From Deroplatys truncata (taxonomy: Eukaryota; Arthropoda; Insecta; Mantodea; Mantidae), in the NCBI GenBank assembly GCA_030765065.1, contig CM060980.1, forward strand, positions 59,628,364 through 59,692,363: a stretch of 64,000 nt of DNA. Direction: 5' to 3'. The number at the start of each line of letters is the position of its first letter. The first letter of the stretch is position 1. This document shows, piece by piece, positions 1 through 64,000 of this stretch. Position numbers and translations under genes: made by a program. The notes under the pieces are model-generated. The model worked only from the letters and a program-made list of their open reading frames with translations. It was not told the DNA's origin and made no database searches.

Positions 1-1948
1 ATAACAACTACTACTTGAAGTTAGTAGCAAAGACAGTCATGGTGATCAGAATGCATTCAAAAACATGTTTTTTAATCCGTACATGCTTTCCATGCTTTTA
101 ATTAAACTACTTGAATATTTTCAATAAAATCTAATATTTGTAACGTTATGCGGAAAGTTTCGCATTAGAACATCGGCTGTTATAAAACATTTCATCGAAG
201 AGTAAACTTCATGTTTGAACTTTCTTCTCCAATAACTGAAAAGAATTATTGAATGAACTGCTCTAATTGCGTGATTTAAAATCCAAGTTTAAAAAGAACT
301 AATTATTCAAATAAACACCTGAATATTCTGGGGTTCCATTTTAAAAATTCTATTTATATAACCCTTTAAATGAAACAGTAGTATAAATTAAATTACCCTT
401 CTCATATGTTCAATTTGGAGTATAATACTTCAGTACCTATATATTTTCTTAAACCCAGGAAACACACAAATTGAGTCAATTTAGTTAAGTAATCAACACA
501 TGCTTAGTAAACATTTAAAAAGCTATTTAAATGCATTTTGCTCATTAATAATTATAATAATGCATCCTATATTTTGCAAAACTCTTCGATGTATCAGAAC
601 TCAAATATAAAATAAAACACTACACGTTATTTTATTTTATTATATTGCGCTTACTTATTTTTATATGTCGTAAAGTGACAATCTGCAATCAGTTTTTCTG
701 TTTCTTCGTTTTTAAGTCTAACAATCCCTTTATATGCGCACGTTGTAAAACGTGTTTATCAATTTCCTCTGAACTTTAAATGTACATTAAACAATTCTAG
801 CAAATAAAACTTCATATAAATCTCTGTGTTGCCTAAGATTTTAGTAATTGTTATTCTTCAAAAAAAAGAGACGTAGAGAATTAGTTTCCAGTTATAGTAC
901 AAAATTTGCTTGTTTTGAACTAAAGTTAAGTAATTTAAAAGAAAGATTTTTTAATGTCATTATGTTGAACATTCTTATTGAGACCTATTAATTTGAAAAC
1001 TTAAAAAACTATGAAAACGAATCTTAAGGTTCCGCTGTTTACCCAAGACAAATTTAAGATTAAAGTTTCAGTCAAAATGACTGAAAACTTTAGAAAGTAT
1101 GTGGTACATTCCCTCGACGTATTTGCTAATGTAGGATTTTCAGCTACTGTTTTGGAAATTTACAATTAATTTTAAATCAAAGGTAATTTATCATATTTTA
1201 AGGCATTAAAATATTTTACAAATTAACTACTTCTGAAGACTACAGTGAAAATGCACATGTGAAAAGTAAAAATGCAATGTTTCTTATTTAAGGGGACACG
1301 GTAGTCTGAACACATGGAAATTACACCTTAAGTGTGTTAAATTATCATGCTGAAAAAGTTCTCAATGGTATTTGCATAAAAAGTTATAAACTATTCTATA
1401 AATCATGAAAATTATTTCAAGCGGTTGTTTGCATTGTTAACTTATGTAGTTGAGTCCATAAAAATTATTTCATTCAGCAGAAAAATAATAAAGTTTACTC
1501 TTAAAACATGTGAATTTATGTACCTTTTTCTCTGATACTATTGCAATACAGAATCAGACTTTTGCATGCTTGTTCTTAGTATAATCAGCTATCTTGTGAA
1601 CCTCAATTGTTTAGTTATGTATATAAGTTCAATAGAAATTGAAAAAAAATTATTTGCAAAGTCAAAAAAGTCAAAATGAGGAAAATTTCCAATGTTGTTG
1701 CTTTCTTAATATCACTAATATAGATCATAAAATTGTAATTGTGGTTCACAAAATGTTTAACTATGTGTTGTATACATGTACTGAACATTTCAGCTCTCAC
1801 CTTCTCATATTTTATGAGAAAAAGGTACATAAGTATCCAGAAATGTTGTTTTGAGAAAACTGAATTTAAAAACGTATTGTGTAATTGTGTCACAATTATA
1901 TTAGTTATAACTGAATTTAAAGTTTGAACATTAAAATTCTGACACACT
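1..1948. other. A+T-rich sequence downstream of the terminal exon
   Basis: No repeat family found elsewhere in the window is recognisable here, and no ORF looks coding. If the exon at 1949-2104 is real, this stretch holds the 3' UTR and downstream flank of that minus-strand gene. Several TTTATT strings on the plus strand (for example near 641) would read as AATAAA on the minus strand, but none can be picked out as the real poly(A) signal. Confidence 0.4.
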
Positions 1949-2104
1949 TCAGTACATTCCAGGATCATAATCATCTGCACCTTCATTCCTGGATTGCTTC
2001 AGCTTTTCTGATTGCCTTCTCTTGGCCCCAACCTCTTTTGTTAAATACTGAACTGCTCGCTGGGCATGATACACTCGTTTGTTGTTGAAAGATACAAAAA
2101 TGTT
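1949..2104 (-). CDS. Probable terminal coding exon of an unidentified host gene
   Basis: On the minus strand a 3' splice site of the form pyrimidine tract + TTTTCAG lies just outside 2104. It is followed by an open frame of 51 codons and a TGA at 1949-1951. The frame length is a multiple of three from the AG, so phase 0 fits. The peptide is hydrophilic and basic in the middle and acidic at the end: it contains RVYHAQRAVQYL, then a Lys/Arg/Gln-rich stretch (EVGAKRRQSEKLKQ), and finishes EGADDYDPGMY. That looks like the charged C-terminal tail of a cytoplasmic protein or domain. I do not recognise the family. No upstream exon was found in the window; the neighbouring DNA at 2.4-15 kb is repeat-filled, as expected of a long intron. 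An ORF running past the AG into the intron is probably incidental. It is not part of any repeat family seen here. Confidence 0.55.
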   Translation of the reverse strand, partial: NIFVSFNNKRVYHAQRAVQYLTKEVGAKRRQSEKLKQSRNEGADDYDPGMY

Positions 2105-2444
2105 CTGAAAAGGGGCGTTGCATGACAGCTTTAAGAGAATGTAGACTAGCATTAAAATGGTATTTAAATGTCTTAAAGACCTCTTAACCCTCCAATAGTA
2201 TATATTTTCTGAAACTGGAAATAATAGAGATTTTATTAGTGTCTAAAACAAAAAATGTGATTTTTTACCATTTCAGAGTAACTTGTCCTCTTAAACTACA
2301 TTTACTTTTTAATAGGTAGTAATTGTTTATTCCATTAAAAATTCACTTTCCAGATTTAACCGAAAATACACGGTGTTTGGTTCCCAAATAAAAACTGAAA
2401 AGAAAGAAAGGAAAGAAAAAAGAAAAAAAAACATGTTATAAAGG
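2105..2444. other. Putative intron sequence, no other feature seen
   Basis: A+T-rich sequence upstream (minus-strand sense) of the terminal exon, with a purine-rich tract at about 2398-2431. Nothing else recognisable. Confidence 0.3.
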
Positions 2445-2860
2445 AAGTTTCGTCGCGCGCACGCGTGTGTGTTTGAACAGCTCAACCATGAAATCTCTGA
2501 TGAATTTAACTTGGCATCTAGGTTTAGTATCTTCCAAGAAAATCCCCGTTTATATGGAAAGCTTTAGTTTGTATTTATTTTCTCAAAAATGACCCTAAGA
2601 TTTTGATTAAGGTGATATACTACCAATAAATTGCATCTATTGAATTGTTGTCAATAACCTGCAAAATCCTCTTCATTCCTAATGGATTGTATTTAAGTGA
2701 TAAATCATATTAAGAGAAAGATAGAAACTTTCTGCAGGAAAAACGTAACCCCTTAAAACGCACAATTTAACTAATTTTTTGTCGCATTAATTATTTACGA
2801 AACATTGGTTGCTGTTCGTATGATTTTTCGAATAGATAATCATGCACTTTTTAAAGTTCG
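2445..2860 (-). repeat. Family H element, degenerate central part
   Basis: Recognisable family H blocks occur in order: the GTGTGTGTTTGAACAGC block, the cttccaagaaaatcccc block, tctcaaaaatgac, and gattttgattaa. Both ends are missing or too diverged to place. This may be the left part of an old copy whose remainder lies at 4016-4680. Confidence 0.6.
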
Positions 2861-3068
2861 AAGCGCGCAATTTTTACTTTTTCTACTTTTTTTTCGAGTG
2901 GAGGAGAAAATGATTTAATCACTGCCTCATCCCCGATGGGAGTCGGGACTGAGAGTGTGGGACTCACCAATAATCGGCATACCGACTAAAAACTCCTCCA
3001 CCGGATTGAAAGGAAAAGGTTTGCTGCGTACTGCTTAAAGCACCCGCGCATTCCAAGGTGATGGGTCC

Positions 3069-4005
3069 ACTACGTATAGTAAGTAGGGGAAGTATTGTAT
3101 TCCACCCAAAAATTCGATACCGAGATTTCACCGGAAATATATGTTTTGAGACCCCCTGAATCCAAAAAAAGCATTTTTGGAAACATGTCCGTGTGTATGT
3201 CTGTGAACAGCATAACTCAGAAACGAACAGTCGGATAAACACCAAACTTGGTATTTAGTTCAGTATCTTCCAGAGATGCGACACGAAGGTTTTCAAGAAA
3301 ATCCCCCACCCCAGATTACCCTTTACATGGAAATTTTTCGAAAATTTTATTTTTCTCAAAAATGGCTCTAACGATTTTGATTAAAATATCATATGTTTAA
3401 GATATTTTCATGACAAATAACATGTGTATCTTGAATTTTCTGGGAATGTCTCCAAAAGTATTCTTCATTGTGAATGACTTTTGCATAGCTGGTAAACCAT
3501 AAGAGATAGACAAAATTTTACTACACAAAAAATGTAGATCGCGTTAAAATACACAATTTATATCATATACATTTTTTGGTGAGTGAACTATTTTCGAGAT
3601 AGTGCTTGTTATTCCCTTAAATTTTTCAATACTTATTTTCTCAAATGAGAATTTGTTTTCATTTTTTTTGTCTTGGATGTGCAAAGAGTATTAATCTGTG
3701 GCAAAGAGAATAGTGCTGCACCTAGCAACCAGCTATTAAGAGATATGTCTATGCTTAAAGGCTGCTGTATTTCTATATTGCCCTTGCAAATACAAAACAA
3801 GGGGAACATAGTAGCCTTAAGCGATAGTCAAATATTTTTAGAACTGGTCGCTATGTGTAAAATGTAATTCTCTTTGCATGTATAAAGATCGTTTCTGCAA
3901 ATGTTTATCTCGATTAATATGAAATAAATGGAGAATAAGAGTTTGTAAAAATAGTTTGTACAAGAGTAGAGAAAGTCATGTGAGTGTAACACATTAGATT
4001 TTTTT
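3069..4005 (-). repeat. Family H element, nearly complete
   Basis: Starts with the 3' hairpin segment (ctacgtatagtaagtag) but lacks the outermost actttct. It runs to the 5' end, gtagagaaagtcatgtgagtg, then acacattag and a T-run at about 4005. The internal microsatellite is reduced to a short gtgtgtatgtctgtg. Sequence at 2880-3068 just outside is unrelated. Confidence 0.85.
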
Positions 4006-4126
4006 GTTTATTTCTTTCCTTCTCGCCATGCCATGCAAAGAGTATGGAATTTCAAAGATATAATATAGCGACCCTCTTTTGAAGATTTAGCTGTTACCCC
4101 TGCCTCCTGTATCTCCCTTGTACCTG

Positions 4127-4535
4127 TAAATAAGTACATTCATTCTTTCATTCATTATCTGTTTACCCTCCACTTATGTAGGACTTACACCCCCCAGGAC
4201 TTACAGGCGGGTGCCTGGGGTCAGAGGCCCGTCGAGGAGCAGACACTCATGGATCAGACAGAGCATCCAGGATGGGGGATCAGCCCGATGCCTGGTATGG
4301 GATGAAGGAAGTAGATGAAACGAAATGTAGGTGAAATGGATGAAAGGAAAGGGGATGATGGAGCAGTCGGTGGAATGAATGGCGGGGGAAACCGGAGAAC
4401 CCGGAGAAAACCCCCCAGACGCCGCTTCGTCCACCACAAATCCCACATGCAGGTCCCTGGGATTGAACCCGGGCCGCCTCGGTGGAAGGCGAGCGGTCTA
4501 ACCACTCGGCCACGGCGCCGTCTAAATAAGTACAT
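4127..4535. repeat. Target-site duplication around S1 SINE copy 1
   Basis: TAAATAAGTACAT occurs at 4127-4139 and again at 4523-4535, exactly bracketing the SINE. A perfect 13-bp direct repeat is the signature of LINE-mediated retroposition. Confidence 0.9.
4140..4522 (-). repeat. S1 SINE (tRNA-Ser/Leu-like head), copy 1
   Basis: Read on the minus strand, the 5' end is GGCGCCGTGGCCGAGTGGTT, with an A box (TGGCCGAGTGGTTAGA) of the Ser/Leu-tRNA class. A B box, GGTTCAATCCC, lies in the CCCGGGTTCAATCCCAGGG context. A non-tRNA body of about 280 bp follows and then a tail of short ATGAA-type repeats. RNA polymerase III would use the internal A and B boxes; no own protein is expected, and LINE machinery mobilises such units. 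ORFs through this block are by-products of its high GC content. Confidence 0.9.
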
Positions 4536-4680
4536 AATGAAACAATTTCTGCAAATATACATCTGAATTTGCATGTAGTGGACAGAAGAATAAAATTTTA
4601 TAAAACTAAGGTGGAAATATACAAAACAAACAATAGCGAATGGAGGAAATCATGTGAATGTAACATACCAGATATTTGTA

Positions 4681-5224
4681 CTCTGAATGTAACCAGGTTG
4701 AGGGAATTTTCATTTGAATACTCACTGTGTGTTATAAAAATGAGCTATATGAGATTAAAATGGTTATGAGCCTACATAAAAGAGAAAACGGTGTTGCATT
4801 TTGTAGTGAGAAAATAAAAAGTGTAAAATGTTGAGGCAAATGTGGAAATTTTACCTTAGAAATCCTTGCGTTTCGAAACCTTGAAAGAAGAAAGAGCCTG
4901 CGTGCGTACTCCTCTTTGTATCCCTATGATTCCAGCACCAAGCTTGCGCGGTTCCCTCACTAGGGTGCAGCACTTACTTGAGCTGTTTCTTGCTACTCCA
5001 CAGCTGTCTTCGACGAGAGGAGTGATCACTTTTTAATGCGTAACTTCCATAAGTACGAATCACTGTAAAAACCTCTATTTATAATTAATTAATAGCAGAA
5101 TATTTTCTCAATATTTATTTCGTCCTGTTGGTATAATTTGCACTATTCACAAGCTGTAACGGTGTATGCTGCTTACAAGTGGTTTCAATATTAAAAGTGT
5201 TTTAGTACTAATAAAAACAATAAA
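4681..5224. other. No recognised feature
   Basis: Mostly A+T-rich. A GC-richer patch at 4890-5000 shows no ORF, tRNA box or match to other repeats in the window. Confidence 0.3.
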
Positions 5225-5480
5225 AGACTACTTATGTGTTACTTTCATACGACTTTTTCCATCCACTATCGTTTCTTTTTATATTCTTTATTGAGGGTTG
5301 AGCTATTTCAATTCATTTGGGCATGATCAGCGTCGAGCCGTGGCTCTGCTTCTTATACAGCTTCTACAAATTATTCTTACGAAAGCTTATTTTTCTAATT
5401 CATTATTAATAGAGATGAACTTTGCAGAAATAGTTTCATTGCACATTTCGCCAGATAGAGGAAATCATATCCATAATCAT
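5225..5480 (+). repeat. Family H (subfamily B) 5' part
   Basis: Opens with a diverged atgtgttactttcatacgac and ccatccactatcgttt. After a short unrelated piece (about 5285-5365) it continues with acaaattattcttacgaaag, agatgaactttgcagaaata and cacatttcg. The remainder appears at 6018-6490, beyond a cluster of SINE sequences. Confidence 0.6.
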
Positions 5481-5489
5481 ATTTTTAAT

Positions 5490-5560
5490 ATAGATTTTTA
5501 AAAACTTGCCAAGGTCTATTAAAAGTATAATTAATTTATATAATAATAAAAAAGTAAAAC
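5490..5560 (+). repeat. S3 SINE 3' tail fragment
   Basis: ttaaaaacttgccaagg and aaaagtataattaatttata followed by an AATAATAA run match the 3' end of the S3 element at 5880-6016 with a few substitutions. Only the tail half is present. Confidence 0.55.
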
Positions 5561-5637
5561 CTTAAAAAAAACCCATTTACCCAGCATTGAAGTACTTCCC
5601 AGTGGTCTCTCTGGGAAACAACTTGAGTCAATTGGGA

Positions 5638-5734
5638 TGCCGGCCCTCGTAGCCGTGGTCGCTGGTGTGTGTCGCTTCGGCGCTCCACCAAGCTGAGGGT
5701 TACGGGTTCGAATCCCGCCGTGGGCATGGCTGTT

Positions 5735-5767
<33 letters not shown>

Positions 5768-5827
5768 ATGCGTTAGTAAGCGGTAATGAATAACAGTAAA
5801 ACACAGTAATGACTGGGTAAACAAGGG
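5638..5827 (+). repeat. S2 SINE (tRNA-derived), copy 1
   Basis: The head GCCGGCCCTCGTAGCCGTGG and a B box, GGGTTCGAATCCCGCC, identify a tRNA-derived promoter. The body after the head contains a (TG)n(TA)n microsatellite at about 5737-5767 and ends near aatgactgggtaaac. A second copy is at 43093-43290; the two share the head, the GTGGGCATGG/ATGGACATGG junction and the 3' half. No clean target duplication was found. Confidence 0.8.
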
Positions 5828-5879
5828 AACTTTTAGAGAGAAAAAAATTGGTGAATTCAATGTCCCACCGTCATGTTGT

Positions 5880-6016
5880 CACAGTAGCTCAATGGTTAGA
5901 GCAGGAGAACCGTTGAATTTTTCAGTTGACTCTATATTAAAAACTTACCAAGACCAGGCTAAGGTGTACTAAAAGTATAATTAATTCATATAATAATAAT
6001 AATAATAATAATAAGT
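5880..6016 (+). repeat. S3 SINE with (TAA)n tail
   Basis: CAGTAGCTCAATGGTTAGAG looks like the A-box half of a tRNA; no B box is evident, so the head is truncated or decayed. The body runs through aaaacttaccaagacc and aaaagtataattaattcata to a TAA microsatellite (about 5990-6014). Confidence 0.6.
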
Positions 6017-6017
6017 A

Positions 6018-6490
6018 AAATCGATAATCAGATGTTTAATGGCGTGTTATCTTGAAGTTTCATGTTCTTTCGCAAGAAACAAGCGAACAATGACAGCATT
6101 TCAAAAAATGACAAAGTATTGAAAAATTCAAACCAATATATGTTGGAAATGGCTGATGCCAGAAAAGAAGTTGAGATAAATTGTGTGTTTTAAAGATATC
6201 TAAATTTGTTATGTGACGTGTTTTTGTAATAAAAATTATACAAAATTTCTGTATATGAGAAGGGCTTCACGGGCCATTCCCAGAATATTAAAAGTTCATA
6301 TTTTATTTGCCAGTAAATATCTTATCTACGATATGGTATTTTAATAAAAGTTGTCACATCCACTTTTGATAAAATAAGAAATTTTGAGAAACGTTCTACG
6401 TAAACAGTAGTTTACAGTGAGGGATTTTTAAAGATCTTCGTGCCGCATCTTTGAAAATACTAAACTTAAAATACTGAGTTTAATATAAAA
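6018..6490 (+). repeat. Family H (subfamily B), continuation
   Basis: Family H blocks in the right order for the remainder of the 5225-5480 copy: aatcagatgttta, aattgtgtgttttaaaga, ttcccagaatatt, ttcgtgccgcatcttt. It stops before the CA-rich block. Confidence 0.65.
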
Positions 6491-6509
6491 TCCATTTAGA
6501 ACTAAAACG

Positions 6510-6790
6510 ACACAGGCTATTCATATAAAATTGAATATTTACATTTTATCTAATTTGTACTCTTAGAGATGTGGAATTTTAATAAAAATGTTAAAGCAAT
6601 TTTTAAGAAAATCTAAAACAAAGAAAATATTTCTATTTTGAAATATAAAACATAATGTTGAAAATCTTCGTGTTGTATATTTGAAAGATTCTGAATTTAG
6701 TAGCGAGTTTGGTATTTATCCGACATTTCGTTTTAGAGTTGTGCTGTTCACACACCACATATGAACGCACTCACACTCATACTCACGCGC

Positions 6791-6852
<62 letters not shown>

Positions 6853-6962
6853 CTTTTCCACACACTTGCTCTTTGTATTCATGGATTTCCGTGAAATCTG
6901 ATATCGAATATTTGGGTGGAATACAATACTTCATTTATTTGTATTCATAAATAGTAGAGCAA
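6510..6962 (+). repeat. Family H 3' portion with a long CA tract
   Basis: Contains gtttggtatttatccgac, gttgtgctgttcacac, the CA microsatellite, and the 3' signature tcgaatatttgggtggaatac, ending near aatagtagagcaag. It partly duplicates blocks already present at 6018-6490, so it is a separate copy. Confidence 0.75.
6796..6851. repeat. (CA)n microsatellite
   Basis: About 28 uninterrupted CA/AC units inside a family H element, at the position where all family members carry a CA/CAGA-rich tract. It is the longest expansion of that tract in the window. Confidence 0.95.
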
Positions 6963-7103
6963 GTGATAAGTATTTTGTATACATTGCTTGTAAAGGACCT
7001 ATGAAGCAATTGGTAACTGTTAAAATAAAATAGTGTTATTATTAGAGATAAACAAAATATGTAGAAAAATTTGCAAAATTACATTTTATGTAAAATATGA
7101 ACA

Positions 7104-7957
7104 TATGAAGCAAAACTCTCATGTGATACATTCACCTGACTTTCTCAACCCCTATCGTTTATTAGTGTGTATGCAAATTAGTTTTACTAAACCTTATTTT
7201 TATATCTACTTCATTTTAATCCAAATAAACCTTTGCAGAAATAGCTACATTACACATTTCCTTATAGATACAAGGGAACAGTAGTAGTCAGATATTTAAG
7301 AACTGGACGCTCTACGCTGGCATTAAAATTCCATACTGTTTCAATAGAATCGCGAGGAACACCTGAATGTTGACAGGACTTTAAAAGAATGGCTAAGTAT
7401 TGAATGATTCGTACCATTAATAAGGGCTATCTCAAAAATGGCTGATGTCACCAAAGAGCTTGTTTGAAATAAATTGTGTGTTTTAAAGAGATCTACATTT
7501 TGGTATGTTTTGGTCTATCGTTTAACGTTTGCCAGTTATACAAGATTATACAAAATTCCTTCGGAATGAAGTGGATTTTACAGGCTATTCCCAGAAAATT
7601 CAAGATATATATTTTATTCGCAATGTGAATATCTTTAATATAATGTATTTTAATAACCAAAAAATGTAAAAAAAATGTGAAAAATGATCCATGTAATAGT
7701 TAGTTTGGGCAGGGGAATTTTCGTGAAAATTTTGTGTCGCGTATTTTGGAAATACTGAACTTAAATTCCAAGTTTAGTGTTGATCTTACTTCATTTTTAA
7801 GCTATGGTGTTCACAGACACATATACACACGGACATTTTTTTAAAATTGCTTTTCTTTAGTACTTAAGAGCCTCAAAGCACTTCCGGTGAAATTTGATAT
7901 CGAATTTTTGGGTGAATGCAATACTTTAACTAACTACTAGGTACGTGGTAAGAGAGT
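7104..7957 (+). repeat. Family H (subfamily B), nearly complete
   Basis: The 5' end reads catgtgatacattcacctgac then tttctcaacccctatcgttt. The 3' end reads tttgggtgaatgcaatac, then a ctaactactaggtacgtggt hairpin and aagagagtaag. The different 3' hairpin and the 5' ccctatcgtttattagtg distinguish subfamily B from subfamily A (tctactcttgtacaaac). Confidence 0.8.
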
Positions 7958-8512
7958 AAGAATTCAAAAAACATTATGAAATATACATTTTAAAGCCGAA
8001 ATATCTTACACTTTAAGGTTCACTGCAGTAGTTTAAAAACTAGGCTTTGTAGATTTTGTCCTTATTTAATAGTAAAATATCAAATTAAATATAACAAACT
8101 ACGCGGAGCTTATGGATTTTAATATTTCTGACATTTTTAAGCTTACAGAAAAGGAAAACAATTTACAGGTTAGTTTTCAAGAATAGGGGGCGTTTAATTT
8201 CTCCTCAACTGTAACTGACTTACTGTAAAGGGTTGTGCGGATTTTTTCACAAGCGTTTCCTCGAAAGAGTGGCTTAGGTTTTTACCAACAGCCGAATAGA
8301 ATCGGTTCTTTGCTAGCAGAATTATTTTAAAAGAAAAAACTCCAAAATATTATAAGGCATGAAATTTTTGTCACGCGCATTGGGCTATAAAAATGTATAA
8401 TTCATTACAATATGCAAAAAATAAATGATCTTGTAATGATATAAGGCATGGTTTAGTATGTGAAAATTCATATTTTGCTTTTCTGTAGATATTATTAAAA
8501 ATCAGTTTTTAC
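7958..8512. other. No recognised feature
   Basis: A+T-rich sequence between two family H elements. No ORF or repeat identified. Confidence 0.3.
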
Positions 8513-9228
8513 GTTCTCTATCACGTATATAAGGTATTGCATTCCACCCATTTCGGTACCTAAATTTCATCGGTAATACAGTTCTGAGGCATTCTGAATA
8601 AAAAAAGCATTTTTAGAAAAAATGTATATGTGTATGTGATGTATGTCTGTGAAGAATATAGCTCAAAATGAAAATTAGGCTAAATATCAAACTTGATATA
8701 AGTTTGATATCTTCTAAAGATGGGACATGAAGATTTCCAACACAATCCCTCACCCCAAACTACCCTTTATATGGAACATTTTTTGAAAGTTTTCATTTTC
8801 TCAAAAATGGCTGTTAAAATTTTTATTAACGATTTTGTATAATCTTGTGTAACTACATTAAGCTACAGACGAAAACGTACTACATAAAAATGTAGATATC
8901 TTTAAAACACTCAATTTATTTCAAATAACTGTAGCGCCAGCCATTTCCGAGATATCTGTTATTAATGATTCAAATAGTACATAACGTTGCCATTCTTTTA
9001 AATTCCTTTTGATTTTCAGTTGTTTCCTTGCGGTTGAATGGGTACAGTATGAATTTTAGGTCCAGTTCTATAACATTTGACTATCGCGGTTCGCTTTTAT
9101 CTGTAACGAAATGTGTAACGTAGAGCTATTCCTTCAAAGGTTTATCTGACTCAAAATGAGTAGTTTGCGCTTCCACTAGTAAACTATGGAGGGTAGAGAA
9201 AGTCACGTGAATGTAACACATCAGCTTT
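8513..9228 (-). repeat. Family H element
   Basis: Begins with a decayed 3' hairpin (tctctatcacgtatataagg) then tattgcattccaccc. It ends gagggtagagaaagtcacgt, gaatgtaacacatcag and a T-run. The central part is shortened. Confidence 0.8.
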
Positions 9229-10117
9229 TTTGCTGTGCAAGGACCGTGGACGAAGATCCCTCTTTCACGTCGCGGACGCGCGCGATCACCTGCGGTGGAC
9301 CTCCATGCTTACTTCGCTGCACCTATTAATATTCAATTTTATCTATCTCCGTTCCGGGAGCGAGAGCAAGACCAACTCCAGCTAATGCATTGCTAGTCGC
9401 TTCTAACCTGACGTTAAGCAGTACATAGCACGTCACTGCCTTTTGTCATCCTAGGCAATGGATGGCACAAGATTACATTATATGAGCTGTCGTTGTTGTT
9501 TTATTATTAATTTCTTTTTTTTTAATTCCTAAAAGCAACTGCTCGGACACGCCACTAATTTAAATTAACAACATTCATGCAGTAGCAGACCTCTCTTGTT
9601 TTTCATAAGTCTGGCAGGTTACGTATCCCCCCCCCGCCCGTGTTCCTACGGCTCCGTTCTGAAAATGGGTGTAATGTAATGGGGTACCACGGGAACGATT
9701 GCAGTAATGAAGAGCAACTGCTCCTAGGTGCTGTTAATAATAATTAATCCTAATAAACAGTAACATGAAAGACGTTGCTGCCAATTTACTTTCATAAGGA
9801 GGGATGCAACATTAGATTAGTACAGAAAAAGCATGTGGAGATTTCTAATTGTAAAAAGCGAAACAGAGTTCAAATATTTATACCGAAGAAATATGTGATA
9901 AAAGGTTACCTTTGTATAATTCTCATCCGTGCATATAATGCTTAACATTAAAATAGTCTGTATTTTAACAGGAATGGTTAAAAGTTATCTTTTTATGAAG
10001 TTAGTCATCATTAGAGCTCGAATTTATATGAGATATGTGTATTATCTTTTTATGTATTTAAAGGTATGAGAGGCAGAGAAAGAGGGAGGGAGAGGCAGAC
10101 AGACAGAGAGAGCAGCA
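9229..10117. other. Unassigned region, partly GC-rich
   Basis: 9240-9450 is GC-richer than its surroundings and contains cgcggacgcgcgcgatc. A C-run occurs at about 9628-9638. A purine-rich patch at about 10075-10115 (ggcagacagacagagagag) is low complexity. No ORF or splice signals stand out. Confidence 0.3.
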
Positions 10118-11445
10118 TAATTAAAAAAGTCTTGTGTTACATTCACATGACTTTCTATATCCACTATTGCCATTTTATATAACATTTACAAACTACCTTT
10201 GCAAAAGCTTATCCTTATATCTACTTCAAGTTGATTGAGGTAAACGTTTGCATCATTGGTTTCGTTATACAATTTATTACAGATACAAAGCAATAGGGAC
10301 AATCAAATGTTTAAAAACTGGGCAGTCTTTTTACGACATTGTGAGAAATAAGTGAATAGCGATGGCACCTTACAACATGGCAAACATATTGAAAACACAT
10401 CATATCGGGCTGATGTTACAGAAAAATTATTTTAAATAAATTGCGTGCTTATAAGAGATCTATATTTATGTACAGTAAGTTTCTGTTTAGCGGCGCCGTG
10501 GCCGAGTGGTTAGACCGCTCGCCTCTCACCGAGGCGGCCCGGGTTTAATCCCAGGGACCCGCATGTGGGATTTGTGGTGGACAAAGCGGCGTCTGGGCGG
10601 GTTTTCTCCGGGTTCTCCGGTTTCCCCCGCCATTCATATCACCAACTGCTCTAACATCACCTTTCCTTTCATCCATTTTATCATCATTTCGTTTCATCTA
10701 CTTCCTTCCTCCCATACCAGGCATCGGGCTGATCTGATATTCTGTCTGATCCATGAGCGTCTGCACCTCGACGGGCTTCTGACCCCAGGCACCCGCCTGT
10801 AAGTCCTGGGGGTGTAATAGGAGGTATAAACAGAAAGGAAGAAGGTTTATGTTTATCTCTTATGGATTAACCGTTATACAAGATGATACAAAATTATTTT
10901 CGAATTAAGAGGGCCTCACAGGTTCTCCCAAGAAAATTTAAGATGTACGTTTTGTTTGCCACGTAAATATGTGGTATTTTAATGAAACTCGTTAGAGCTG
11001 TTTTAGTGGGAATAAAAGAATATATAGAGATTTCTTAAGCGAAGTTTGGGATGGCGGTATTTTATTGAAAATTTTTAATGGCATTCTTGGAAGATACAAT
11101 ACAATATACAAAGTTTGGTATTTACCAGGTATGCGATATTCAGATTATTCTGACGTTTACACGTCATAAAATGTTTTATCATATATAGGGTCAACAATCT
11201 CTTTTATTGCTGCCATTATATTTATTTTTATTTTATGAGAAACTATGAGTTCAAATAGACCAATTTTATTTTAGTCACAAATAAATAGACCTGTACGTTT
11301 CGTTTTTGAGTTATACCGCTCACAGGCACAGGCGTACATGCTCGCGCGTGCGCAGACCATTTCAAAATACGCTTTGTATTTTGGCCTCAAAATATGTATT
11401 AACGGTGAAATCTCGATATAGATTTATGGATGAAATAAGTAGTAG
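10118..11445 (+). repeat. Family H (subfamily B), split by an S1 SINE
   Basis: The 5' part, 10118-10489, starts aaaaaagtcttgtgttacat. The rest resumes at about 10843 with gtttatgtttatctcttatg and runs to a diverged 3' end near gaaataagtagtagg. An extra segment of about 140 bp at 11160-11300 has no counterpart in other copies. The SINE at 10490-10842 is inserted in the gtctatctcttatgg block. Confidence 0.75.
10490..10842 (+). repeat. S1 SINE, copy 2
   Basis: Same head as copy 1 (GCGGCGCCGTGGCCGAGTGG), here on the plus strand, with a B box GGTTTAATCCC carrying one change. It ends GTCCTGGGGGTGTAATAGG plus a short A-rich tail. Imperfect flanking duplications aagtttctgttta (10477-10489) and aggtttatgttta (10843-10855) agree at 11 of 13 bases, so the insertion is not recent. 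Confidence 0.9.
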
Positions 11446-11535
11446 GCTTTTGTAATAATAATTTGTAGAAGAGATAAAAATAAAGGATAGTGGGTAGAGA
11501 AAGACGACATATGTATGTAACGCATAAGAAATACT
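11446..11535 (-). repeat. Family H 5' end fragment
   Basis: aaaggatagtgggtagagaa followed by agacgacatatgtatgtaac is the 5' end of a minus-strand family H copy, joined directly to the 3' end of the plus-strand copy before it. Confidence 0.55.
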
Positions 11536-11831
11536 TAAAATCTGTATGGGATATATTTTACTTAGTGTTATACAACAATAGATAGAAAAACTGCATTTTC
11601 TTGATTTTAGAGCAGGTTTAAATACTTTTTCGGTTCATTCACAAGTAATTACAAAACATGTGTAAGAGATCTACTTATCAAGTATTAATCGTGTAAAATG
11701 AAACATTTTTAACTCTCAGCGTTTTGTCTTAAACTACAATATTCCTTCGATTTAATAAATGATAAAAATAAATTAAAGCATAAGTATAAAAGTATAACTT
11801 TTAATTAGCCTATACTGCTAGTTAGAGAAAT

Positions 11832-12668
11832 AAATCTGATGTGTTGCACTCACATCACTTTCTCTACTCCTGTACAAATTATTTTTACAACCGATTACTG
11901 TCCATCTACTTCATGTTAATCGAGATAAACTTTGCAGAAATTACGCTATTACTAATTTTCTTTTGGGTGCAAGAGGAATAAGGGACTTTAAGCAATAGTC
12001 AAATATTTTAAGACCTGGTTGCTATGTGGAGTATTCCATTTTCATTGCATTACCAGGACAAAAAAAACTAATAACAAATTTGTATTTGAGAAAAGTATAA
12101 GTTTATTGCAAAATGCAAACGTATAACAAGGAATATCTTGGAAAATGGTTCACCAGACAAAACAATTGTTTGTTTCAAGGATACATACATTTTTTGTGTA
12201 GTAAAATTCTGTTTGTCTCTTACGGTTTACCAGTTATACAAAAGTAATTCAGAATGAAGAGGACTTTTGGGGGTTCAGATATACCATTCAGAAAATTCAA
12301 CACATACATTTCCTTTGTTATGAAAATATCTTAAACATATGGTATTTTTATCAAAATCGTTAGAGATATTTTTGAGAAAATCTAAATTTTCCAAAAATAT
12401 TTCATGTAAGGGTAGTTGGGGAATTTTCTTGAAAATCTTTCTGACGCAATCTTGGAAGATACTAAACTCAAATACCAAGTTTGGTATTCATCGGACTTTT
12501 CGTTTTCGAGCTGTGCTGTTCACAGACACACGGACGTATTTCCAAAAATGATTTATTTGGATTCAGGGCGCCTCAAAACATGTATTTCCGATGAAATCTC
12601 AGTATCAATTTTTTGAGTGGAATGCAATACTTCCCCTACTTACTATACGTTGTAGAGAAAGTAAGAAT
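11832..12668 (+). repeat. Family H (subfamily A), complete
   Basis: Runs from aaatctgatgtgttgcactc through actttctctactcctgtac to the 3' end ctacttactatacgttgtag + agaaagtaa. All conserved blocks are in order. The microsatellite is only a few CA units. Confidence 0.9.
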
Positions 12669-13654
12669 TGAAGGCGTAGTTTGAAAATATGTGAAATGTA
12701 GAAATTTTGCTAGTTTTTTTTCAAACCTTCGTACCTGCAATGTCAATAGATATCATAAGGATGTGCCTACTGTGGTGAGTGTAGTGGGCGCGCTGGCACT
12801 ACATTTTTGTCCCAAAAACATTTTCTCCTTGTAATGCCCCTTCTCCCTAGAGGGCGCATTTCTTTAGACTAGACATCTACCAGTATACCTACTTATTTTG
12901 AAATCTCGCTCTATTGTTACACACTGAGAAGAATAGTAATGCCGTATTTGCAGTAACTATAGGCTTTCTAGCACAAGCAAATGGTTGTTAATTATAAGCG
13001 TAATCATGCAAAGCATTTTCCTTACTTCTAAGACAAGCAGTAAAGCCTAAGAGGGTCAAAACAAACATTAGAGGCTTATTAGCAGGTGTTCCAGCACATT
13101 GAGGGGTTGCAACTTGAAGGCTCCAAGAAACTAGGGTAGGTGTTAGAAGTGGGAGGTGAGGGCAAGAGTAAATGAAGATTAGCATTTAAACTTTGGTTAG
13201 TTTCCCCGCACAACAGTCAAGTTGTTGCTGATGGACTTACTTAATCTTAAAGGAAACTTAGAGTTCGGTAATGTTGTCTTACCGGCTCATCCCCCTCGAT
13301 GTCTCTCGCGAGACGCCTGACTTGAGGATTTCGGCAAGTGTTAAGTTCTTGCCACGACTAACAACAGGATTTTCAGATTCGCACCTCGGATCACTACAAG
13401 ACAGCTTTGGTAGTGTGGTCTTCTCGGGAGGGAAAAGACATCCTGTGAGATATGCACGAGGTTATTGAGTCTTCGATTCGTCCATTTAAGGGAGCGATCT
13501 GTGCATTTTTCAAAATCCAAAGTAATCTATTGATTTTTTAATTATTTACCATATCTCATGTCTTTATAAAGAAATATGGTTGCAAAGCTTGTGCATATAT
13601 GTTAATTCGTTACTGAATTATGCATTTTAAAATACAAATTTAGGCTATTTTATT
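12669..13654. other. Unassigned region
   Basis: 12780-13480 is somewhat GC-richer than the surrounding DNA. Short ORFs at 12988-13185 (-) and 13271-13468 (+) show no family features or good splice signals. No repeat match was found. Confidence 0.3.
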
Positions 13655-14995
13655 TACAATATCTTATCAACACATTCCGCTACTTTCTCTACCCTCTATC
13701 GCTTATTAGTGAGGATACAAATTATTCTTACTAAAGCTTATTACTTTCTCTACTACGTATAGTAAGTAGGGGAAGTATTGCATTCCACCCAAAAATTCAA
13801 TACCGAGATTTCACCGGAAATACATGTATTTTTGGAAACATGTCCGAATGTGTGTCTGTGTGTCTGTGAACATCATAACTCAGAAACGAACAGTCGGATA
13901 AACAGCAAACTTGGTATTAAGGTTCAGTATCTTCCAGAGATGCGACACGAAGGTTTTCAAGAAAATTCCCACACCCCAGATTACCCTTTACATGGAACAT
14001 TTTTCGAAAATTTTAATTTTCTCAAAAATGGCTATAACGAATTTGATTAAAAAAAATCATATATATAAGACACTTTAATGACAAATAAAATGTATATTTT
14101 GAATTTTCTGGGAATGTCTCCAAAAGTATTCTTCAGTGTGAACGACTTTTGCATAACTGGTAAACCATAAGAGATAGACAAAGTTGTACCACACAAAAAT
14201 GTAGATCGCGTTAAAATACAGTTTATTACATATACATTTTTTGTTGTTGAATGACCATTTTCGAGATTTTGCTTGTTATTCCCTTAAATTTTCCAATACT
14301 TTTTCTCAAATGGGAATTCGTTATTCATTTTTTTTTGTCCTGGTAATGCAAAGAGAATGGAATACTCGGCATAGCAACCAGCTCTTAAAATATTTGAATA
14401 TCGCTTAAAGACTACCAATTCCTATTGCATCTACAAGAAAATTAGCAATAAGATTAACATCTCAATATCTCGATTAACATGAAGCATATGGAGAATAAGC
14501 GTTTGTAAAAATAGTTTTTACAAGAGTAGAGAAAGTCATGAGAGTGTAACGCATCATATTTTATCTACTACGTTTTAAACCAAATAAATCTTTGCACAAA
14601 TAGCTACATTACACATTCAGCTATAGATACAGAGAGAGCAGCGACAGTCCAATGTTTAAGAACTACACGCTGGTCTAAAATTCCATAAATAATGAAAATC
14701 GATGGGACATATAAAGAATGACAAGTAGTGAACAATTCGTACCTTCAATTCAGAAATGGCTTATACAAAAAAAAGAAACAAACAAACAAATACATTGAAA
14801 TAAAACTGTGTTTTAAAGAGACCTACATTTTTTGTGTGGTACGTTTTCGTCTGTCTGTAAACATTTTTCATGCATGGTATTAGGGTGGGGGGATTTTCTT
14901 GAAAACCTTCGTGTCGCATCCTTGGAAGATACTAAACTCAAATACCAAGTTTTTTAATTATCCTATTTTTCATTTTTGAATTGTGCTGATCACAG

Positions 14996-15033
<38 letters not shown>

Positions 15034-15175
15034 ATAGACGGACAAGTTTCCAAACATGCTTTATTTGCATTCAGGTGCCTGAAAACATGTATTTCCGGTG
15101 AAATCTTGGTATCGAATTTTTGGGTGGAAGTCAATACTTTCTCTACCTCTATGTATGTGGTAGAGTAAGTAAAAA
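13655..15175 (+). repeat. Family H (subfamily B), host of a nested copy
   Basis: The 5' part is 13655-13740 (actttctctaccctctatcg then cttattagtgaggatac). The element resumes at about 14566 (atctactacgttttaaacc) and ends at a subfamily B 3' end near 15175 (tctatgtatgtggtagagta). The interruption is a complete opposite-strand family H copy. The microsatellite is an (AC)n run at 14999-15035. Confidence 0.85.
13741..14565 (-). repeat. Family H (subfamily A), nested insertion
   Basis: Complete from actttctctactacgtatag to agagtgtaacgcatcatatt. Flanking host sequence gctta-T-run-atctac is continuous in other subfamily B copies (for example 7190-7210), so both ends of this insertion are defined to within the T-run. 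Confidence 0.9.
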
Positions 15176-15330
15176 TGCTCCTTAAGATGTAGTTTTCATA
15201 CTTTTAAAACAATATTTCATATTTAAATCCTTTACTGAGCTATAAAATATGCTTGTTAGGAAATGTGCTTTTAAATGAGTTGCTTTTTAAAAACCAATTT
15301 TTGTTCCGTTGACAGTTATGAGATTCAGCC

Positions 15331-15392
<62 letters not shown>

Positions 15393-15990
15393 TTATCAAA
15401 CTTGAGTGAGCCTGGTGGCATAACAAATTTCACTTGACAATAATATCTGCAAAGCAAGTTTTGGTTAACATCACCGAGGAAACTCTTCCTGAAGTTTCAC
15501 TCTGATAAGAAAAATTCCATCGTAAGGAGCATTTTAAATTCTGAAAAATGTTTAAAAATATTGTAAGCGAGGAAGGCGCATTGGAAAATTCGTATAGAAT
15601 AACTAGTCTAAAATTCATTATATATTTATCATAAAGTAATGTAAAGTTTTACTTAAAAGGCATAATTTATCATGTGCACTAAATTTAGATAAAAACCTTC
15701 CAGAAATAGAGTAAAGTTTTGAGAAATATCATAAAAAGCCTCTTATGCGATACCAGATCTTTCGCTCAGGTTTAATTGAATCGTGATGTAACTCGCTATA
15801 CTGATAACAAAAACACTTACACGAAAAAGTTCCTAGAGAAGCGCGCTCAATAATTTAAAAACCTAAATTTAATTTGTCCGGTGGATGAGTTTTATGACTT
15901 TCAGTGAGTTTGACAGAGCAATTGATAATTGTTTACTTTAGCACTCAATGACTGATTTGTTTCAAACCTCTTGATATGTTCTAATTAGCC
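15176..15990. other. Unassigned region with a TG/TA microsatellite
   Basis: Contains the (TG)n(TA)n tract at 15331-15390. The minus ORF at 15430-15618 has no recognisable features. Confidence 0.35.
15331..15390. repeat. (TG)5(TA)n microsatellite
   Basis: Five GT units followed by about 24 TA units, uninterrupted. Confidence 0.95.
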
Positions 15991-17733
15991 CTCGGATTTT
16001 TAAATCCTAAAAAATGTGATTTTTAGGCGCCTAAAAAGGTCCTAAAAGTAGGGAAATAGGCCTTTAATAGGCACAATAAATAAACAAAATGAATGCATTA
16101 CGCCATGGAAAACACAGTGATTAATGTTTTATTTCAAAACACACTTAAATACAGTAGGATAGATAAGAGCCAGACAAGTAACGTGTGTTAAATGCTGAAA
16201 ACATACCTTCAAATGTTTCCCAGCTGCTATCATATATGGTGCTGCATCAGTGCAAAGCAACAACACTCTTTCATCCGTTACACTATTCGGATACAGTACT
16301 TTTAGTCCGGAGTTTACGAAGTAGGCAACTGATTGAGTATTAGTTTTCTCCAACACCTTCGGACAAATCAAATGCGAATTTCCATAATTTACTTCATCTA
16401 ATTTCCTTACAATTAAATTTGATATACTTCGCCCCAGGGCATCTGCGATTTCATCTACAGAAATCCAGATAGGAATCTCCTATTTCTGACCTTATTTCAT
16501 TCAGCTGTGATTCATACACCATCTCAAGATAATTTCTTCTATGTGTCGATTCGGAGGGTATTCTTTCTCTGCAATACTTTTCTAAAAATTACTTCACTGT
16601 TGTATTTTCAACCACAGTCCAAGGAATGTTGGCTGCAACGAATGCTTTATACATATCAAAATAGAATTGGAATTCTTTTTTTGAGGGCATGGGCTGTGTA
16701 AGTAAAGTTTGCTTCTGAGAATCTTTCATTTTAGAATTTGCTTGATGCATTGAAATTTTCTTGTGTTGTACCAAGTGGCTCTTTTTTCCGCAAAAACCTT
16801 AAGTAGAAGAATATATTTATAAATATATTTTAATGTCGGTAAATCATATTTTGTTAAAATAATTAAAATTTTAAATTAATATCCAATATAACTTACATAA
16901 ATATTAGTATAACTTAAAAGTAATTGTCTTTTACAAAATTAGTAATTGTATTGATCTGTTGTACTGTTAGACCCCAGTATTGGACTTAATAAAATGCTTC
17001 AAACAAATTTCAGATTATTTTCAGATGTAGGAAAAAGCCATACGGTACAATTAATCGCGGTAGTTAACATACATGGTCTCATGTGAATAATAAAAATGAC
17101 AGAAAATACAGTAAAAAGCTTACCTCTTTATTGCAGATCTGACGAAAGATTATTTTCCCATCTGTTGTATAAGATTGGAAATACGAAATCCATTTCCTTA
17201 TTAATGCACTTTTGGTAGATTTGTTCTTAAGCATTTTGCAGCACTAGCAGAAAGATTATCACAGCAACCAAAGACTTTAATATAGTTATATTATGAACAC
17301 TTTGCCTTATTTTCAAATAACTTTTTCTGAGAACCAGATGTGGGCCAATTGTTGCTATTGTATTCCATTGCCGAAGTTCCGATTTTGCATGTGGCACCTT
17401 AAGATTTCACTAATTGTTGTTTTATTTATTGTTGCGCTAAGCCTTTTGAAAACGACACCATGTCGCATTTTATCAAACAGAAATCAAATAAGTATCCAGT
17501 CAATGAAAGGTTTGTTGTTGATTAAAACATTATTTATTGTATACAACGTGTAGTGAATAAATTCATTCGAATTTTAAAAAAAGGCATTTATAGGCACCAA
17601 AAGGCAAAAATAGGTTCCTATAGGCACTATAAAAATTGGTTAATACCTTTTTAGGCCAATTATATGTGCAATTATCTATGTTAGGCTCAATAGGCTGTAA
17701 AGGAAAACAATAGGTAAAAACCTAAATATCCGA
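15991..17733 (-). mobile_element. Degenerate hAT-like DNA transposon
   Basis: The transposase relic inside is flanked on both sides by short subterminal repeats built on TAGGC/GCCTA: at 16010-16070, tttttaggcgcctaaaaagg and ataggcctttaataggcac; at 17580-17705, several ataggcac and tttttaggcc units. The tips are weakly inverted: tcggatttttaaatcctaa at 15992 against taggtaaaaacctaaatatc then cga at 17711-17733. Clustered subterminal short motifs are typical of hAT elements, where transposase binds them. Possible 8-9 bp flanking duplications (aattagccc / aataatacc) match only partly, so the exact ends are uncertain. Confidence 0.65.
16130..17234 (-). pseudogene. hAT-like transposase relic with BED-type N-terminus
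   Basis: On the minus strand, 17234-17125 encodes an N-terminal segment beginning MLKNKSTKSALIRKWISYF and ending before a GTAAGC donor-like site. 16792-16130 continues with CGKKSHLVQHKKISMHQ, the second half of a BED-like Cys/His zinc finger. A linker follows (FYFDMYKAFVAANIPW), then FLEKYCRERIPSEST, then WISVDEIADALGRSISNLIV with the expected acidic residue of the catalytic core. LEKTNTQSVAYFVNSGLKVL and LLLCTDAAPYMIAAGKHLK come next, with a second conserved Asp. It resembles transposases related to CGG-repeat-binding proteins. A stop and a frameshift lie near 16440-16610, and the C-terminal dimerisation region is absent, so it is inactive. The 17124-16793 gap may be a real intron with a decayed acceptor. 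The family call is from remembered patterns only. Confidence 0.75.
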
Positions 17734-17927
17734 AATAATACCCCAAATACATTACAGTGTGCGTATCTCACACTAAACAGGGGAAGACAAAAGACGATCG
17801 CAAGCCAAGGATTTGAACTCGTCTGAGGTTTATTTCTCTGAAATACAATTTATTTATTTACTGTTAGTGCTGTTACAGAATACGCATAGCAATGTCAATT
17901 GCTTAAACTTTATACAACAGTAAGATA

Positions 17928-18700
17928 TTAATTTACATTATAAATACTAATATTAAGTAACTTACGTTTACTGGGTGTTTTAAATTGAGCACAGCCCAAG
18001 TCTTTGATGTCTGTTGATAGACTATTACACAACTTTAAAGACATGAAATTCAAATACTTATGGGTCGTTGCACAATCAAAAAAATCATTTCCAATAGCAA
18101 CAATTTCTGGTCTTCTAGTTGTAGTAGTAAGAATTATTTAAAACTATTGATATTCTTTCTACATGTACTATCACTGAAGAATATTCACAGAATGCAGAGT
18201 AAGTATATGGAGAGACTTAAATAAAAGTTTACAATGCTCAGCATGTTTGACATTATTCTAACAGCTTTCTTCTGAAGTTTAAATAAAATATTGGCAGAGC
18301 CATGGTTACCCAACAACAAAGCTCCATATTGGAGATGGCTGTCTACAAAAGCATAATATACAGTAAGTAATACATTTATGGCAACATTAAATAACAAATG
18401 ACGTAACATAAGGATTCCTTTGGTTACGTTCTTAACAATTATATTAATATGCACATCCCAGCTTAATCTTTAATTGAGAACGATACCTAAAATTGAATAT
18501 TTGTGTGAATGAATTCACTTTTAGTATCTAGTGTAAATTTCAAGTTAGTGACTTTACTCTGATTAACTCAGAGATAATTGTTAATACACCTTTTCATAAT
18601 TAATGCATCTAGACATAATAAGTAGTTACTTGTCTCTAAATCAGAATCAGCAGATATCTTAATGGCTAAGTAGTCAGCAAACATTGGTGCAAAACACTGC
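17928..18700 (-). pseudogene. Non-LTR retrotransposon reverse transcriptase, C-terminal fragment
   Basis: Reading the minus strand from 18700, the YADD-like catalytic box appears as FADYLAI (about 18683-18663) with the second Asp replaced. It is followed by a stretch with stops, then FLGI-like text and RLSWDVHINI, then LQYGALLLGN, then KLQKKAVRIM. The typical RT end region follows (LKLCNSLSTDIKDLG, FKTPSKRK) and a stop at 17928. The order matches the thumb and C-terminal part of Jockey/CR1-type LINE reverse transcriptases. Downstream, a taaataaataaattg tail near 17850 fits a LINE 3' end. Everything 5' of the YADD box is missing, as in a normal 5'-truncated insertion. Several frameshifts and stops make it non-functional. 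Confidence 0.8.
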
Positions 18701-18705
18701 TATTA

Positions 18706-19101
18706 AATAACATAGTTCTGGCAGTTCAGCTTCACTGAGAGCTCAGATGTGCCACATTTTGTATATTTGTTCCAACCACACATTGGCCTTCCGTGGTTGT
18801 TAAGGGTTTTGTGCAACTACAGATAATTAGTACTGAAGCGAATATCCTCTTGCTCACCATTCTAGCAAGTAACTGGACCTTTCACAATGTTACACATTAT
18901 AAAACACTAACATCTTACTTTCGTTACGTGAACTGTCGTCAGTGAAATGCATTTCAAAATAATCACAACTCAGTTTTACTTTAAAGGATCAACATGAAAT
19001 TAGCAATTATACCGCCAATATTCTTTCGTTTTTCAAATGCGTGTGCACATTTTTTTATTTGAGGAGACCATAGATACGATAGTTTTATCTTCGATTTATT
19101 T
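18706..19101. other. No recognised feature
   Basis: A+T-rich spacer between the LINE fragment and a family H element. Confidence 0.3.
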
Positions 19102-20048
19102 TTACTTTCTCTACTACATATTGTAAGTAGGGGAAGTATTTCATTCCACCCAAAAATTCGATACCTATATGTCACCGGAAATACATGTTTTGAGGCCTCC
19201 TGAACCCAAAAAAAGTATTTTTAGAAACATGTCCGTGTGTGTGTGTCTGTGAACAGCGTAACTCAGAAACGAACAGTCGGATAAACACCAAACTTGGTAT
19301 TTAGGTTCAGCATCTTCCAGAGATGCGACACGAAGGTTTCCAAGAAAATTCTCCCACCACAGAGTACCCCTTATATGGAACATTTTTCGAAAATTTTAAT
19401 TTTCTCAAAAATGGCTCTAACGATTTTGAATAAAATACCATAAGTTTAAGACATTTTTATGGCAAATGAATTGTATATCTCGAATTTTCTAGGAATGTCT
19501 CCAAAAGTATTCTTCATGTAAACGACTTTTGCATAACTGGTAAACCATAAGATACAGACAAAATTGTACTACACAAAAGATGTAGATCGAGTTAAAATAC
19601 ACAATTTATGTCATATAATTTTTTGTTGTTGAGTGAACCATTTTCGAGATATTGTTTGTTATTCCCTTACATTTTCCAATACTTTACTTTTTCTCAAATG
19701 GGAATTCGTTATTCATTTTTTTGTCTTGGATATGTAAAGAATATTAAGGGAAAGGTGCTGCACCCAGCAACCAGCTATTAAGATATATATCGATGCTTAA
19801 AGGTTAGTGTATTTCTGTATTGCCCTTGCAAATACAAAACAAGGGGAACATAGTACGCCTTAAGCGATAGTCCAATACTTTTAGAACTGGTCGCTATGTG
19901 TAAAATGTAATTCTCTTTCCATGTCAAAAGATCGTTTCTGCAAATATTTATCTCAATTAATATGAAATAGATGGAGAATAAGAGTTTGTAAAAATAGTTT
20001 GTACAAGAGTAGAGAAAGTCATGTGAGTGTAACACATAAGATTTTTTT
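19102..20048 (-). repeat. Family H (subfamily A), complete
   Basis: Runs from actttctctactacatattg with tgtaagtaggggaag to agtagagaaagtcatgtgag, tgtaacacataag and a T-run. It carries the aaaggt-agtgtatttctgta variant of the 5' third, also seen at 3750-3860 and 35770-35880. Confidence 0.9.
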
Positions 20049-20689
20049 CAAATTGTTACATGTGTTCATATTGAAATTTTATAACACAGTAAGCATATAA
20101 AATTACTTTGATAATTTCCTTAAAAACCTATGCTCCCTGAACAAGACAAATGGTTTCATGGACGGAATTGAATCACAAAGGTGAATGTAAAACGCAGATC
20201 GGAAGCGTAAGATCGCAACGTGACGAAAGGACCTAGATCAGGACCGATCATCGACGCACTTCATATCCCTCCAGGTGATATTCAAGTGGTTTTAGAGAAC
20301 AAAGGTAAGCTGTAAACATCGGGATGAGAATGTGGTGTGAGGGATTAAGTGGAGCATGTACGAAACGAAATGTGGATGAAGGTGTGTAATGAGGTACCAG
20401 GAGCATGTGGGTTGGTATAACACAAAGATCATAAGGGTATTATTTGGTACTTATTAAGCATGGTTTAAAATAAATCGGTAACCTTGTGCTAAAGTAAATA
20501 ATTAACGAACATTTAATCTTAGTTTATTTTAAGTCAATATTGAAGGCTGAGGCAGAAATTATTGTTTCAGATTATTTACAAAGCAAACTATTATTTTCGA
20601 ATCTTAAGGTTTTAATCATATTATATTTAATTTATAAAAACCGACTGTTATGGCCAATGTTTTATGTTAATATCTGAAGGTTACTGGCA
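20049..20689. other. Unassigned region
   Basis: A short GC-richer stretch at 20170-20320 has an open reading segment on the plus strand (ending near a GGTAAGC string at 20303) but no start or recognised motif. The rest is A+T-rich. Confidence 0.3.
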
Positions 20690-21870
20690 CACAGTACATG
20701 GTCTGAATCCCATCCATGTTACAACAGATGTTCAAAGTGGCCTCCATGGGATGCAATGCACGCGTTCACACGTCGCCTCATGAATTGCCTCACTCGTTCG
20801 AATGTTCCGGGCTATGTCCGAATATCGTCACAGGCCACGTGGACACGCTGTTGAAGGGTCTGAACATCAGGAACAGGTTCACCGTATACAATGGTTTTTC
20901 AATGCCTCCACCAGTAAAAATCCGGGGGGGTTAAGTCCGGTGATCGAGCAGGCCATACAAGAGGGCCTCCATGTCCTATCCAACGTCTGGGGAAGATATT
21001 AAGGTATTGGCGAACATTAATGCAGAAGCGGCTGGCACTCCATCGTGCTGCCGCCACATTGCCTGACGTACTGCCAAAGGCACATTCTCCAGCAATGGCT
21101 GCGGACTGTTTTGCAGGAAGACCAGATACATTTCTCTGTTCAGGCGTTGTGAAAGAAGAACTGGTCCAAGTAGGCGGTCCCCATTAATCCCTGCCCAAAT
21201 ATTGATGTTGAAGCGCTGCTGATGAGATGTTTCAACCATTCCGTGAGGAATTTCTGTAGTCCACAGAAGACGATTATGCAGGTTAATGATGCCATCTCTA
21301 CCAAAGATCGTGAAGAGAACTGAAGACAGAAATCGCATAATGGTGATGGCCTGTTGCACAAACCAGCGACAGAAACTTTCTCGTAGAGGGAACTCCACAC
21401 GTTGGAGGTGATAGGGATAATAGTGGTTGTCATGTAGGATACAGATAACCGTCCTTTGGCTTACACCATGTTGGCGGGCAATTGTCTGGAGCTTGTACTA
21501 GGGTTAATCTCAATATCATCCAAAACATGTTCCTCCACATCAGGTGTATGCATAGTCCGCGGCTGCCCTGAACGTAGGTCTGTTTCAAAGGACCCATCAT
21601 CACACAAACGCCGAAAAATGCCTCCAAATGCTGTGTGATGTGGATGGTGTTGTCTATCAGGGTACGAGGCTCGTACTCCGTGCTGCCACTGGACCGTTTA
21701 CATCTGCTTGGCCGTGCACGAACATCATCTCGGTTTGTTTCGGGGATGAATACCGGACCACTGCGCTTCTACGCTGCTTAAATCTATATCACACAAAACG
21801 CACACTGCAAGTTATGAGAGTATGTCGTCAGTGCCATCTTCCATGGAACCTATGCATTTCCGGACACAAC
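20690..21870 (-). pseudogene. Decayed DDE transposase (DUF4817 + DDE_3 type)
   Basis: The minus strand can be read in pieces. The N-terminus (about 21790-21480) has PKQTEMMFVHGQADVNG, then GSFETDLRSGQPRT, then DVEEHVLDDIEINPSTS, which resembles the helix-turn-helix region of insect Tc1/mariner-related transposases. The longest open piece, 21398-20976, has FGRDGIINLHN, HQQRFNINIWAGINGDRLLG, LLENVPLAVRQAMW and the catalytic-type WRQHDG. Further C-terminal text, FNSVSTWPVTIFGHSPEH and RRRVNACIASHGGHFEHLL, ends near 20720. At least two frameshifts and a stop break the frame. In front of FGRDG the residues expected to include the first catalytic Asp appear deleted. It is a dead copy of a cut-and-paste element; terminal repeats were not resolved. 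Confidence 0.8.
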
Positions 21871-22584
21871 GTCATGTGAACTTTTGTACTCTATTTCCAT
21901 ACAGGAACCACTCCCTGAAGTTTGTCGGTGGACTTTAAAACTCAGCCTGTGTATTTACAGGGTGGACCATTTAAGTTGAGACTGTACAATATCTCCAAAA
22001 CCAAGCATTGTAGAAAGAAATGGCTTGAATAAAAGTTGCTTGATATTATGGGAGAAAGTAAATGGCATTGGTCGTGTTTTATTTGGAAGACGTTGTGATG
22101 GTCATTTGAGGATGAATTTAAATTGACCCTAATTCTAGGCTCCCATTTAAAAATGAGTCGTCAGTAGGATGCTGGAGTGCTTTCTTTCAGCCTCGGAATT
22201 TCTGTCCCTCCATTTTGTTCATTTTTATCATTTCATTCATTCCTGTTGGTCTCTTTCAGGTTTGGAAGTTTCGGCGACGGCGTTTCGGTGCAGCGTGGCA
22301 GGGGAAAAGGATGCTCTCTGTGAACTCTCTCCGAACCTTGGCTTTCGGCTAGCTGGCGGAATATACGAACCCCACCATCTCCTCTGTGCGGGATGGGGTC
22401 CCCGGTCTGCCTGTTCGTCTACTGGGGTGTTTACTTCTGTAAACTTAGGGTCATTGCAGTACCGATGCTCCTGGATGCGGCCGCCCGCTGTCTCTTCTCC
22501 TAATCTTTCCTCCCGGGGACACTCCCTTTGTGCAATATTCCCTCTGGATCGGTGCCAAACTCCCTCCGTAACGCAAGATAAGAT
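21871..22584. other. Unassigned region, GC-rich half
   Basis: 22160-22570 is clearly GC-richer than its surroundings and holds overlapping ORFs on both strands (22169-22687 +, 22237-22638 -). These run on into the adjacent family H element, which argues against real coding. No tRNA boxes or terminal repeats were seen. Confidence 0.35.
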
Positions 22585-23404
22585 AGTTGGTAGAGAAGAT
22601 AATGCAGTCCACCCAAAAATTCGATACCCAGATTTCAACAGAAATGCTTGTTTTGAGACCCACCTGAATAAAAAAAATCATTTTTAGAAAAAGCTTCGTG
22701 TGTGAGTCTGTATGTGTAAGCCTGTGAACAGCATAACTCAAAAACGAAAATTAGGATAAGCAAACTTGATATTTGGGTACCTTCCAAGGAAGTGACACGA
22801 AGATTTTCAAGAAAATCCCTCACCCCGGAATACGCTAAGTGGAATTCTTTTTAGAAATTTTTGATTTTCTAAAAAATGTCTCTAAGATTTTTATTAAAAT
22901 ACCATATATTAAAGATATGTATTTTACAATTGAAATGTGTATCTTGGATTTTCTGGAAACAGCCTGTGAAATCAACTTATTCAGAAGAAATTTTGTATAA
23001 TCTAGTATAACTTGTAAATCATAAGATAGGCGAAAACAGTACATAAAATATGTAGATCTCTTTAAAACACAAAATTTAATTCAACTATTATCAGTCATTT
23101 CCAAGATATCTGTTAATAATGGTTCCAATTATTCAATTCTTTGTCATAATTTTCTAGTTCTTTTGATATTCAGTTGTTTCTAGAGATTGCATTGAATTTT
23201 AAGGTCAGTACATAGCGTCAAGTTTTTAAACATTTGACTATCACTATTCCCCTTATAACGAAATGTGTAATAGCTTCCGAAAATTTATCTCGATCAAAAT
23301 GAACTAGTTAGAAAAATAAACTTTCGTAAGAATAATTAGTATATCCACTAATAAGCGATACAGGGTAGAGAAAGCCATGAGAATGCAACACATCAGATTT
23401 TTTA
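22585..23404 (-). repeat. Family H element with degenerate 3' end
   Basis: The 3' hairpin is reduced to gttggtagagaagat followed by gcagtccacccaaaaattcg. The 5' end is intact (gggtagagaaagccatgaga, atgcaacacatcag, T-run). The subfamily B-like 5' third has actaataagcgatacagg. Confidence 0.85.
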
Positions 23405-24384
23405 ATGTTCATTTTATTGTTCCGCGGTTCCTTTGGTATTTTCTAGTTTTATTCGTTATAACATCATCGTAGCCAGAGGTGATTCATCTTCTAGGTAATT
23501 AAAATTGTTTACTTGTTTAATGATACCATAGTTTATCACCATTTTTAACCTCATTTGATATTTACCTTTCAAAGCCGCTAAATTTGATTTTGCTGGCAGA
23601 TATTCTATGGTTTGGAACTCTGGATTATGTAAATTAACTTAAAAATATTTATTCGCAATTCGTTTTCACTATTTCAGCCATTACCTGGTAATTAGCATAC
23701 AGCATGTTTTAAATAAGATAAAAATTATATTACATAAATTTAAATTAGGCTTATAGCGTTACTAAATACATTTTGAAATAGGCAACAAAAAATTTGGTTT
23801 GCTCTATTACACCTACATTTTAGTAGCAGTTCAACGTTTGTTAAGACCGTTTTTTTAAGATATAAGTGGCACCACCATAATAAATAATAGGAATTTTACA
23901 TATGAAATTACATTTAATGCCTAATTTTCGTTTTTGACTAGGGTTCACTTGTCCCAACAATTAAACGTAAGATCTTATTGTCTTCTAGATGGCATTTTGT
24001 TTATAATAGGGAACTATTGGTTCATATAATACTTTCTAACCTCCAATGACTTCCTATAATTGTCTGCATGAATTTTAGGCTGATTGGAAGGTCAAACAAG
24101 TAGGTTGATTTGTTTTGAATTGTAATCGTATCTATTCGCCTTTTACTAACTAAACCTTTCCCTCTTCGTATATTCAAGATTCTATATAATATACAATGCA
24201 ATATCTGCTTGCCACAAATATCAGTCTAGCTTATATTCGGTCGCAAGCATTCTATTTGTGAGAAAAGCCATAATCTTTTTATCAGATGCGAAAATAACCA
24301 TTACAAATTATGTAGAATATAGAATAATGATGCTCTAATACCTCAATTTTTGAGACGTGTTATAAATAAAAACGATGCCTTGTG
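23405..24384. other. No recognised feature
   Basis: About 1 kb of A+T-rich sequence without ORFs, tRNA boxes or similarity to the other repeats. Confidence 0.3.
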
Positions 24385-25781
24385 TATGCATGACATGACA
24401 TCGCGATAAACAGCTTAAAACACAAAGTATTGAAGAAGTAAAATCTATAACAGCGAATATCTCGGAAATAGCTGACGCCACCAATTTATATAAAATAAAT
24501 TGTGTGTTTTAAACAGATCTACATTTTTTGTGGTAAGTTTTTGAGCCTCTCTTATGGTTTAGCAGTTATTCAAAATTATACGATATTCTTTCCCAAGGAA
24601 GAAGACTTCACAGGCAATTCCCAGAAAATTTAACATATAAATTTTGTTTGTCATGTAAATAATTTTAACGTATTGTGTTTTAATAAAAATCGTTAGACCC
24701 ATTTTTTAGAAAACAAAACAGAAAAAACTTCCATGTAAAGTTTGGGGTGGGAGAGTTTCTTAAAAGTCTTCGTGTTGCACTTTTGAAAGTTCAGTAAATA
24801 TAGGACAGTTCACTTTTGAGTTTGCTGTCGCATACACATTTTTAAGAATTGTTTACTTTCTCTACTACGTATAGTAAGTAGGGGAAGTATTGCATTCCAC
24901 CCAAAAATTCGATACCGAGATTTCACCGGATATACATGTTTTGAGGCCTCCTGAGTCCAAAAAGGTATTTTTGGAAACATGTCCGTGTGTGCGTGTCCGT
25001 GTGTGCCTGTGTGTCTGTGAACCGCAATAACTCAGAAACGAACAGTCGGATAAACACCAAACTTGGTATTTAGGTTCAGTATCTTCCAGAGATGCGACAC
25101 AAAGCTTTTCAAGAAAATCCCCCCACACCAGATTACCCTTTACATGGAACATTTTTCGAACATTTTAATTTTCTCAAAAATGGCTCTAATGATTTGATTA
25201 AAATATCATATATTTAAGACACTTTCATGACGAATAAAATCTATATCTTGAATTTTTTGGGAATTTCTCCAAAAGTGTTCTTCATTGCGAACGACTTTAG
25301 CATAACTGGTAAACCATAAGAGATAGACAAAATTTTACTACCCAAAAAATGTAGATCGCGTTAAAATACATAATTTATGTCAAATACATTTTTTTTGTTG
25401 AGTGAACCATTGTCAAGATATTGCTTGTTATTCCCTTAAATTTTCCAATAATTATACTTTTTCTTAAATGGGAATTCGTTATTCATTTTTTTTTGTCCTG
25501 CTAATGCAAAGAGAATGGAATACTCTACATAGGAACCAGCTCTTAAAATATTTTACTATCGCTTAAAACCTACCAATTCCCTTTGCATCTACAAGAAAAT
25601 TAGCAATAAGGTTAACATCTCGATATTTCGATTTACATGGAGCATATGGAGAATAAGTGTTTGTAAAAATAGTTTGTACAAGAGTAGAGAAAGTTATGTG
25701 AGTGTAACACATCTGATTTTTTTTATTCAGGACACTTCAAAACTTTCTCTACCTACAATGTAAGTGGTAGAGAAAGTAACA
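24385..25781 (+). repeat. Family H (subfamily B), host of a nested copy
   Basis: The central and 3' blocks at 24385-24850 stop in ttttaagaattgttt. The last 55 bp (attcaggacacttcaaaac, then tacctacaatgtaagtggta with agagaaagtaac) reappear at about 25727-25781. The 5' third is missing. Confidence 0.8.
24851..25726 (-). repeat. Family H (subfamily A), nested insertion
   Basis: Complete copy from actttctctactacgtatag to agtagagaaagttatgtgag, tgtaacacatctg and a T-run. It lies in the T-run of the host's cttt-gtattcagg block. The microsatellite reads gtgtgtgcgtgtccgtgtg. Confidence 0.9.
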
Positions 25782-26667
25782 ATTGTGCTATTAACGACCA
25801 GCAATAAGTATTACAGATAATCGAAAGGCAAGTAGGTGTGTGAAGAAGATGCTGAAGTAAATTCGGATCGAAGAGCACGAACGTTGCCCATGAAGGAAAG
25901 GGTCGATGCTATCTCTACGGGATTGTTCCAGTATGCAAGAAGGTGTGGGAGTAGCAGGTGACCTGCTACTGGTGTTACTCCCAGCTATAAACTCCTGGCT
26001 TATCTCTGATAGACAGCCTTTTCTAAGCCCTGATGTATGACGGTCCACAGTCTCACAAAGCCTTGTTTGTAGTTGTCTTTTGTTGAGTTGCAGCAGTACA
26101 GCCAAGGTTCGGTTACATCGTGCATTACAAATAAACTGCTTGTCACTGTAATATTACACAGATAATATCTGTAGATATTAAAAATGGAGACAAATGTGAA
26201 GACGTTGCATCTGCAGAGTTTGAAAAATAACACCCTTTTAAAGACAAATCTTTGGTATAAAATCAGTTTCTCTAAATGCTAAACGCCACAGCAAAGATAT
26301 AAAATCGTTTAAACAAGCTGTTAGGACCATTTACTCTCTTCTCAAGGACAAGAAAGTCAAAGAAGCAGATAGTTGCAATTTTTTAGACAGCTTTAGAATG
26401 CTGAACTTGAATGGACAACAATACCTGTATTATAAGCTGAGAATTATTATTCATTTGAAGCTTTCTCATGGGTTTAATTTAGAATCACTGTGTTCCTTAA
26501 ATATTTATTATATCTTTAACCCTTTAAGGCAATTCATTATTGAAATTTTATCTAAAAGCGTACAAAAAGTCAATTTTAATATTTTTGGTATTTTATGCGG
26601 TTTTACTTTCTACTTTCATATTCTGTTTCCAGAATTCCAATGTTATATTTTTGAAATGGCATGTGTC
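25782..26667. other. Unassigned region with a perfect inverted repeat
   Basis: 25800-26110 is moderately GC-rich and carries an open frame on the minus strand (25791-26105) with no recognisable domain. The palindrome at 25951-25969 is listed separately. The rest is A+T-rich. Confidence 0.35.
25951..25969. repeat. Perfect inverted repeat
   Basis: GTAGCAGGTGACCTGCTAC has 9-bp arms around a single central base. An overlapping alternative hairpin pairs GGGAGTA (from 25948) with TACTCCC downstream. Confidence 0.8.
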
Positions 26668-26672
26668 CTGCA

Positions 26673-26940
26673 TGTGTAGTGGCTACCATGCTAGCCTCGA
26701 ATTCCCGAGGTTGCAGGTTCAAACCCGGCGGAGGGCGATGGACTTTTTCGGGCGTAAAGAATCTTTAGCATGGCTTCCTTTGGAAGGGAAGTAAAACCGG
26801 TGATCCAGTGCCGTATATTTACGGCACGTAAAAGAACCTCAAGTCTATAAAGAGGCATCTGAGCAAAATTACCGGTCTTTCACGTCCAATATAGAATGGG
26901 ACGCTAAGGACCACAGCAGCTAAAGAGCGTCCATAAATAA
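26673..26940 (+). repeat. S4 SINE (tRNA-derived)
   Basis: The head tgtgtagtggctaccatgct supplies an A-box-like segment. A B box, GCAGGTTCAAACCCGGC, lies about 45 bp downstream. A conserved-looking body follows, with ggcttcctttggaagggaag, gccgtatatttacggcacgt and ccggtctttcacgtccaata. It ends in a TAAATAAA-type tail near 26940. Only one copy is in the window, so the 3' end is approximate. Confidence 0.7.
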
Positions 26941-27913
26941 AACTCAATTTAATTATTTTATTAAATAGTTTAGAATTTCGTACCCGTGTATTTTGCTTGA
27001 CACTCAAGATTTAAAATATTTTCTTCCCCAATGTCTTTTTTCAACATCTTGCAATATTCAAACTGCTCCATGTGATGCAAATCTAAACCAATTTTCCTGA
27101 AATTTTAGAAATTGGTGGAGAAGTGTTGACAAAGAAACTGTCGGGATTTATTTTAGTAATTGCTTACTGATTATACATTTAAATATTTGTAATACTTAGT
27201 GCAAAAAATTAAAAAAGTGTGACAATATTTGAGAAAGTTTTACAACAAACTAATGAACATTTTCCTATAAGTCTAAATCAGATTTATTTTATTATGGTTT
27301 AGTTGTGCATAAGTTCAATTTTGAGCCTGAGATTTGTCATTTTCATCCCGAGGAGCATTTTGAAGAAGTAAAAATTTACAACCTAAAACTTATTAAATAA
27401 TTAATTAGAGGTTCCAGGTTTGATATTTGCCAATTATTAAATTTATAGAACAAGGACTGCACATTTTAGTACTTTCACCGATAGGTTGCCTTAAAGCTTA
27501 ATATGTTATTTAAATTTCTAACGCTTTCAAACAAATTGAAAAGAGGAGCCACCCATCTTGGTGATAATGACTGATTTCTGTAAAAACCTAATAATGAATT
27601 TTCTTTTTTCAATTACTTTATTTTAGTGAAATCATGCAGTTTCTTATTAGGATATTAAGTTGAATACATTCCATTGTTACAGTGGAATATTAGGATACTT
27701 TTATTTTGTGTAAAAGGAATAATCTTCATCAGCCAATGTGACAAATTTCGGTTTCAATTCGCTCGCAACTTAGTTTCTCCACTGTATTTTTGAGCATCCT
27801 TGGCTTGACTTCTCAGAAGAAGTTAATGATTTCATGCCTCCCTTTTATTTAAACGGAATAGTTTAAGCCCTAACTTAGTTCTTTCTGTGAGCTTTTATCT
27901 AAAATTCCACTTT
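26941..27913. other. No recognised feature
   Basis: A+T-rich sequence without supported ORFs or repeats. Confidence 0.3.
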
Positions 27914-28757
27914 CTACTTTCTCTGCTACGTATAGTAAGTAGAGGAAGTATTGCAATCCACTCAAAAATTTGATACTAAGGTTTCACCAGAAATACATGT
28001 TTTGAGGCCTCCTGAATCCAAAAGAAAGCATTTTTGAAAACATGCCCGTCTGTGTGTCTGTGAACAGCATAACTCAGAAACGAACAGTTGGATAAACACC
28101 AAACTTGGTATTTAGGTTCAGTATCTTCCAGAGATGCGACACAAAATTTTTCAAGAAAATTCAAGGACCCCAGATTACCCTTTACATGGAACATTTTTCG
28201 AAAATTTTTAATTTTCTCAGAAATGGCTCTAACGATTTTGATTAAAATATCATATATTTAAGATACTTTCATGACAAATAAGATCTATGTCTCGAAATTT
28301 CTGGAAATGTCTCCAAAAGTATTCTTCATTGTGAACGACTTTTGCATAACTGGTGAATCATAAGAGATAGACAAAATTTTACTACACAAAAAATGTAGAT
28401 CACGTTAAAATACACAATTTGTGTCATATATATTTTTTTTTGTTGAGTGAACCATTTTCGAGACTTTGCTTGTTATTCCCTTAAATTTTCCAATACTTAT
28501 ATGGGAATTCGCTATTCATTTTTTTTTTGTCCTGGTAATGCAAAGAGAATGGAATACTCCACATAGAAAACAGCTCTTAAAATAGTTGACTATCGCTTAA
28601 AGCCTACCAATTCCCCTTGCATCTACAAGAAAATCAGCAATAAGATTAACATCTCGATATCTCGATTAACATGAAGCATATGGAGAATAAACGTTTGTAA
28701 AAATATTTTGTACAAGAGTAGAGAAAGTTATGTGAGTGTAACACATCAAATTTTTAT
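27914..28757 (-). repeat. Family H (subfamily A), complete
   Basis: Runs from actttctctgctacgtatag to agtagagaaagttatgtgag, tgtaacacatcaaa and a T-run. The internal microsatellite is short (gtctgtgtgtctgtg). Confidence 0.9.
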
Positions 28758-28828
28758 ATACAAAATTAACTTCTGCTGATTCTTCCTTCTCTTTGCTAGA
28801 TCTATTTATTAAAATTGAGATAGGTTGT

Positions 28829-29730
28829 TGCTTCACGTATGGAAAGCCAATTTGAGAATGTTGTTCATTTTAGGAGTGGTATTTCGACTGTTGGGGAGTC
28901 GAACTTGAAGTTGTTGCAACCGCACGTATTGTAAAAAGTTTCCGGTAGCCTTCGCCCCAAGTTTAAAAATATAAACTTTTTGATTTGACTGTTTCTTTAA
29001 ATATTATATATTTATGTTTGCCTCGGCTGCGTCAGTATTTATTTTTAGAGACATGAATGTCTTAGCAGGGCGTGATGCGGCTGAAGAATGTAGGCTTACA
29101 CAGATTATAATTTTTACTTCACTCCTTGTATTAATCCTTGACACGATTTAAATAACACTTCACTGATATAGAGAGCTGTGAGATTATTTATTAATTACTT
29201 GCACGTTTTAACCCGTAAAATATTTTTCTCTCACACTGAATACGTATTAAACTTCTCGAGGACGCTTCTCACGTCCGGTTAGGAACGCTGTCTGCTAGCA
29301 ACTGAATTCTGAATTTATACAATTTGCCCTATTCCAGCTTATGATTGGCTATTCCTACTCCAATAGTATACTTTCATTTAACTTAAGCTTTTTTTCTGGT
29401 TGTTGATTGGCTATTTATAAACTGTCTCAAAATTTACATTATTGTTTCCAAGAATGACTAGCAGCATTATTAAACTTTCTAATTAATTATTGCTTCAAGG
29501 CTAGCTCATTGTTATCTCATTTTTAGCAACTTTTAACCTATTATTCTCACAGTTCCTACATTGTTAAATTACGTAATACATTCACATAACATTATTGAAC
29601 ATGTACATAATAATATAAACATTAATGCAATATATTGTTACACACATATTGCATTAAGGCGGGCTGTTATTATATTTTATATATTATATAATTAGGCTGA
29701 AATCATTTAAGTGTTAAAATCCGGCCTCCA
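28829..29730 (+). repeat. Family L repeat (LTR-like), copy 1
   Basis: Shares about 0.9 kb with copies at 31491-32350 and 62632-63580. Landmarks in order: gcttcacgtatggaaagcc; TGTTGGGGAG (28889); gtagccttcgccccaag; atgtttgcctcggctgcgtc; tagcagggcgtg; cacttcactgatat; agagctgtgagatt; a gattggctatttataaac box; acgtaatacattcacataac; and a final gggctgttatt then ccggcctcca. A 5' TG and 3' CA with no ORF inside fits a long terminal repeat. The roughly 60 bp conserved upstream of TGTTGGGG could be the end of the internal region. Confidence 0.65.
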
Positions 29731-31490
29731 AATACACCAGCAATAAAGCCGTGTGCTGTCATTTTATAACATTTCATACCTGTATAATTTATTACTTTTT
29801 CGTTTCATATATTTTTGAACTTTTTTCCACATCTTGATGGTTTTAAAAAGTAAATTAAGACCTAAATAATTACAATTACTATTGGTACCTTCTTTGCTTT
29901 TACTGGATTCTTTCGGTTGCATGCATTTACTTTCGTCTTTTAGTTTTTATGCGGAGAGAATAATAATTCTTCATAGCTTTGGTCAGAGTGTTCGCCGACA
30001 TTTGTAACTATTTTTAACAGTAGTATTATCAACTGTGAATATTAGAATGAGAAACAAATTCTCATTCGAAATCTTAGAATAATTTTTCTATATTTAGCTT
30101 AGAGCTATTCCAGTCCTAATAACAGTATTCTCCATATACTTTTAATGTTGCATCTATGGACGTAAAATTTAAAGTTTTATTTATTTTGTTATATTATTAT
30201 TTATTATTATAATTATTATTATCTAATTTGTATTTGGTTAATTCTAAGTGATTAGTGCTGCTTCAATAAAGAAAGCGTATCTGATCTTTCTCAGCAAACT
30301 GATATCAACTGTCTTGTAGGCGAGTGTAAAGGAAAATTATTTATACCATTTTCTGTAGTAATATAACATGTTCGGAATTTAACTTGAGGCAATTTGTTGC
30401 TCTATTTGTATGTGATGGCTTCATTTATTAATATAGTCAATTCAATTCGTATGCAATCTATTCATAACTTTCAGTATGACAACACTGTATTTCTGAAGAC
30501 AATCGAAGGATGACAGGATACAACACTCACTCCAAATAGGAATGAGCAACACAGACGCTTCTGTGCGCTGTTATAATGCACATATATAAGAAAATTGTAC
30601 GTAGATGCGATGCAACAGAAGTGATAAATCGAAATCGATAAAACTGTGACGAGAGACAATTTTTGCGTTTAGCCTAAATTCCTGATACTCCTATACCGAA
30701 TTAGCCACTGATTCATGGGATAAATGTATTTATAAATTAGCTCGTTAATATGAAGAAAATTGGATGATTTTAAACTACTAATTTGGATTCCTCTGTGACT
30801 ACTTCGATATCAAAACTAAATTTTTTTTAATTAAAATAGTTAAAAGTGTATTGTGATAAGGGGTTGCGAAAAGTGTTTCAAAGCATTCAGACTCATTTTA
30901 AAACATTTGTGTGTTGTATTTACGAGGTTCTGTAAAGCAATTCACGTTCTTTCTCAAGGTATTTATTTTAAAAATATAAAACAGAACTTGGCTTAAGCAG
31001 CCGAGACAGAACATGAATTGAATTTAAACTCGAATTAGCACAATGGTGGATTAAGGTGATTGGAGTTCTCAGGATTGTAGTACCTATACAAAAGAAAGGA
31101 GCTTTTGCTTGAATTCCATTACAAACAATTAGAGACACTGCATGAAGTAGTTAGCAGACGTGGGTTTACTATAGAATTTGTATAATTCATTTCCAAATGC
31201 ATGAGACCTTCAGAGAAGAACAACATCTAGGTACTATTAAATTCATTGGCAGGTAATTACAGGGTAAATTTAATTATATTTTGTATCTACAAGAGGAAAT
31301 CTTACTATGCACCAAAATCAGTTATGTATACTTCCATTGGTATTAAAAGCAAAAAGGGGTATTCGTGTAACGCGATGGATATTAGAGTATCTTACTGGGT
31401 TGGCTTAAATAGACGTGATTCAGTTTTCAGTTTAAGACATGGAGTATGCATTAACGCAAATTTGAAGAAGATATTGTCTTTACGTTGTTT
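29731..31490. other. No recognised feature between two family L repeats
   Basis: A+T-rich; TTATT-rich runs at 30185-30225. The plus ORF at 31246-31518 is short, ends inside family L and has no recognised domain. No capsid, protease or polymerase motifs were seen, so the two flanking repeats are not the ends of one intact retrotransposon. Confidence 0.35.
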
Positions 31491-32350
31491 GTTGCTACGT
31501 ATTGAAAAGCCGATTTGAAGTAGGAGTTGTATTATAGTTCAACTGTTGGGGAGCCGAATTTATAATTCGTTGCAACAGCACGTATAGTAAACAGTAGCCT
31601 TCGCCCCAAATGTATTTTCAGGTGGCCTTTGCCCCAAGTTTAAAAAAATATTAACTTTGTATTTAAACTGTTTCTTTAAATATGTAGTATTTATGTTTGC
31701 CTCTGCTGCGTCAGTATTATTTTAGAGACATGAATATCTTGGCAGGGCGTGAATGTAGGCTTACACAGATTTTAAGTTTTAACTCACTCCTTTTTATTAA
31801 TACTTGACACAAATTAAATAGCACTTCACTGATATCGAGAGCTGTGAGATTCTTTTATTTAATAGTTGCACTTTTTATTACGTATACTATTTTCGTCTCA
31901 CACGAATACGTAATTAATTTCTCTAGGACACATCTCGCATCCAGTTATAAACACTGTCCGCAGGCAACTGGATTTCAACGGTCTAAACTTGTAAATTTCT
32001 GTATTTCAAGTCTCTGATTGGCTATTTTTTATAAACTGTCACTAAAATTACATTAATGCATCGAAGAATCACAAATAACATTTAAACTCTAAAACTCATT
32101 ATTGCCTCAAGGTTACCTCATTGTTAGCCACGTTTAACTTATTATTCTCACAGCTCGAACATTATTAGATTACTAGTATATTCACATAACATTATTGTAC
32201 ATGTTTACAATAATATAAGCATATGCAATGACTGTTACATACATTTTACAAATTATTATATAAACATATTGCTTCATGGTGGGCTGTTATTGAATTTATA
32301 TATTATATAGTTAGACTGAAATTATTTAAATGTTAAAAATACTGCCTCAA
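31491..32350 (+). repeat. Family L repeat (LTR-like), copy 2
   Basis: Same orientation as copy 1; TGTTGGGGAGCCG begins at 31544 and the end atactgcctca is at 32349. It carries the gattggctattttttataaa box and lacks the gatgcggctgaag piece seen in copy 1. A repeated ccttcgccccaa/cctttgccccaa near 31600-31640 suggests a small local duplication. Confidence 0.65.
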
Positions 32351-33263
32351 ATTACAAATGAAACTGAGTTAATTAGTTTAAAGTGCTCGTATTTATAAGT
32401 GCTCATATCATTACCCTGTAATTTCTTCTAGTGCATATAATAATTCCGAGTAAATGTGAAATGTATTGAACTACAGGTATTAAATCTCATTAAATCGGTG
32501 TTCAAAAAATAAATAAATAAAACAAAATAAAAAGGAAACAAAGAAAAGGACGACTACCCCGGAAACTATATGTTTAACGTTTCTTTGCAATTGTACGCTT
32601 GCAATTTAAAGTAATTCTGTTTGCCAATAACTGGATTATTATTGACTATATCTCATACTTCAAATTTAAAATATATCAAAGTTAGGGTTCTTTTATATGC
32701 ACACATTCATGGTTGAATTATCGGTATTTAAGGAAGTATTAATATCATGCCGAGGTCAAAGTTCAGAAAAATTAAACGTTTTTCCCTTAATAACGAATCC
32801 AGTAAATGTACGCCTCCATGGCGACAATTTTTTTTTGTAGTGATAATTTAAGAGTATCTAATCAATAATAATTCTAGAGTAGCCAACAGGAATAGTTTAG
32901 TATTGTATTATTGTATTTCTTTCAGTTCACTCAATTATTGCTTTTGTCATTTTAATCTATATAAATTAAACTAGAATTTCATTTGTGGTAAGTTTTCTTA
33001 GGACCAACTGACTAGCTGTTCGATGGAAAAGTAGTACCTCTAAAGTATTGCAAACCACATCTAGGCGACCTAATATCGTATGCAGTGTGAAGGAATCCAG
33101 AGGATGCAGTAACCAGCTGCAGCATCCCAAAAATAATTTAAGATTTCTTTAATTACATACACACTGATAGTAAGACAGTAAAAATTAAACTCATCCTGAA
33201 TTTCTCGAAAAAGGAATTTTATTATTACATTTCTCAGTTTCCACTTCAAAATAACTCAAGACA
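32351..33263. other. No recognised feature
   Basis: A+T-rich spacer; an A-rich run near 32505-32550. Confidence 0.3.
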
Positions 33264-33276
33264 CTATTGGATATAC

Positions 33277-33628
33277 ATTCATTCATTCACTATTTAACGT
33301 CATCTTATGTAGGACTTACACCCTCCAGGACTTACAGGCGGGTTCCTGGGGTCAGAGGCCCATCGAGGAGCAGACAGAATGTCCAGGATGGGTGATCAGC
33401 CCGATGACTGGAATGGGATGAAGGAAGTGGTTGAAACGAAATGATGGCGAAATGGATGAAAGGAAAGGTGATGATGGAATGAATGGCGGGGGAAACCGGA
33501 GAACCCGGAGAAAACTCGCCCATACGCCGCTTTGTCCACCACAAATCCCACATGCGGGTCCCTGGGATTGAACCCGGGCCGCCTCGGTGAGAGGCGAGCC
33601 GTCTAACCACTCGGCCACGGCGCCGCCT
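33277..33628 (-). repeat. S1 SINE, copy 3
   Basis: Minus-strand copy with intact A and B boxes (tggccgagtggttagac; gggttcaatcccaggg). The tail is gaatgaatg. A perfect 13-bp duplication, CTATTGGATATAC, lies at 33264-33276 and 33629-33641. It sits in sequence without other repeats. Confidence 0.9.
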
Positions 33629-33641
33629 CTATTGGATATAC

Positions 33642-34059
33642 TTGCATGAAAAATACCCACAGAATACTTATCATGTATTTGAAAATGTTTTATATTTGCA
33701 TAAATTTACGAAGTATGAATTTCTTAAATATGTGTCTTTTATAGAAACTTAAATGTAAAGCATAACAATTTAGAAACAATTTAAATATATACAATAGAAC
33801 ATTTCAAAGTTGTTCGTAAGTCTCTACTAACGTCCCAAATCAAGCCTCTATGTGAAAGAAAACTAAATATATTTCATTTTGTTGACGCACCTGCGTTTCT
33901 ATTCTCTTCTTAATGTGGATAAAGAATGGGTGGTACTGAAAATGCAATCAGTGTACACTGTATGATATACAGTCTTAAGATCATGTATTAAAATGTTTTT
34001 GATGTAACAACGGTAAGAAAATATAATTTTATAGGTTTCTCACTTATGTATCTTTAACG
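33642..34059. other. No recognised feature
   Basis: A+T-rich spacer. Confidence 0.3.
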
Positions 34060-34580
34060 GAATTTGATTTATACAGATTGTATAGTCGAATGCATGGAAC
34101 TTTGTCGATATAATGCGCAATAGTTTATGCTGGCAAGGTAAGACTAAGCCTCTGCCACAGTCAGCTCCCATCCCTTAACTGGTTCTGCACTCCACTTAAT
34201 GCTTGTCTTTCCCCTCCCTTTTCCTTCTTTCCAGACACTGATCCTGAAACCGACCTATGTACATAGGTTAATGTTTGGTTGCCAGACTTTGACATCAAGC
34301 CAATACGAGTAGACTTATCCAAGAACTGGTGTGGATCGTCTTTGGAAAGCATGCCTTCCAGTTGCTCAGGTGAATTTTTTCCATACTCCTCCCCTTTCGC
34401 CTCTCACCTAGGCCTCACCTTCGTTCATAGATTAATACGTGTGTGTCGGACTTGAATTCAAACCAATATTGGCTCACCCAGGACTGGTGTTGAACACAAC
34501 GATTTGTGCCAACACTAAATAAAGAAAAACACTTGAAACCAAAAGCATGGGCACGTTTCCGTGCACTCAAGTGTACATCA
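34060..34580. repeat. Family P repeat, copy 1
   Basis: Aligns over about 0.5 kb with 42260-42745. Shared landmarks: gcatggaa; tttatg; taagcc; atgtacataggttaatg / atgtttatacgttaatat; tttgacat-aagccaata / tttgacataaaccaata; agcatgccttccagttgctc / agcacgccttccaaccactc; ttcatag-taat; taaataaagaaaaacact. CCAAT strings and an AATAAA signal close to one end would fit a regulatory LTR, but ends and target duplications are unresolved. Confidence 0.6.
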
Positions 34581-35118
34581 CTATACATCTGAACATCCTC
34601 AGTTCATATTGAAATATTTGCAATGTTTAAGCTTTAAGCCGGAAAAAAGGGGTGTGCAGAGCTTCCATTTTTGACGGAAGTGTTTGATGAGTAAAGAACA
34701 TAAGTATGTTTATGGAACGCAACACCGAGTAGTATTTGATTTGCTGTTAAATTGTAAGGCACATTCTTTTGGTAGATACAGGTATATTTCTGTCCTGAAT
34801 TATAGAAGGACACATGCTGTTAGCACCATCTTGTGTTGCCTCCGAGTGTACAGGAAGCTCGAGGACACTCAGAAAGACAGACAGGGTGGGTGTTCCTGTG
34901 TTTGTTCTCGAGGAATCGTTCGGAGAGTTGCCATTGCATTACCATTGTATCTTATCGCCTCCCACGCCACAACTCCGGCTCCATTTATATGTAAATATAT
35001 AGAACAGAAGCCTGTGCTGGCTCGCGTATTATGGATTTGTGGCTTAAGTAGCACTAACCTGACCCCAGCTGAAACTTATGAACTGGATGATACTGATGTA
35101 TGAACCCGGCATGTATTG
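34581..35118. other. Unassigned region with one 138-codon open frame
   Basis: An ATG at 34687 opens a plus-strand frame to a TGA at 35101-35103 (138 codons). The peptide is basic and Cys/Tyr-rich in the middle (LCCLRVYRKLEDTQKD, CSCVCSRG) and ends TYELDDTDV. It has no recognised domain and no supporting splice context, so it is listed as sequence rather than as a gene. Confidence 0.25.
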
Positions 35119-35267
35119 TTAAACTTCGACAACAACCAGCTTCGAGTGGGCGACTTCCAGTTCACGTTGTTCATCTCTTTTTGCCTTCTGGGACCTGAAT
35201 GATATACGAAGCAGTAAAGATCTGATTGGAGGAATGTATTTTGGTTTTGGCGATGCCATTTGTTTTA
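35119..35267 (-). CDS. Weak candidate exon with start and stop
   Basis: On the minus strand a strong pyrimidine tract (ttttctttttcag) ends at 35268. It is followed by eight untranslated bases and an ATG at 35259 in a fair start context. A 46-codon frame then runs to a TAA at 35119-35121. The peptide begins MASPKPKYIPPIRSLLLRIS, has a charged centre (QKAKRDEQRELEV) and ends KLVVVEV. I do not recognise it. It could be a short coding exon, a retropseudogene piece or chance; no upstream exon was found. Confidence 0.25.
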
Positions 35268-35599
35268 CTGAAAAAGAAAACTGAATCAAGGAGCTAAACA
35301 TTATTTCATTTCAAAAGAAATTGTGACAGTGAAAAAAAGTGTACTTTTACTTCAGTTGTACCTGTAAGGAAAACCGATTTTTAAAGTTTTATATTCGATT
35401 GTCCTGTGCTGGTAGAACTTTAACCAACTCCCTATGACCGCTTATCTTTTTGCTTATTTAATAGGCCAATAAAATTTTTTAACTCTAAAATAAAAAAGTA
35501 CAATTTTAAACTGGGGTTCGTAATGATTTAAATTACCATGGTTAGTTTTATTCAAACAAATTTTATGAATTGACTTACGATTATGCTATTCCCAAATAA
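35268..35599. other. No recognised feature
   Basis: A+T-rich spacer before a family H element. Confidence 0.3.
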
Positions 35600-36434
35600 A
35601 AAAAATTCTGATGTGTTACACTTACATGACTTTCTCTACTCTTGTACAAACTATTTTTACAAACTCTTATTCTCCATCTATTTCATATTAATCGAGATAA
35701 ACATTTGCAGAAACGATCTTTTGACATGCAGAGAGAATTATATTTTACACATAGGGACCAGTTCCAAAAATATTTGACTATGCTTAAGGCCTACTATGGT
35801 CCCCTTGTTTTGTAATAAATACAGTAGCCTTTAAGCATAAAAATATCTCATAATAGCTGGTTGCTATGTGTAGCACCATTTCTTTGCTACATCTCGAAAA
35901 TGGTTCACTCAACAAAAAAAAATGTATGTGACATAAATTGTGTATTTTAACGCGATCTACATTTTTTGTGTAGTAAAATTTTGTCTATCTCTTATGGTTT
36001 ACCAGTTATGCAAAAGTTGTTCACAATGAAGAATACTTTTGGAGACATTCCCAGAAAATTCGAGATATACATTTCATTTGTCATGAAAATAACTTAAACA
36101 TATAATATTTTGATCAAAATCGTTACAGCCATTTTTGAGAAAATTAAAATTTTCTAAAAATGTTCCATGTAAAGGGTAATCTGTGTTGGGGGGATTTTCT
36201 TGAAAACCTTCGTGTAGAATCTCTGGAAGATAGTGAACCTAAATACCAACTTTGGTGTTTATCTGACTGTTCGTTTCTGACTTATGTTGTTCACAGACAC
36301 ACACACACACACACAGACGGACACACGGACATTTTCCAAAAATGCTTTGTTTGTATTCAGGGGGTCTCAAAACATATATTTGGGTGGAATAAAATACTTC
36401 CCCTACTTACTATAAGTAGTAGAGAAAGTAAAAA
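35600..36434 (+). repeat. Family H (subfamily A), complete
   Basis: Runs from an A-run and attctgatgtgttacact to acttactataagtagtag + agaaagtaaaa. The CA tract is at about 36296-36330. It lacks the cggtgaaatctcggtatcga block near the 3' end that most copies have (about 20 bp deleted after aacatatattt). Confidence 0.9.
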
Positions 36435-36895
36435 TGGCGAAAATATTATAAGTCCTAATAATAGATACTGAAGACAGGTCTGGCTATTATTCTCGTGACT
36501 TGGTTTCGAATCTCGTGCCTACTTGAAATGTGTCTATAAGATGATTCCGGGTTATGATCATGGACTTAATGGACTAAGTCAATTTAAGTCCATATTTTCC
36601 CTGGAGGGAGAATGTGGGCTGAAGTAGAGGCGCCTGACACCTGGTCCAACTTTATATGGACTAACTCCAATACATGCTTACTACACACCACCCGTCTTCA
36701 GCTGGCCCCCAGAGTTTCCTTAGGGCAGCAAGAACCTCACTCAACCAAACGTCCATGTCTTGGGATTGATGCTAATACTCTCCTGCTATAATTCCACCAC
36801 TTTAGGAACAACAAACTGTTCCCCACTACATAATAATGTTCAATGTAATTCATTTCCTCATTTATACTCTTTGAACTGCAAATGGCAAGCAGTTA
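36435..36895. other. Spacer with a possible tRNA-like B box
   Basis: Near 36499-36520, cttggtttcgaatctcgtgcc looks like a decayed B box, but no A box was found upstream. ggacttaatggactaagtc then aatttaagtcc at 36562-36590 contains short direct and inverted copies of GGACTTAA. Otherwise unassigned. Confidence 0.3.
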
Positions 36896-37829
36896 ATAAA
36901 AAATCTGATGTGTTACACTCACATGACTTTCTCTACTCTTGTGCAAACCATTTATACAAACGCTTATTCTCCATCTACTTCATGTTAATCGAGATAAACA
37001 TTTGCAGAGTCTATCATATTGCTAATTTTCTTGCAGATGTAAGGGGAATATATATTTACAAGGGCAATTTGGAAATACAGTAGCCTTTCAGCACATACAT
37101 ATCCCTTAAGAGCTGGTTGCTAGGTGCAACACCATTCCCTTTCCCACAGATTAATACTCTTTGCATATCCAAGACAAAAAAATGAATAACGAATTCCCAT
37201 TTGAGAAAATAAGTATTGAAAAATTTAAGGTAATAACAAGTAATATCTCGAAAATGGTTCACTCAACAAAAAAAATGTATATGACATAAATTGTGTATTT
37301 TAACGCGATCTACATTTTTGTGTAGTAAAATTGTGTCTATCTCTTATGGTTTACCAGTTATGCAAAAGTCGTTCACAATGAAGAATACTTCTGGAGACAT
37401 TCCCAGGAAATTCAAGATACATATTTTATTTGTCATAAAAATATCTTAAACATATGATATTTTAATCAAAATCGTTAGAGCCATTTTTGAAAAAATTAAA
37501 ATTTTTGAAAAATCTTCCATGTAAACGGTAATCTGGGGTGAGGGATTTTCTTGAAAACCTTCGTGTTGCATCTCTGGAAGATACTGAACCTAAATACCAG
37601 TTTGGTGTTTATCCGACTGTTCGTTTCTGAGTTATGCTGTTCACAGACAGACACACACAGACAGACAGACAGTCAGACACACAGACACACATACGGACAT
37701 GTTTCCAAAAATGCTTCTTTGGATTCATGGAGTCTCAAAACATGTATTTCCGGTGAAATCTCGGTATCGAATTTTTGGGTGGAATACAATACTTCCCCTA
37801 CTTACTATACGTAGTAGAGAAAGTAAAAT
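36896..37829 (+). repeat. Family H (subfamily A), complete
   Basis: Runs from aaaaaatctgatgtgttac to tactatacgtagtagagaaa + gtaaaa. The microsatellite is compound, (CAGA)n plus (CA)n, at about 37643-37697. Confidence 0.95.
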
Positions 37830-38646
37830 GAATATTGTAAAAAATAAAGAAAGACTGTAAATAAATAGACCCGCTTTCCCAATGAGAAACTGGGAAAGTT
37901 CATCAAGAAAATATGCAAGATTGAAAACACAGAATTGGGTGATAAAATTTAGAGAAAAAAATAAAATGACCCAAATAAAATAGCTTGTTGCATTCAAATA
38001 GTATTAGATTATAAAACTACAATTTCAAAGGCACTGGAGGCACCAGTACTATTTTTATACATAATATGGAAAGTACCTTACAATCAACAAAAATACTGAA
38101 TTTCATTAAATTCTTATGTCATTTCGTGCGATATATGTTCTTACAAACAGGAAAGGAACAAGCAAGAACTTTCTAGAAAGTTGTATACAGTTTAGGTAGC
38201 GCAATATAACGTTTAAAGCACTTAAATATTACACACAAGCCTGCTAACACATATAAAGCGCAAATGAATTCTGTATTATCAGCAGAAGCGAAAAACAAAT
38301 CAATCATCACCCTTCATGGTATGCCATGTTCAATAGCCAATATCTAAATGAAAAGGAAGGATATAATGCCTATATATGGGTACTGATATCGTCGATGAAA
38401 TATATAATTATAGATATGTAACGCAGCTTGCTCAAGCTACTAAATAAATCCAATAAAGCGCTGTCTAAGGGAATTTCTGTGTGTAATTGAATTCATAAAA
38501 CACACAATATATTTGAGTAAACTCTCGTGTGGAAGATAAACTTTTGTTGTCTAAAATGCAAAAGAATGTTAACTGTTGTTTATGATGTTAACACAGATGA
38601 AAGCAGTGTTATCATCAATCTATCTAGCAAATACCGTTAATGTTTT
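37830..38646. other. No recognised feature
   Basis: A+T-rich spacer; no supported ORF. Confidence 0.3.
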
Positions 38647-38753
38647 ACCTTCTCTACTACGTATAGTACGTAGGGGAAGTATTATATTTCACCCAAAAAT
38701 TCGATACTGAGATTTCGCCGGAAATATATGTTTTGAGACCCCTTGAATCCAAA

Positions 38754-39664
38754 AAAAATCTGATGTGTTACACTCACATGACTTTCTCTACTCTTGTACA
38801 ATCTATTTTTACAAACGCCTATTCTCCATATGCTTTATGTTAATCGAGATATCGAGATGTCAATCTTATTGCTAATTTTCTTGTAGATGCAAGGGGAATA
38901 TGGTAGCTTTTAAGCGATGGTCAAATATTTTAACGCTGGTTGCTATGTGTCGAATTCCATTCTCTTTGCAAGTCCAGGACATAAAAAAATGAATAACGAA
39001 TTTGAGAAAAAGTATAAGTATTGGAAAATTTAAGGGAATAACAAGCAATATCTCGAAAACGGTTCACTCAACAAAAGAAATGTATATAACATAAGTTGTG
39101 TATTTTAACGAGATCAACATTTTTTGTGTAGTAAAATTTTGTCTATCTCTTATGGTTTACCAGTTATGCAAAAGTCGTTCACAATGAAGAATACTTTTGG
39201 AGACATTCCCAGAAAATTCGAGATATACATTTCATTTCTCATGGCATTATCTTAAACATATGATATTTTAAACAAAATCGTTAGAGCCATTTTTGAGAAA
39301 ATTAAAATTTTCGAAAAATGTTCCATGTAAAGGGTAGTCTGGGGTGGGGGGATTTTCTTGAAAACCTTCGTGTCGCATCTCTGGAAGATACTGAACCTAA
39401 ATACCAAGTTTGGTGTTTATCCGACTGTTCGTTTTTGAGTTATGCTGTTCACACACACACAGACACACACACACACAGACACACACACACACAGACACAC
39501 ACACACACACAGACACACAGACACACACACGGACATGTTTCCAAAAATGCTTTTTTTGGATTCAGGAGGTCTCAAAACATGTATTTCCGGTGAAATCTCG
39601 GTATCGAATTTTTGGGTGGAATGCAATACTTCCCCTACTTACTATACGTAGTAGAGAAAGTAAA
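38754..39664 (+). repeat. Family H (subfamily A) reference copy, nested insertion
   Basis: Best copy to define the family. The 5' end is an A-run then TCTGATGTGTTACACTCACA. The motif actttctctac lies about 23 nt in, and its inverse complement GTAGAGAAAGT is at the 3' tip. The 3' hairpin is CTACTTACTATACGTAGTAG (7-bp stem with one bulged T), ending 8-9 nt before the tip. A CA/CAGA tract lies at 39450-39530. No Rep or helicase coding is present, so it depends on an autonomous partner. Inverted motif, hairpin, microsatellite and homopolymer target are features of Helentron/HINE (DINE-1-like) elements. Confidence 0.85.
39450..39530. repeat. Compound CA/CAGA microsatellite
   Basis: CACACACAGACACACA-type units in the family H reference copy, expanded relative to most siblings. 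Confidence 0.9.
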
Positions 39665-40405
39665 AAAGCGTTTTTGGAAACATGTCTGTATGTGTGTCTG
39701 TGAACAGCATAACTCAGAAACGAACACTCGGATAAACACCAAACTTGGTATTTAGGTTCAGTATCTTCCAGAGATGCGACACGAAGGTTTTCAAGAAAAT
39801 TCCCCCACCCCAGATTACCCTTTACATGGAACATTTTTCAAAAATTTTAATTTTCTCAAAAATGGTTCTAACGATTTTGATTAAAATATCATATGTTTAG
39901 GATATTTTCATGACAAATGAAGTGTATATCTCGAATTTTATGGGAATGTCTCCAAAAGCATTATTCATTGTGAACGACTTTTGCATAACTGGTAAACCAT
40001 AAGAGATAGACAGAATTGTACTACACAACAGATGTAGATCGCGTTAAAATACACAATTTATGTCATATACATTTGTTTTGTTGAGTGAGCCATTTTCGAG
40101 ATATTGCTTGTTATTCCCTTAAACTTTCCAATACTTATACTTTTTCTCAAATGGAAATTCGTTATTCAGTTTTTTGTCCTGGTAATGTAAAGAGAATGGA
40201 ATACTCCAGATAGCAACCAGCTCTTAAAATACTTGACTTTCGCTTAAAGCCTAGCAATTCCCCTTGCAATTACAAGTAAATTAGCAATAAGATTAACATC
40301 TCGATATCCCGATTAACATGAAGCATATGAAGAATAAGCGTTTTTAAAAATAGTTTGTACAAGAATAGAGAAAGTCATATGAGTGTAACACATCAGATTT
40401 TTTTT

Positions 40406-42259
40406 AGTTAAGTAAAATATCTTGTTTATGTACGTTACGACATATTACTGGAATATTTTAAATACAATTTTTCTTAATTTCCTGATGTTTTGCATGCTAT
40501 GTATAATGTTTATAGTCAATCCCTTAATTGTACTAAATGTGACGTAAGCAACACTAGTCCTTATGTATTTGAAAACTAAATTGTGTATTAATTAGAGGAT
40601 CAGAATTAAGCTTCGACTATTTACATTATAAAAAGCGTTTTTGTAGCTTTAAATATTGTTTTTGTTATTCGTAGATCCTTTTTATTCCTCCAAATCATTT
40701 TGGATTACAATATTGTATAATATGTTTATACACTACAAAGATTAGACCTATAGTTATTTATGCAATAAAAGTTTCATTCTGTCAAAATGTCACAAGTGAA
40801 TTTCCTACGATTGGTATAAGTAAGATTATACAGCTTTTGTGCAATTCCAGCATTATAAATGTAATAATTATATACACGAATTAGCTATGTTACTGGCTAT
40901 ATTACTATTTCCAAAGCAGTTGTTTATTAATCAGTGTCAATCTGAAAACCTATCAGAGTAAATTAATTTATAGGCTGTACCTTTAGTTTGCAGCAGTGAC
41001 ATTGATTCTGTAAAGGACATCGATATTGTAAATAAAGAGTTGTGCATTATTAAATCGGCATGAGCGTTTGAATATTTCATCGTTTTTATTTCCAGTCCAA
41101 ATTAGAAGGCATCAAAACTCTGTGTTACGGAGGAAGAATAAATTAGAATGTAACTATGCATGTATGGATAGATTATTTTCAATACATTTATCAAGATACT
41201 TTTTCTAGGCAATCTTTATGGCATGACATACCAACATGAACCAGTTAAATACGATTTTCACTATCATAAAGGTCTGTTTATAGTACAAGGATTACAGGAA
41301 TAACTTTCTATATATGGATCTACTTTATAGTTGATGCTGTACACATAGCGCATTTCGACTTCACACTGATAGGTTTTAAATAAATATTTGCCCTCTAATG
41401 TCAACAGAATGAAATAAAATGAGGAATTGAGTACTCCCCAGGTGAGGATTATAAATAAAAGCCTTCTGTTGTTATCCGGACGAGGGAAGTTGGGAGTAAA
41501 ATTGACATGAGCTTTCGCGACGGAGCCCACACACAGAAAATGAAATAAGAGGTAACGCTGCGAGGTTCACACGACATTACGTCTCATGACCAGTCTACTT
41601 GTTATCGGATGGATGGATGGATGGATGGAAGGGGTGTGCTAAGCCCGCAGTTCCACCCTCCTCCTCTTCACACGCCTCGGAAAGCATTGTGTCCTTTTTT
41701 TTTGAAAATCCTGGACGAAATATGAGGGCTCATCAGTATGACATGGATGTGTACTCTCTCTGGCGAGCCCGATGTACCTAGGAACCGCTGTTTTCTGTCG
41801 GCGTACCAGCTACAAAGCCGAGCCGTATGGTGCACATACGAGAATTTTCTCTATATATTAGTTAATGCAATATTTCTGTTTATGTGGGGGTACAGACACC
41901 GTGTCTTCCCTCGCAAAACCGCGGGGTGTTCGTCTAACCCTACCGGAACCACCTGCCTAATCGCACACCTCAACTCATACCTACCTACTTTCCTCTCTGT
42001 AACAAAATTAAGCATATGCATATGAAACATATGCTAGTTACTCTTACAACTCTGCAGCAATCCCTGCAGTCTGCAAAGAATTTTAATGACTTCATCATTC
42101 TTTGCATATTCTACTAAACGTATTTCTTATAACATTGCACCGCTGACATGTATTCTTCCGCGTTCCCTTTGCTTTCTCTTTCACCTGATTGGCTAATGTA
42201 CACCTTTGATTGGTAATGTATAACAAACAAGCCCTGTACAATGCAGGTAAGAGAATAAA
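40406..42259. other. Unassigned region
   Basis: A+T-rich to about 41550, then GC-richer (41600-42000) with a (GGAT)5 microsatellite at 41608-41629. ORFs here (41264-41530 -, 41599-41781 +, 41738-42025 +) are short, with no recognised domains. CCAAT-type strings (ctgattggctaatg, tttgattggtaatg) at 42186-42220 precede a gagaataaaag string. Confidence 0.3.
41608..41629. repeat. (GGAT)n microsatellite
   Basis: Five tandem GGAT units. Confidence 0.9.
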
Positions 42260-42745
42260 AGCCATAAATACAATTGCTATGATAGATGTGCATGGAATCG
42301 TGGTTTATATTGATAGGGAAATAATAAGCCGCCTTTAGCTCGTCCAGTTTCCACCCCTTACCTGGTATTAGCACTCTTCTTAATGTATCTCACTCCTTTC
42401 TTTTCGTTTACTCCTGAGCTGAAACCCACCCATGTTTATACGTTAATATTAGAGTGACAAAGTTTTGACATAAACCAATAGGAGACTGATTCATCCAGGG
42501 GCTGCTGAGGGCTGTCGTTGCGAAGCACGCCTTCCAACCACTCAGCAAGGCTGATCTTTGTTCATAGGCTAATGTGTGTGTGTTGGATTTGAATTAAAAC
42601 CAATAAGACAACTAGGGTTGGCATTGAACACAGATGATAAATAGATTCTGCCAATATTAAATAAAGAAAAACACTACATTCGGTGCTCAAAATGCATGAA
42701 ATGGGCACATATAGCTTGTGCTGACTCTCCAAGTGTGAGATATAT
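42260..42745. repeat. Family P repeat, copy 2
   Basis: Second member of the pair with 34060-34580, in the same orientation. It ends with attaaataaagaaaaacact and a diverged gaaatgggcac segment. Short indels separate the copies, so the duplication is old. Confidence 0.6.
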
Positions 42746-43092
42746 TTGTAATAGGGTCCGTTAAAGATGCTAAATATGTCAAATATCTGTATACTTGGTT
42801 TGTATATAATGGGCATAAGTTAGGAACCTCCCCAAATTAGGAACCTCTTTTCAAAAGAGCCGGTTTTGCAACATTGTTTGTTTTTCGCAATATCTAATGT
42901 AAATGTATAACAAGAAAGAAACCGAACACGCATCATCATTCTAAAGTGTTAGTGAAGCATATTTAGTGTTAGTGTTAATATAATTTGTTTTAACTTTCCT
43001 GTATAACATCCTAAAAATAAAGTCTCCATATTAGCCTCTTTGCTCTGCTATGTAGCTACTATGTTGGAATTTGGAGCGCAATCTTAATATGC
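42746..43092. other. No recognised feature
   Basis: A+T-rich spacer; a tandem-like aggaacctcc/aggaacctct near 42820-42845. Confidence 0.3.
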
Positions 43093-43290
43093 AGCCGGCC
43101 CACGTAGCCGTGGTCGCTGGAGCCTATAGCTTCGGCGCTCTGCCAAGCAAGGATCGCGAATGCGAGTCACGCCATGGACATGGGTGTTTGTGTCATACGT
43201 CTATGTGTTGCGTATGTGTGACGGCAACTGCGGGTATATCGCGGTAAAATAAACCACAGACAACATAGTAATAATGAGGCACGGATAAAA
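43093..43290 (+). repeat. S2 SINE, copy 2
   Basis: Head AGCCGGCCCACGTAGCCGTG with the same cttcggcgctc loop as copy 1. The B box is mutated (GCGAGTCACGCC). It ends in an A-rich tail (gaaagaaaaaaaa), after which a family H copy begins within about 10 bp. Confidence 0.8.
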
Positions 43291-43314
43291 CAAGAAAGAA
43301 AAAAAAAACGAAAG

Positions 43315-44147
43315 AAATCTGATATGATACATTTATATGGCATTCTCTACCCTCTATCGTTTGTTAGTGGGCATACAAACTACTCTTAGAAATCTTATTT
43401 ATCTATCAACTATATTTTAATCCAAATAAGGTTTTGCAAAAAGAGCTACATTACATATTTCTTTATATATATACAAAGGAAACGCGACAGTCAATGTTTA
43501 AGAACTGGATCGTATACGCTGGCCTAAAAATTCCCTAATGCTTCCATGCAATCTGAGAAACAACTGAATGTTGATAGTGCTTTAAGAGAATAACCAAGAA
43601 ATGTACAGTTCTAACCTTTAATAACCGATAAATGGCTTGAGCCACAAAAAAGGTTATTGGAAATAAATTGCGTAGTTTCGTGTAGTACTTTTTCGTCTAC
43701 CGCTTAACGTTTACCAGTTAAAAAAGGATTATACAAAATTCCTATCGAATGGAACGGACTTCATTGGCTATTCCCAGAAAATTTAAGATATTATGTAAAT
43801 ATCTTTCATATATGGTATTTTTATCAAAATCGTTAGGGCCATTTTTTTAGAAAACCAAAAATTCCGAAACATGTTCCATTCAAACGGTAGTTCGGGGTGG
43901 GTGGTGTTTTTTAAAATCTTATGTCGCATATTTAGAAGAGACTGAACCTAAATACTAAGTTTGGTATTTACCAGATATTTCGTTTTTGAGTTATGCTATT
44001 TACAGACACATACACACACGCACACGGACCTTTTTCTACTGAAGGGCCTTCAAAGCATATACTTCCGGCGAAATATCGGTATTGAATTTTTGGGTGGAAT
44101 GTAATAGCTTCTCTACCTACTATGTAGCACGTGGTAGAAAAGGTAAT
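43315..44147 (+). repeat. Family H (subfamily B), complete
   Basis: Runs from aaatctgatatgatacattt and attctctaccctctatcg to acctactatgtagcacgtgg + tagaaaaggtaa. A good subfamily B reference: the 3' hairpin arms are CTACC/GGTAG. Confidence 0.9.
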
Positions 44148-44438
44148 AACGCAAAATTGGATTCTGAATATGTATACACGGTGTTCCCGAATCCCCGTCC
44201 ACTTCTTGAAGCAATATTTCGTTGTTGTGCATCGAGCGCCGGTAGTGTTGATTGAATACTGCAGTGGTTTCAAGGATAGTACAAAGTTTAATGTCACGAG
44301 TTGTAGCTCTATACATACCTACATGTATGGGTAAAGTACAGTATGTATTGCAGATATAAAACTCTACACACGGGAGCAGGATTCGAACTCGGTCGTATCT
44401 AATAGGTAATCTTCAAATGTTTCATTCATGTCGGACGA

Positions 44439-44481
<43 letters not shown>

Positions 44482-46071
44482 CTGTCATGCATTATGGTAT
44501 ATTACCTTAGCATCCATATCATAAAGATTATAATACTCTTCGAAGCATACCATTAACAATACCCAAACAGCATGTCGGTTGGTTCGATGTCACAATCAAA
44601 GTTATATGTTGTACACCAAAAACACTTGCCTCGTACGCGGTGATAGTATTAGCAATACCAGAATACTTTCAATAAAATAACTAAAACAGAATTAATCAAT
44701 ACTATGAAGTGTAATACTAAAACAGTAGATATATTTACCACTCCTACTGTTGTAATTTGGGTTGCCTACGTGAACAGAGTGGACGCGCGTGAGGTGAAAA
44801 CCAAAAAGCAAATGAATATATTAAATACATTTGGAAGGTTTTCTATGCTGGCACCTTGGGAACTATATGGGTACTATGCAGCTTAAAATTAAATCTCTGC
44901 TTTCTAGGACAACTAAAGAGAATATTCCTTTAAATGTTATAATGACTTGGAACTACAGAAACATAATTTGCAGGTACATTCCATAGCCGAAAAAATCAGT
45001 TTGATGAAAATGTGCTAAAATTAGGAATCTTTTATTATTATTAATATTTGAAAGGCAAAAAGTTGTTAGTCCTGCCTAGATGTAAACCTCTGCAGGTGAT
45101 ATGATATGCGCAGCAAGAAATATTAGCTTCTAGCTGATGATACTCCTGTAGTAAGAGTAAAGTCAAGCAAAGGTGGAACTAAATGCAATCGAAGGTTAAA
45201 TACCGTCCTTATGTTAATAACATAAAGGAAACACCGCCCTTTTTTACTGAAAGGAACGCGTATGTAAGACTTATTCTCGTATTACTTGTTTCATAGAAAA
45301 CAAGCGATAATAGAATGCAGAAGCAGCCCATTTAACAGAGCTTGCTTATGTCGGAACTAGACTAAGTTGAACAGCAATGCAGATAATTCTTCCTTTCTTG
45401 AGTACCGCAAATAAGCAACCTGTATGAAACTACTTGCATTCTCTGTCAAGAATGAAGGCGGTAAATGACAGTTGCCGCACAAGGGAGTGATTATAGGCAT
45501 AAAGAGCACATTATCTTATCGTTAAACGTGAAGGCGCTATGTAATACGTATCTTACCTTATTCTCTTTCAGCTAGAATCCGAAGGTCTATTTGCGGCTCG
45601 CACTATCAAATTTCACGATTAAAAAGCAAGTAAATGCATAAGAATACACTCTGAAACAGACTGTCCCTGGCTGGTTGGCTGGGAAGTACGTGACTATGGC
45701 GTCGCAGATATTTTGCTACTGCGCTACCTGCTTCGTTCGTGATGGAGACTATTGTACAGTACACTATTCAATTGGAAATCGAGAAGGTTGTCGTTCTGAG
45801 GCGAAGTGGTGGAGGGTGTTCAAATATCTCGAGAATTGCCTTTTCTCTAACCCAGAAGTAGAGTGAAATATCACGATGCGCTGTGCCAGTGTATTTGCTG
45901 TCTACATGTTTGTATCGCATTTGATTGCATGTTTTACTCCATCAAACTAAAAGTGACAGGTCTTTTGAGCAGTTAAATTTGTTCAGTCTCTTCTAGTGAG
46001 CACGCTGTTCACAAAAGTTAACCTCTGTAATACAGTCACAGACAATGATTTGGGTTACACCACCGTGCTTG
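44148..46071. other. Unassigned region
   Basis: Contains an (ATT)n microsatellite at 44441-44480 and a tRNA B-box-like string on the minus strand near 44370 (gagttcgaatcctgctcc) without a clear A box. ORFs at 44704-44886 and 45675-45866 have no recognised motifs. Confidence 0.35.
44441..44480. repeat. (ATT)n microsatellite
   Basis: About 13 tandem ATT units. Confidence 0.95.
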
Positions 46072-46142
46072 GCGTGGAGCAGTGGTTAAACTACTTAATT
46101 TCTGTACAAGCAGCTTGAGTTCGATTCTCCGGTTAGCTTGTG
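46072..46142 (+). repeat. tRNA-like SINE head fragment
   Basis: gcgtggagcagtggttaaac (A-box-like) and cttgagttcgattctccgg (B box) lie about 35 bp apart. The acceptor ends do not pair, so it is a SINE or tRNA relic, not a tRNA gene. Confidence 0.5.
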
Positions 46143-46407
46143 TCCTTTATTTTTACAAATCGTTTTACTGTTATATAGTTAAATAATATTGCTTGTCTTA
46201 CTTAATTTTATTTACAAATATAATTACGATAAGGGTGAAATTTGTGGTTATAAAATTAAATTGACTGAGTATGAAATCTTCCGACCTATTAACTGTCATG
46301 GTTGTCATTTACCGGTATGACGGACTATGGAAAATGTATGAAAAATGAAGAAAACCTGTTATATTTTTACTCACGTATTTAAACTGAAAGAGAAAAACAA
46401 AAGTTGA

Positions 46408-46476
46408 GTAGCTTCACGGAGATTTGAACTTTTAATCTCAGGAACTATAAGCTAACTCTCTACTACTCAGCTAAGA
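46408..46476 (-). repeat. tRNA-like SINE head fragment
   Basis: On the minus strand, cttagctgagtagtagagag (A box) and aagttcaaatctccgtg (B box). No paired acceptor stem. Confidence 0.5.
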
Positions 46477-46699
46477 GCGATGCAGTAAGGGTGGCATTGT
46501 AACGAGCTTCAGTCCTACTCTACTCGAGAACCATAGATCAATAAAGTGTGTTTAGATTACAAGTATTCAGTGTTGAAACACTCTGAAACATCTGCGTGCT
46601 TGAACTTGAAATACCGTACACAAATTATTTTTTTGGAAGACTTTTGTGATTATAGTTGTGTTCCCCATTATAACTACTACAATAATATACCAGCCTTGT

Positions 46700-46770
46700 G
46701 AACAGCCTAGCTGATCCGAGCGCACACGGAAGTACCCGATTCGAACTTGATCTTTCAGGCGCCGGCCAGC
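46700..46770 (-). repeat. Possible tRNA-like fragment
   Basis: Minus-strand tcaagttcgaatcgggtac resembles a B box, with the GC-rich ggccggcgcctgaaa beside it on its 5' side. No A box is convincing. Confidence 0.3.
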
Positions 46771-47062
46771 TTTAAATTGACAGTGTGCAAGTATATAAAA
46801 GTTATGAAGCAGTACACAAAGTTCAATAATTTTCACAATCTGTAAAATAAGAGAACATTCAACGTCAATAGCGTAACATTTTGCAATTACAATGTCAGAT
46901 TTAATGAATTATTTCATTGTTTGCCTATATTTACAAGGCTGTTGCTATAAAACGTTGTACGTTTACATATACGATGTTGCTAACATTGAATTATTATTGA
47001 ATGCTAACGTTATGGATTCTTTCATGGTCTTTCTGTTTTGACTGATAATTTTAGTCTCTTTA

Positions 47063-48123
47063 GGGCCGGTTTCACCAAACGCGATTAAAGTCTAGAATAG
47101 TAACTCCAGAGTAACATTAACCCAGTGGTTGTTACTCCCGAGTGGCTTGTATTCGTTTCACCATGCTTGTGTGGAGGTTAAAGTACTCTCGAGTTAGTAC
47201 TCCAATAATTATACCGAAAAATTGCCGATCGCGAAGTTTCTCATAGTTTATGAGCAATGTTTACAGCTTTTTATTCACCATTTTAAGGAATTTATTGCGA
47301 GTAAACGAAAGCTTTTAGAGGTTAAAGCTACGGAGAAAGTAGAAGTACATGCCAATAGCTAATATTTTCAAAAAACCTTTAACTTAAACTTTCGTTATAA
47401 TGAAATTATCCTGTTAACTTATACTTTTTGTGCATTAGATTTACAGAATCCTGTCAGACGAAGGAAAGTGAAAGAGAAGTCCAAATTGGCATTCTTCTGA
47501 AAAAACTCCAACTGCTTTCTGTGGTAGAAGAATTTATAAGTGTGTTAGAGAACAAGAGAACAGATGGTTCAGCTATGCGCCAGAAGAAGGATACATGCAG
47601 AAAAATATAATGCTGGGACACAAAACTGAAGGTAATATAAAGACAGAGTGGAAGCTGCTAAAAGAAGCTGCAAAGAAGGATTTAGCTAATAAAAGAATAG
47701 CTGCAATACGACAGGTGATACATTTGTTTTCTTTTTAATATGCAACATGAATATGTAGTGTAAGCGCTTTTTCTATTCTATAGTCTAATTTTTAGGTGGT
47801 GGACATCCAAAATCCAGATCATAGTGATGATCCAGTGTTCACAAAAGTACTCAGTCCCATTGGTAAAAATTCTCATCTTCAACGCTAGAACTGTCCTCAA
47901 AAACCATTCTCATCAATCCTGCAGCCATTGTAAAATGCTAGCTAGAAGTTACTCTGTACTTTATTCCACAATATTTCGCCGAGTAACATTACTCTCAGAT
48001 TTACTCTCGCATACGCAATTTATACCAGAGTAAGTTGTTGGTGAAACGCTCGAAGGGCTTACTCACGAGTAAACCACGTTTTACTCCAGAATAAAAGTTA
48101 TTCGCGTTTGGTGAAACCGACCC
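47063..48123 (+). mobile_element. Harbinger-like DNA transposon carrying only a Myb-like gene
   Basis: The terminal inverted repeats GGGCCGGTTTCACCAAACGC (47063) and its inverse at the right end (GCGTTTGGTGAAACCGACCC, ending 48123) match over about 22 bp with one change. They are flanked by TA on both sides. Between them is a relic of a Myb/SANT-like gene but no transposase, so it is non-autonomous. Near-palindromic ACTC-n-GAGT motifs cluster inside both ends (for example gtaactccagagtaac, agtactctcgagtta, cttactcacgagtaa). TIR type and the Myb-like passenger suggest the PIF/Harbinger group; the superfamily is inferred. Confidence 0.8.
47445..47890 (+). pseudogene. Myb/SANT-like DNA-binding protein relic (Harbinger accessory type)
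   Basis: Segments read in different frames: RRRKVKEK near 47460; then LSVVEEFISVLENKRTDGSA and RQKKDTCRKI up to 47610; then GNIKTEWKLLKEAAKKDLAN at 47630-47690 leading into KRIAAIRQ. A GTGATA string follows at 47715, and a TTTTTAG acceptor-like site lies at about 47796, after which DPVFTKVLSPI is readable. The ENKRTD...W K LK...AKK pattern resembles the Myb/SANT-like domain proteins (regulatory protein zeste type) that accompany Harbinger transposases and bind their ends. Two frameshifts and an early stop break the gene. The intron-like interval of about 80 bp may be genuine. Confidence 0.65.
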
Positions 48124-48125
48124 TA

Positions 48126-48479
48126 AGAAATACATACTGCACTTGAAAGCATGTTAGATCTTAATGCAAAATTTTGGCTATTGGAGTAATTGAAATTAAT
48201 GAATCATTAGAATATAGGCCTTCCATTATACGTTAAAAATATTTATGCAGGTTAGGTACAATTGGTCTGTAAATATTCTAGAAAACAGCTTTTGTCAGTG
48301 TAGGTATAGGTTATAAAACGGAACGGGACACCTTCCGCGACCTACACAGATCTATTGTGACTAATGCCCTCAGAAGAAGGGGATGAAGTGAAGGAACTAC
48401 AGGAAGCAGCAGAGAGACCACAAAGAGGCGCGAAAGCCCCTAACACTTCCGGGCTCGAAGACTCATTCACTGCTGGAGC
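48126..48479. other. Unassigned spacer
   Basis: A+T-rich to about 48310, then GC-richer. 48330-48480 may belong to the S5 SINE body but cannot be confirmed from one copy. Confidence 0.3.
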
Positions 48480-48782
48480 TGCCTAGAGAGGGAGATGCAC
48501 GATCCATCGAACAAGCAGCCCTCTAGTGTTCATAGGGAGTACTCTTTCCTTGAGCAAGCATCCGCGCCATCTGTCCAGCACAGCCATGCACCACGAAACC
48601 TAGAAGCACACCTGGAAGATAGATGGAAACGGAATGAAAGGGAAACTATGCAAAGGAAATCGTGGGAAATGAGAACCACTCCAGCATTCGTCTACCGACT
48701 AGGAAAACCATGACAAATCCAAGGTTGACGGGAATCGAACTCCGAACCTCCCGAATGCGAGCCGCACACGCTACCGCGAAGA
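48480..48782 (-). repeat. S5 SINE (tRNA-derived)
   Basis: On the minus strand, cgcggtagcgtgtgcggctc (A-box region) and ggagttcgattcccgtcaac (B box), then a non-tRNA body with ggatttgtcatggttttcc and ctcatttcccacgatttcc. The 3' limit is uncertain. ORFs through it are by-products of the GC-rich body. Confidence 0.65.
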
Positions 48783-49490
48783 CATCTCTCTTGGTGATAT
48801 TTGTCAGTAAAGTGATTTCAGTATGGTGTCATAATATGCAACTACGTCAAATGCAAATACCTGATTCGTTACTTTGATGAAGGGGAAGTTTTCTCTACCC
48901 CCTTGGGACTTAAGGATGACATTGAAACAATGCACTTGATATTTTGAGAGATAGCTTTTTTTACTTCCTTTACTAGTTAGGTACTTATAGAAATTAGAGC
49001 AATCACTGTGTTCCACCCAAAAATTCAAACCGGGTTTTCACCGGAAATACACATTTTGCGACCTCCATGAATCCAAAAGAGGAATTTTTAGAAAAAAAGG
49101 TTCATTCTACGTGTGTTTCTGTGTATGACTGTGAACAGCATAACTCAGAAACGAAGAGTCAGTTAAATGCCAAACTTGGTATTTAAGTTCAGCATATTCC
49201 AAGGATGTGACTTCAAGCTTTTTGAGACAATCCTCTCAAACTAAACTAATGTACCTAATGTTTAAGATATTTTCATTAAAAAGGCAACGTATATCTTGAA
49301 TTTTCTTGGGAAGGGAGTTTTACAGAGCTAGTAAAGCGAAAGAGATAGACAACAGTCATTACTCAAAAAATGTGCACGATTTATGTCAAATATTTTTTTT
49401 AGTTAATCATTTTCGAAATATTTCTTAATATTGATTTGAATTTTCAAATACTTACACTTTCTTAAAGGTAAGACATTCTTTTTTACTTTC

Positions 49491-50192
49491 TCTATATATT
49501 CTTTCTGCATATATTAAATACATTTACATTACAAATAAAATGCATATCCCGAATTTTCTGGGAATAACCCTTGAAGTCCTCTTCATTCGGAAGAAATGTT
49601 GTATAATCTTGTATAACTGGTAAACGTTAAGCGAATAGACGGAAATGTAGATCTCTGTAAAACACACAAATTGTTTTAATTATGTTTTTGTAGCATAAGC
49701 CATTTGTGGTATGTCCATCATTAATAGTTCAAATTGTTCAATAATTTTGTCAATCTTTTCGAGTCCTTTCGATATTCAGTAATTCCTCGAATTGTACGCA
49801 AAGAGCATGCAATTTTAAGGCCAGTACATAGCGTCCAGTTCTTAAACATTTCACTATTACTATTCCCTTCATATCTGTAACAAAATGTGTAATGCAGCTA
49901 TTTCCAAAAGTTTTATCCCAACTAAAGTGAAGAAGATAGGGGAAAAAACTGTCGCAAGAATAATTTAATACCCACTAATAAGCACTAGAACAAAGGTGGC
50001 GAAAACGGCTTCCTTCCGCGAGTCACCAAATATGCGACACGCACTGCATCACTCAGCAGCATGTGAAAAACAAAGGGACGTGGCAGAGAGGGAACGTCGC
50101 CTACGAGTCAAAATGACTTTCGAATCGCGTTTTCGCCACCTCTGCGCTAGAGGATATAGAAGTCATGTGAAAATGTAACACATCGGATTTTT
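49491..50192 (-). repeat. Family H (subfamily B), nested insertion with a 3' deletion
   Basis: Starts actttctctatatattct, then jumps directly to tattaaatacatttacatt, so the CA block and most of the 3' third are deleted. The 5' end is intact (agaagtcatgtgaaaatgta, acacatcgg, T-run). It contains a small MITE at 49990-50146. Confidence 0.8.
49985..50151. mobile_element. 157-bp MITE with 5-bp target duplication
   Basis: Inverted ends ACAAAGGTGGCGAAAACG (49990) and CGTTTTCGCCACCTCTGCG (to 50146) share a perfect 14-bp core, AGGTGGCGAAAACG. They are flanked by CTAGA at 49985-49989 and 50147-50151. Removing the insert restores the family H text ataagca-ctagaggatatag, which lines up with ataagcgatagagggtagag in other copies. 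No coding capacity. Confidence 0.8.
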
Positions 50193-50427
50193 TTCTTTTG
50201 TTTTTTCTGTCGTCGTGTAAAGAGCATGGAATTTCAAAAGCATCAGATAGCGACACAGTTTAAAACTGACTATCGCTTTACCTATTATACTGTACAACGA
50301 AATATGTAGATGTGGACGGAAAGTCCATCTGTATTAACAAGAATTAACTAGAATAATAAGCTCATGTACAAATAGTTTATAGAAGTGTGAGTAGAAAAAA
50401 TTACTTTGTGCAACACATTAGTTTTTA

Positions 50428-51183
50428 CTTTCTCTACTACTTATAGTAAGTAGGGGAAGTATTGCATTCCAACCAAAAATTCGATACCGAGATTTCACGG
50501 GAAATATATGTTTTGATGCTCCCTGAATCCAAAAAAAGCATTTTTGGAAACATGTCCGTGTGTGTGAGTGTGTATGTATGTGTCTGTGAACAGCATAACT
50601 CAGAAATGAACAGTCGGATAAACACCAAACTTGATATTTAGGTTCAGTATCTTCCAGAGATGCGACACGAAGCTTTTCAAGAAAATCCCCCACCCCAGAT
50701 TACCCTTTATATGGAGCTTTCTCGAAAATTTTAATTTTCTCAAAAATGACTCTAACGATTTTGATTAAAAGATCATATATTTAAGATACTTTCATGACAA
50801 ATAAAATGTATATCTTGAATTTTCTGGGAATGTCTCCAGAAGTATTCTTCATTGTGAACGACTGGTAAACTGGTAAACCATAAGAGATAGACAAAATTTT
50901 ACTACACAAGAAATGTAGATTGCATTAAAATACACAATTTATTTTATATACTTTTTTTTTTGTTGAGTGAACCATTCTCGAGATATTGCTTAAATTTTCC
51001 AATACTACAGCTCTTAAAATATTTGACTATCGCTTAAAACCTTGCATCTACAAGATAATTAGCAATAAGAGTAACATCTCGATATCTCGATTAACATGAA
51101 GCATATGGAGAATAAGCGTTTGTAAAAATAGTTTGTTCAACAGTAGAGAAAGTCATGTGAGTGTAACACCTCAGTTTTTTTAA
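50428..51183 (-). repeat. Family H (subfamily A), tandem to the previous copy
   Basis: Begins actttctctactacttatag directly after the T-run that ends the preceding minus-strand copy. Ends agtagagaaagtcatgtgag, tgtaacacctcag and a T-run. A deletion removes about 70 bp near 50990-51010. Confidence 0.9.
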
Positions 51184-52502
51184 CATTAAGCTAGTTAGCA
51201 GTTTTAAAAACTGAATAACCGGTATAATATGTGATGTGACAACAGGTACTTTGTATGTCAATTATTAATTTTATCTTGTGTTATATATTTTCTCGTGAAC
51301 GCCCCATTAGTGTTTTCCCCAAATTTTCTCTAGTCTCAAAAAGGAAGAAACAAAACGATTAGGCAGCCCAGCGGCAACAAGCACTTCCAATTGTCCAGCA
51401 GCTCGTCGGCCGAGCTGTTCCTCTTCCTTTCTCTATCGCTCCCCCGTCCCTTATTCCTCTTTCTGCTCCTCATCCCTTTCTCTCCACATAACCACTATAC
51501 TAGTATCCCGCCAAAAAATGTAAATTGATGATTTCATTACGCAGAATAATTCGCTATGCGGATCACATATACCGGATAGAGAATACAGAAAAATAAAAAG
51601 CATACACAACACGGTGTTGACAGCCATACTTACCAACGCCAGAGAATGTGTTTTTCGTACCTTTAACCCTGTACTTAGTTTCACGTATGTGTGTGAGGGG
51701 TTAGAGCGGATCCTTGTGTGCTAGATAATGACTTAATTAATTTTGACGAATAGCTGTGCATGGTTGCTCACCAAGTAATGTGTAATGGGGGTTGGATTAT
51801 GAACCCTTGTCGTGGATGTATTCCTCTCTTTTCATGCAACCTCTCTACCTCCCCCTTACCACCCTCTTTCGGGCACCCCCATACCCACTTTTTTTCGTCT
51901 CGTTGCAGTAATAGGACAGTCGCATTAATGTCAAAGAAAAATGTGATTGGGGAAGAGGTGGGCACAGTGTGAATGTAATGCAACATACTACCTCACCCCA
52001 AACATCCTTTCCCTGAAAAAAAACATAACATCGCTGCAAACAAGGACAGAGTTCTGTGCTGAGGCTGTAGATGAGATATCTGATCTATTTTATTCTACTA
52101 CTTTGAGATTGATCTTGAACCCTATTGTTTATTCATGGATGCCCATTTGTTTCACAATTTTGGTTCGATTCATTTTAGCTTTTAGTATAGTAATCAGGGT
52201 TTAATTTGTAATATAAGGACCAAACTTCATTAATATTTTAAATTAGTAACAGATACAGCAATTGATTATTATATGTTTTACTGTTTTGAAAAATTGCTCC
52301 ACTCATACTACCATTTGATAACTCAGTTATTTAATACTATATTATTAAACTGTAGAGATACATTTTTAATTATCCTACTAGTTTGAGAGGAAATAAAAAT
52401 TAAATAGGAGACAGGAGTTTTTTGCTTAAAATTTAACAAATACGAATATTATTGTTCATTAACGTCACAACTAAGCATTAATAATACTTCATCTCATTCA
52501 TT
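51184..52502. other. Unassigned region
   Basis: A pyrimidine-rich stretch at 51405-51485, then mixed sequence. ORFs at 51451-51684 (-), 51760-51972 (+), 51768-51986 (-) and 51947-52204 (+) overlap each other and have no recognised motifs. Confidence 0.3.
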
Positions 52503-53873
52503 TTTACTTTCTTTAACACATACTTATTATAAGTAGAGGAAGTATTGAATTGTTCCCAAACATTCGCTGTCAAGATGCGTGTTTTGAGGTTCCTGAAACC
52601 CCACCCAAAGGCATTTTTAGGATGTGTGTCTGTCTTTCTGTATGTCTATGAACAGTATAACTCAAAAACGTCATATTTAAGTTCAGGGCCTTCCAAGGAA
52701 GATTCCAAAGAAAATATCCCACCTCTCTTTAATAAATACCCCACCCCATACTACCCTTTACGCGGAAAAGTTTTCGTTACTTCTGATTCTCTGAAAATTG
52801 GCTGTAACAATTATGGTTATAACAATATATTAAAGCTATTTACATCACAAAATCTATTATTTGAAATCTCTGGGAATAGCCTGCGAAGTTCTATTCATTC
52901 TGAATGGTTTTTGTATAATTTGTAAACCGTAAGAGATAGACAAACTTTACTGCACAATAAAATTCAGATCTTGTTAAAGCACACAATTTATGTAAAATGA
53001 AGTCTTTTGTAGCATTGGGCATTTTCGAGATGTTCTTTGTTTCAGCTCAAATTTTAAAATATTTTATGCCTTTCACAAGTCTAAATTTCTATACTTTTCT
53101 TTCTCTCGTTCCTTTCTTTTTCTTGTTCATGTTAAGAGAACAGAATTTCAAAGCCATCGAAGTGACCGGCTTTGAAAGCGCTTGAATGTCGCTTTAGCAT
53201 ATTGCTGGGGTGAAGGCCGAAAAGGTTACCAGAAAATGATTGATTTAGGTCACCCCAACAAGCACATGGGAGTGCAACTCGCTGGCAGCAAAAAGTCCGG
53301 GACCTTGCTGTGTAAATTTAAGAGGAAGGAATGGGATTTATATTACATTAAAAGATTACGTAACACACATTACCTCCGATTTAATCTCAAAAACGTTTGA
53401 CTTTTCTAATAGTTAACAAAGGAAGCAGGATGAAGGGAGATGCCACAGACAATAGACCGGCCAGACACGACTGGTTTCAACGTCCATTTACTCTCGAGTG
53501 ACGCTAACTTGCCCCCACCAACCGTGCCTAGCCAGAGCCAGACAGGGCTGACGTCATACAAGATAATTTCAAACAGATCTTTCCCTTTGGAGTGGTCCGC
53601 GCCAAAATGAAAGACCGTCAAACTGAAATATAACTAAAGAGCTCCAATAATGCTACGACTGGTAGCAACAATACAACACAACAGTTCGTCTGGTAATGAC
53701 AATAACATTAATATGCCTCAATATTGTATTCTTCTTAATACCTAGCGAAATGAGTAAATGGTAATGAAGGTTTATCTGTATTAAGAAGAAGTAGAAGAAC
53801 AAGTTTTGTAAGAATAGTTTGTAGAAGAGTGAGTAGAGACATTCATGTGAATGCAATAAATCAGATTTTTACT
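52503..53873 (-). repeat. Family H element split by an unrelated insert
   Basis: 52503-53203 contains the 3' end (actttctttaacacatactt with ataagtagaggaag) through to tgtcgctttagcatatt. 53714-53873 contains the rest (ctcaatattgtattcttctt to gacattcatgtgaatgcaat + aaatcag). The 510 bp between are not family H. Confidence 0.75.
53204..53713. other. Unidentified insert inside a family H element
   Basis: About 510 bp, GC-richer than its host. It has a plus-strand ORF of 72 codons at 53182-53400 that starts in the host and so is probably fortuitous. No terminal inverted repeats, tRNA boxes or clear target duplication were found. Confidence 0.5.
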
Positions 53874-54722
53874 TTCTCTATCGCGTACAGGTAGAGAAGG
53901 TATTGCATTCCACCCAAAAATTGGATATCGAGATTTCACCGGAAATACATGTTTTGTGGCCTCCTGAATCCAAAAATGGTATTTTTAGAAAAAGGTCCGT
54001 GTATGCGTGTCTGTGAACAACGAAAAGTCTAATAAACACTAAACTTGATAATTAGGTTCAGTGCTTCCAAAGATATGAGAATAAGATTTTAAAGAAAATC
54101 CACCCACCCCAAACTAACATTTACCTGGAAAAGTTAGATTTTTGCAAAAATAACTCCAACGATTTTGATTAATGTACCATATGTTTAAGATATTTTCATG
54201 ACAAATTGAATGTATATTTTGATTTTCTGGAAATGTCCTCAAAAGTCATCTTCATTTTGAAAATGACTTTTGCATAACTAATAAACCGTAAGAGATAGGC
54301 AAAATTTACTACACAAAAACTGTAGATCTTGTTAAAACACTCAATTTATATCCTATACACTTTTTTGTCGAGTGAACCATTTCCGAGATATTCCTTGTTA
54401 TTTGTTTGAATTTTCCAATTCTCATACTTTTCTCAAAGTATGTTATTTTTTCAAAGTATGTATTCGTTATTTTTTTCCTTTTTTTTAATGCCCTGGACAT
54501 AAAAAGATAATCAAATGCTACCCATAACAACCAGTTCTTAAAATATTTGGCCATCAGTAAAGCCTACTGTATTCCAAAACTCCCCTTACACCTACAAGAA
54601 AATTAGCACAATAAGATAATTTCTGCAAATGTTTATCTCGATTAAGAGGAAGTAGATGGGGGAATAAGCGATGGTAAAACTAGTTTGTACAAGAGTAGAT
54701 TAACTCCTCTGTTATTTTTTTG
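53874..54722 (-). repeat. Family H element, tandem to the previous copy
   Basis: actttctctatcgcgtacag starts immediately after the previous copy's aaatcag and T-run. The 5' end is diverged (gagtagattaactcctctg). Confidence 0.85.
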
Positions 54723-54829
54723 TGTTGTTACTAGCAAGGAAGTATACAAAATTTCATTGATTTACACTGAAAACCACATCGTATGGAACAATTTGAAAAT
54801 CACAAATTAAAACAAATGAAAGCCTGAGA

Positions 54830-55110
54830 AAAAAATCTGATTATTACGTTCAATTGACTTTCGCTACCCTGTATCACTTATTAGTGGATAAACAGATTAT
54901 TCTTAAGAAAGTTTATTTTCCTATCTACTTCATTTCAATCAAGATAAACCTTTCTGGAAATAGCTGCTTTACACATTTCGTTATAGATACAAAGGTAACA
55001 GCTATAGTCAAAGGTTTAAGAACTGGACGCTATGTACTGGCCCTAAAATTCACTGCTCTTTGCGGGCAACCGCGAGAAGCAACTGAATATCGAAAGGTCT
55101 TTTACAACGT
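54830..55110 (+). repeat. Family H (subfamily B), 5' third only
   Basis: aaatctgattattacgttca and actttcgctaccctgtatca start the element. It stops after gaagcaactgaatatcgaaa. The 148-codon ORF at 54854-55300 simply reads through this fragment into A+T-rich flank. Confidence 0.75.
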
Positions 55111-55983
55111 TTTCGCTTTGTTGTGTGCTTGCGTTGCTGGCGTTCTTCACTTCTTTCTGCTATTATTTAAAACATATTTTACATATATTTATTTAAATGA
55201 CTCCTGTTACTATATTTTCGTTTTTTGCTTCAAATTTGGTTTCAAAATATATTTCCCTATATATCGAAATGAATTCAATAAAGTTACAAATAAATTTTAA
55301 TTAGTTTTGTAGCTTTCCTCTAATTCTTCTGATGACGCGATTTTACATAAATTTCATGTTTATATTTCCTTCGCATTCTTGTTATTTCTTTTATATTTTT
55401 GTTTCCTTATTTCTTATAGATAATTTATTTGATTTCTATCATGCTTCTAATTTTAACGGAATTAAATAATTCGCGTTATAAATATTTATTTTTAAGGACT
55501 TTGTTTGAGGTAAATAAGTTTTTCGCTAATAGCTGTTTATCAGCATCTTGTAATAATGAAATGTTTTTGCGGTGAAATTTTATTGCAATTTTGCTTAAAT
55601 TATGATCCGTGATTTGTTAATGGTGAATTAAAAAAATGATTCCGTTTTTTTTGGTGTAAATTAAATAAGGATTAACTAATTAAATACTCTCTAAGCGACT
55701 CAATTTAAAATGAATACAAAGGTTAACTGATATAAGCTGTTACAAAATAGTAGGTATTTCTTAAAACAACAATCACATTGTTTATATTTTGCTTAAGAAA
55801 TGTTACTTAAAATTTGAGCCAGAAGTATCTAGTGGTTCAGTGCAAGGGGCAAGTTGATAAAACTGAACATCTACGTCTATAAGTTAATTATTTGTTCAAC
55901 TTCTACATAATGACTGTTACCGAACCAAATAATAACTGTCAATCATACCTGCCAGAGTCTAATGAGGTAGAGAATAAACATAA
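55111..55983. other. No recognised feature
   Basis: Very A+T-rich spacer. Confidence 0.3.
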
Positions 55984-56856
55984 TTAAAAAAATCTGATGT
56001 GTTACACTCACATGACTTTCTCTACCCTTGTACAAACTATTTTTACAAACGCTTATTCTCCATATGCTTCATGTTAAACGAGATGTTAATCTTATTGCTA
56101 ATTTTCTTGTAGGTACAAGGGGAATATGGTAGACTTTAAGCGACAGTCAAATCTTTTAAGACCTGGTTGCTAAGTGGCGCATTCCATTCTCTTTGCATGT
56201 CCAGTACGTAAAAAAATGAATAACGAATTCCCATTTGAGAAAAAGTATTGGAAAATTTGAGGGAATAACAAGCAATATCTCGAAAATGGTTCACTCAAAA
56301 AAAAATGTATACGACATAAATTGTGTATTTTAACGCGATCTACATTTTTTGTGTAGTAAAATTTTGTCTATCTCTTATGGTTTACCAGTTAAGCAAAAGT
56401 CATTCATAATGAAGAATACTTTTGGAGACATTTCCAGAAAATTCGAGATATACATTTCATTTGTCATGAAAATATCTTAAACATATGATATTTTAATCAA
56501 AATCGTTAGAGCCATTTTTGAGAAAATTTAACATTTTCGAAAAATGTTCCATGTAAAGGATAATCTATGGTGGGGGGATTTTCTTGAAAACCTTCGTGTC
56601 TCATCTCTGGAAGATACTGAACCTAAATATCAACTTTGGTGTTTATCCGACTGTTCGTTTCTGAGTTATGCTGTTCACAGACAGACACACAGAGAGACAG
56701 ACAGACACACAGACACACACACGGACATGTTTCCAAAAATGCTTTTTTTTGGATTCAGGGGGTCTCAAAACATGTATTTCCGGTGAAGTCTCGGTATCGA
56801 ATTTTTGGGTGGAACAATACTTCCCCTACTTACTATACTTAGTAGAGAAAGTAAAA
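55984..56856 (+). repeat. Family H (subfamily A), complete
   Basis: Runs from an A-run and atctgatgtgttacactc to ttactatacttagtagagaa + agtaaaa. The CAGA/CA tract is at 56677-56723. Confidence 0.95.
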
Positions 56857-56911
56857 ATGCCTACCCATAGAAACCGCTATCCCTAGAGCGCAGAGGTAAG
56901 TCGACCCATTT

Positions 56912-57835
56912 TTAATTTCTCTACTACGTACTTACGGAAGTAGAGGAAGTATTATATTCTACTCAAAAATTCGATGTGAGATTTCACTGGAAATAGAGTT
57001 TTTGAGCCCTCCTGAGTCCGAACAAGGAATTTTTAGAAAAAGTCCGCGCGCGCGCGCGCGTGTGTGTCTATCTAAATCTGTGTGTGTGCGTGTTTGTGTG
57101 TCTTAGTATGCGTCTGTGAACGGCATAGCTCAGTAGCGAAACACTGGATAAACAGTTAAATTGTATTAAAGTTCAGTATCTTCCAAAGATGAACACGAAG
57201 ATTTTAAAAAATATTGCTAATTCCTTTACATGGAAAAATATTAAACATTTTGAATTCTTCAAAAATGGCTCCAGCCATTTTGGCTAAAATGCCATGTATT
57301 TAAGATATTTACATGATACATAAAATGCATATCTTGAAATTTCTACTATAGCCTCTGAAGTACTCTTCATTCCGGAGGAATTTTATATGATTTGTATAAC
57401 GGATCAACCATAACATATGCACAAAAACGTAGTGCATAAAAACTGTAGGCATCTTAAAGAACACAATTAATTTCAAATACATTTTTCTTTGGTATCAGCC
57501 ATATCCGAAATATCCGTTGTTATTGATTATAATTTTTCAGTGTTTCGTCATTTTTAAAATGCTGCCGCTATTCAGTTGTTTCTCGTGATGTCGTGGAAAG
57601 AGTGGTAATTTAAACGAAAGCGTATAGACATAAGAGTAGGGATATCGATTCTACTTTCTGCATCCCCTTGTGTCTACTACAACATGTGTAATGAGGGTAT
57701 TTCTGCAAAGGTTTATTTCGATTAACATAAAGTAGGTAAAAAAGCAAGCTTTCGTAGGAACAGTTTATAGTACCTATGTAAAAATAAACGATAGTGGGTA
57801 GAGAAGGTCATGCAAATGTAGCGGAAACTTTTTCT
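56912..57835 (-). repeat. Family H element
   Basis: Runs from atttctctactacgtactta with ggaagtagaggaagt to agtgggtagagaaggtcatg + caaatgtag. The microsatellite is (CG)n(TG)n at about 57045-57068, unlike the CA-only tracts of other copies. Confidence 0.85.
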
Positions 57836-58814
57836 TTAAATGCTTCATTAGCGCTCGTCGTGTAGGTCAAAGCGAGTGCTGGTGGTAGTGGCAAAATAAG
57901 AAAAGGAATGCCCTTAGTTGATGTAAAATACTGTAATTTGGAAAAATCATGAGTAAAGATTTACTTTTCAGATTAAGTAATATATTTTGTTTTATACTTC
58001 ATGAATAATATACGATTTAGAACTTAGATTCCAAGAACTCCAATGGTCCTGAAGATTGAGGTAAGTCATAAAGTATTAACAAAGAAAGTTCATGTAGAAA
58101 TTCCTTATGCACAGATATTGCTGTTAGACCTTTCCAGGTAAACAGAAGTTGGTTTATTCCATCTTTTGTCTTTTAAGCAAGCCCGTGGATTTTATTCTCA
58201 GCGCATGGAAATATGTCTCCCTTTACATTTCATCACTTAGTCATTATTCAGGGGAATAGCATAATTCTCTTCAGGAACTTGGGTTTCCGAAACCAAAGGC
58301 CACAAAGAACCAAAGAGAAACATCGCCCAGTTTTGTTTCCTCCATCTCCCTATTCTTTTTAGTATGTTTGTCACGTCTCATATGTTTCGACTTGTCCATC
58401 TCTCTACAGGGACATCATGGTTAGATAAACAACTGCGTCGTGATTAAGATATTATATTCCTTTAAAATAAGAGAAGGATCAGAAGAGGGTCTTTCTCGAA
58501 ATGCAAAGCTTGATAAGAACACAAATTTAAACTTTTTTTTTCAGCGCTTACAAGCATTTGATTACGTCGTGATCGAGATTCTTCAAGGCATGTGATGTTA
58601 AACTGCTTCTGAAAGAGTCTAGTAAAATTATAAATTAAATGATTTGAATTATAATATATCCTCTTAAACTGCTTCAATTATTTTACTAGTCTTGATGTTG
58701 TTAAACTTAAAACTCGAATCTATATATAATAAAATTATAATCCATAATTTCAGTTAGTTTCAGGTTTTGATAAATAAATGACACCATTATGTTTAGATAT
58801 CCTTAAGCCAAACT
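57836..58814. other. No recognised feature
   Basis: Mixed A+T-rich sequence; no supported ORF or repeat. Confidence 0.3.
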
Positions 58815-60302
58815 GTAGGTAGAGAAGGTATTGCATTCCTCCCAAAAATTCATATTGAGATTTCACCGGAAGTACATTTTTGAGGTTCCTTAAATAAAAA
58901 TCATTTTTTGAAAAAAGTCCGTGTGTGTGTGTGTGTGTGTGTGTGTGAACAGCATAACGCAGAAACGAAATGGCCGATGTATACCAAACTTACTGTTTGG
59001 GATTAGCATTTTCCAAAGATGCTACACGAAGATTTTCAAGAACCCCCCCCCCAAAAAAAACGTTTTGATTTCCTCAAAACTGTCTCTATCCATTTTATTT
59101 AAAATAATATATGTTTAAGATGATATGCATCACCAATAAAATGTATAATATGAATTTTCTGGGGTTAACATGTAAAGTTCTGTTCATTCGGAAGGAATTT
59201 TCTATAATTTTGTATAACTAGCAAAGTATAACATACAGGAAAAAACGTAGTACACAAATGTAGTATCCAATTTATTTCAGTTAACTTTCTGTGGCGATTC
59301 AGTTCCCTCTATCCCCCTTGTACCTTCAACGAAATGTATAACGAAATATTTCTGCAAACGTTTATCTATGGAGTAGGCGGTAAAATAGGCTTCCGTAGGA
59401 ATACTTTGAGGAACCCATATAAAAAATATATCTGATGTGATATATTCACACGAATTTCTCTACCCTCCATTGTTGATTAGTGGGTGGCTTATTTTTATAT
59501 CCACATCATTTTAATCCTAATATACTTTTGCAGAAATAGCTACATTACACATTTAGTTATAGATACAAAGGGAACAGAGATAGTCAAATGTTTAACAACT
59601 GGACGCTATACGCTGGCCTTAAAATTGCATACTTTTTTTAATGCAATCGCGAGAAACAACTGAATGTTGACAGAACTTTAAAACAATGGCTATGTATTGA
59701 ACAATTCGAACCATTAATAACGGATATCTCGGAAGTGACTGATGCCTCAAAGAGTTATTTGAAATAAATTGTGTGTTTGAAAGAGACCTACATTTCTTGT
59801 GTGGCACATTTTCGTCTAACACTTAACGTTTACCAGTTATACAAAATTATACAAAATTCCTTCCAAATGAAGAGGCTATTCCCGGAAAATTCAAGAAGTA
59901 CATTTTATTTGTCATGTAAATATCTTTAATATATGGTGTTTTAATCAAACTAGTTAGAGCCATTTTTTTAGAATATAATTTTTTTTCAAAATGTTTCACG
60001 TAAAAGGTAGTTTGGGGTCTTCGTGACGCATCTTTGGAAGATACTCAACTTAAATACCAAGTTTGGTGTTGATCAGACTTTTGGTTTTTGAGTTATACGG
60101 TTCACAGACACACACTCGAACTTTTAATAAAAATGCTTTTTGTATTCAGGGGGCCTCAAAACATGTATTTTCGGTGAAATCTCATTATCCATTTTTTTGG
60201 TGAAATTCAATACCTTCTCTAACTACTAGGTTCGTGATAGAGGAAGTAATAAACGATAGTAGGCAGAGAAAGTCATATGAACCTAACTTATCAGATTTAA
60301 AA
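58815..60302 (-). repeat. Family H element, host of a nested copy
   Basis: 58815-59426 runs from gtaggtagagaaggtattgc to aggaacccatataaaaa. 60250-60302 (aaacgatagtaggcagagaa, agtcatatgaacctaac) completes the 5' end. The same text is continuous at 57775-57820 in the neighbouring copy. (TG)n at 58919-58947; a C10A8 run at about 59043-59060. Confidence 0.85.
59427..60249 (+). repeat. Family H (subfamily B), nested insertion
   Basis: Runs from aaaaatatatctgatgtgat to aactactaggttcgtgatag + aggaagtaa. Complete, with a short CA tract (about 60108-60115). Confidence 0.9.
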
Positions 60303-61579
60303 GTTAATTTTTTATAAAATTCTTGTATGTATATATACATGTGGTTGAAATAAAATTTCTCCATTAAATTGTTAAAGCAACTTACCATTTCAGCTCGTAG
60401 CGTTAAGATTAAAAGTCCTTAAAAGTTAGTATTGCATGCATCAAATAACACCTATTTTGGTTTAATAGTAATGTAGAATGAATCTTCTTAAAGTAAACAT
60501 TATCCTTGGGTTGCTACCTGGGCTTCGCTTTGTTCTCTTAGAGAACACTATTACAACGTCACATCCTCAAACTTGGAAATATTAGCTACACTATGAGCCT
60601 CTCTAATTCGAAAATATCTAGCCAAGGCACGGCTATCGAAATATCTTTTGTTTATATTCACTGAGAATGTTGTAACTAATAAGACAATTCGATTTTAGTT
60701 ACAGCCTTTATAACTGAGAAAAGGAACAGCTTTATTTGAATTGCTAGCTGCGTGTGTGTGTGTGTGTGTTTTTTTTTTTTTTTGTAGTCGATAGGATGCA
60801 ACTACTGATTACTCTAGGAGATCCATTGAAGTGGTCCGTACTTTTCTGGTTAAATTTCATTTGAAATTATCTCCAAAGTATGTTTTTTTCTCAAAGTGGA
60901 ACATTTTAAAGAGGCAATGTATTCAACAAATAATATGCTACAAAGGTATATGTGAATGGGACTTCGTGGTGATATAGCAGTACTGATGTTACAGAAATAG
61001 TTGAAATAGCTATGTTTCCTGTGTTCGCTGCATATCGATTGGGTCATACGTTTCCGGTTTCCTTAAAATGCTGTAAAATAATGTTTTCTTCCATTTCTTT
61101 ATTTCGACTATCAAACATATGAGCAGCCCATTAGATCACTCGACGTATTCACACAAAATGCCTGGTTTGCAAAATTCTCTTAGCATTTCCAAAGCCTCCC
61201 CTTTCTACTGAATAGCGTTTGTAATACACAATCGATAATCGAGAGTGTAAAACAGTCAGCACACAAAGGTATGTGATTTCCAGTATGTGAACTTTACTGT
61301 CATTTAATTTCCAAAGTTGGTTTCAACTACAAACGTAAGGTAGGTTTCATTATCCAATTAGAGTAATACTTTTATTAGCCCATTACAATTCTAGTTCTTT
61401 GAATGAAGCACCTTCTCTTTACTGCTAGAGGTTAGTAAACCCCGATACGAAACATGAACTGGATAAATGTATCAAGCATGCCTTACAGGCTTTACTGTTA
61501 TAGTGGAAGTAGGACTAAACCGCTACCAGCTATTCGCAGAATCTCGATGATGGGGTAAATAGGTCGACAGCGTGAAGAA
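60303..61579. other. No recognised feature
   Basis: A (GT)n/(T)n run lies at about 60752-60784. A palindrome TGTTCTCTTAGAGAACA lies at 60531-60547. No gene or interspersed repeat was identified. Confidence 0.3.
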
Positions 61580-62340
61580 CGGGACTACAGACTCCAGCAG
61601 ACAAAAAGCAAGGGTGGGACGAAGATAAGTACAAGTTTAGGGGGAAGGGTCGCCCTGTGATTTAGTCCAGATCTGGTAGTGTTCTTCCATGTCTCACCGC
61701 AGTTACTCTCTTCCACTCCCTCCGCACGACCGCTTCTTCTTTCCAATTCCTGAAACAAGGTACGAACCACGCTTCCTTGTTTGTATTTAGATCTCTCTCT
61801 TCCTTTTTTATTTTGGGGTGTGTTGGGAGCTTTTTTTCTCTGTTTTCTCTTCCAAAAACCCTCTTCCTATGCATTTAGTCTCGTTTCCGGACAACGGAAA
61901 TGGTGCGGAGGAGTCAGGCAAAGAGAGGGTGGTATTAACAGAAGAGGGGATACGACTATAGCTTCAGGTCAACTCAAGCCTGGATAGAGGGTTAAAAAAT
62001 AAATAAAAACAAGCCAGAGTTGGTAACATCCCCCTCCTTCGCGCCCGCCATTTTCCTCCTCGCTGTCTGTGGACGCCGCAAATAGGAAATACTGTGTACC
62101 ACCACCACCATCGTCGCTACATCCATCTCTCTCGCTCTCATCTCTGTACTATCTCCGGAGTGACGTCACTTCCTCTGGACCACTGAGCCACTTACTGGAC
62201 GTGGTCTCCTACTCTGCTCCCCAATACCCTCATTCTGCGTACAAAACCGTTCTACCTCCAAGCATCGGCAATCGGCGATCTTCCACATCTGATACAGCAG
62301 AGGTAACTTTCTCGGTCTGTGCAAATATCTTTGTTTGCTG
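61580..62340 (+). promoter_or_regulatory. GC-richer block with CRE palindrome, possible promoter or first exon
   Basis: GC content rises here and CpGs are more frequent (ccttcgcgcccgccatttt at about 62036). A perfect TGACGTCA lies at 62160-62167, the consensus for CREB/ATF-type bZIP factors. An open frame at 62069-62341 has no ATG (its first codon is GTG) and contains a possible donor, cagag|gtaact, at about 62300. No TATA box was recognised. Direction and function are inferred; the block could equally be an old unrecognised repeat. Confidence 0.3.
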
Positions 62341-62631
62341 ATTTAAAACGAAGCTCTCTCGTCCTTGCTTTTCTTTCTATCCGTCTCGCAATCCACGCTG
62401 CACCTTGTGCCTGCACAGCTTAACTAATCGATCTGAATCACTCCATATCTTGGATCGGTTTTTAAAGGCTTCTCAGATCGCTCAAAAATTATAGACGTTG
62501 CCATAGAAGTCAATAGTCACGTTATGAGCTTTTCTCGACGACCTTTGGAAAGAAACATCTAACTGGGTTAAATAAGCCATCAGTATCTGTGTTTGATGTG
62601 TGTGAGGAGTAAAATTAAATCATCCTCATCT
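62341..62631. other. No recognised feature
   Basis: Spacer between the GC-richer block and a family L repeat. Confidence 0.3.
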
Positions 62632-63580
62632 TGAGGCAGTATTTGTAACACTTAAATGACTTCAGTCTAATTATATAATATATAATTCTATAACAGCCCT
62701 TCTTAAAACAATATGTGTATGTAACAATATATAAAAAGTGTATATTATAGTCATTATATGTATTTATATTATTGTATACTATTGTATACTACATGTGCAA
62801 TAATGTTATGTGAATGTATTACGTAATTTAATAATGTAGGAACTGTGAGAATAATAGGTTAAAAGTTGCTAACAATGAGGTAGCCTTGAGGCAATAATGA
62901 ATTAGAAGGTTTCATAATGCTACTAGTCATTCTTGGAGCAACAAGAAGTGACAGTTCATAACATAGCTAATGAACAACCAGAAAAAGCTTTAGTTAAATG
63001 AAGGTATTATATTGGACTAGGATTAGTCAATCAGAAACTGAAATATAGCAAAATCTTCAAATACAGAGTTCAGTTGCTTGTAGACAGTGCTCATAACTGG
63101 ATCCGTTGCTTGTAGACAGCGTTTCTAACCGGACGCTAGATACTCCTCGAGAAATTTAATACGTATTCGTGTGAGACAAAAATAGTTTACGTGTTTAAAA
63201 GTGCAAGTAATTAATAAAAAAAATCTCACAGCTTTCTATATCAGTGAAGTGCTATTTAAGTAGTGTCAAGCATTAATAAAAGGAGTGAAGTAAAATTATA
63301 ATATATGTAAGCCTACATTCTTCAGTCGCACCACAACCCTGCTAAGACATCCATGTCTCTAACAATAATACTGATGCAGCCGAGGCAAACATAAATATAT
63401 AATATTTAAAGAAACAGTCAAATTACAAGGTTAACATTTTTAAATTTTTGGACGAAGGCTACTGGGTACCATACGTGCAGTTGCAACTACTTCAAGTTCG
63501 GCTCCCCAACAGTTGAACTACAATACAACTCTTACAACAAACTTCTTCAAATTGGCTTTCCATACGTAAAGCAAATATCT
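62632..63580 (-). repeat. Family L repeat (LTR-like), copy 3
   Basis: Opposite orientation to copies 1 and 2. The TGAGGCAGTAT end is at 62632 and the inverse of TGTTGGGGAGCC is at 63500-63511. The conserved upstream segment (ggctttccatacgtaaagc) runs to about 63572. It contains a tandem duplication (ccgttgcttgtagacag / cagttgcttgtagacag, about 63060-63120). Confidence 0.65.
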
Positions 63581-64000
63581 ACTTCAATCTTCATGGTAGG
63601 CCTTGGCCTATTCCGCTCTCGGAATATATCTTCCCATCTCTTCTATAGTGTCCCACATCTCTGTATTCCTATGACTGGTACAGAAGTACTAGTTTTGTTA
63701 ATCCAGAAGAGTCAATTCCTAAAATATACTCATGACATTTTTGTTTGGAGTTTTGTGTTTTTTAATTTAAATTAAGTATGTTAAGATCCTGTCTGATTAT
63801 ATTTCCTGTATCATATCTGAGGAATTTATATGTGCAGTTACTGTTAATATTCTATCTGATCTATTCGTGGCCAATTTTCTGCCCCCATATATTATCATGC
63901 AAACTGCTATAATTTTATAATATTCCGTAATGTTTTTCTAATGGTTCGCACATACTTTGGAATTTATAGATCTTTTACTTTGAGTAATTTTCACATTAAT
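63581..64000. other. No recognised feature
   Basis: A+T-rich; the 60-codon ORF at 63593-63775 has no recognised motif. Confidence 0.3.

What the first reader, a model, noticed from the sequence alone, without database searches (positions are those of the whole stretch)
2445..60302. One Helentron/HINE-like family makes up over a third of the window
About 32 copies or fragments share an A-run + TCTGATGTGTTACACT 5' end, a subterminal ACTTTCTCTAC motif repeated inverted at the 3' tip, a 3' hairpin 8-9 nt from the tip, an internal CA-rich tract and insertion at T/A runs. This architecture matches DINE-1/HINE non-autonomous Helentrons. The local density is extreme, and the termini may belong to an undescribed lineage.
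Basis: partly seen in the sequence, partly recalled or inferred. Interest (0 to 1): 0.8.

Follow-up and report, generated by a model that had tools for sequence, protein, structure and literature searches.

The report
Helentron repeats flooding a mantis genome
A short non-coding rolling-circle transposon fills over a third of this stretch and about a fifth of the sampled DNA of what appears to be a dead-leaf mantis genome, and a protein-coding element with the same ends, which could supply the copying enzyme, sits in the same genome.

Summary
In detail: one family covers 37.2% of the window (49 profile hits). The class is right: it is a HINE, a non-autonomous Helentron. The deciding evidence is a partner in the same genome. 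Of 12 long-frame Helentrons examined, 12 end in the same 3' tip, near-identical to the HINE's, and one (C10) shows both family tips between non-family flanks. The one coding region read in full (C1) encodes Rep, PIF1 helicase and a weakly matched C-terminal endonuclease.

New here: tip anatomy (five T's at the 5' tip probably element-borne, insertion at the left edge of a T run), and stacked 5' ends: ten of 12 copies share an extra HINE 5' module, nine fully read ones 97.9-100% alike in sites with different left neighbours, so the stack moves as a unit. Such stacking was proposed in Fusarium (PMC5148889). Verdict: a new, very abundant member of a known kind.

The parts
2327..2879 (+). HINE fragment, model 45-631
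   Evidence: nhmmer; strand given is the true 5'->3' direction (partner's coding direction)
3065..4005 (+). HINE copy, model 13-877; 5' tip lost
3782..3880 (-). short inverted stretch inside the 3065-4005 copy, model 646-745
4012..4679 (+). HINE 3' part, model 625-877, longer than its model stretch
5223..5456 (-). HINE 3' part, model 736-877
6022..6482 (-). HINE fragment, model 201-710
6512..6969 (-). HINE 5' part, model 3-414
7110..7962 (-). HINE copy with both tips (B-type)
8506..8829 (+). HINE 5' part, model 3-344
8841..9231 (+). HINE 3' part, model 437-876, probably the same copy as 8506-8829
10124..10491 (-). HINE 3' part, model 465-876
10844..11128 (-). HINE fragment, model 190-478
11295..11436 (-). 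HINE fragment, model 47-189
11390..11531 (+). weak HINE match, model 746-872
   Evidence: 16.8 bits
11828..12667 (-). HINE copy with both tips
13679..13760 (-). weak HINE match, model 789-851
   Evidence: 15.2 bits
13738..14564 (+). HINE copy with both tips (5' pentamer TTATT)
14558..14866 (-). HINE fragment, model 454-808
14859..15175 (-). HINE 5' part, model 3-298
19099..20048 (+). HINE copy with both tips
19824..19928 (-). short inverted stretch inside the 19099-20048 copy, model 641-745
22559..23404 (+). HINE copy, model 8-877 (B-type)
24417..24984 (-). HINE fragment, model 69-607
24851..25723 (+). HINE copy with both tips
25734..25782 (-). HINE 5' tip, model 3-49
   Evidence: 15.4 bits
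27911..28756 (+). HINE copy with both tips
35600..35879 (-). HINE 3' part, model 666-877
35721..35808 (+). short inverted stretch inside that copy, model 642-735
35887..36434 (-). HINE 5' part, model 3-566, same copy as 35600-35879
36897..37828 (-). HINE copy with both tips
38643..38757 (+). HINE 5' part, model 4-118, of a copy split by 38752-39666
38752..39666 (-). HINE copy with both tips, inserted in the A run of another copy
39662..40404 (+). remainder, model 113-877, of the split copy 38643-38757
43311..44149 (-). HINE copy with both tips (B-type; 5' pentamer TTATT)
48958..49248 (+). HINE 5' part, model 3-277, of a copy split at its internal T run
49252..49484 (+). same split copy, model 347-633
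49508..50194 (+). insert in that T run: shortened HINE, profile hit model 350-877; a 5' tip ACTTTCTCTA directly follows the T run at about 49484
50195..50425 (+). remainder, model 627-873, of the split copy
50422..51006 (+). HINE 5' part, model 3-595, directly after a 3' tip (tandem)
51008..51181 (+). HINE 3' part, model 686-876, of the same copy
52501..53194 (+). HINE 5' part, model 3-713
53744..53870 (+). HINE 3' part, model 742-875
53866..54699 (+). HINE 5' part, model 3-842, directly after a 3' tip (tandem)
54829..55095 (-). HINE 3' part, model 617-877
55986..56857 (-). HINE copy with both tips
56909..57823 (+). HINE copy, model 3-863
58814..59299 (+). HINE fragment, model 26-546
59309..59408 (+). 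HINE fragment, model 723-830
59424..60252 (-). HINE copy with both tips (B-type)

Best explanation
The family is a HINE: a non-coding passenger of a rolling-circle Helentron, in a genome that matches Deroplatys truncata. SHOWN from sequence: the true 5'->3' order is TTTTT-ACTTTCTCTAC (5' subTIR, with an inverted repeat whose 5' arm lies inside it), then a GT/CA tract in the first quarter, a body with an internal T run at model position about 630, GTAGAGAAAGT (3' subTIR) and a short hairpin ATGTG..CACAT that ends 4 nt before the 3' tip ...CAGA. Insertions lie at the left edge of a T run, with no other change seen at the target. Helentrons of the same genome end in the same 3' tip; one of them, about 10.6 kb long, also begins with the HINE 5' tip. 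The coding region of one copy (C1) is intact and encodes a Herpes_teg_N-like domain, Rep, PIF1 helicase and a C-terminal endonuclease. INFERRED from the known biology of Helitrons and Helentrons: Rep nicks at the 5' tip, the helicase peels off one strand, copying ends at the 3' end, and the strand is joined into a nicked T run; the HINE borrows these proteins. SHOWN: ten of 12 autonomous copies carry the same extra HINE 5' module in front of their own 5' tip, and this two-tipped form sits in different sites. INFERRED: an autonomous copy landed in the T run of a HINE, and later rounds started at the outer HINE tip and ended at the inner 3' tip, so that the 5' end grows by stacking.
For: 3' tip: the same 35 nt in 12 of 12 autonomous copies (6, 6); 31 of 33 aligned nt match HINE consensus A. 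What follows the tip differs: no family hit next to it in C1, C10, a_C9 and d_C4, HINE position 629-632 of different HINE copies in C4, C5, C8, b_C13 and e_C3, other HINE positions in C13, c_C10 and f_C13. 5' tip: C10 begins with the HINE 5' tip, 91.9% over a 740-column alignment to consensus A, with no family hit in 2.5 kb before it or 1.5 kb after the 3' tip. Proteins of C1: PF14214 98.2 bits and PF05970 101.2, PF14529 28.1 against a cut-off of 27.4 and PF04843 40.6 against 25; H700, H702, Y881 and Y885 are invariant in an alignment of this protein and 10 relatives. Genome: 152 PF14214 matches (a lower bound; 150 of 291 candidates scored), 18 of those listed in uninterrupted frames over 2,100 aa; the 12 copies were picked by hand from these 18. 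Target: an unfilled unit of a 3,409-bp tandem repeat reads CATATTTTTAAAGG where the filled unit has CATATTTTT + element + TTTTTAAAGG. 74 left flanks: T at 84-99% in five positions and 27% at the sixth; left and right pentamers differ in 8 of 8 two-tipped copies whose left pentamer is not TTTTT. Stack: nine fully read m2 modules are 97.9-100% alike and a tenth (C1) is read in part; a_C9 has no family hit in 2.1 kb before and 0.7 kb after; c_C10 and f_C13 each split an inverted HINE. Abundance: 181,481 exact 16-mers against 7 for the pattern read backwards.
Against: The endonuclease match is weak and was listed only when the C-terminal 252 residues were searched alone (not listed). No solved structure matched that C-terminus beyond chance. 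The 3' hairpin is short: consensus A folds no better than shuffles (62 of 200 at least as well) and neither does the autonomous tip (45 of 200). The 3' subTIR lies 22 nt from the tip, not the 38-60 nt given for mite HINEs. Only one copy (C10) shows single family tips with non-family flanks on both sides, and its coding interior was not fetched (frame length). The 5' end of the C1 copy was not reached. A 5-bp TTTTT duplication would also give T's on both sides; the 8 informative copies are imperfect and partly old, so mutation can explain some mismatches, and the 74 left flanks include modules related by descent. Module b.m1 is 97.0-98.0% like m2, about as close as some m2 copies are to each other. 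In samples plus window only 12 of 60 5' tips abut another family copy (a nested tip at about 49484 was missed by that count), no more than the family's share of the DNA, so self-targeting is not general. Transposition was not observed.
Confidence: 0.93

Rival explanations
1. A MITE of a DDE transposon: inverted repeats, cut-and-paste, target duplication.
For: An 11-bp inverted repeat near both ends; T's on both sides of insertions could be read as a duplication. Tc1 elements are abundant in this species (PMC12908712, section 6).
Against: The repeats are subterminal and unevenly placed, 5 and 22 nt from the tips; flanking pentamers differ in 8 of 8 informative copies; the coding elements that share the ends encode Rep and helicase.
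Confidence: 0.02
2. A canonical Helitron or a Helitron2 family rather than a Helentron.
For: Rep and PIF1 helicase occur in all three; asymmetric inverted repeats and palindromes at both ends recall the Helitron2 description quoted in PMC4067079 (passages). The endonuclease match is just above its cut-off.
Against: No 5' TC / 3' CTRR and no A|T insertion; an endonuclease match at the C-terminus, also annotated in relatives such as P0003 from Araneus.
Confidence: 0.04
3. The extra 5' modules arose by tandem duplication or gene conversion in one ancestral copy, not by nested insertion and use of the outer tip.
For: Nine m2 modules are 97.9-100% alike, so one ancestral event of any kind would do; b.m1 is 97.0-98.0% like m2.
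Against: The junction lies at the HINE's internal T run, an insertion site, and runs straight into a 5' tip; the predicted first step is seen in place, the partner between HINE 3-632 and HINE 629-877, in b_C13, C4, C5, C8 and e_C3. Either way the stack afterwards moved as a unit.
Confidence: 0.2
4. The abundance in the window is a local array, not part of a genome-wide burst.
For: The window (37%) is above the sample mean, and it holds tandem and nested copies.
Against: 14 of 16 samples hold the family, mean 19.5%; 181,481 exact 16-mers in the assembly.
Confidence: 0.02

Closest known systems
HINE / DINE-1 (INE-1), non-autonomous Helentrons of mites, Drosophila and Culex (PMC4067079; abstract and passages read)
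   Same: 5' subTIR next to the tip, inverted repeat with one arm inside it, microsatellite, 3' palindrome, T-rich target without modification, terminal T's counted as part of the element, copies outnumber the partner.
   Different: Own tip sequences; 3' subTIR 22 nt from the tip; mostly five T's at the 5' end with the longer T run on the right; about a fifth of the sampled DNA.
Helentron proteins, e.g. of Cacopsylla melanoneura (P0001) and Araneus ventricosus (P0003)
   Same: Rep, PIF1 helicase and DUF6570 domains; PF14529 endonuclease in the Araneus protein; 60% and 54% identity over the 501 residues searched.
   Different: An N-terminal Herpes_teg_N-like domain (annotated in other relatives, not in these two) and a repetitive charged stretch; HINE 5' modules stacked in front. 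Tips of those relatives were not examined.
FoHeli Helitrons of Fusarium oxysporum with multiple 5' termini (PMC5148889; passages read)
   Same: Several 5' termini with one 3' terminus, explained there by self-insertion and nicking at the leftmost 5' end.
   Different: There the duplicated 5' stretch is typically under 200 bp; here it is about 630 nt of the non-autonomous family, and ten of 12 examined copies share it.
Helitrons of Deroplatys truncata in Liu et al. 2025 (PMC12908712; abstract, section 6 and passages read)
   Same: Very probably the same assembly; a recent and an ancient Helitron burst are reported.
   Different: In the parts read no family, tips, partner or target site is described; the percentage is in a figure and supplement that I did not see.
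Helitron-rich grasshopper genomes (PMC7486953; abstract and passages read)
   Same: Large insect genomes with Helitrons at 7-20% of the repeatome.
   Different: Class totals from read clusters; here one family in an assembly, with its partner.

Membership tests
Helentron/HINE | Partner with the same ends encodes Rep and helicase fused to an AP-type endonuclease | tested here: met
   The coding region of one copy (C1) was read; the endonuclease is just above the Pfam cut-off (28.1 against 27.4) when the C-terminus is searched alone.
Helentron/HINE | Subterminal inverted repeats, the 5' one 2-4 nt from the tip, the 3' one 38-60 nt (mite HINEs) | tested here: met
   ACTTTCTCTAC directly after the T's at the 5' end and its complement 22 nt from the 3' tip. 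The 3' spacing differs.
Helentron/HINE | Inverted repeat with its 5' side nested in the 5' subTIR (DINE-1 type) | tested here: met
   5' ends of consensus A and B: 2 and 7 of 200 shuffles fold at least as well.
Helentron/HINE | Palindrome near the 3' end | tested here: inconclusive
   5-6-bp stem 4 nt from the tip in consensus A, consensus B and the autonomous tip; shuffles at least as stable: 62, 5 and 45 of 200.
Helentron/HINE | T-rich target without target site modification | tested here: met
   Paralogous empty site, nested cases and flank statistics. T runs leave some ambiguity.
Helentron/HINE | Rep protein inside the Helentron clade of a tree with named references | not tested
   No tree was built; homology search only.
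Canonical Helitron | 5' TC, 3' CTRR, insertion between A and T | tested here: not met
   Ends TTTTTACTTT...CACATCAGA, insertion at the edge of a T run.
Helitron2 | Rep/helicase without endonuclease | tested here: not met
   PF14529 match at the C-terminus, weak.
DDE MITE | Fixed target duplication | tested here: not met
   Flanking pentamers differ in 8 of 8 informative copies; a duplicated TTTTT cannot be excluded for the rest.

The most novel reading that the evidence does not exclude
The HINE is not only a parasite of its Helentron but its landing pad and donor of new 5' ends. Autonomous copies often lie inside a HINE (8 of 12 examined, five of these at the T run near position 630), later rounds start at the HINE's outer tip, and so the partner keeps exchanging its 5' end for that of the currently successful HINE. 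That would keep the ends of enzyme donor and passenger matched through a burst that made about a fifth of the sampled DNA of a 4.3-Gb genome.
Probability: 0.35. Interest if true: 0.65.

Novelty: new member of a known kind. Interest (0 to 1): 0.45.

Why it matters
About a fifth of the sampled DNA of a 4.3-Gb insect genome goes back to one non-coding rolling-circle family, and the partner with long intact frames is present beside it. That gives a rare system in which donor and passenger of a Helentron burst can be compared copy by copy. The recurrent nested insertions give empty sites inside known sequence, which help with the long-ambiguous question of what a Helentron does to a T-run target, and the shared stacked 5' ends show in an animal the outer-tip use that was proposed for Fusarium Helitrons.

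Tried and rejected
Rejected: DDE MITE, canonical Helitron, Helitron2 and a purely local array (see rivals). General self-targeting was considered and not upheld: 12 of 60 5' tips abut another copy, about the family's share. My note after said about 30 intact long frames; a recount of the listing gives 18 above 2,100 aa. A blastn of one copy against phage records found nothing, as expected. Rfam found nothing in the window at gathering thresholds, nor in the tandem-array loci L010 and L011. Window ORFs gave no Pfam family at E 0.001 or above a cut-off. A genome-wide count of a 5'-tip pattern and of the junction HINE T run + 5' tip could not be made: the search machine stayed busy. A Rep tree, structure predictions and a Repbase comparison were not made.

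Full report
The observation. The repeated motifs are real and far above chance. A profile of 15 window copies finds 49 stretches covering 37.2% of the window, none in the reversed sequence. Fourteen hits hold both tips. Two groups are visible, a closer A-type and a more diverged B-type; the 25 two-tipped copies of window and samples are 79-94% (median 89%) like the nearer consensus, and the closest pair is 95.3% alike.

Polarity. In Helentrons and DINE-1 (PMC4067079, passages) the 5' subTIR lies 2-4 nt from the tip, an inverted repeat has its 5' side inside that subTIR, and a palindrome lies near the 3' end. The 5' repeat folds better than all but 2 (A) and 7 (B) of 200 shuffles; the 3' hairpin is weak (62, 5 and 45 of 200 shuffles at least as stable for A, B and the autonomous tip). 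The partner's coding frame runs in the same direction, which settles the polarity.

Where it is. The window lies at C6:59628364-59692363 of a 4,289,915,091-bp assembly. A COX1 copy is 93% identical to its closest listed relatives, which I recall as mantises. The length of contig C4, 248,405,437, equals the scaffold N50 printed for Deroplatys truncata, whose assembly is 4,290,792,545 bp with 15+X chromosomes (PMC12908712). I take the genome to be that species. [quoted passage not shown]

How much. 181,481 exact matches to the 16-mer in the assembly, against 7 for the pattern read backwards. Sixteen 10-kb samples, spaced by hand over nine contigs and without the large contig C16, average 19.5% (SD 13.5; bootstrap 13.3-26.0%), with 37 5' tips and 27 3' tips in 160 kb; scaled up, 0.7-1.0 million tips of each kind. 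The profile comes from window copies, so diverged copies are undercounted. For scale, the passages of PMC4067079 give 6% and 6.6% for a bat and a butterfly, and the abstract of PMC7486953 gives Helitrons as 7-20% of grasshopper repeatomes.

The partner. PF14214 finds 152 matches in the assembly (150 of 291 candidates scored), 18 of the listed ones in uninterrupted frames over 2,100 aa. I took 12 of these 18. C1 was read through its coding region: a 2,324-codon frame with Rep, DUF6570 and PIF1 helicase, a Herpes_teg_N match at the N-terminus and a marginal Exo_endo_phos_2 match at the C-terminus; a sequence search of that C-terminus against solved structures gave only a chance match, while the helicase part matches PIF1 helicases and the Helraiser transposase. 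Relatives occur in psyllid, spider, hoverfly, whitefly and other animals, up to 60% identical over the 501 residues searched.

Shared ends. The 35 nt before ...CAGA are the same in 12 of 12 and match HINE consensus A at 31 of 33 aligned positions. C10 starts with the HINE 5' tip (91.9% to consensus A over 740 columns), has no family hit in 2.5 kb before it nor in 1.5 kb behind its 3' tip, and is about 10.6 kb long by its coordinates.

Target. In a 3,409-bp tandem repeat near the start of contig C1 the unit holds one HINE; a diverged unit lacks it and reads CATATTTTTAAAGG where the filled one reads CATATTTTT-element-TTTTTAAAGG. Over 74 left flanks T is confined to five positions; the sixth is background. 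Right T runs fall off slowly beyond five. TTTTT occurs 46 times, TTATT 8, ATTTT 7; some of these 74 are related by descent. Among 25 two-tipped copies, 8 have a left pentamer other than TTTTT and in none does it equal the right one. I read this as element-borne T's and insertion at the left edge of the T run; a 5-bp duplication with later mutation is not excluded.

Stacking. Directly in front of the partner's own tip (module m3), ten of 12 copies have the same HINE 5' module m2, model 3-630 (nine read in full, C1 in part). Full m2 modules are 97.9-100% alike, while the modules further out in C4, C5 and C8 are 95.3-96.5% like them; b.m1, at 97.0-98.0%, is not clearly separate. e_C3 has a different module (92.6-93.4% to m2) and C10 none. 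The left neighbours of m2 differ: non-family DNA (a_C9), inverted HINEs (c_C10, f_C13), a complete HINE in tandem (C13, d_C4), or the first 632-633 positions of a HINE (b_C13, C4, C5, C8). In the last four and in e_C3 the HINE continues at 629-632 behind the partner's 3' tip. So the partner does land in the HINE's T run, and the two-tipped product moves as a unit with the outer tip as its end. The window shows the same nesting among HINEs, at 49484 and at 38752-39666. Fusarium Helitrons with several 5' termini, and the same explanation, are in PMC5148889 (passages).

Verdict. A HINE family with its Helentron partner: a known kind, with unusual abundance, clear tips and well-documented 5' stacking. 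What is inferred and not shown is the biochemistry, current activity, and any advantage of stacking.

Noticed in passing
contig C1:about 20,000-123,000 of the assembly (loci L001-L012): Tandem array of a 3,409-bp unit, each unit read holding one complete HINE; diverged units nearer the contig start lack it. No (TTAGG)n was seen in the four stretches checked, and the first 5,000 bases read N.
   Followed up: partly
many contigs: Numerous COX1-like fragments in nuclear scaffolds (99 matches among 96 of 991 candidates scored), several in repeated groups on contig C16: many nuclear copies of mitochondrial DNA.
   Followed up: no
e.g. C1:38116489-38117034 and C4:128870265-128870813: A second group of Helitron Rep matches covers the whole Pfam model with higher scores (187-196 bits) and mostly a stop inside; possibly another Helitron lineage.
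   Followed up: no
window 20976-21497, minus strand: 173-codon frame that resembles a Tc1/mariner-type transposase remnant by eye (recalled); Pfam gives only sub-threshold helix-turn-helix matches.
   Followed up: partly
window 33553-33626, minus strand: tRNA-Val (CAC) predicted by ARAGORN; gene or tRNA-derived repeat not decided.
   Followed up: no
window 3782-3880, 19824-19928, 35721-35808: In three HINE copies the same model stretch (about 641-745) also matches on the opposite strand, so these copies hold an internal inverted repeat, a possible subfamily mark.
   Followed up: no
L029/L030, N-terminal part of the autonomous frame: Long run of charged repeats of about 21 residues (EYKESERKRNKEYMEQARED type) that differs in length between copies, judged by the frame lengths 2,261-2,543.
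   Followed up: no
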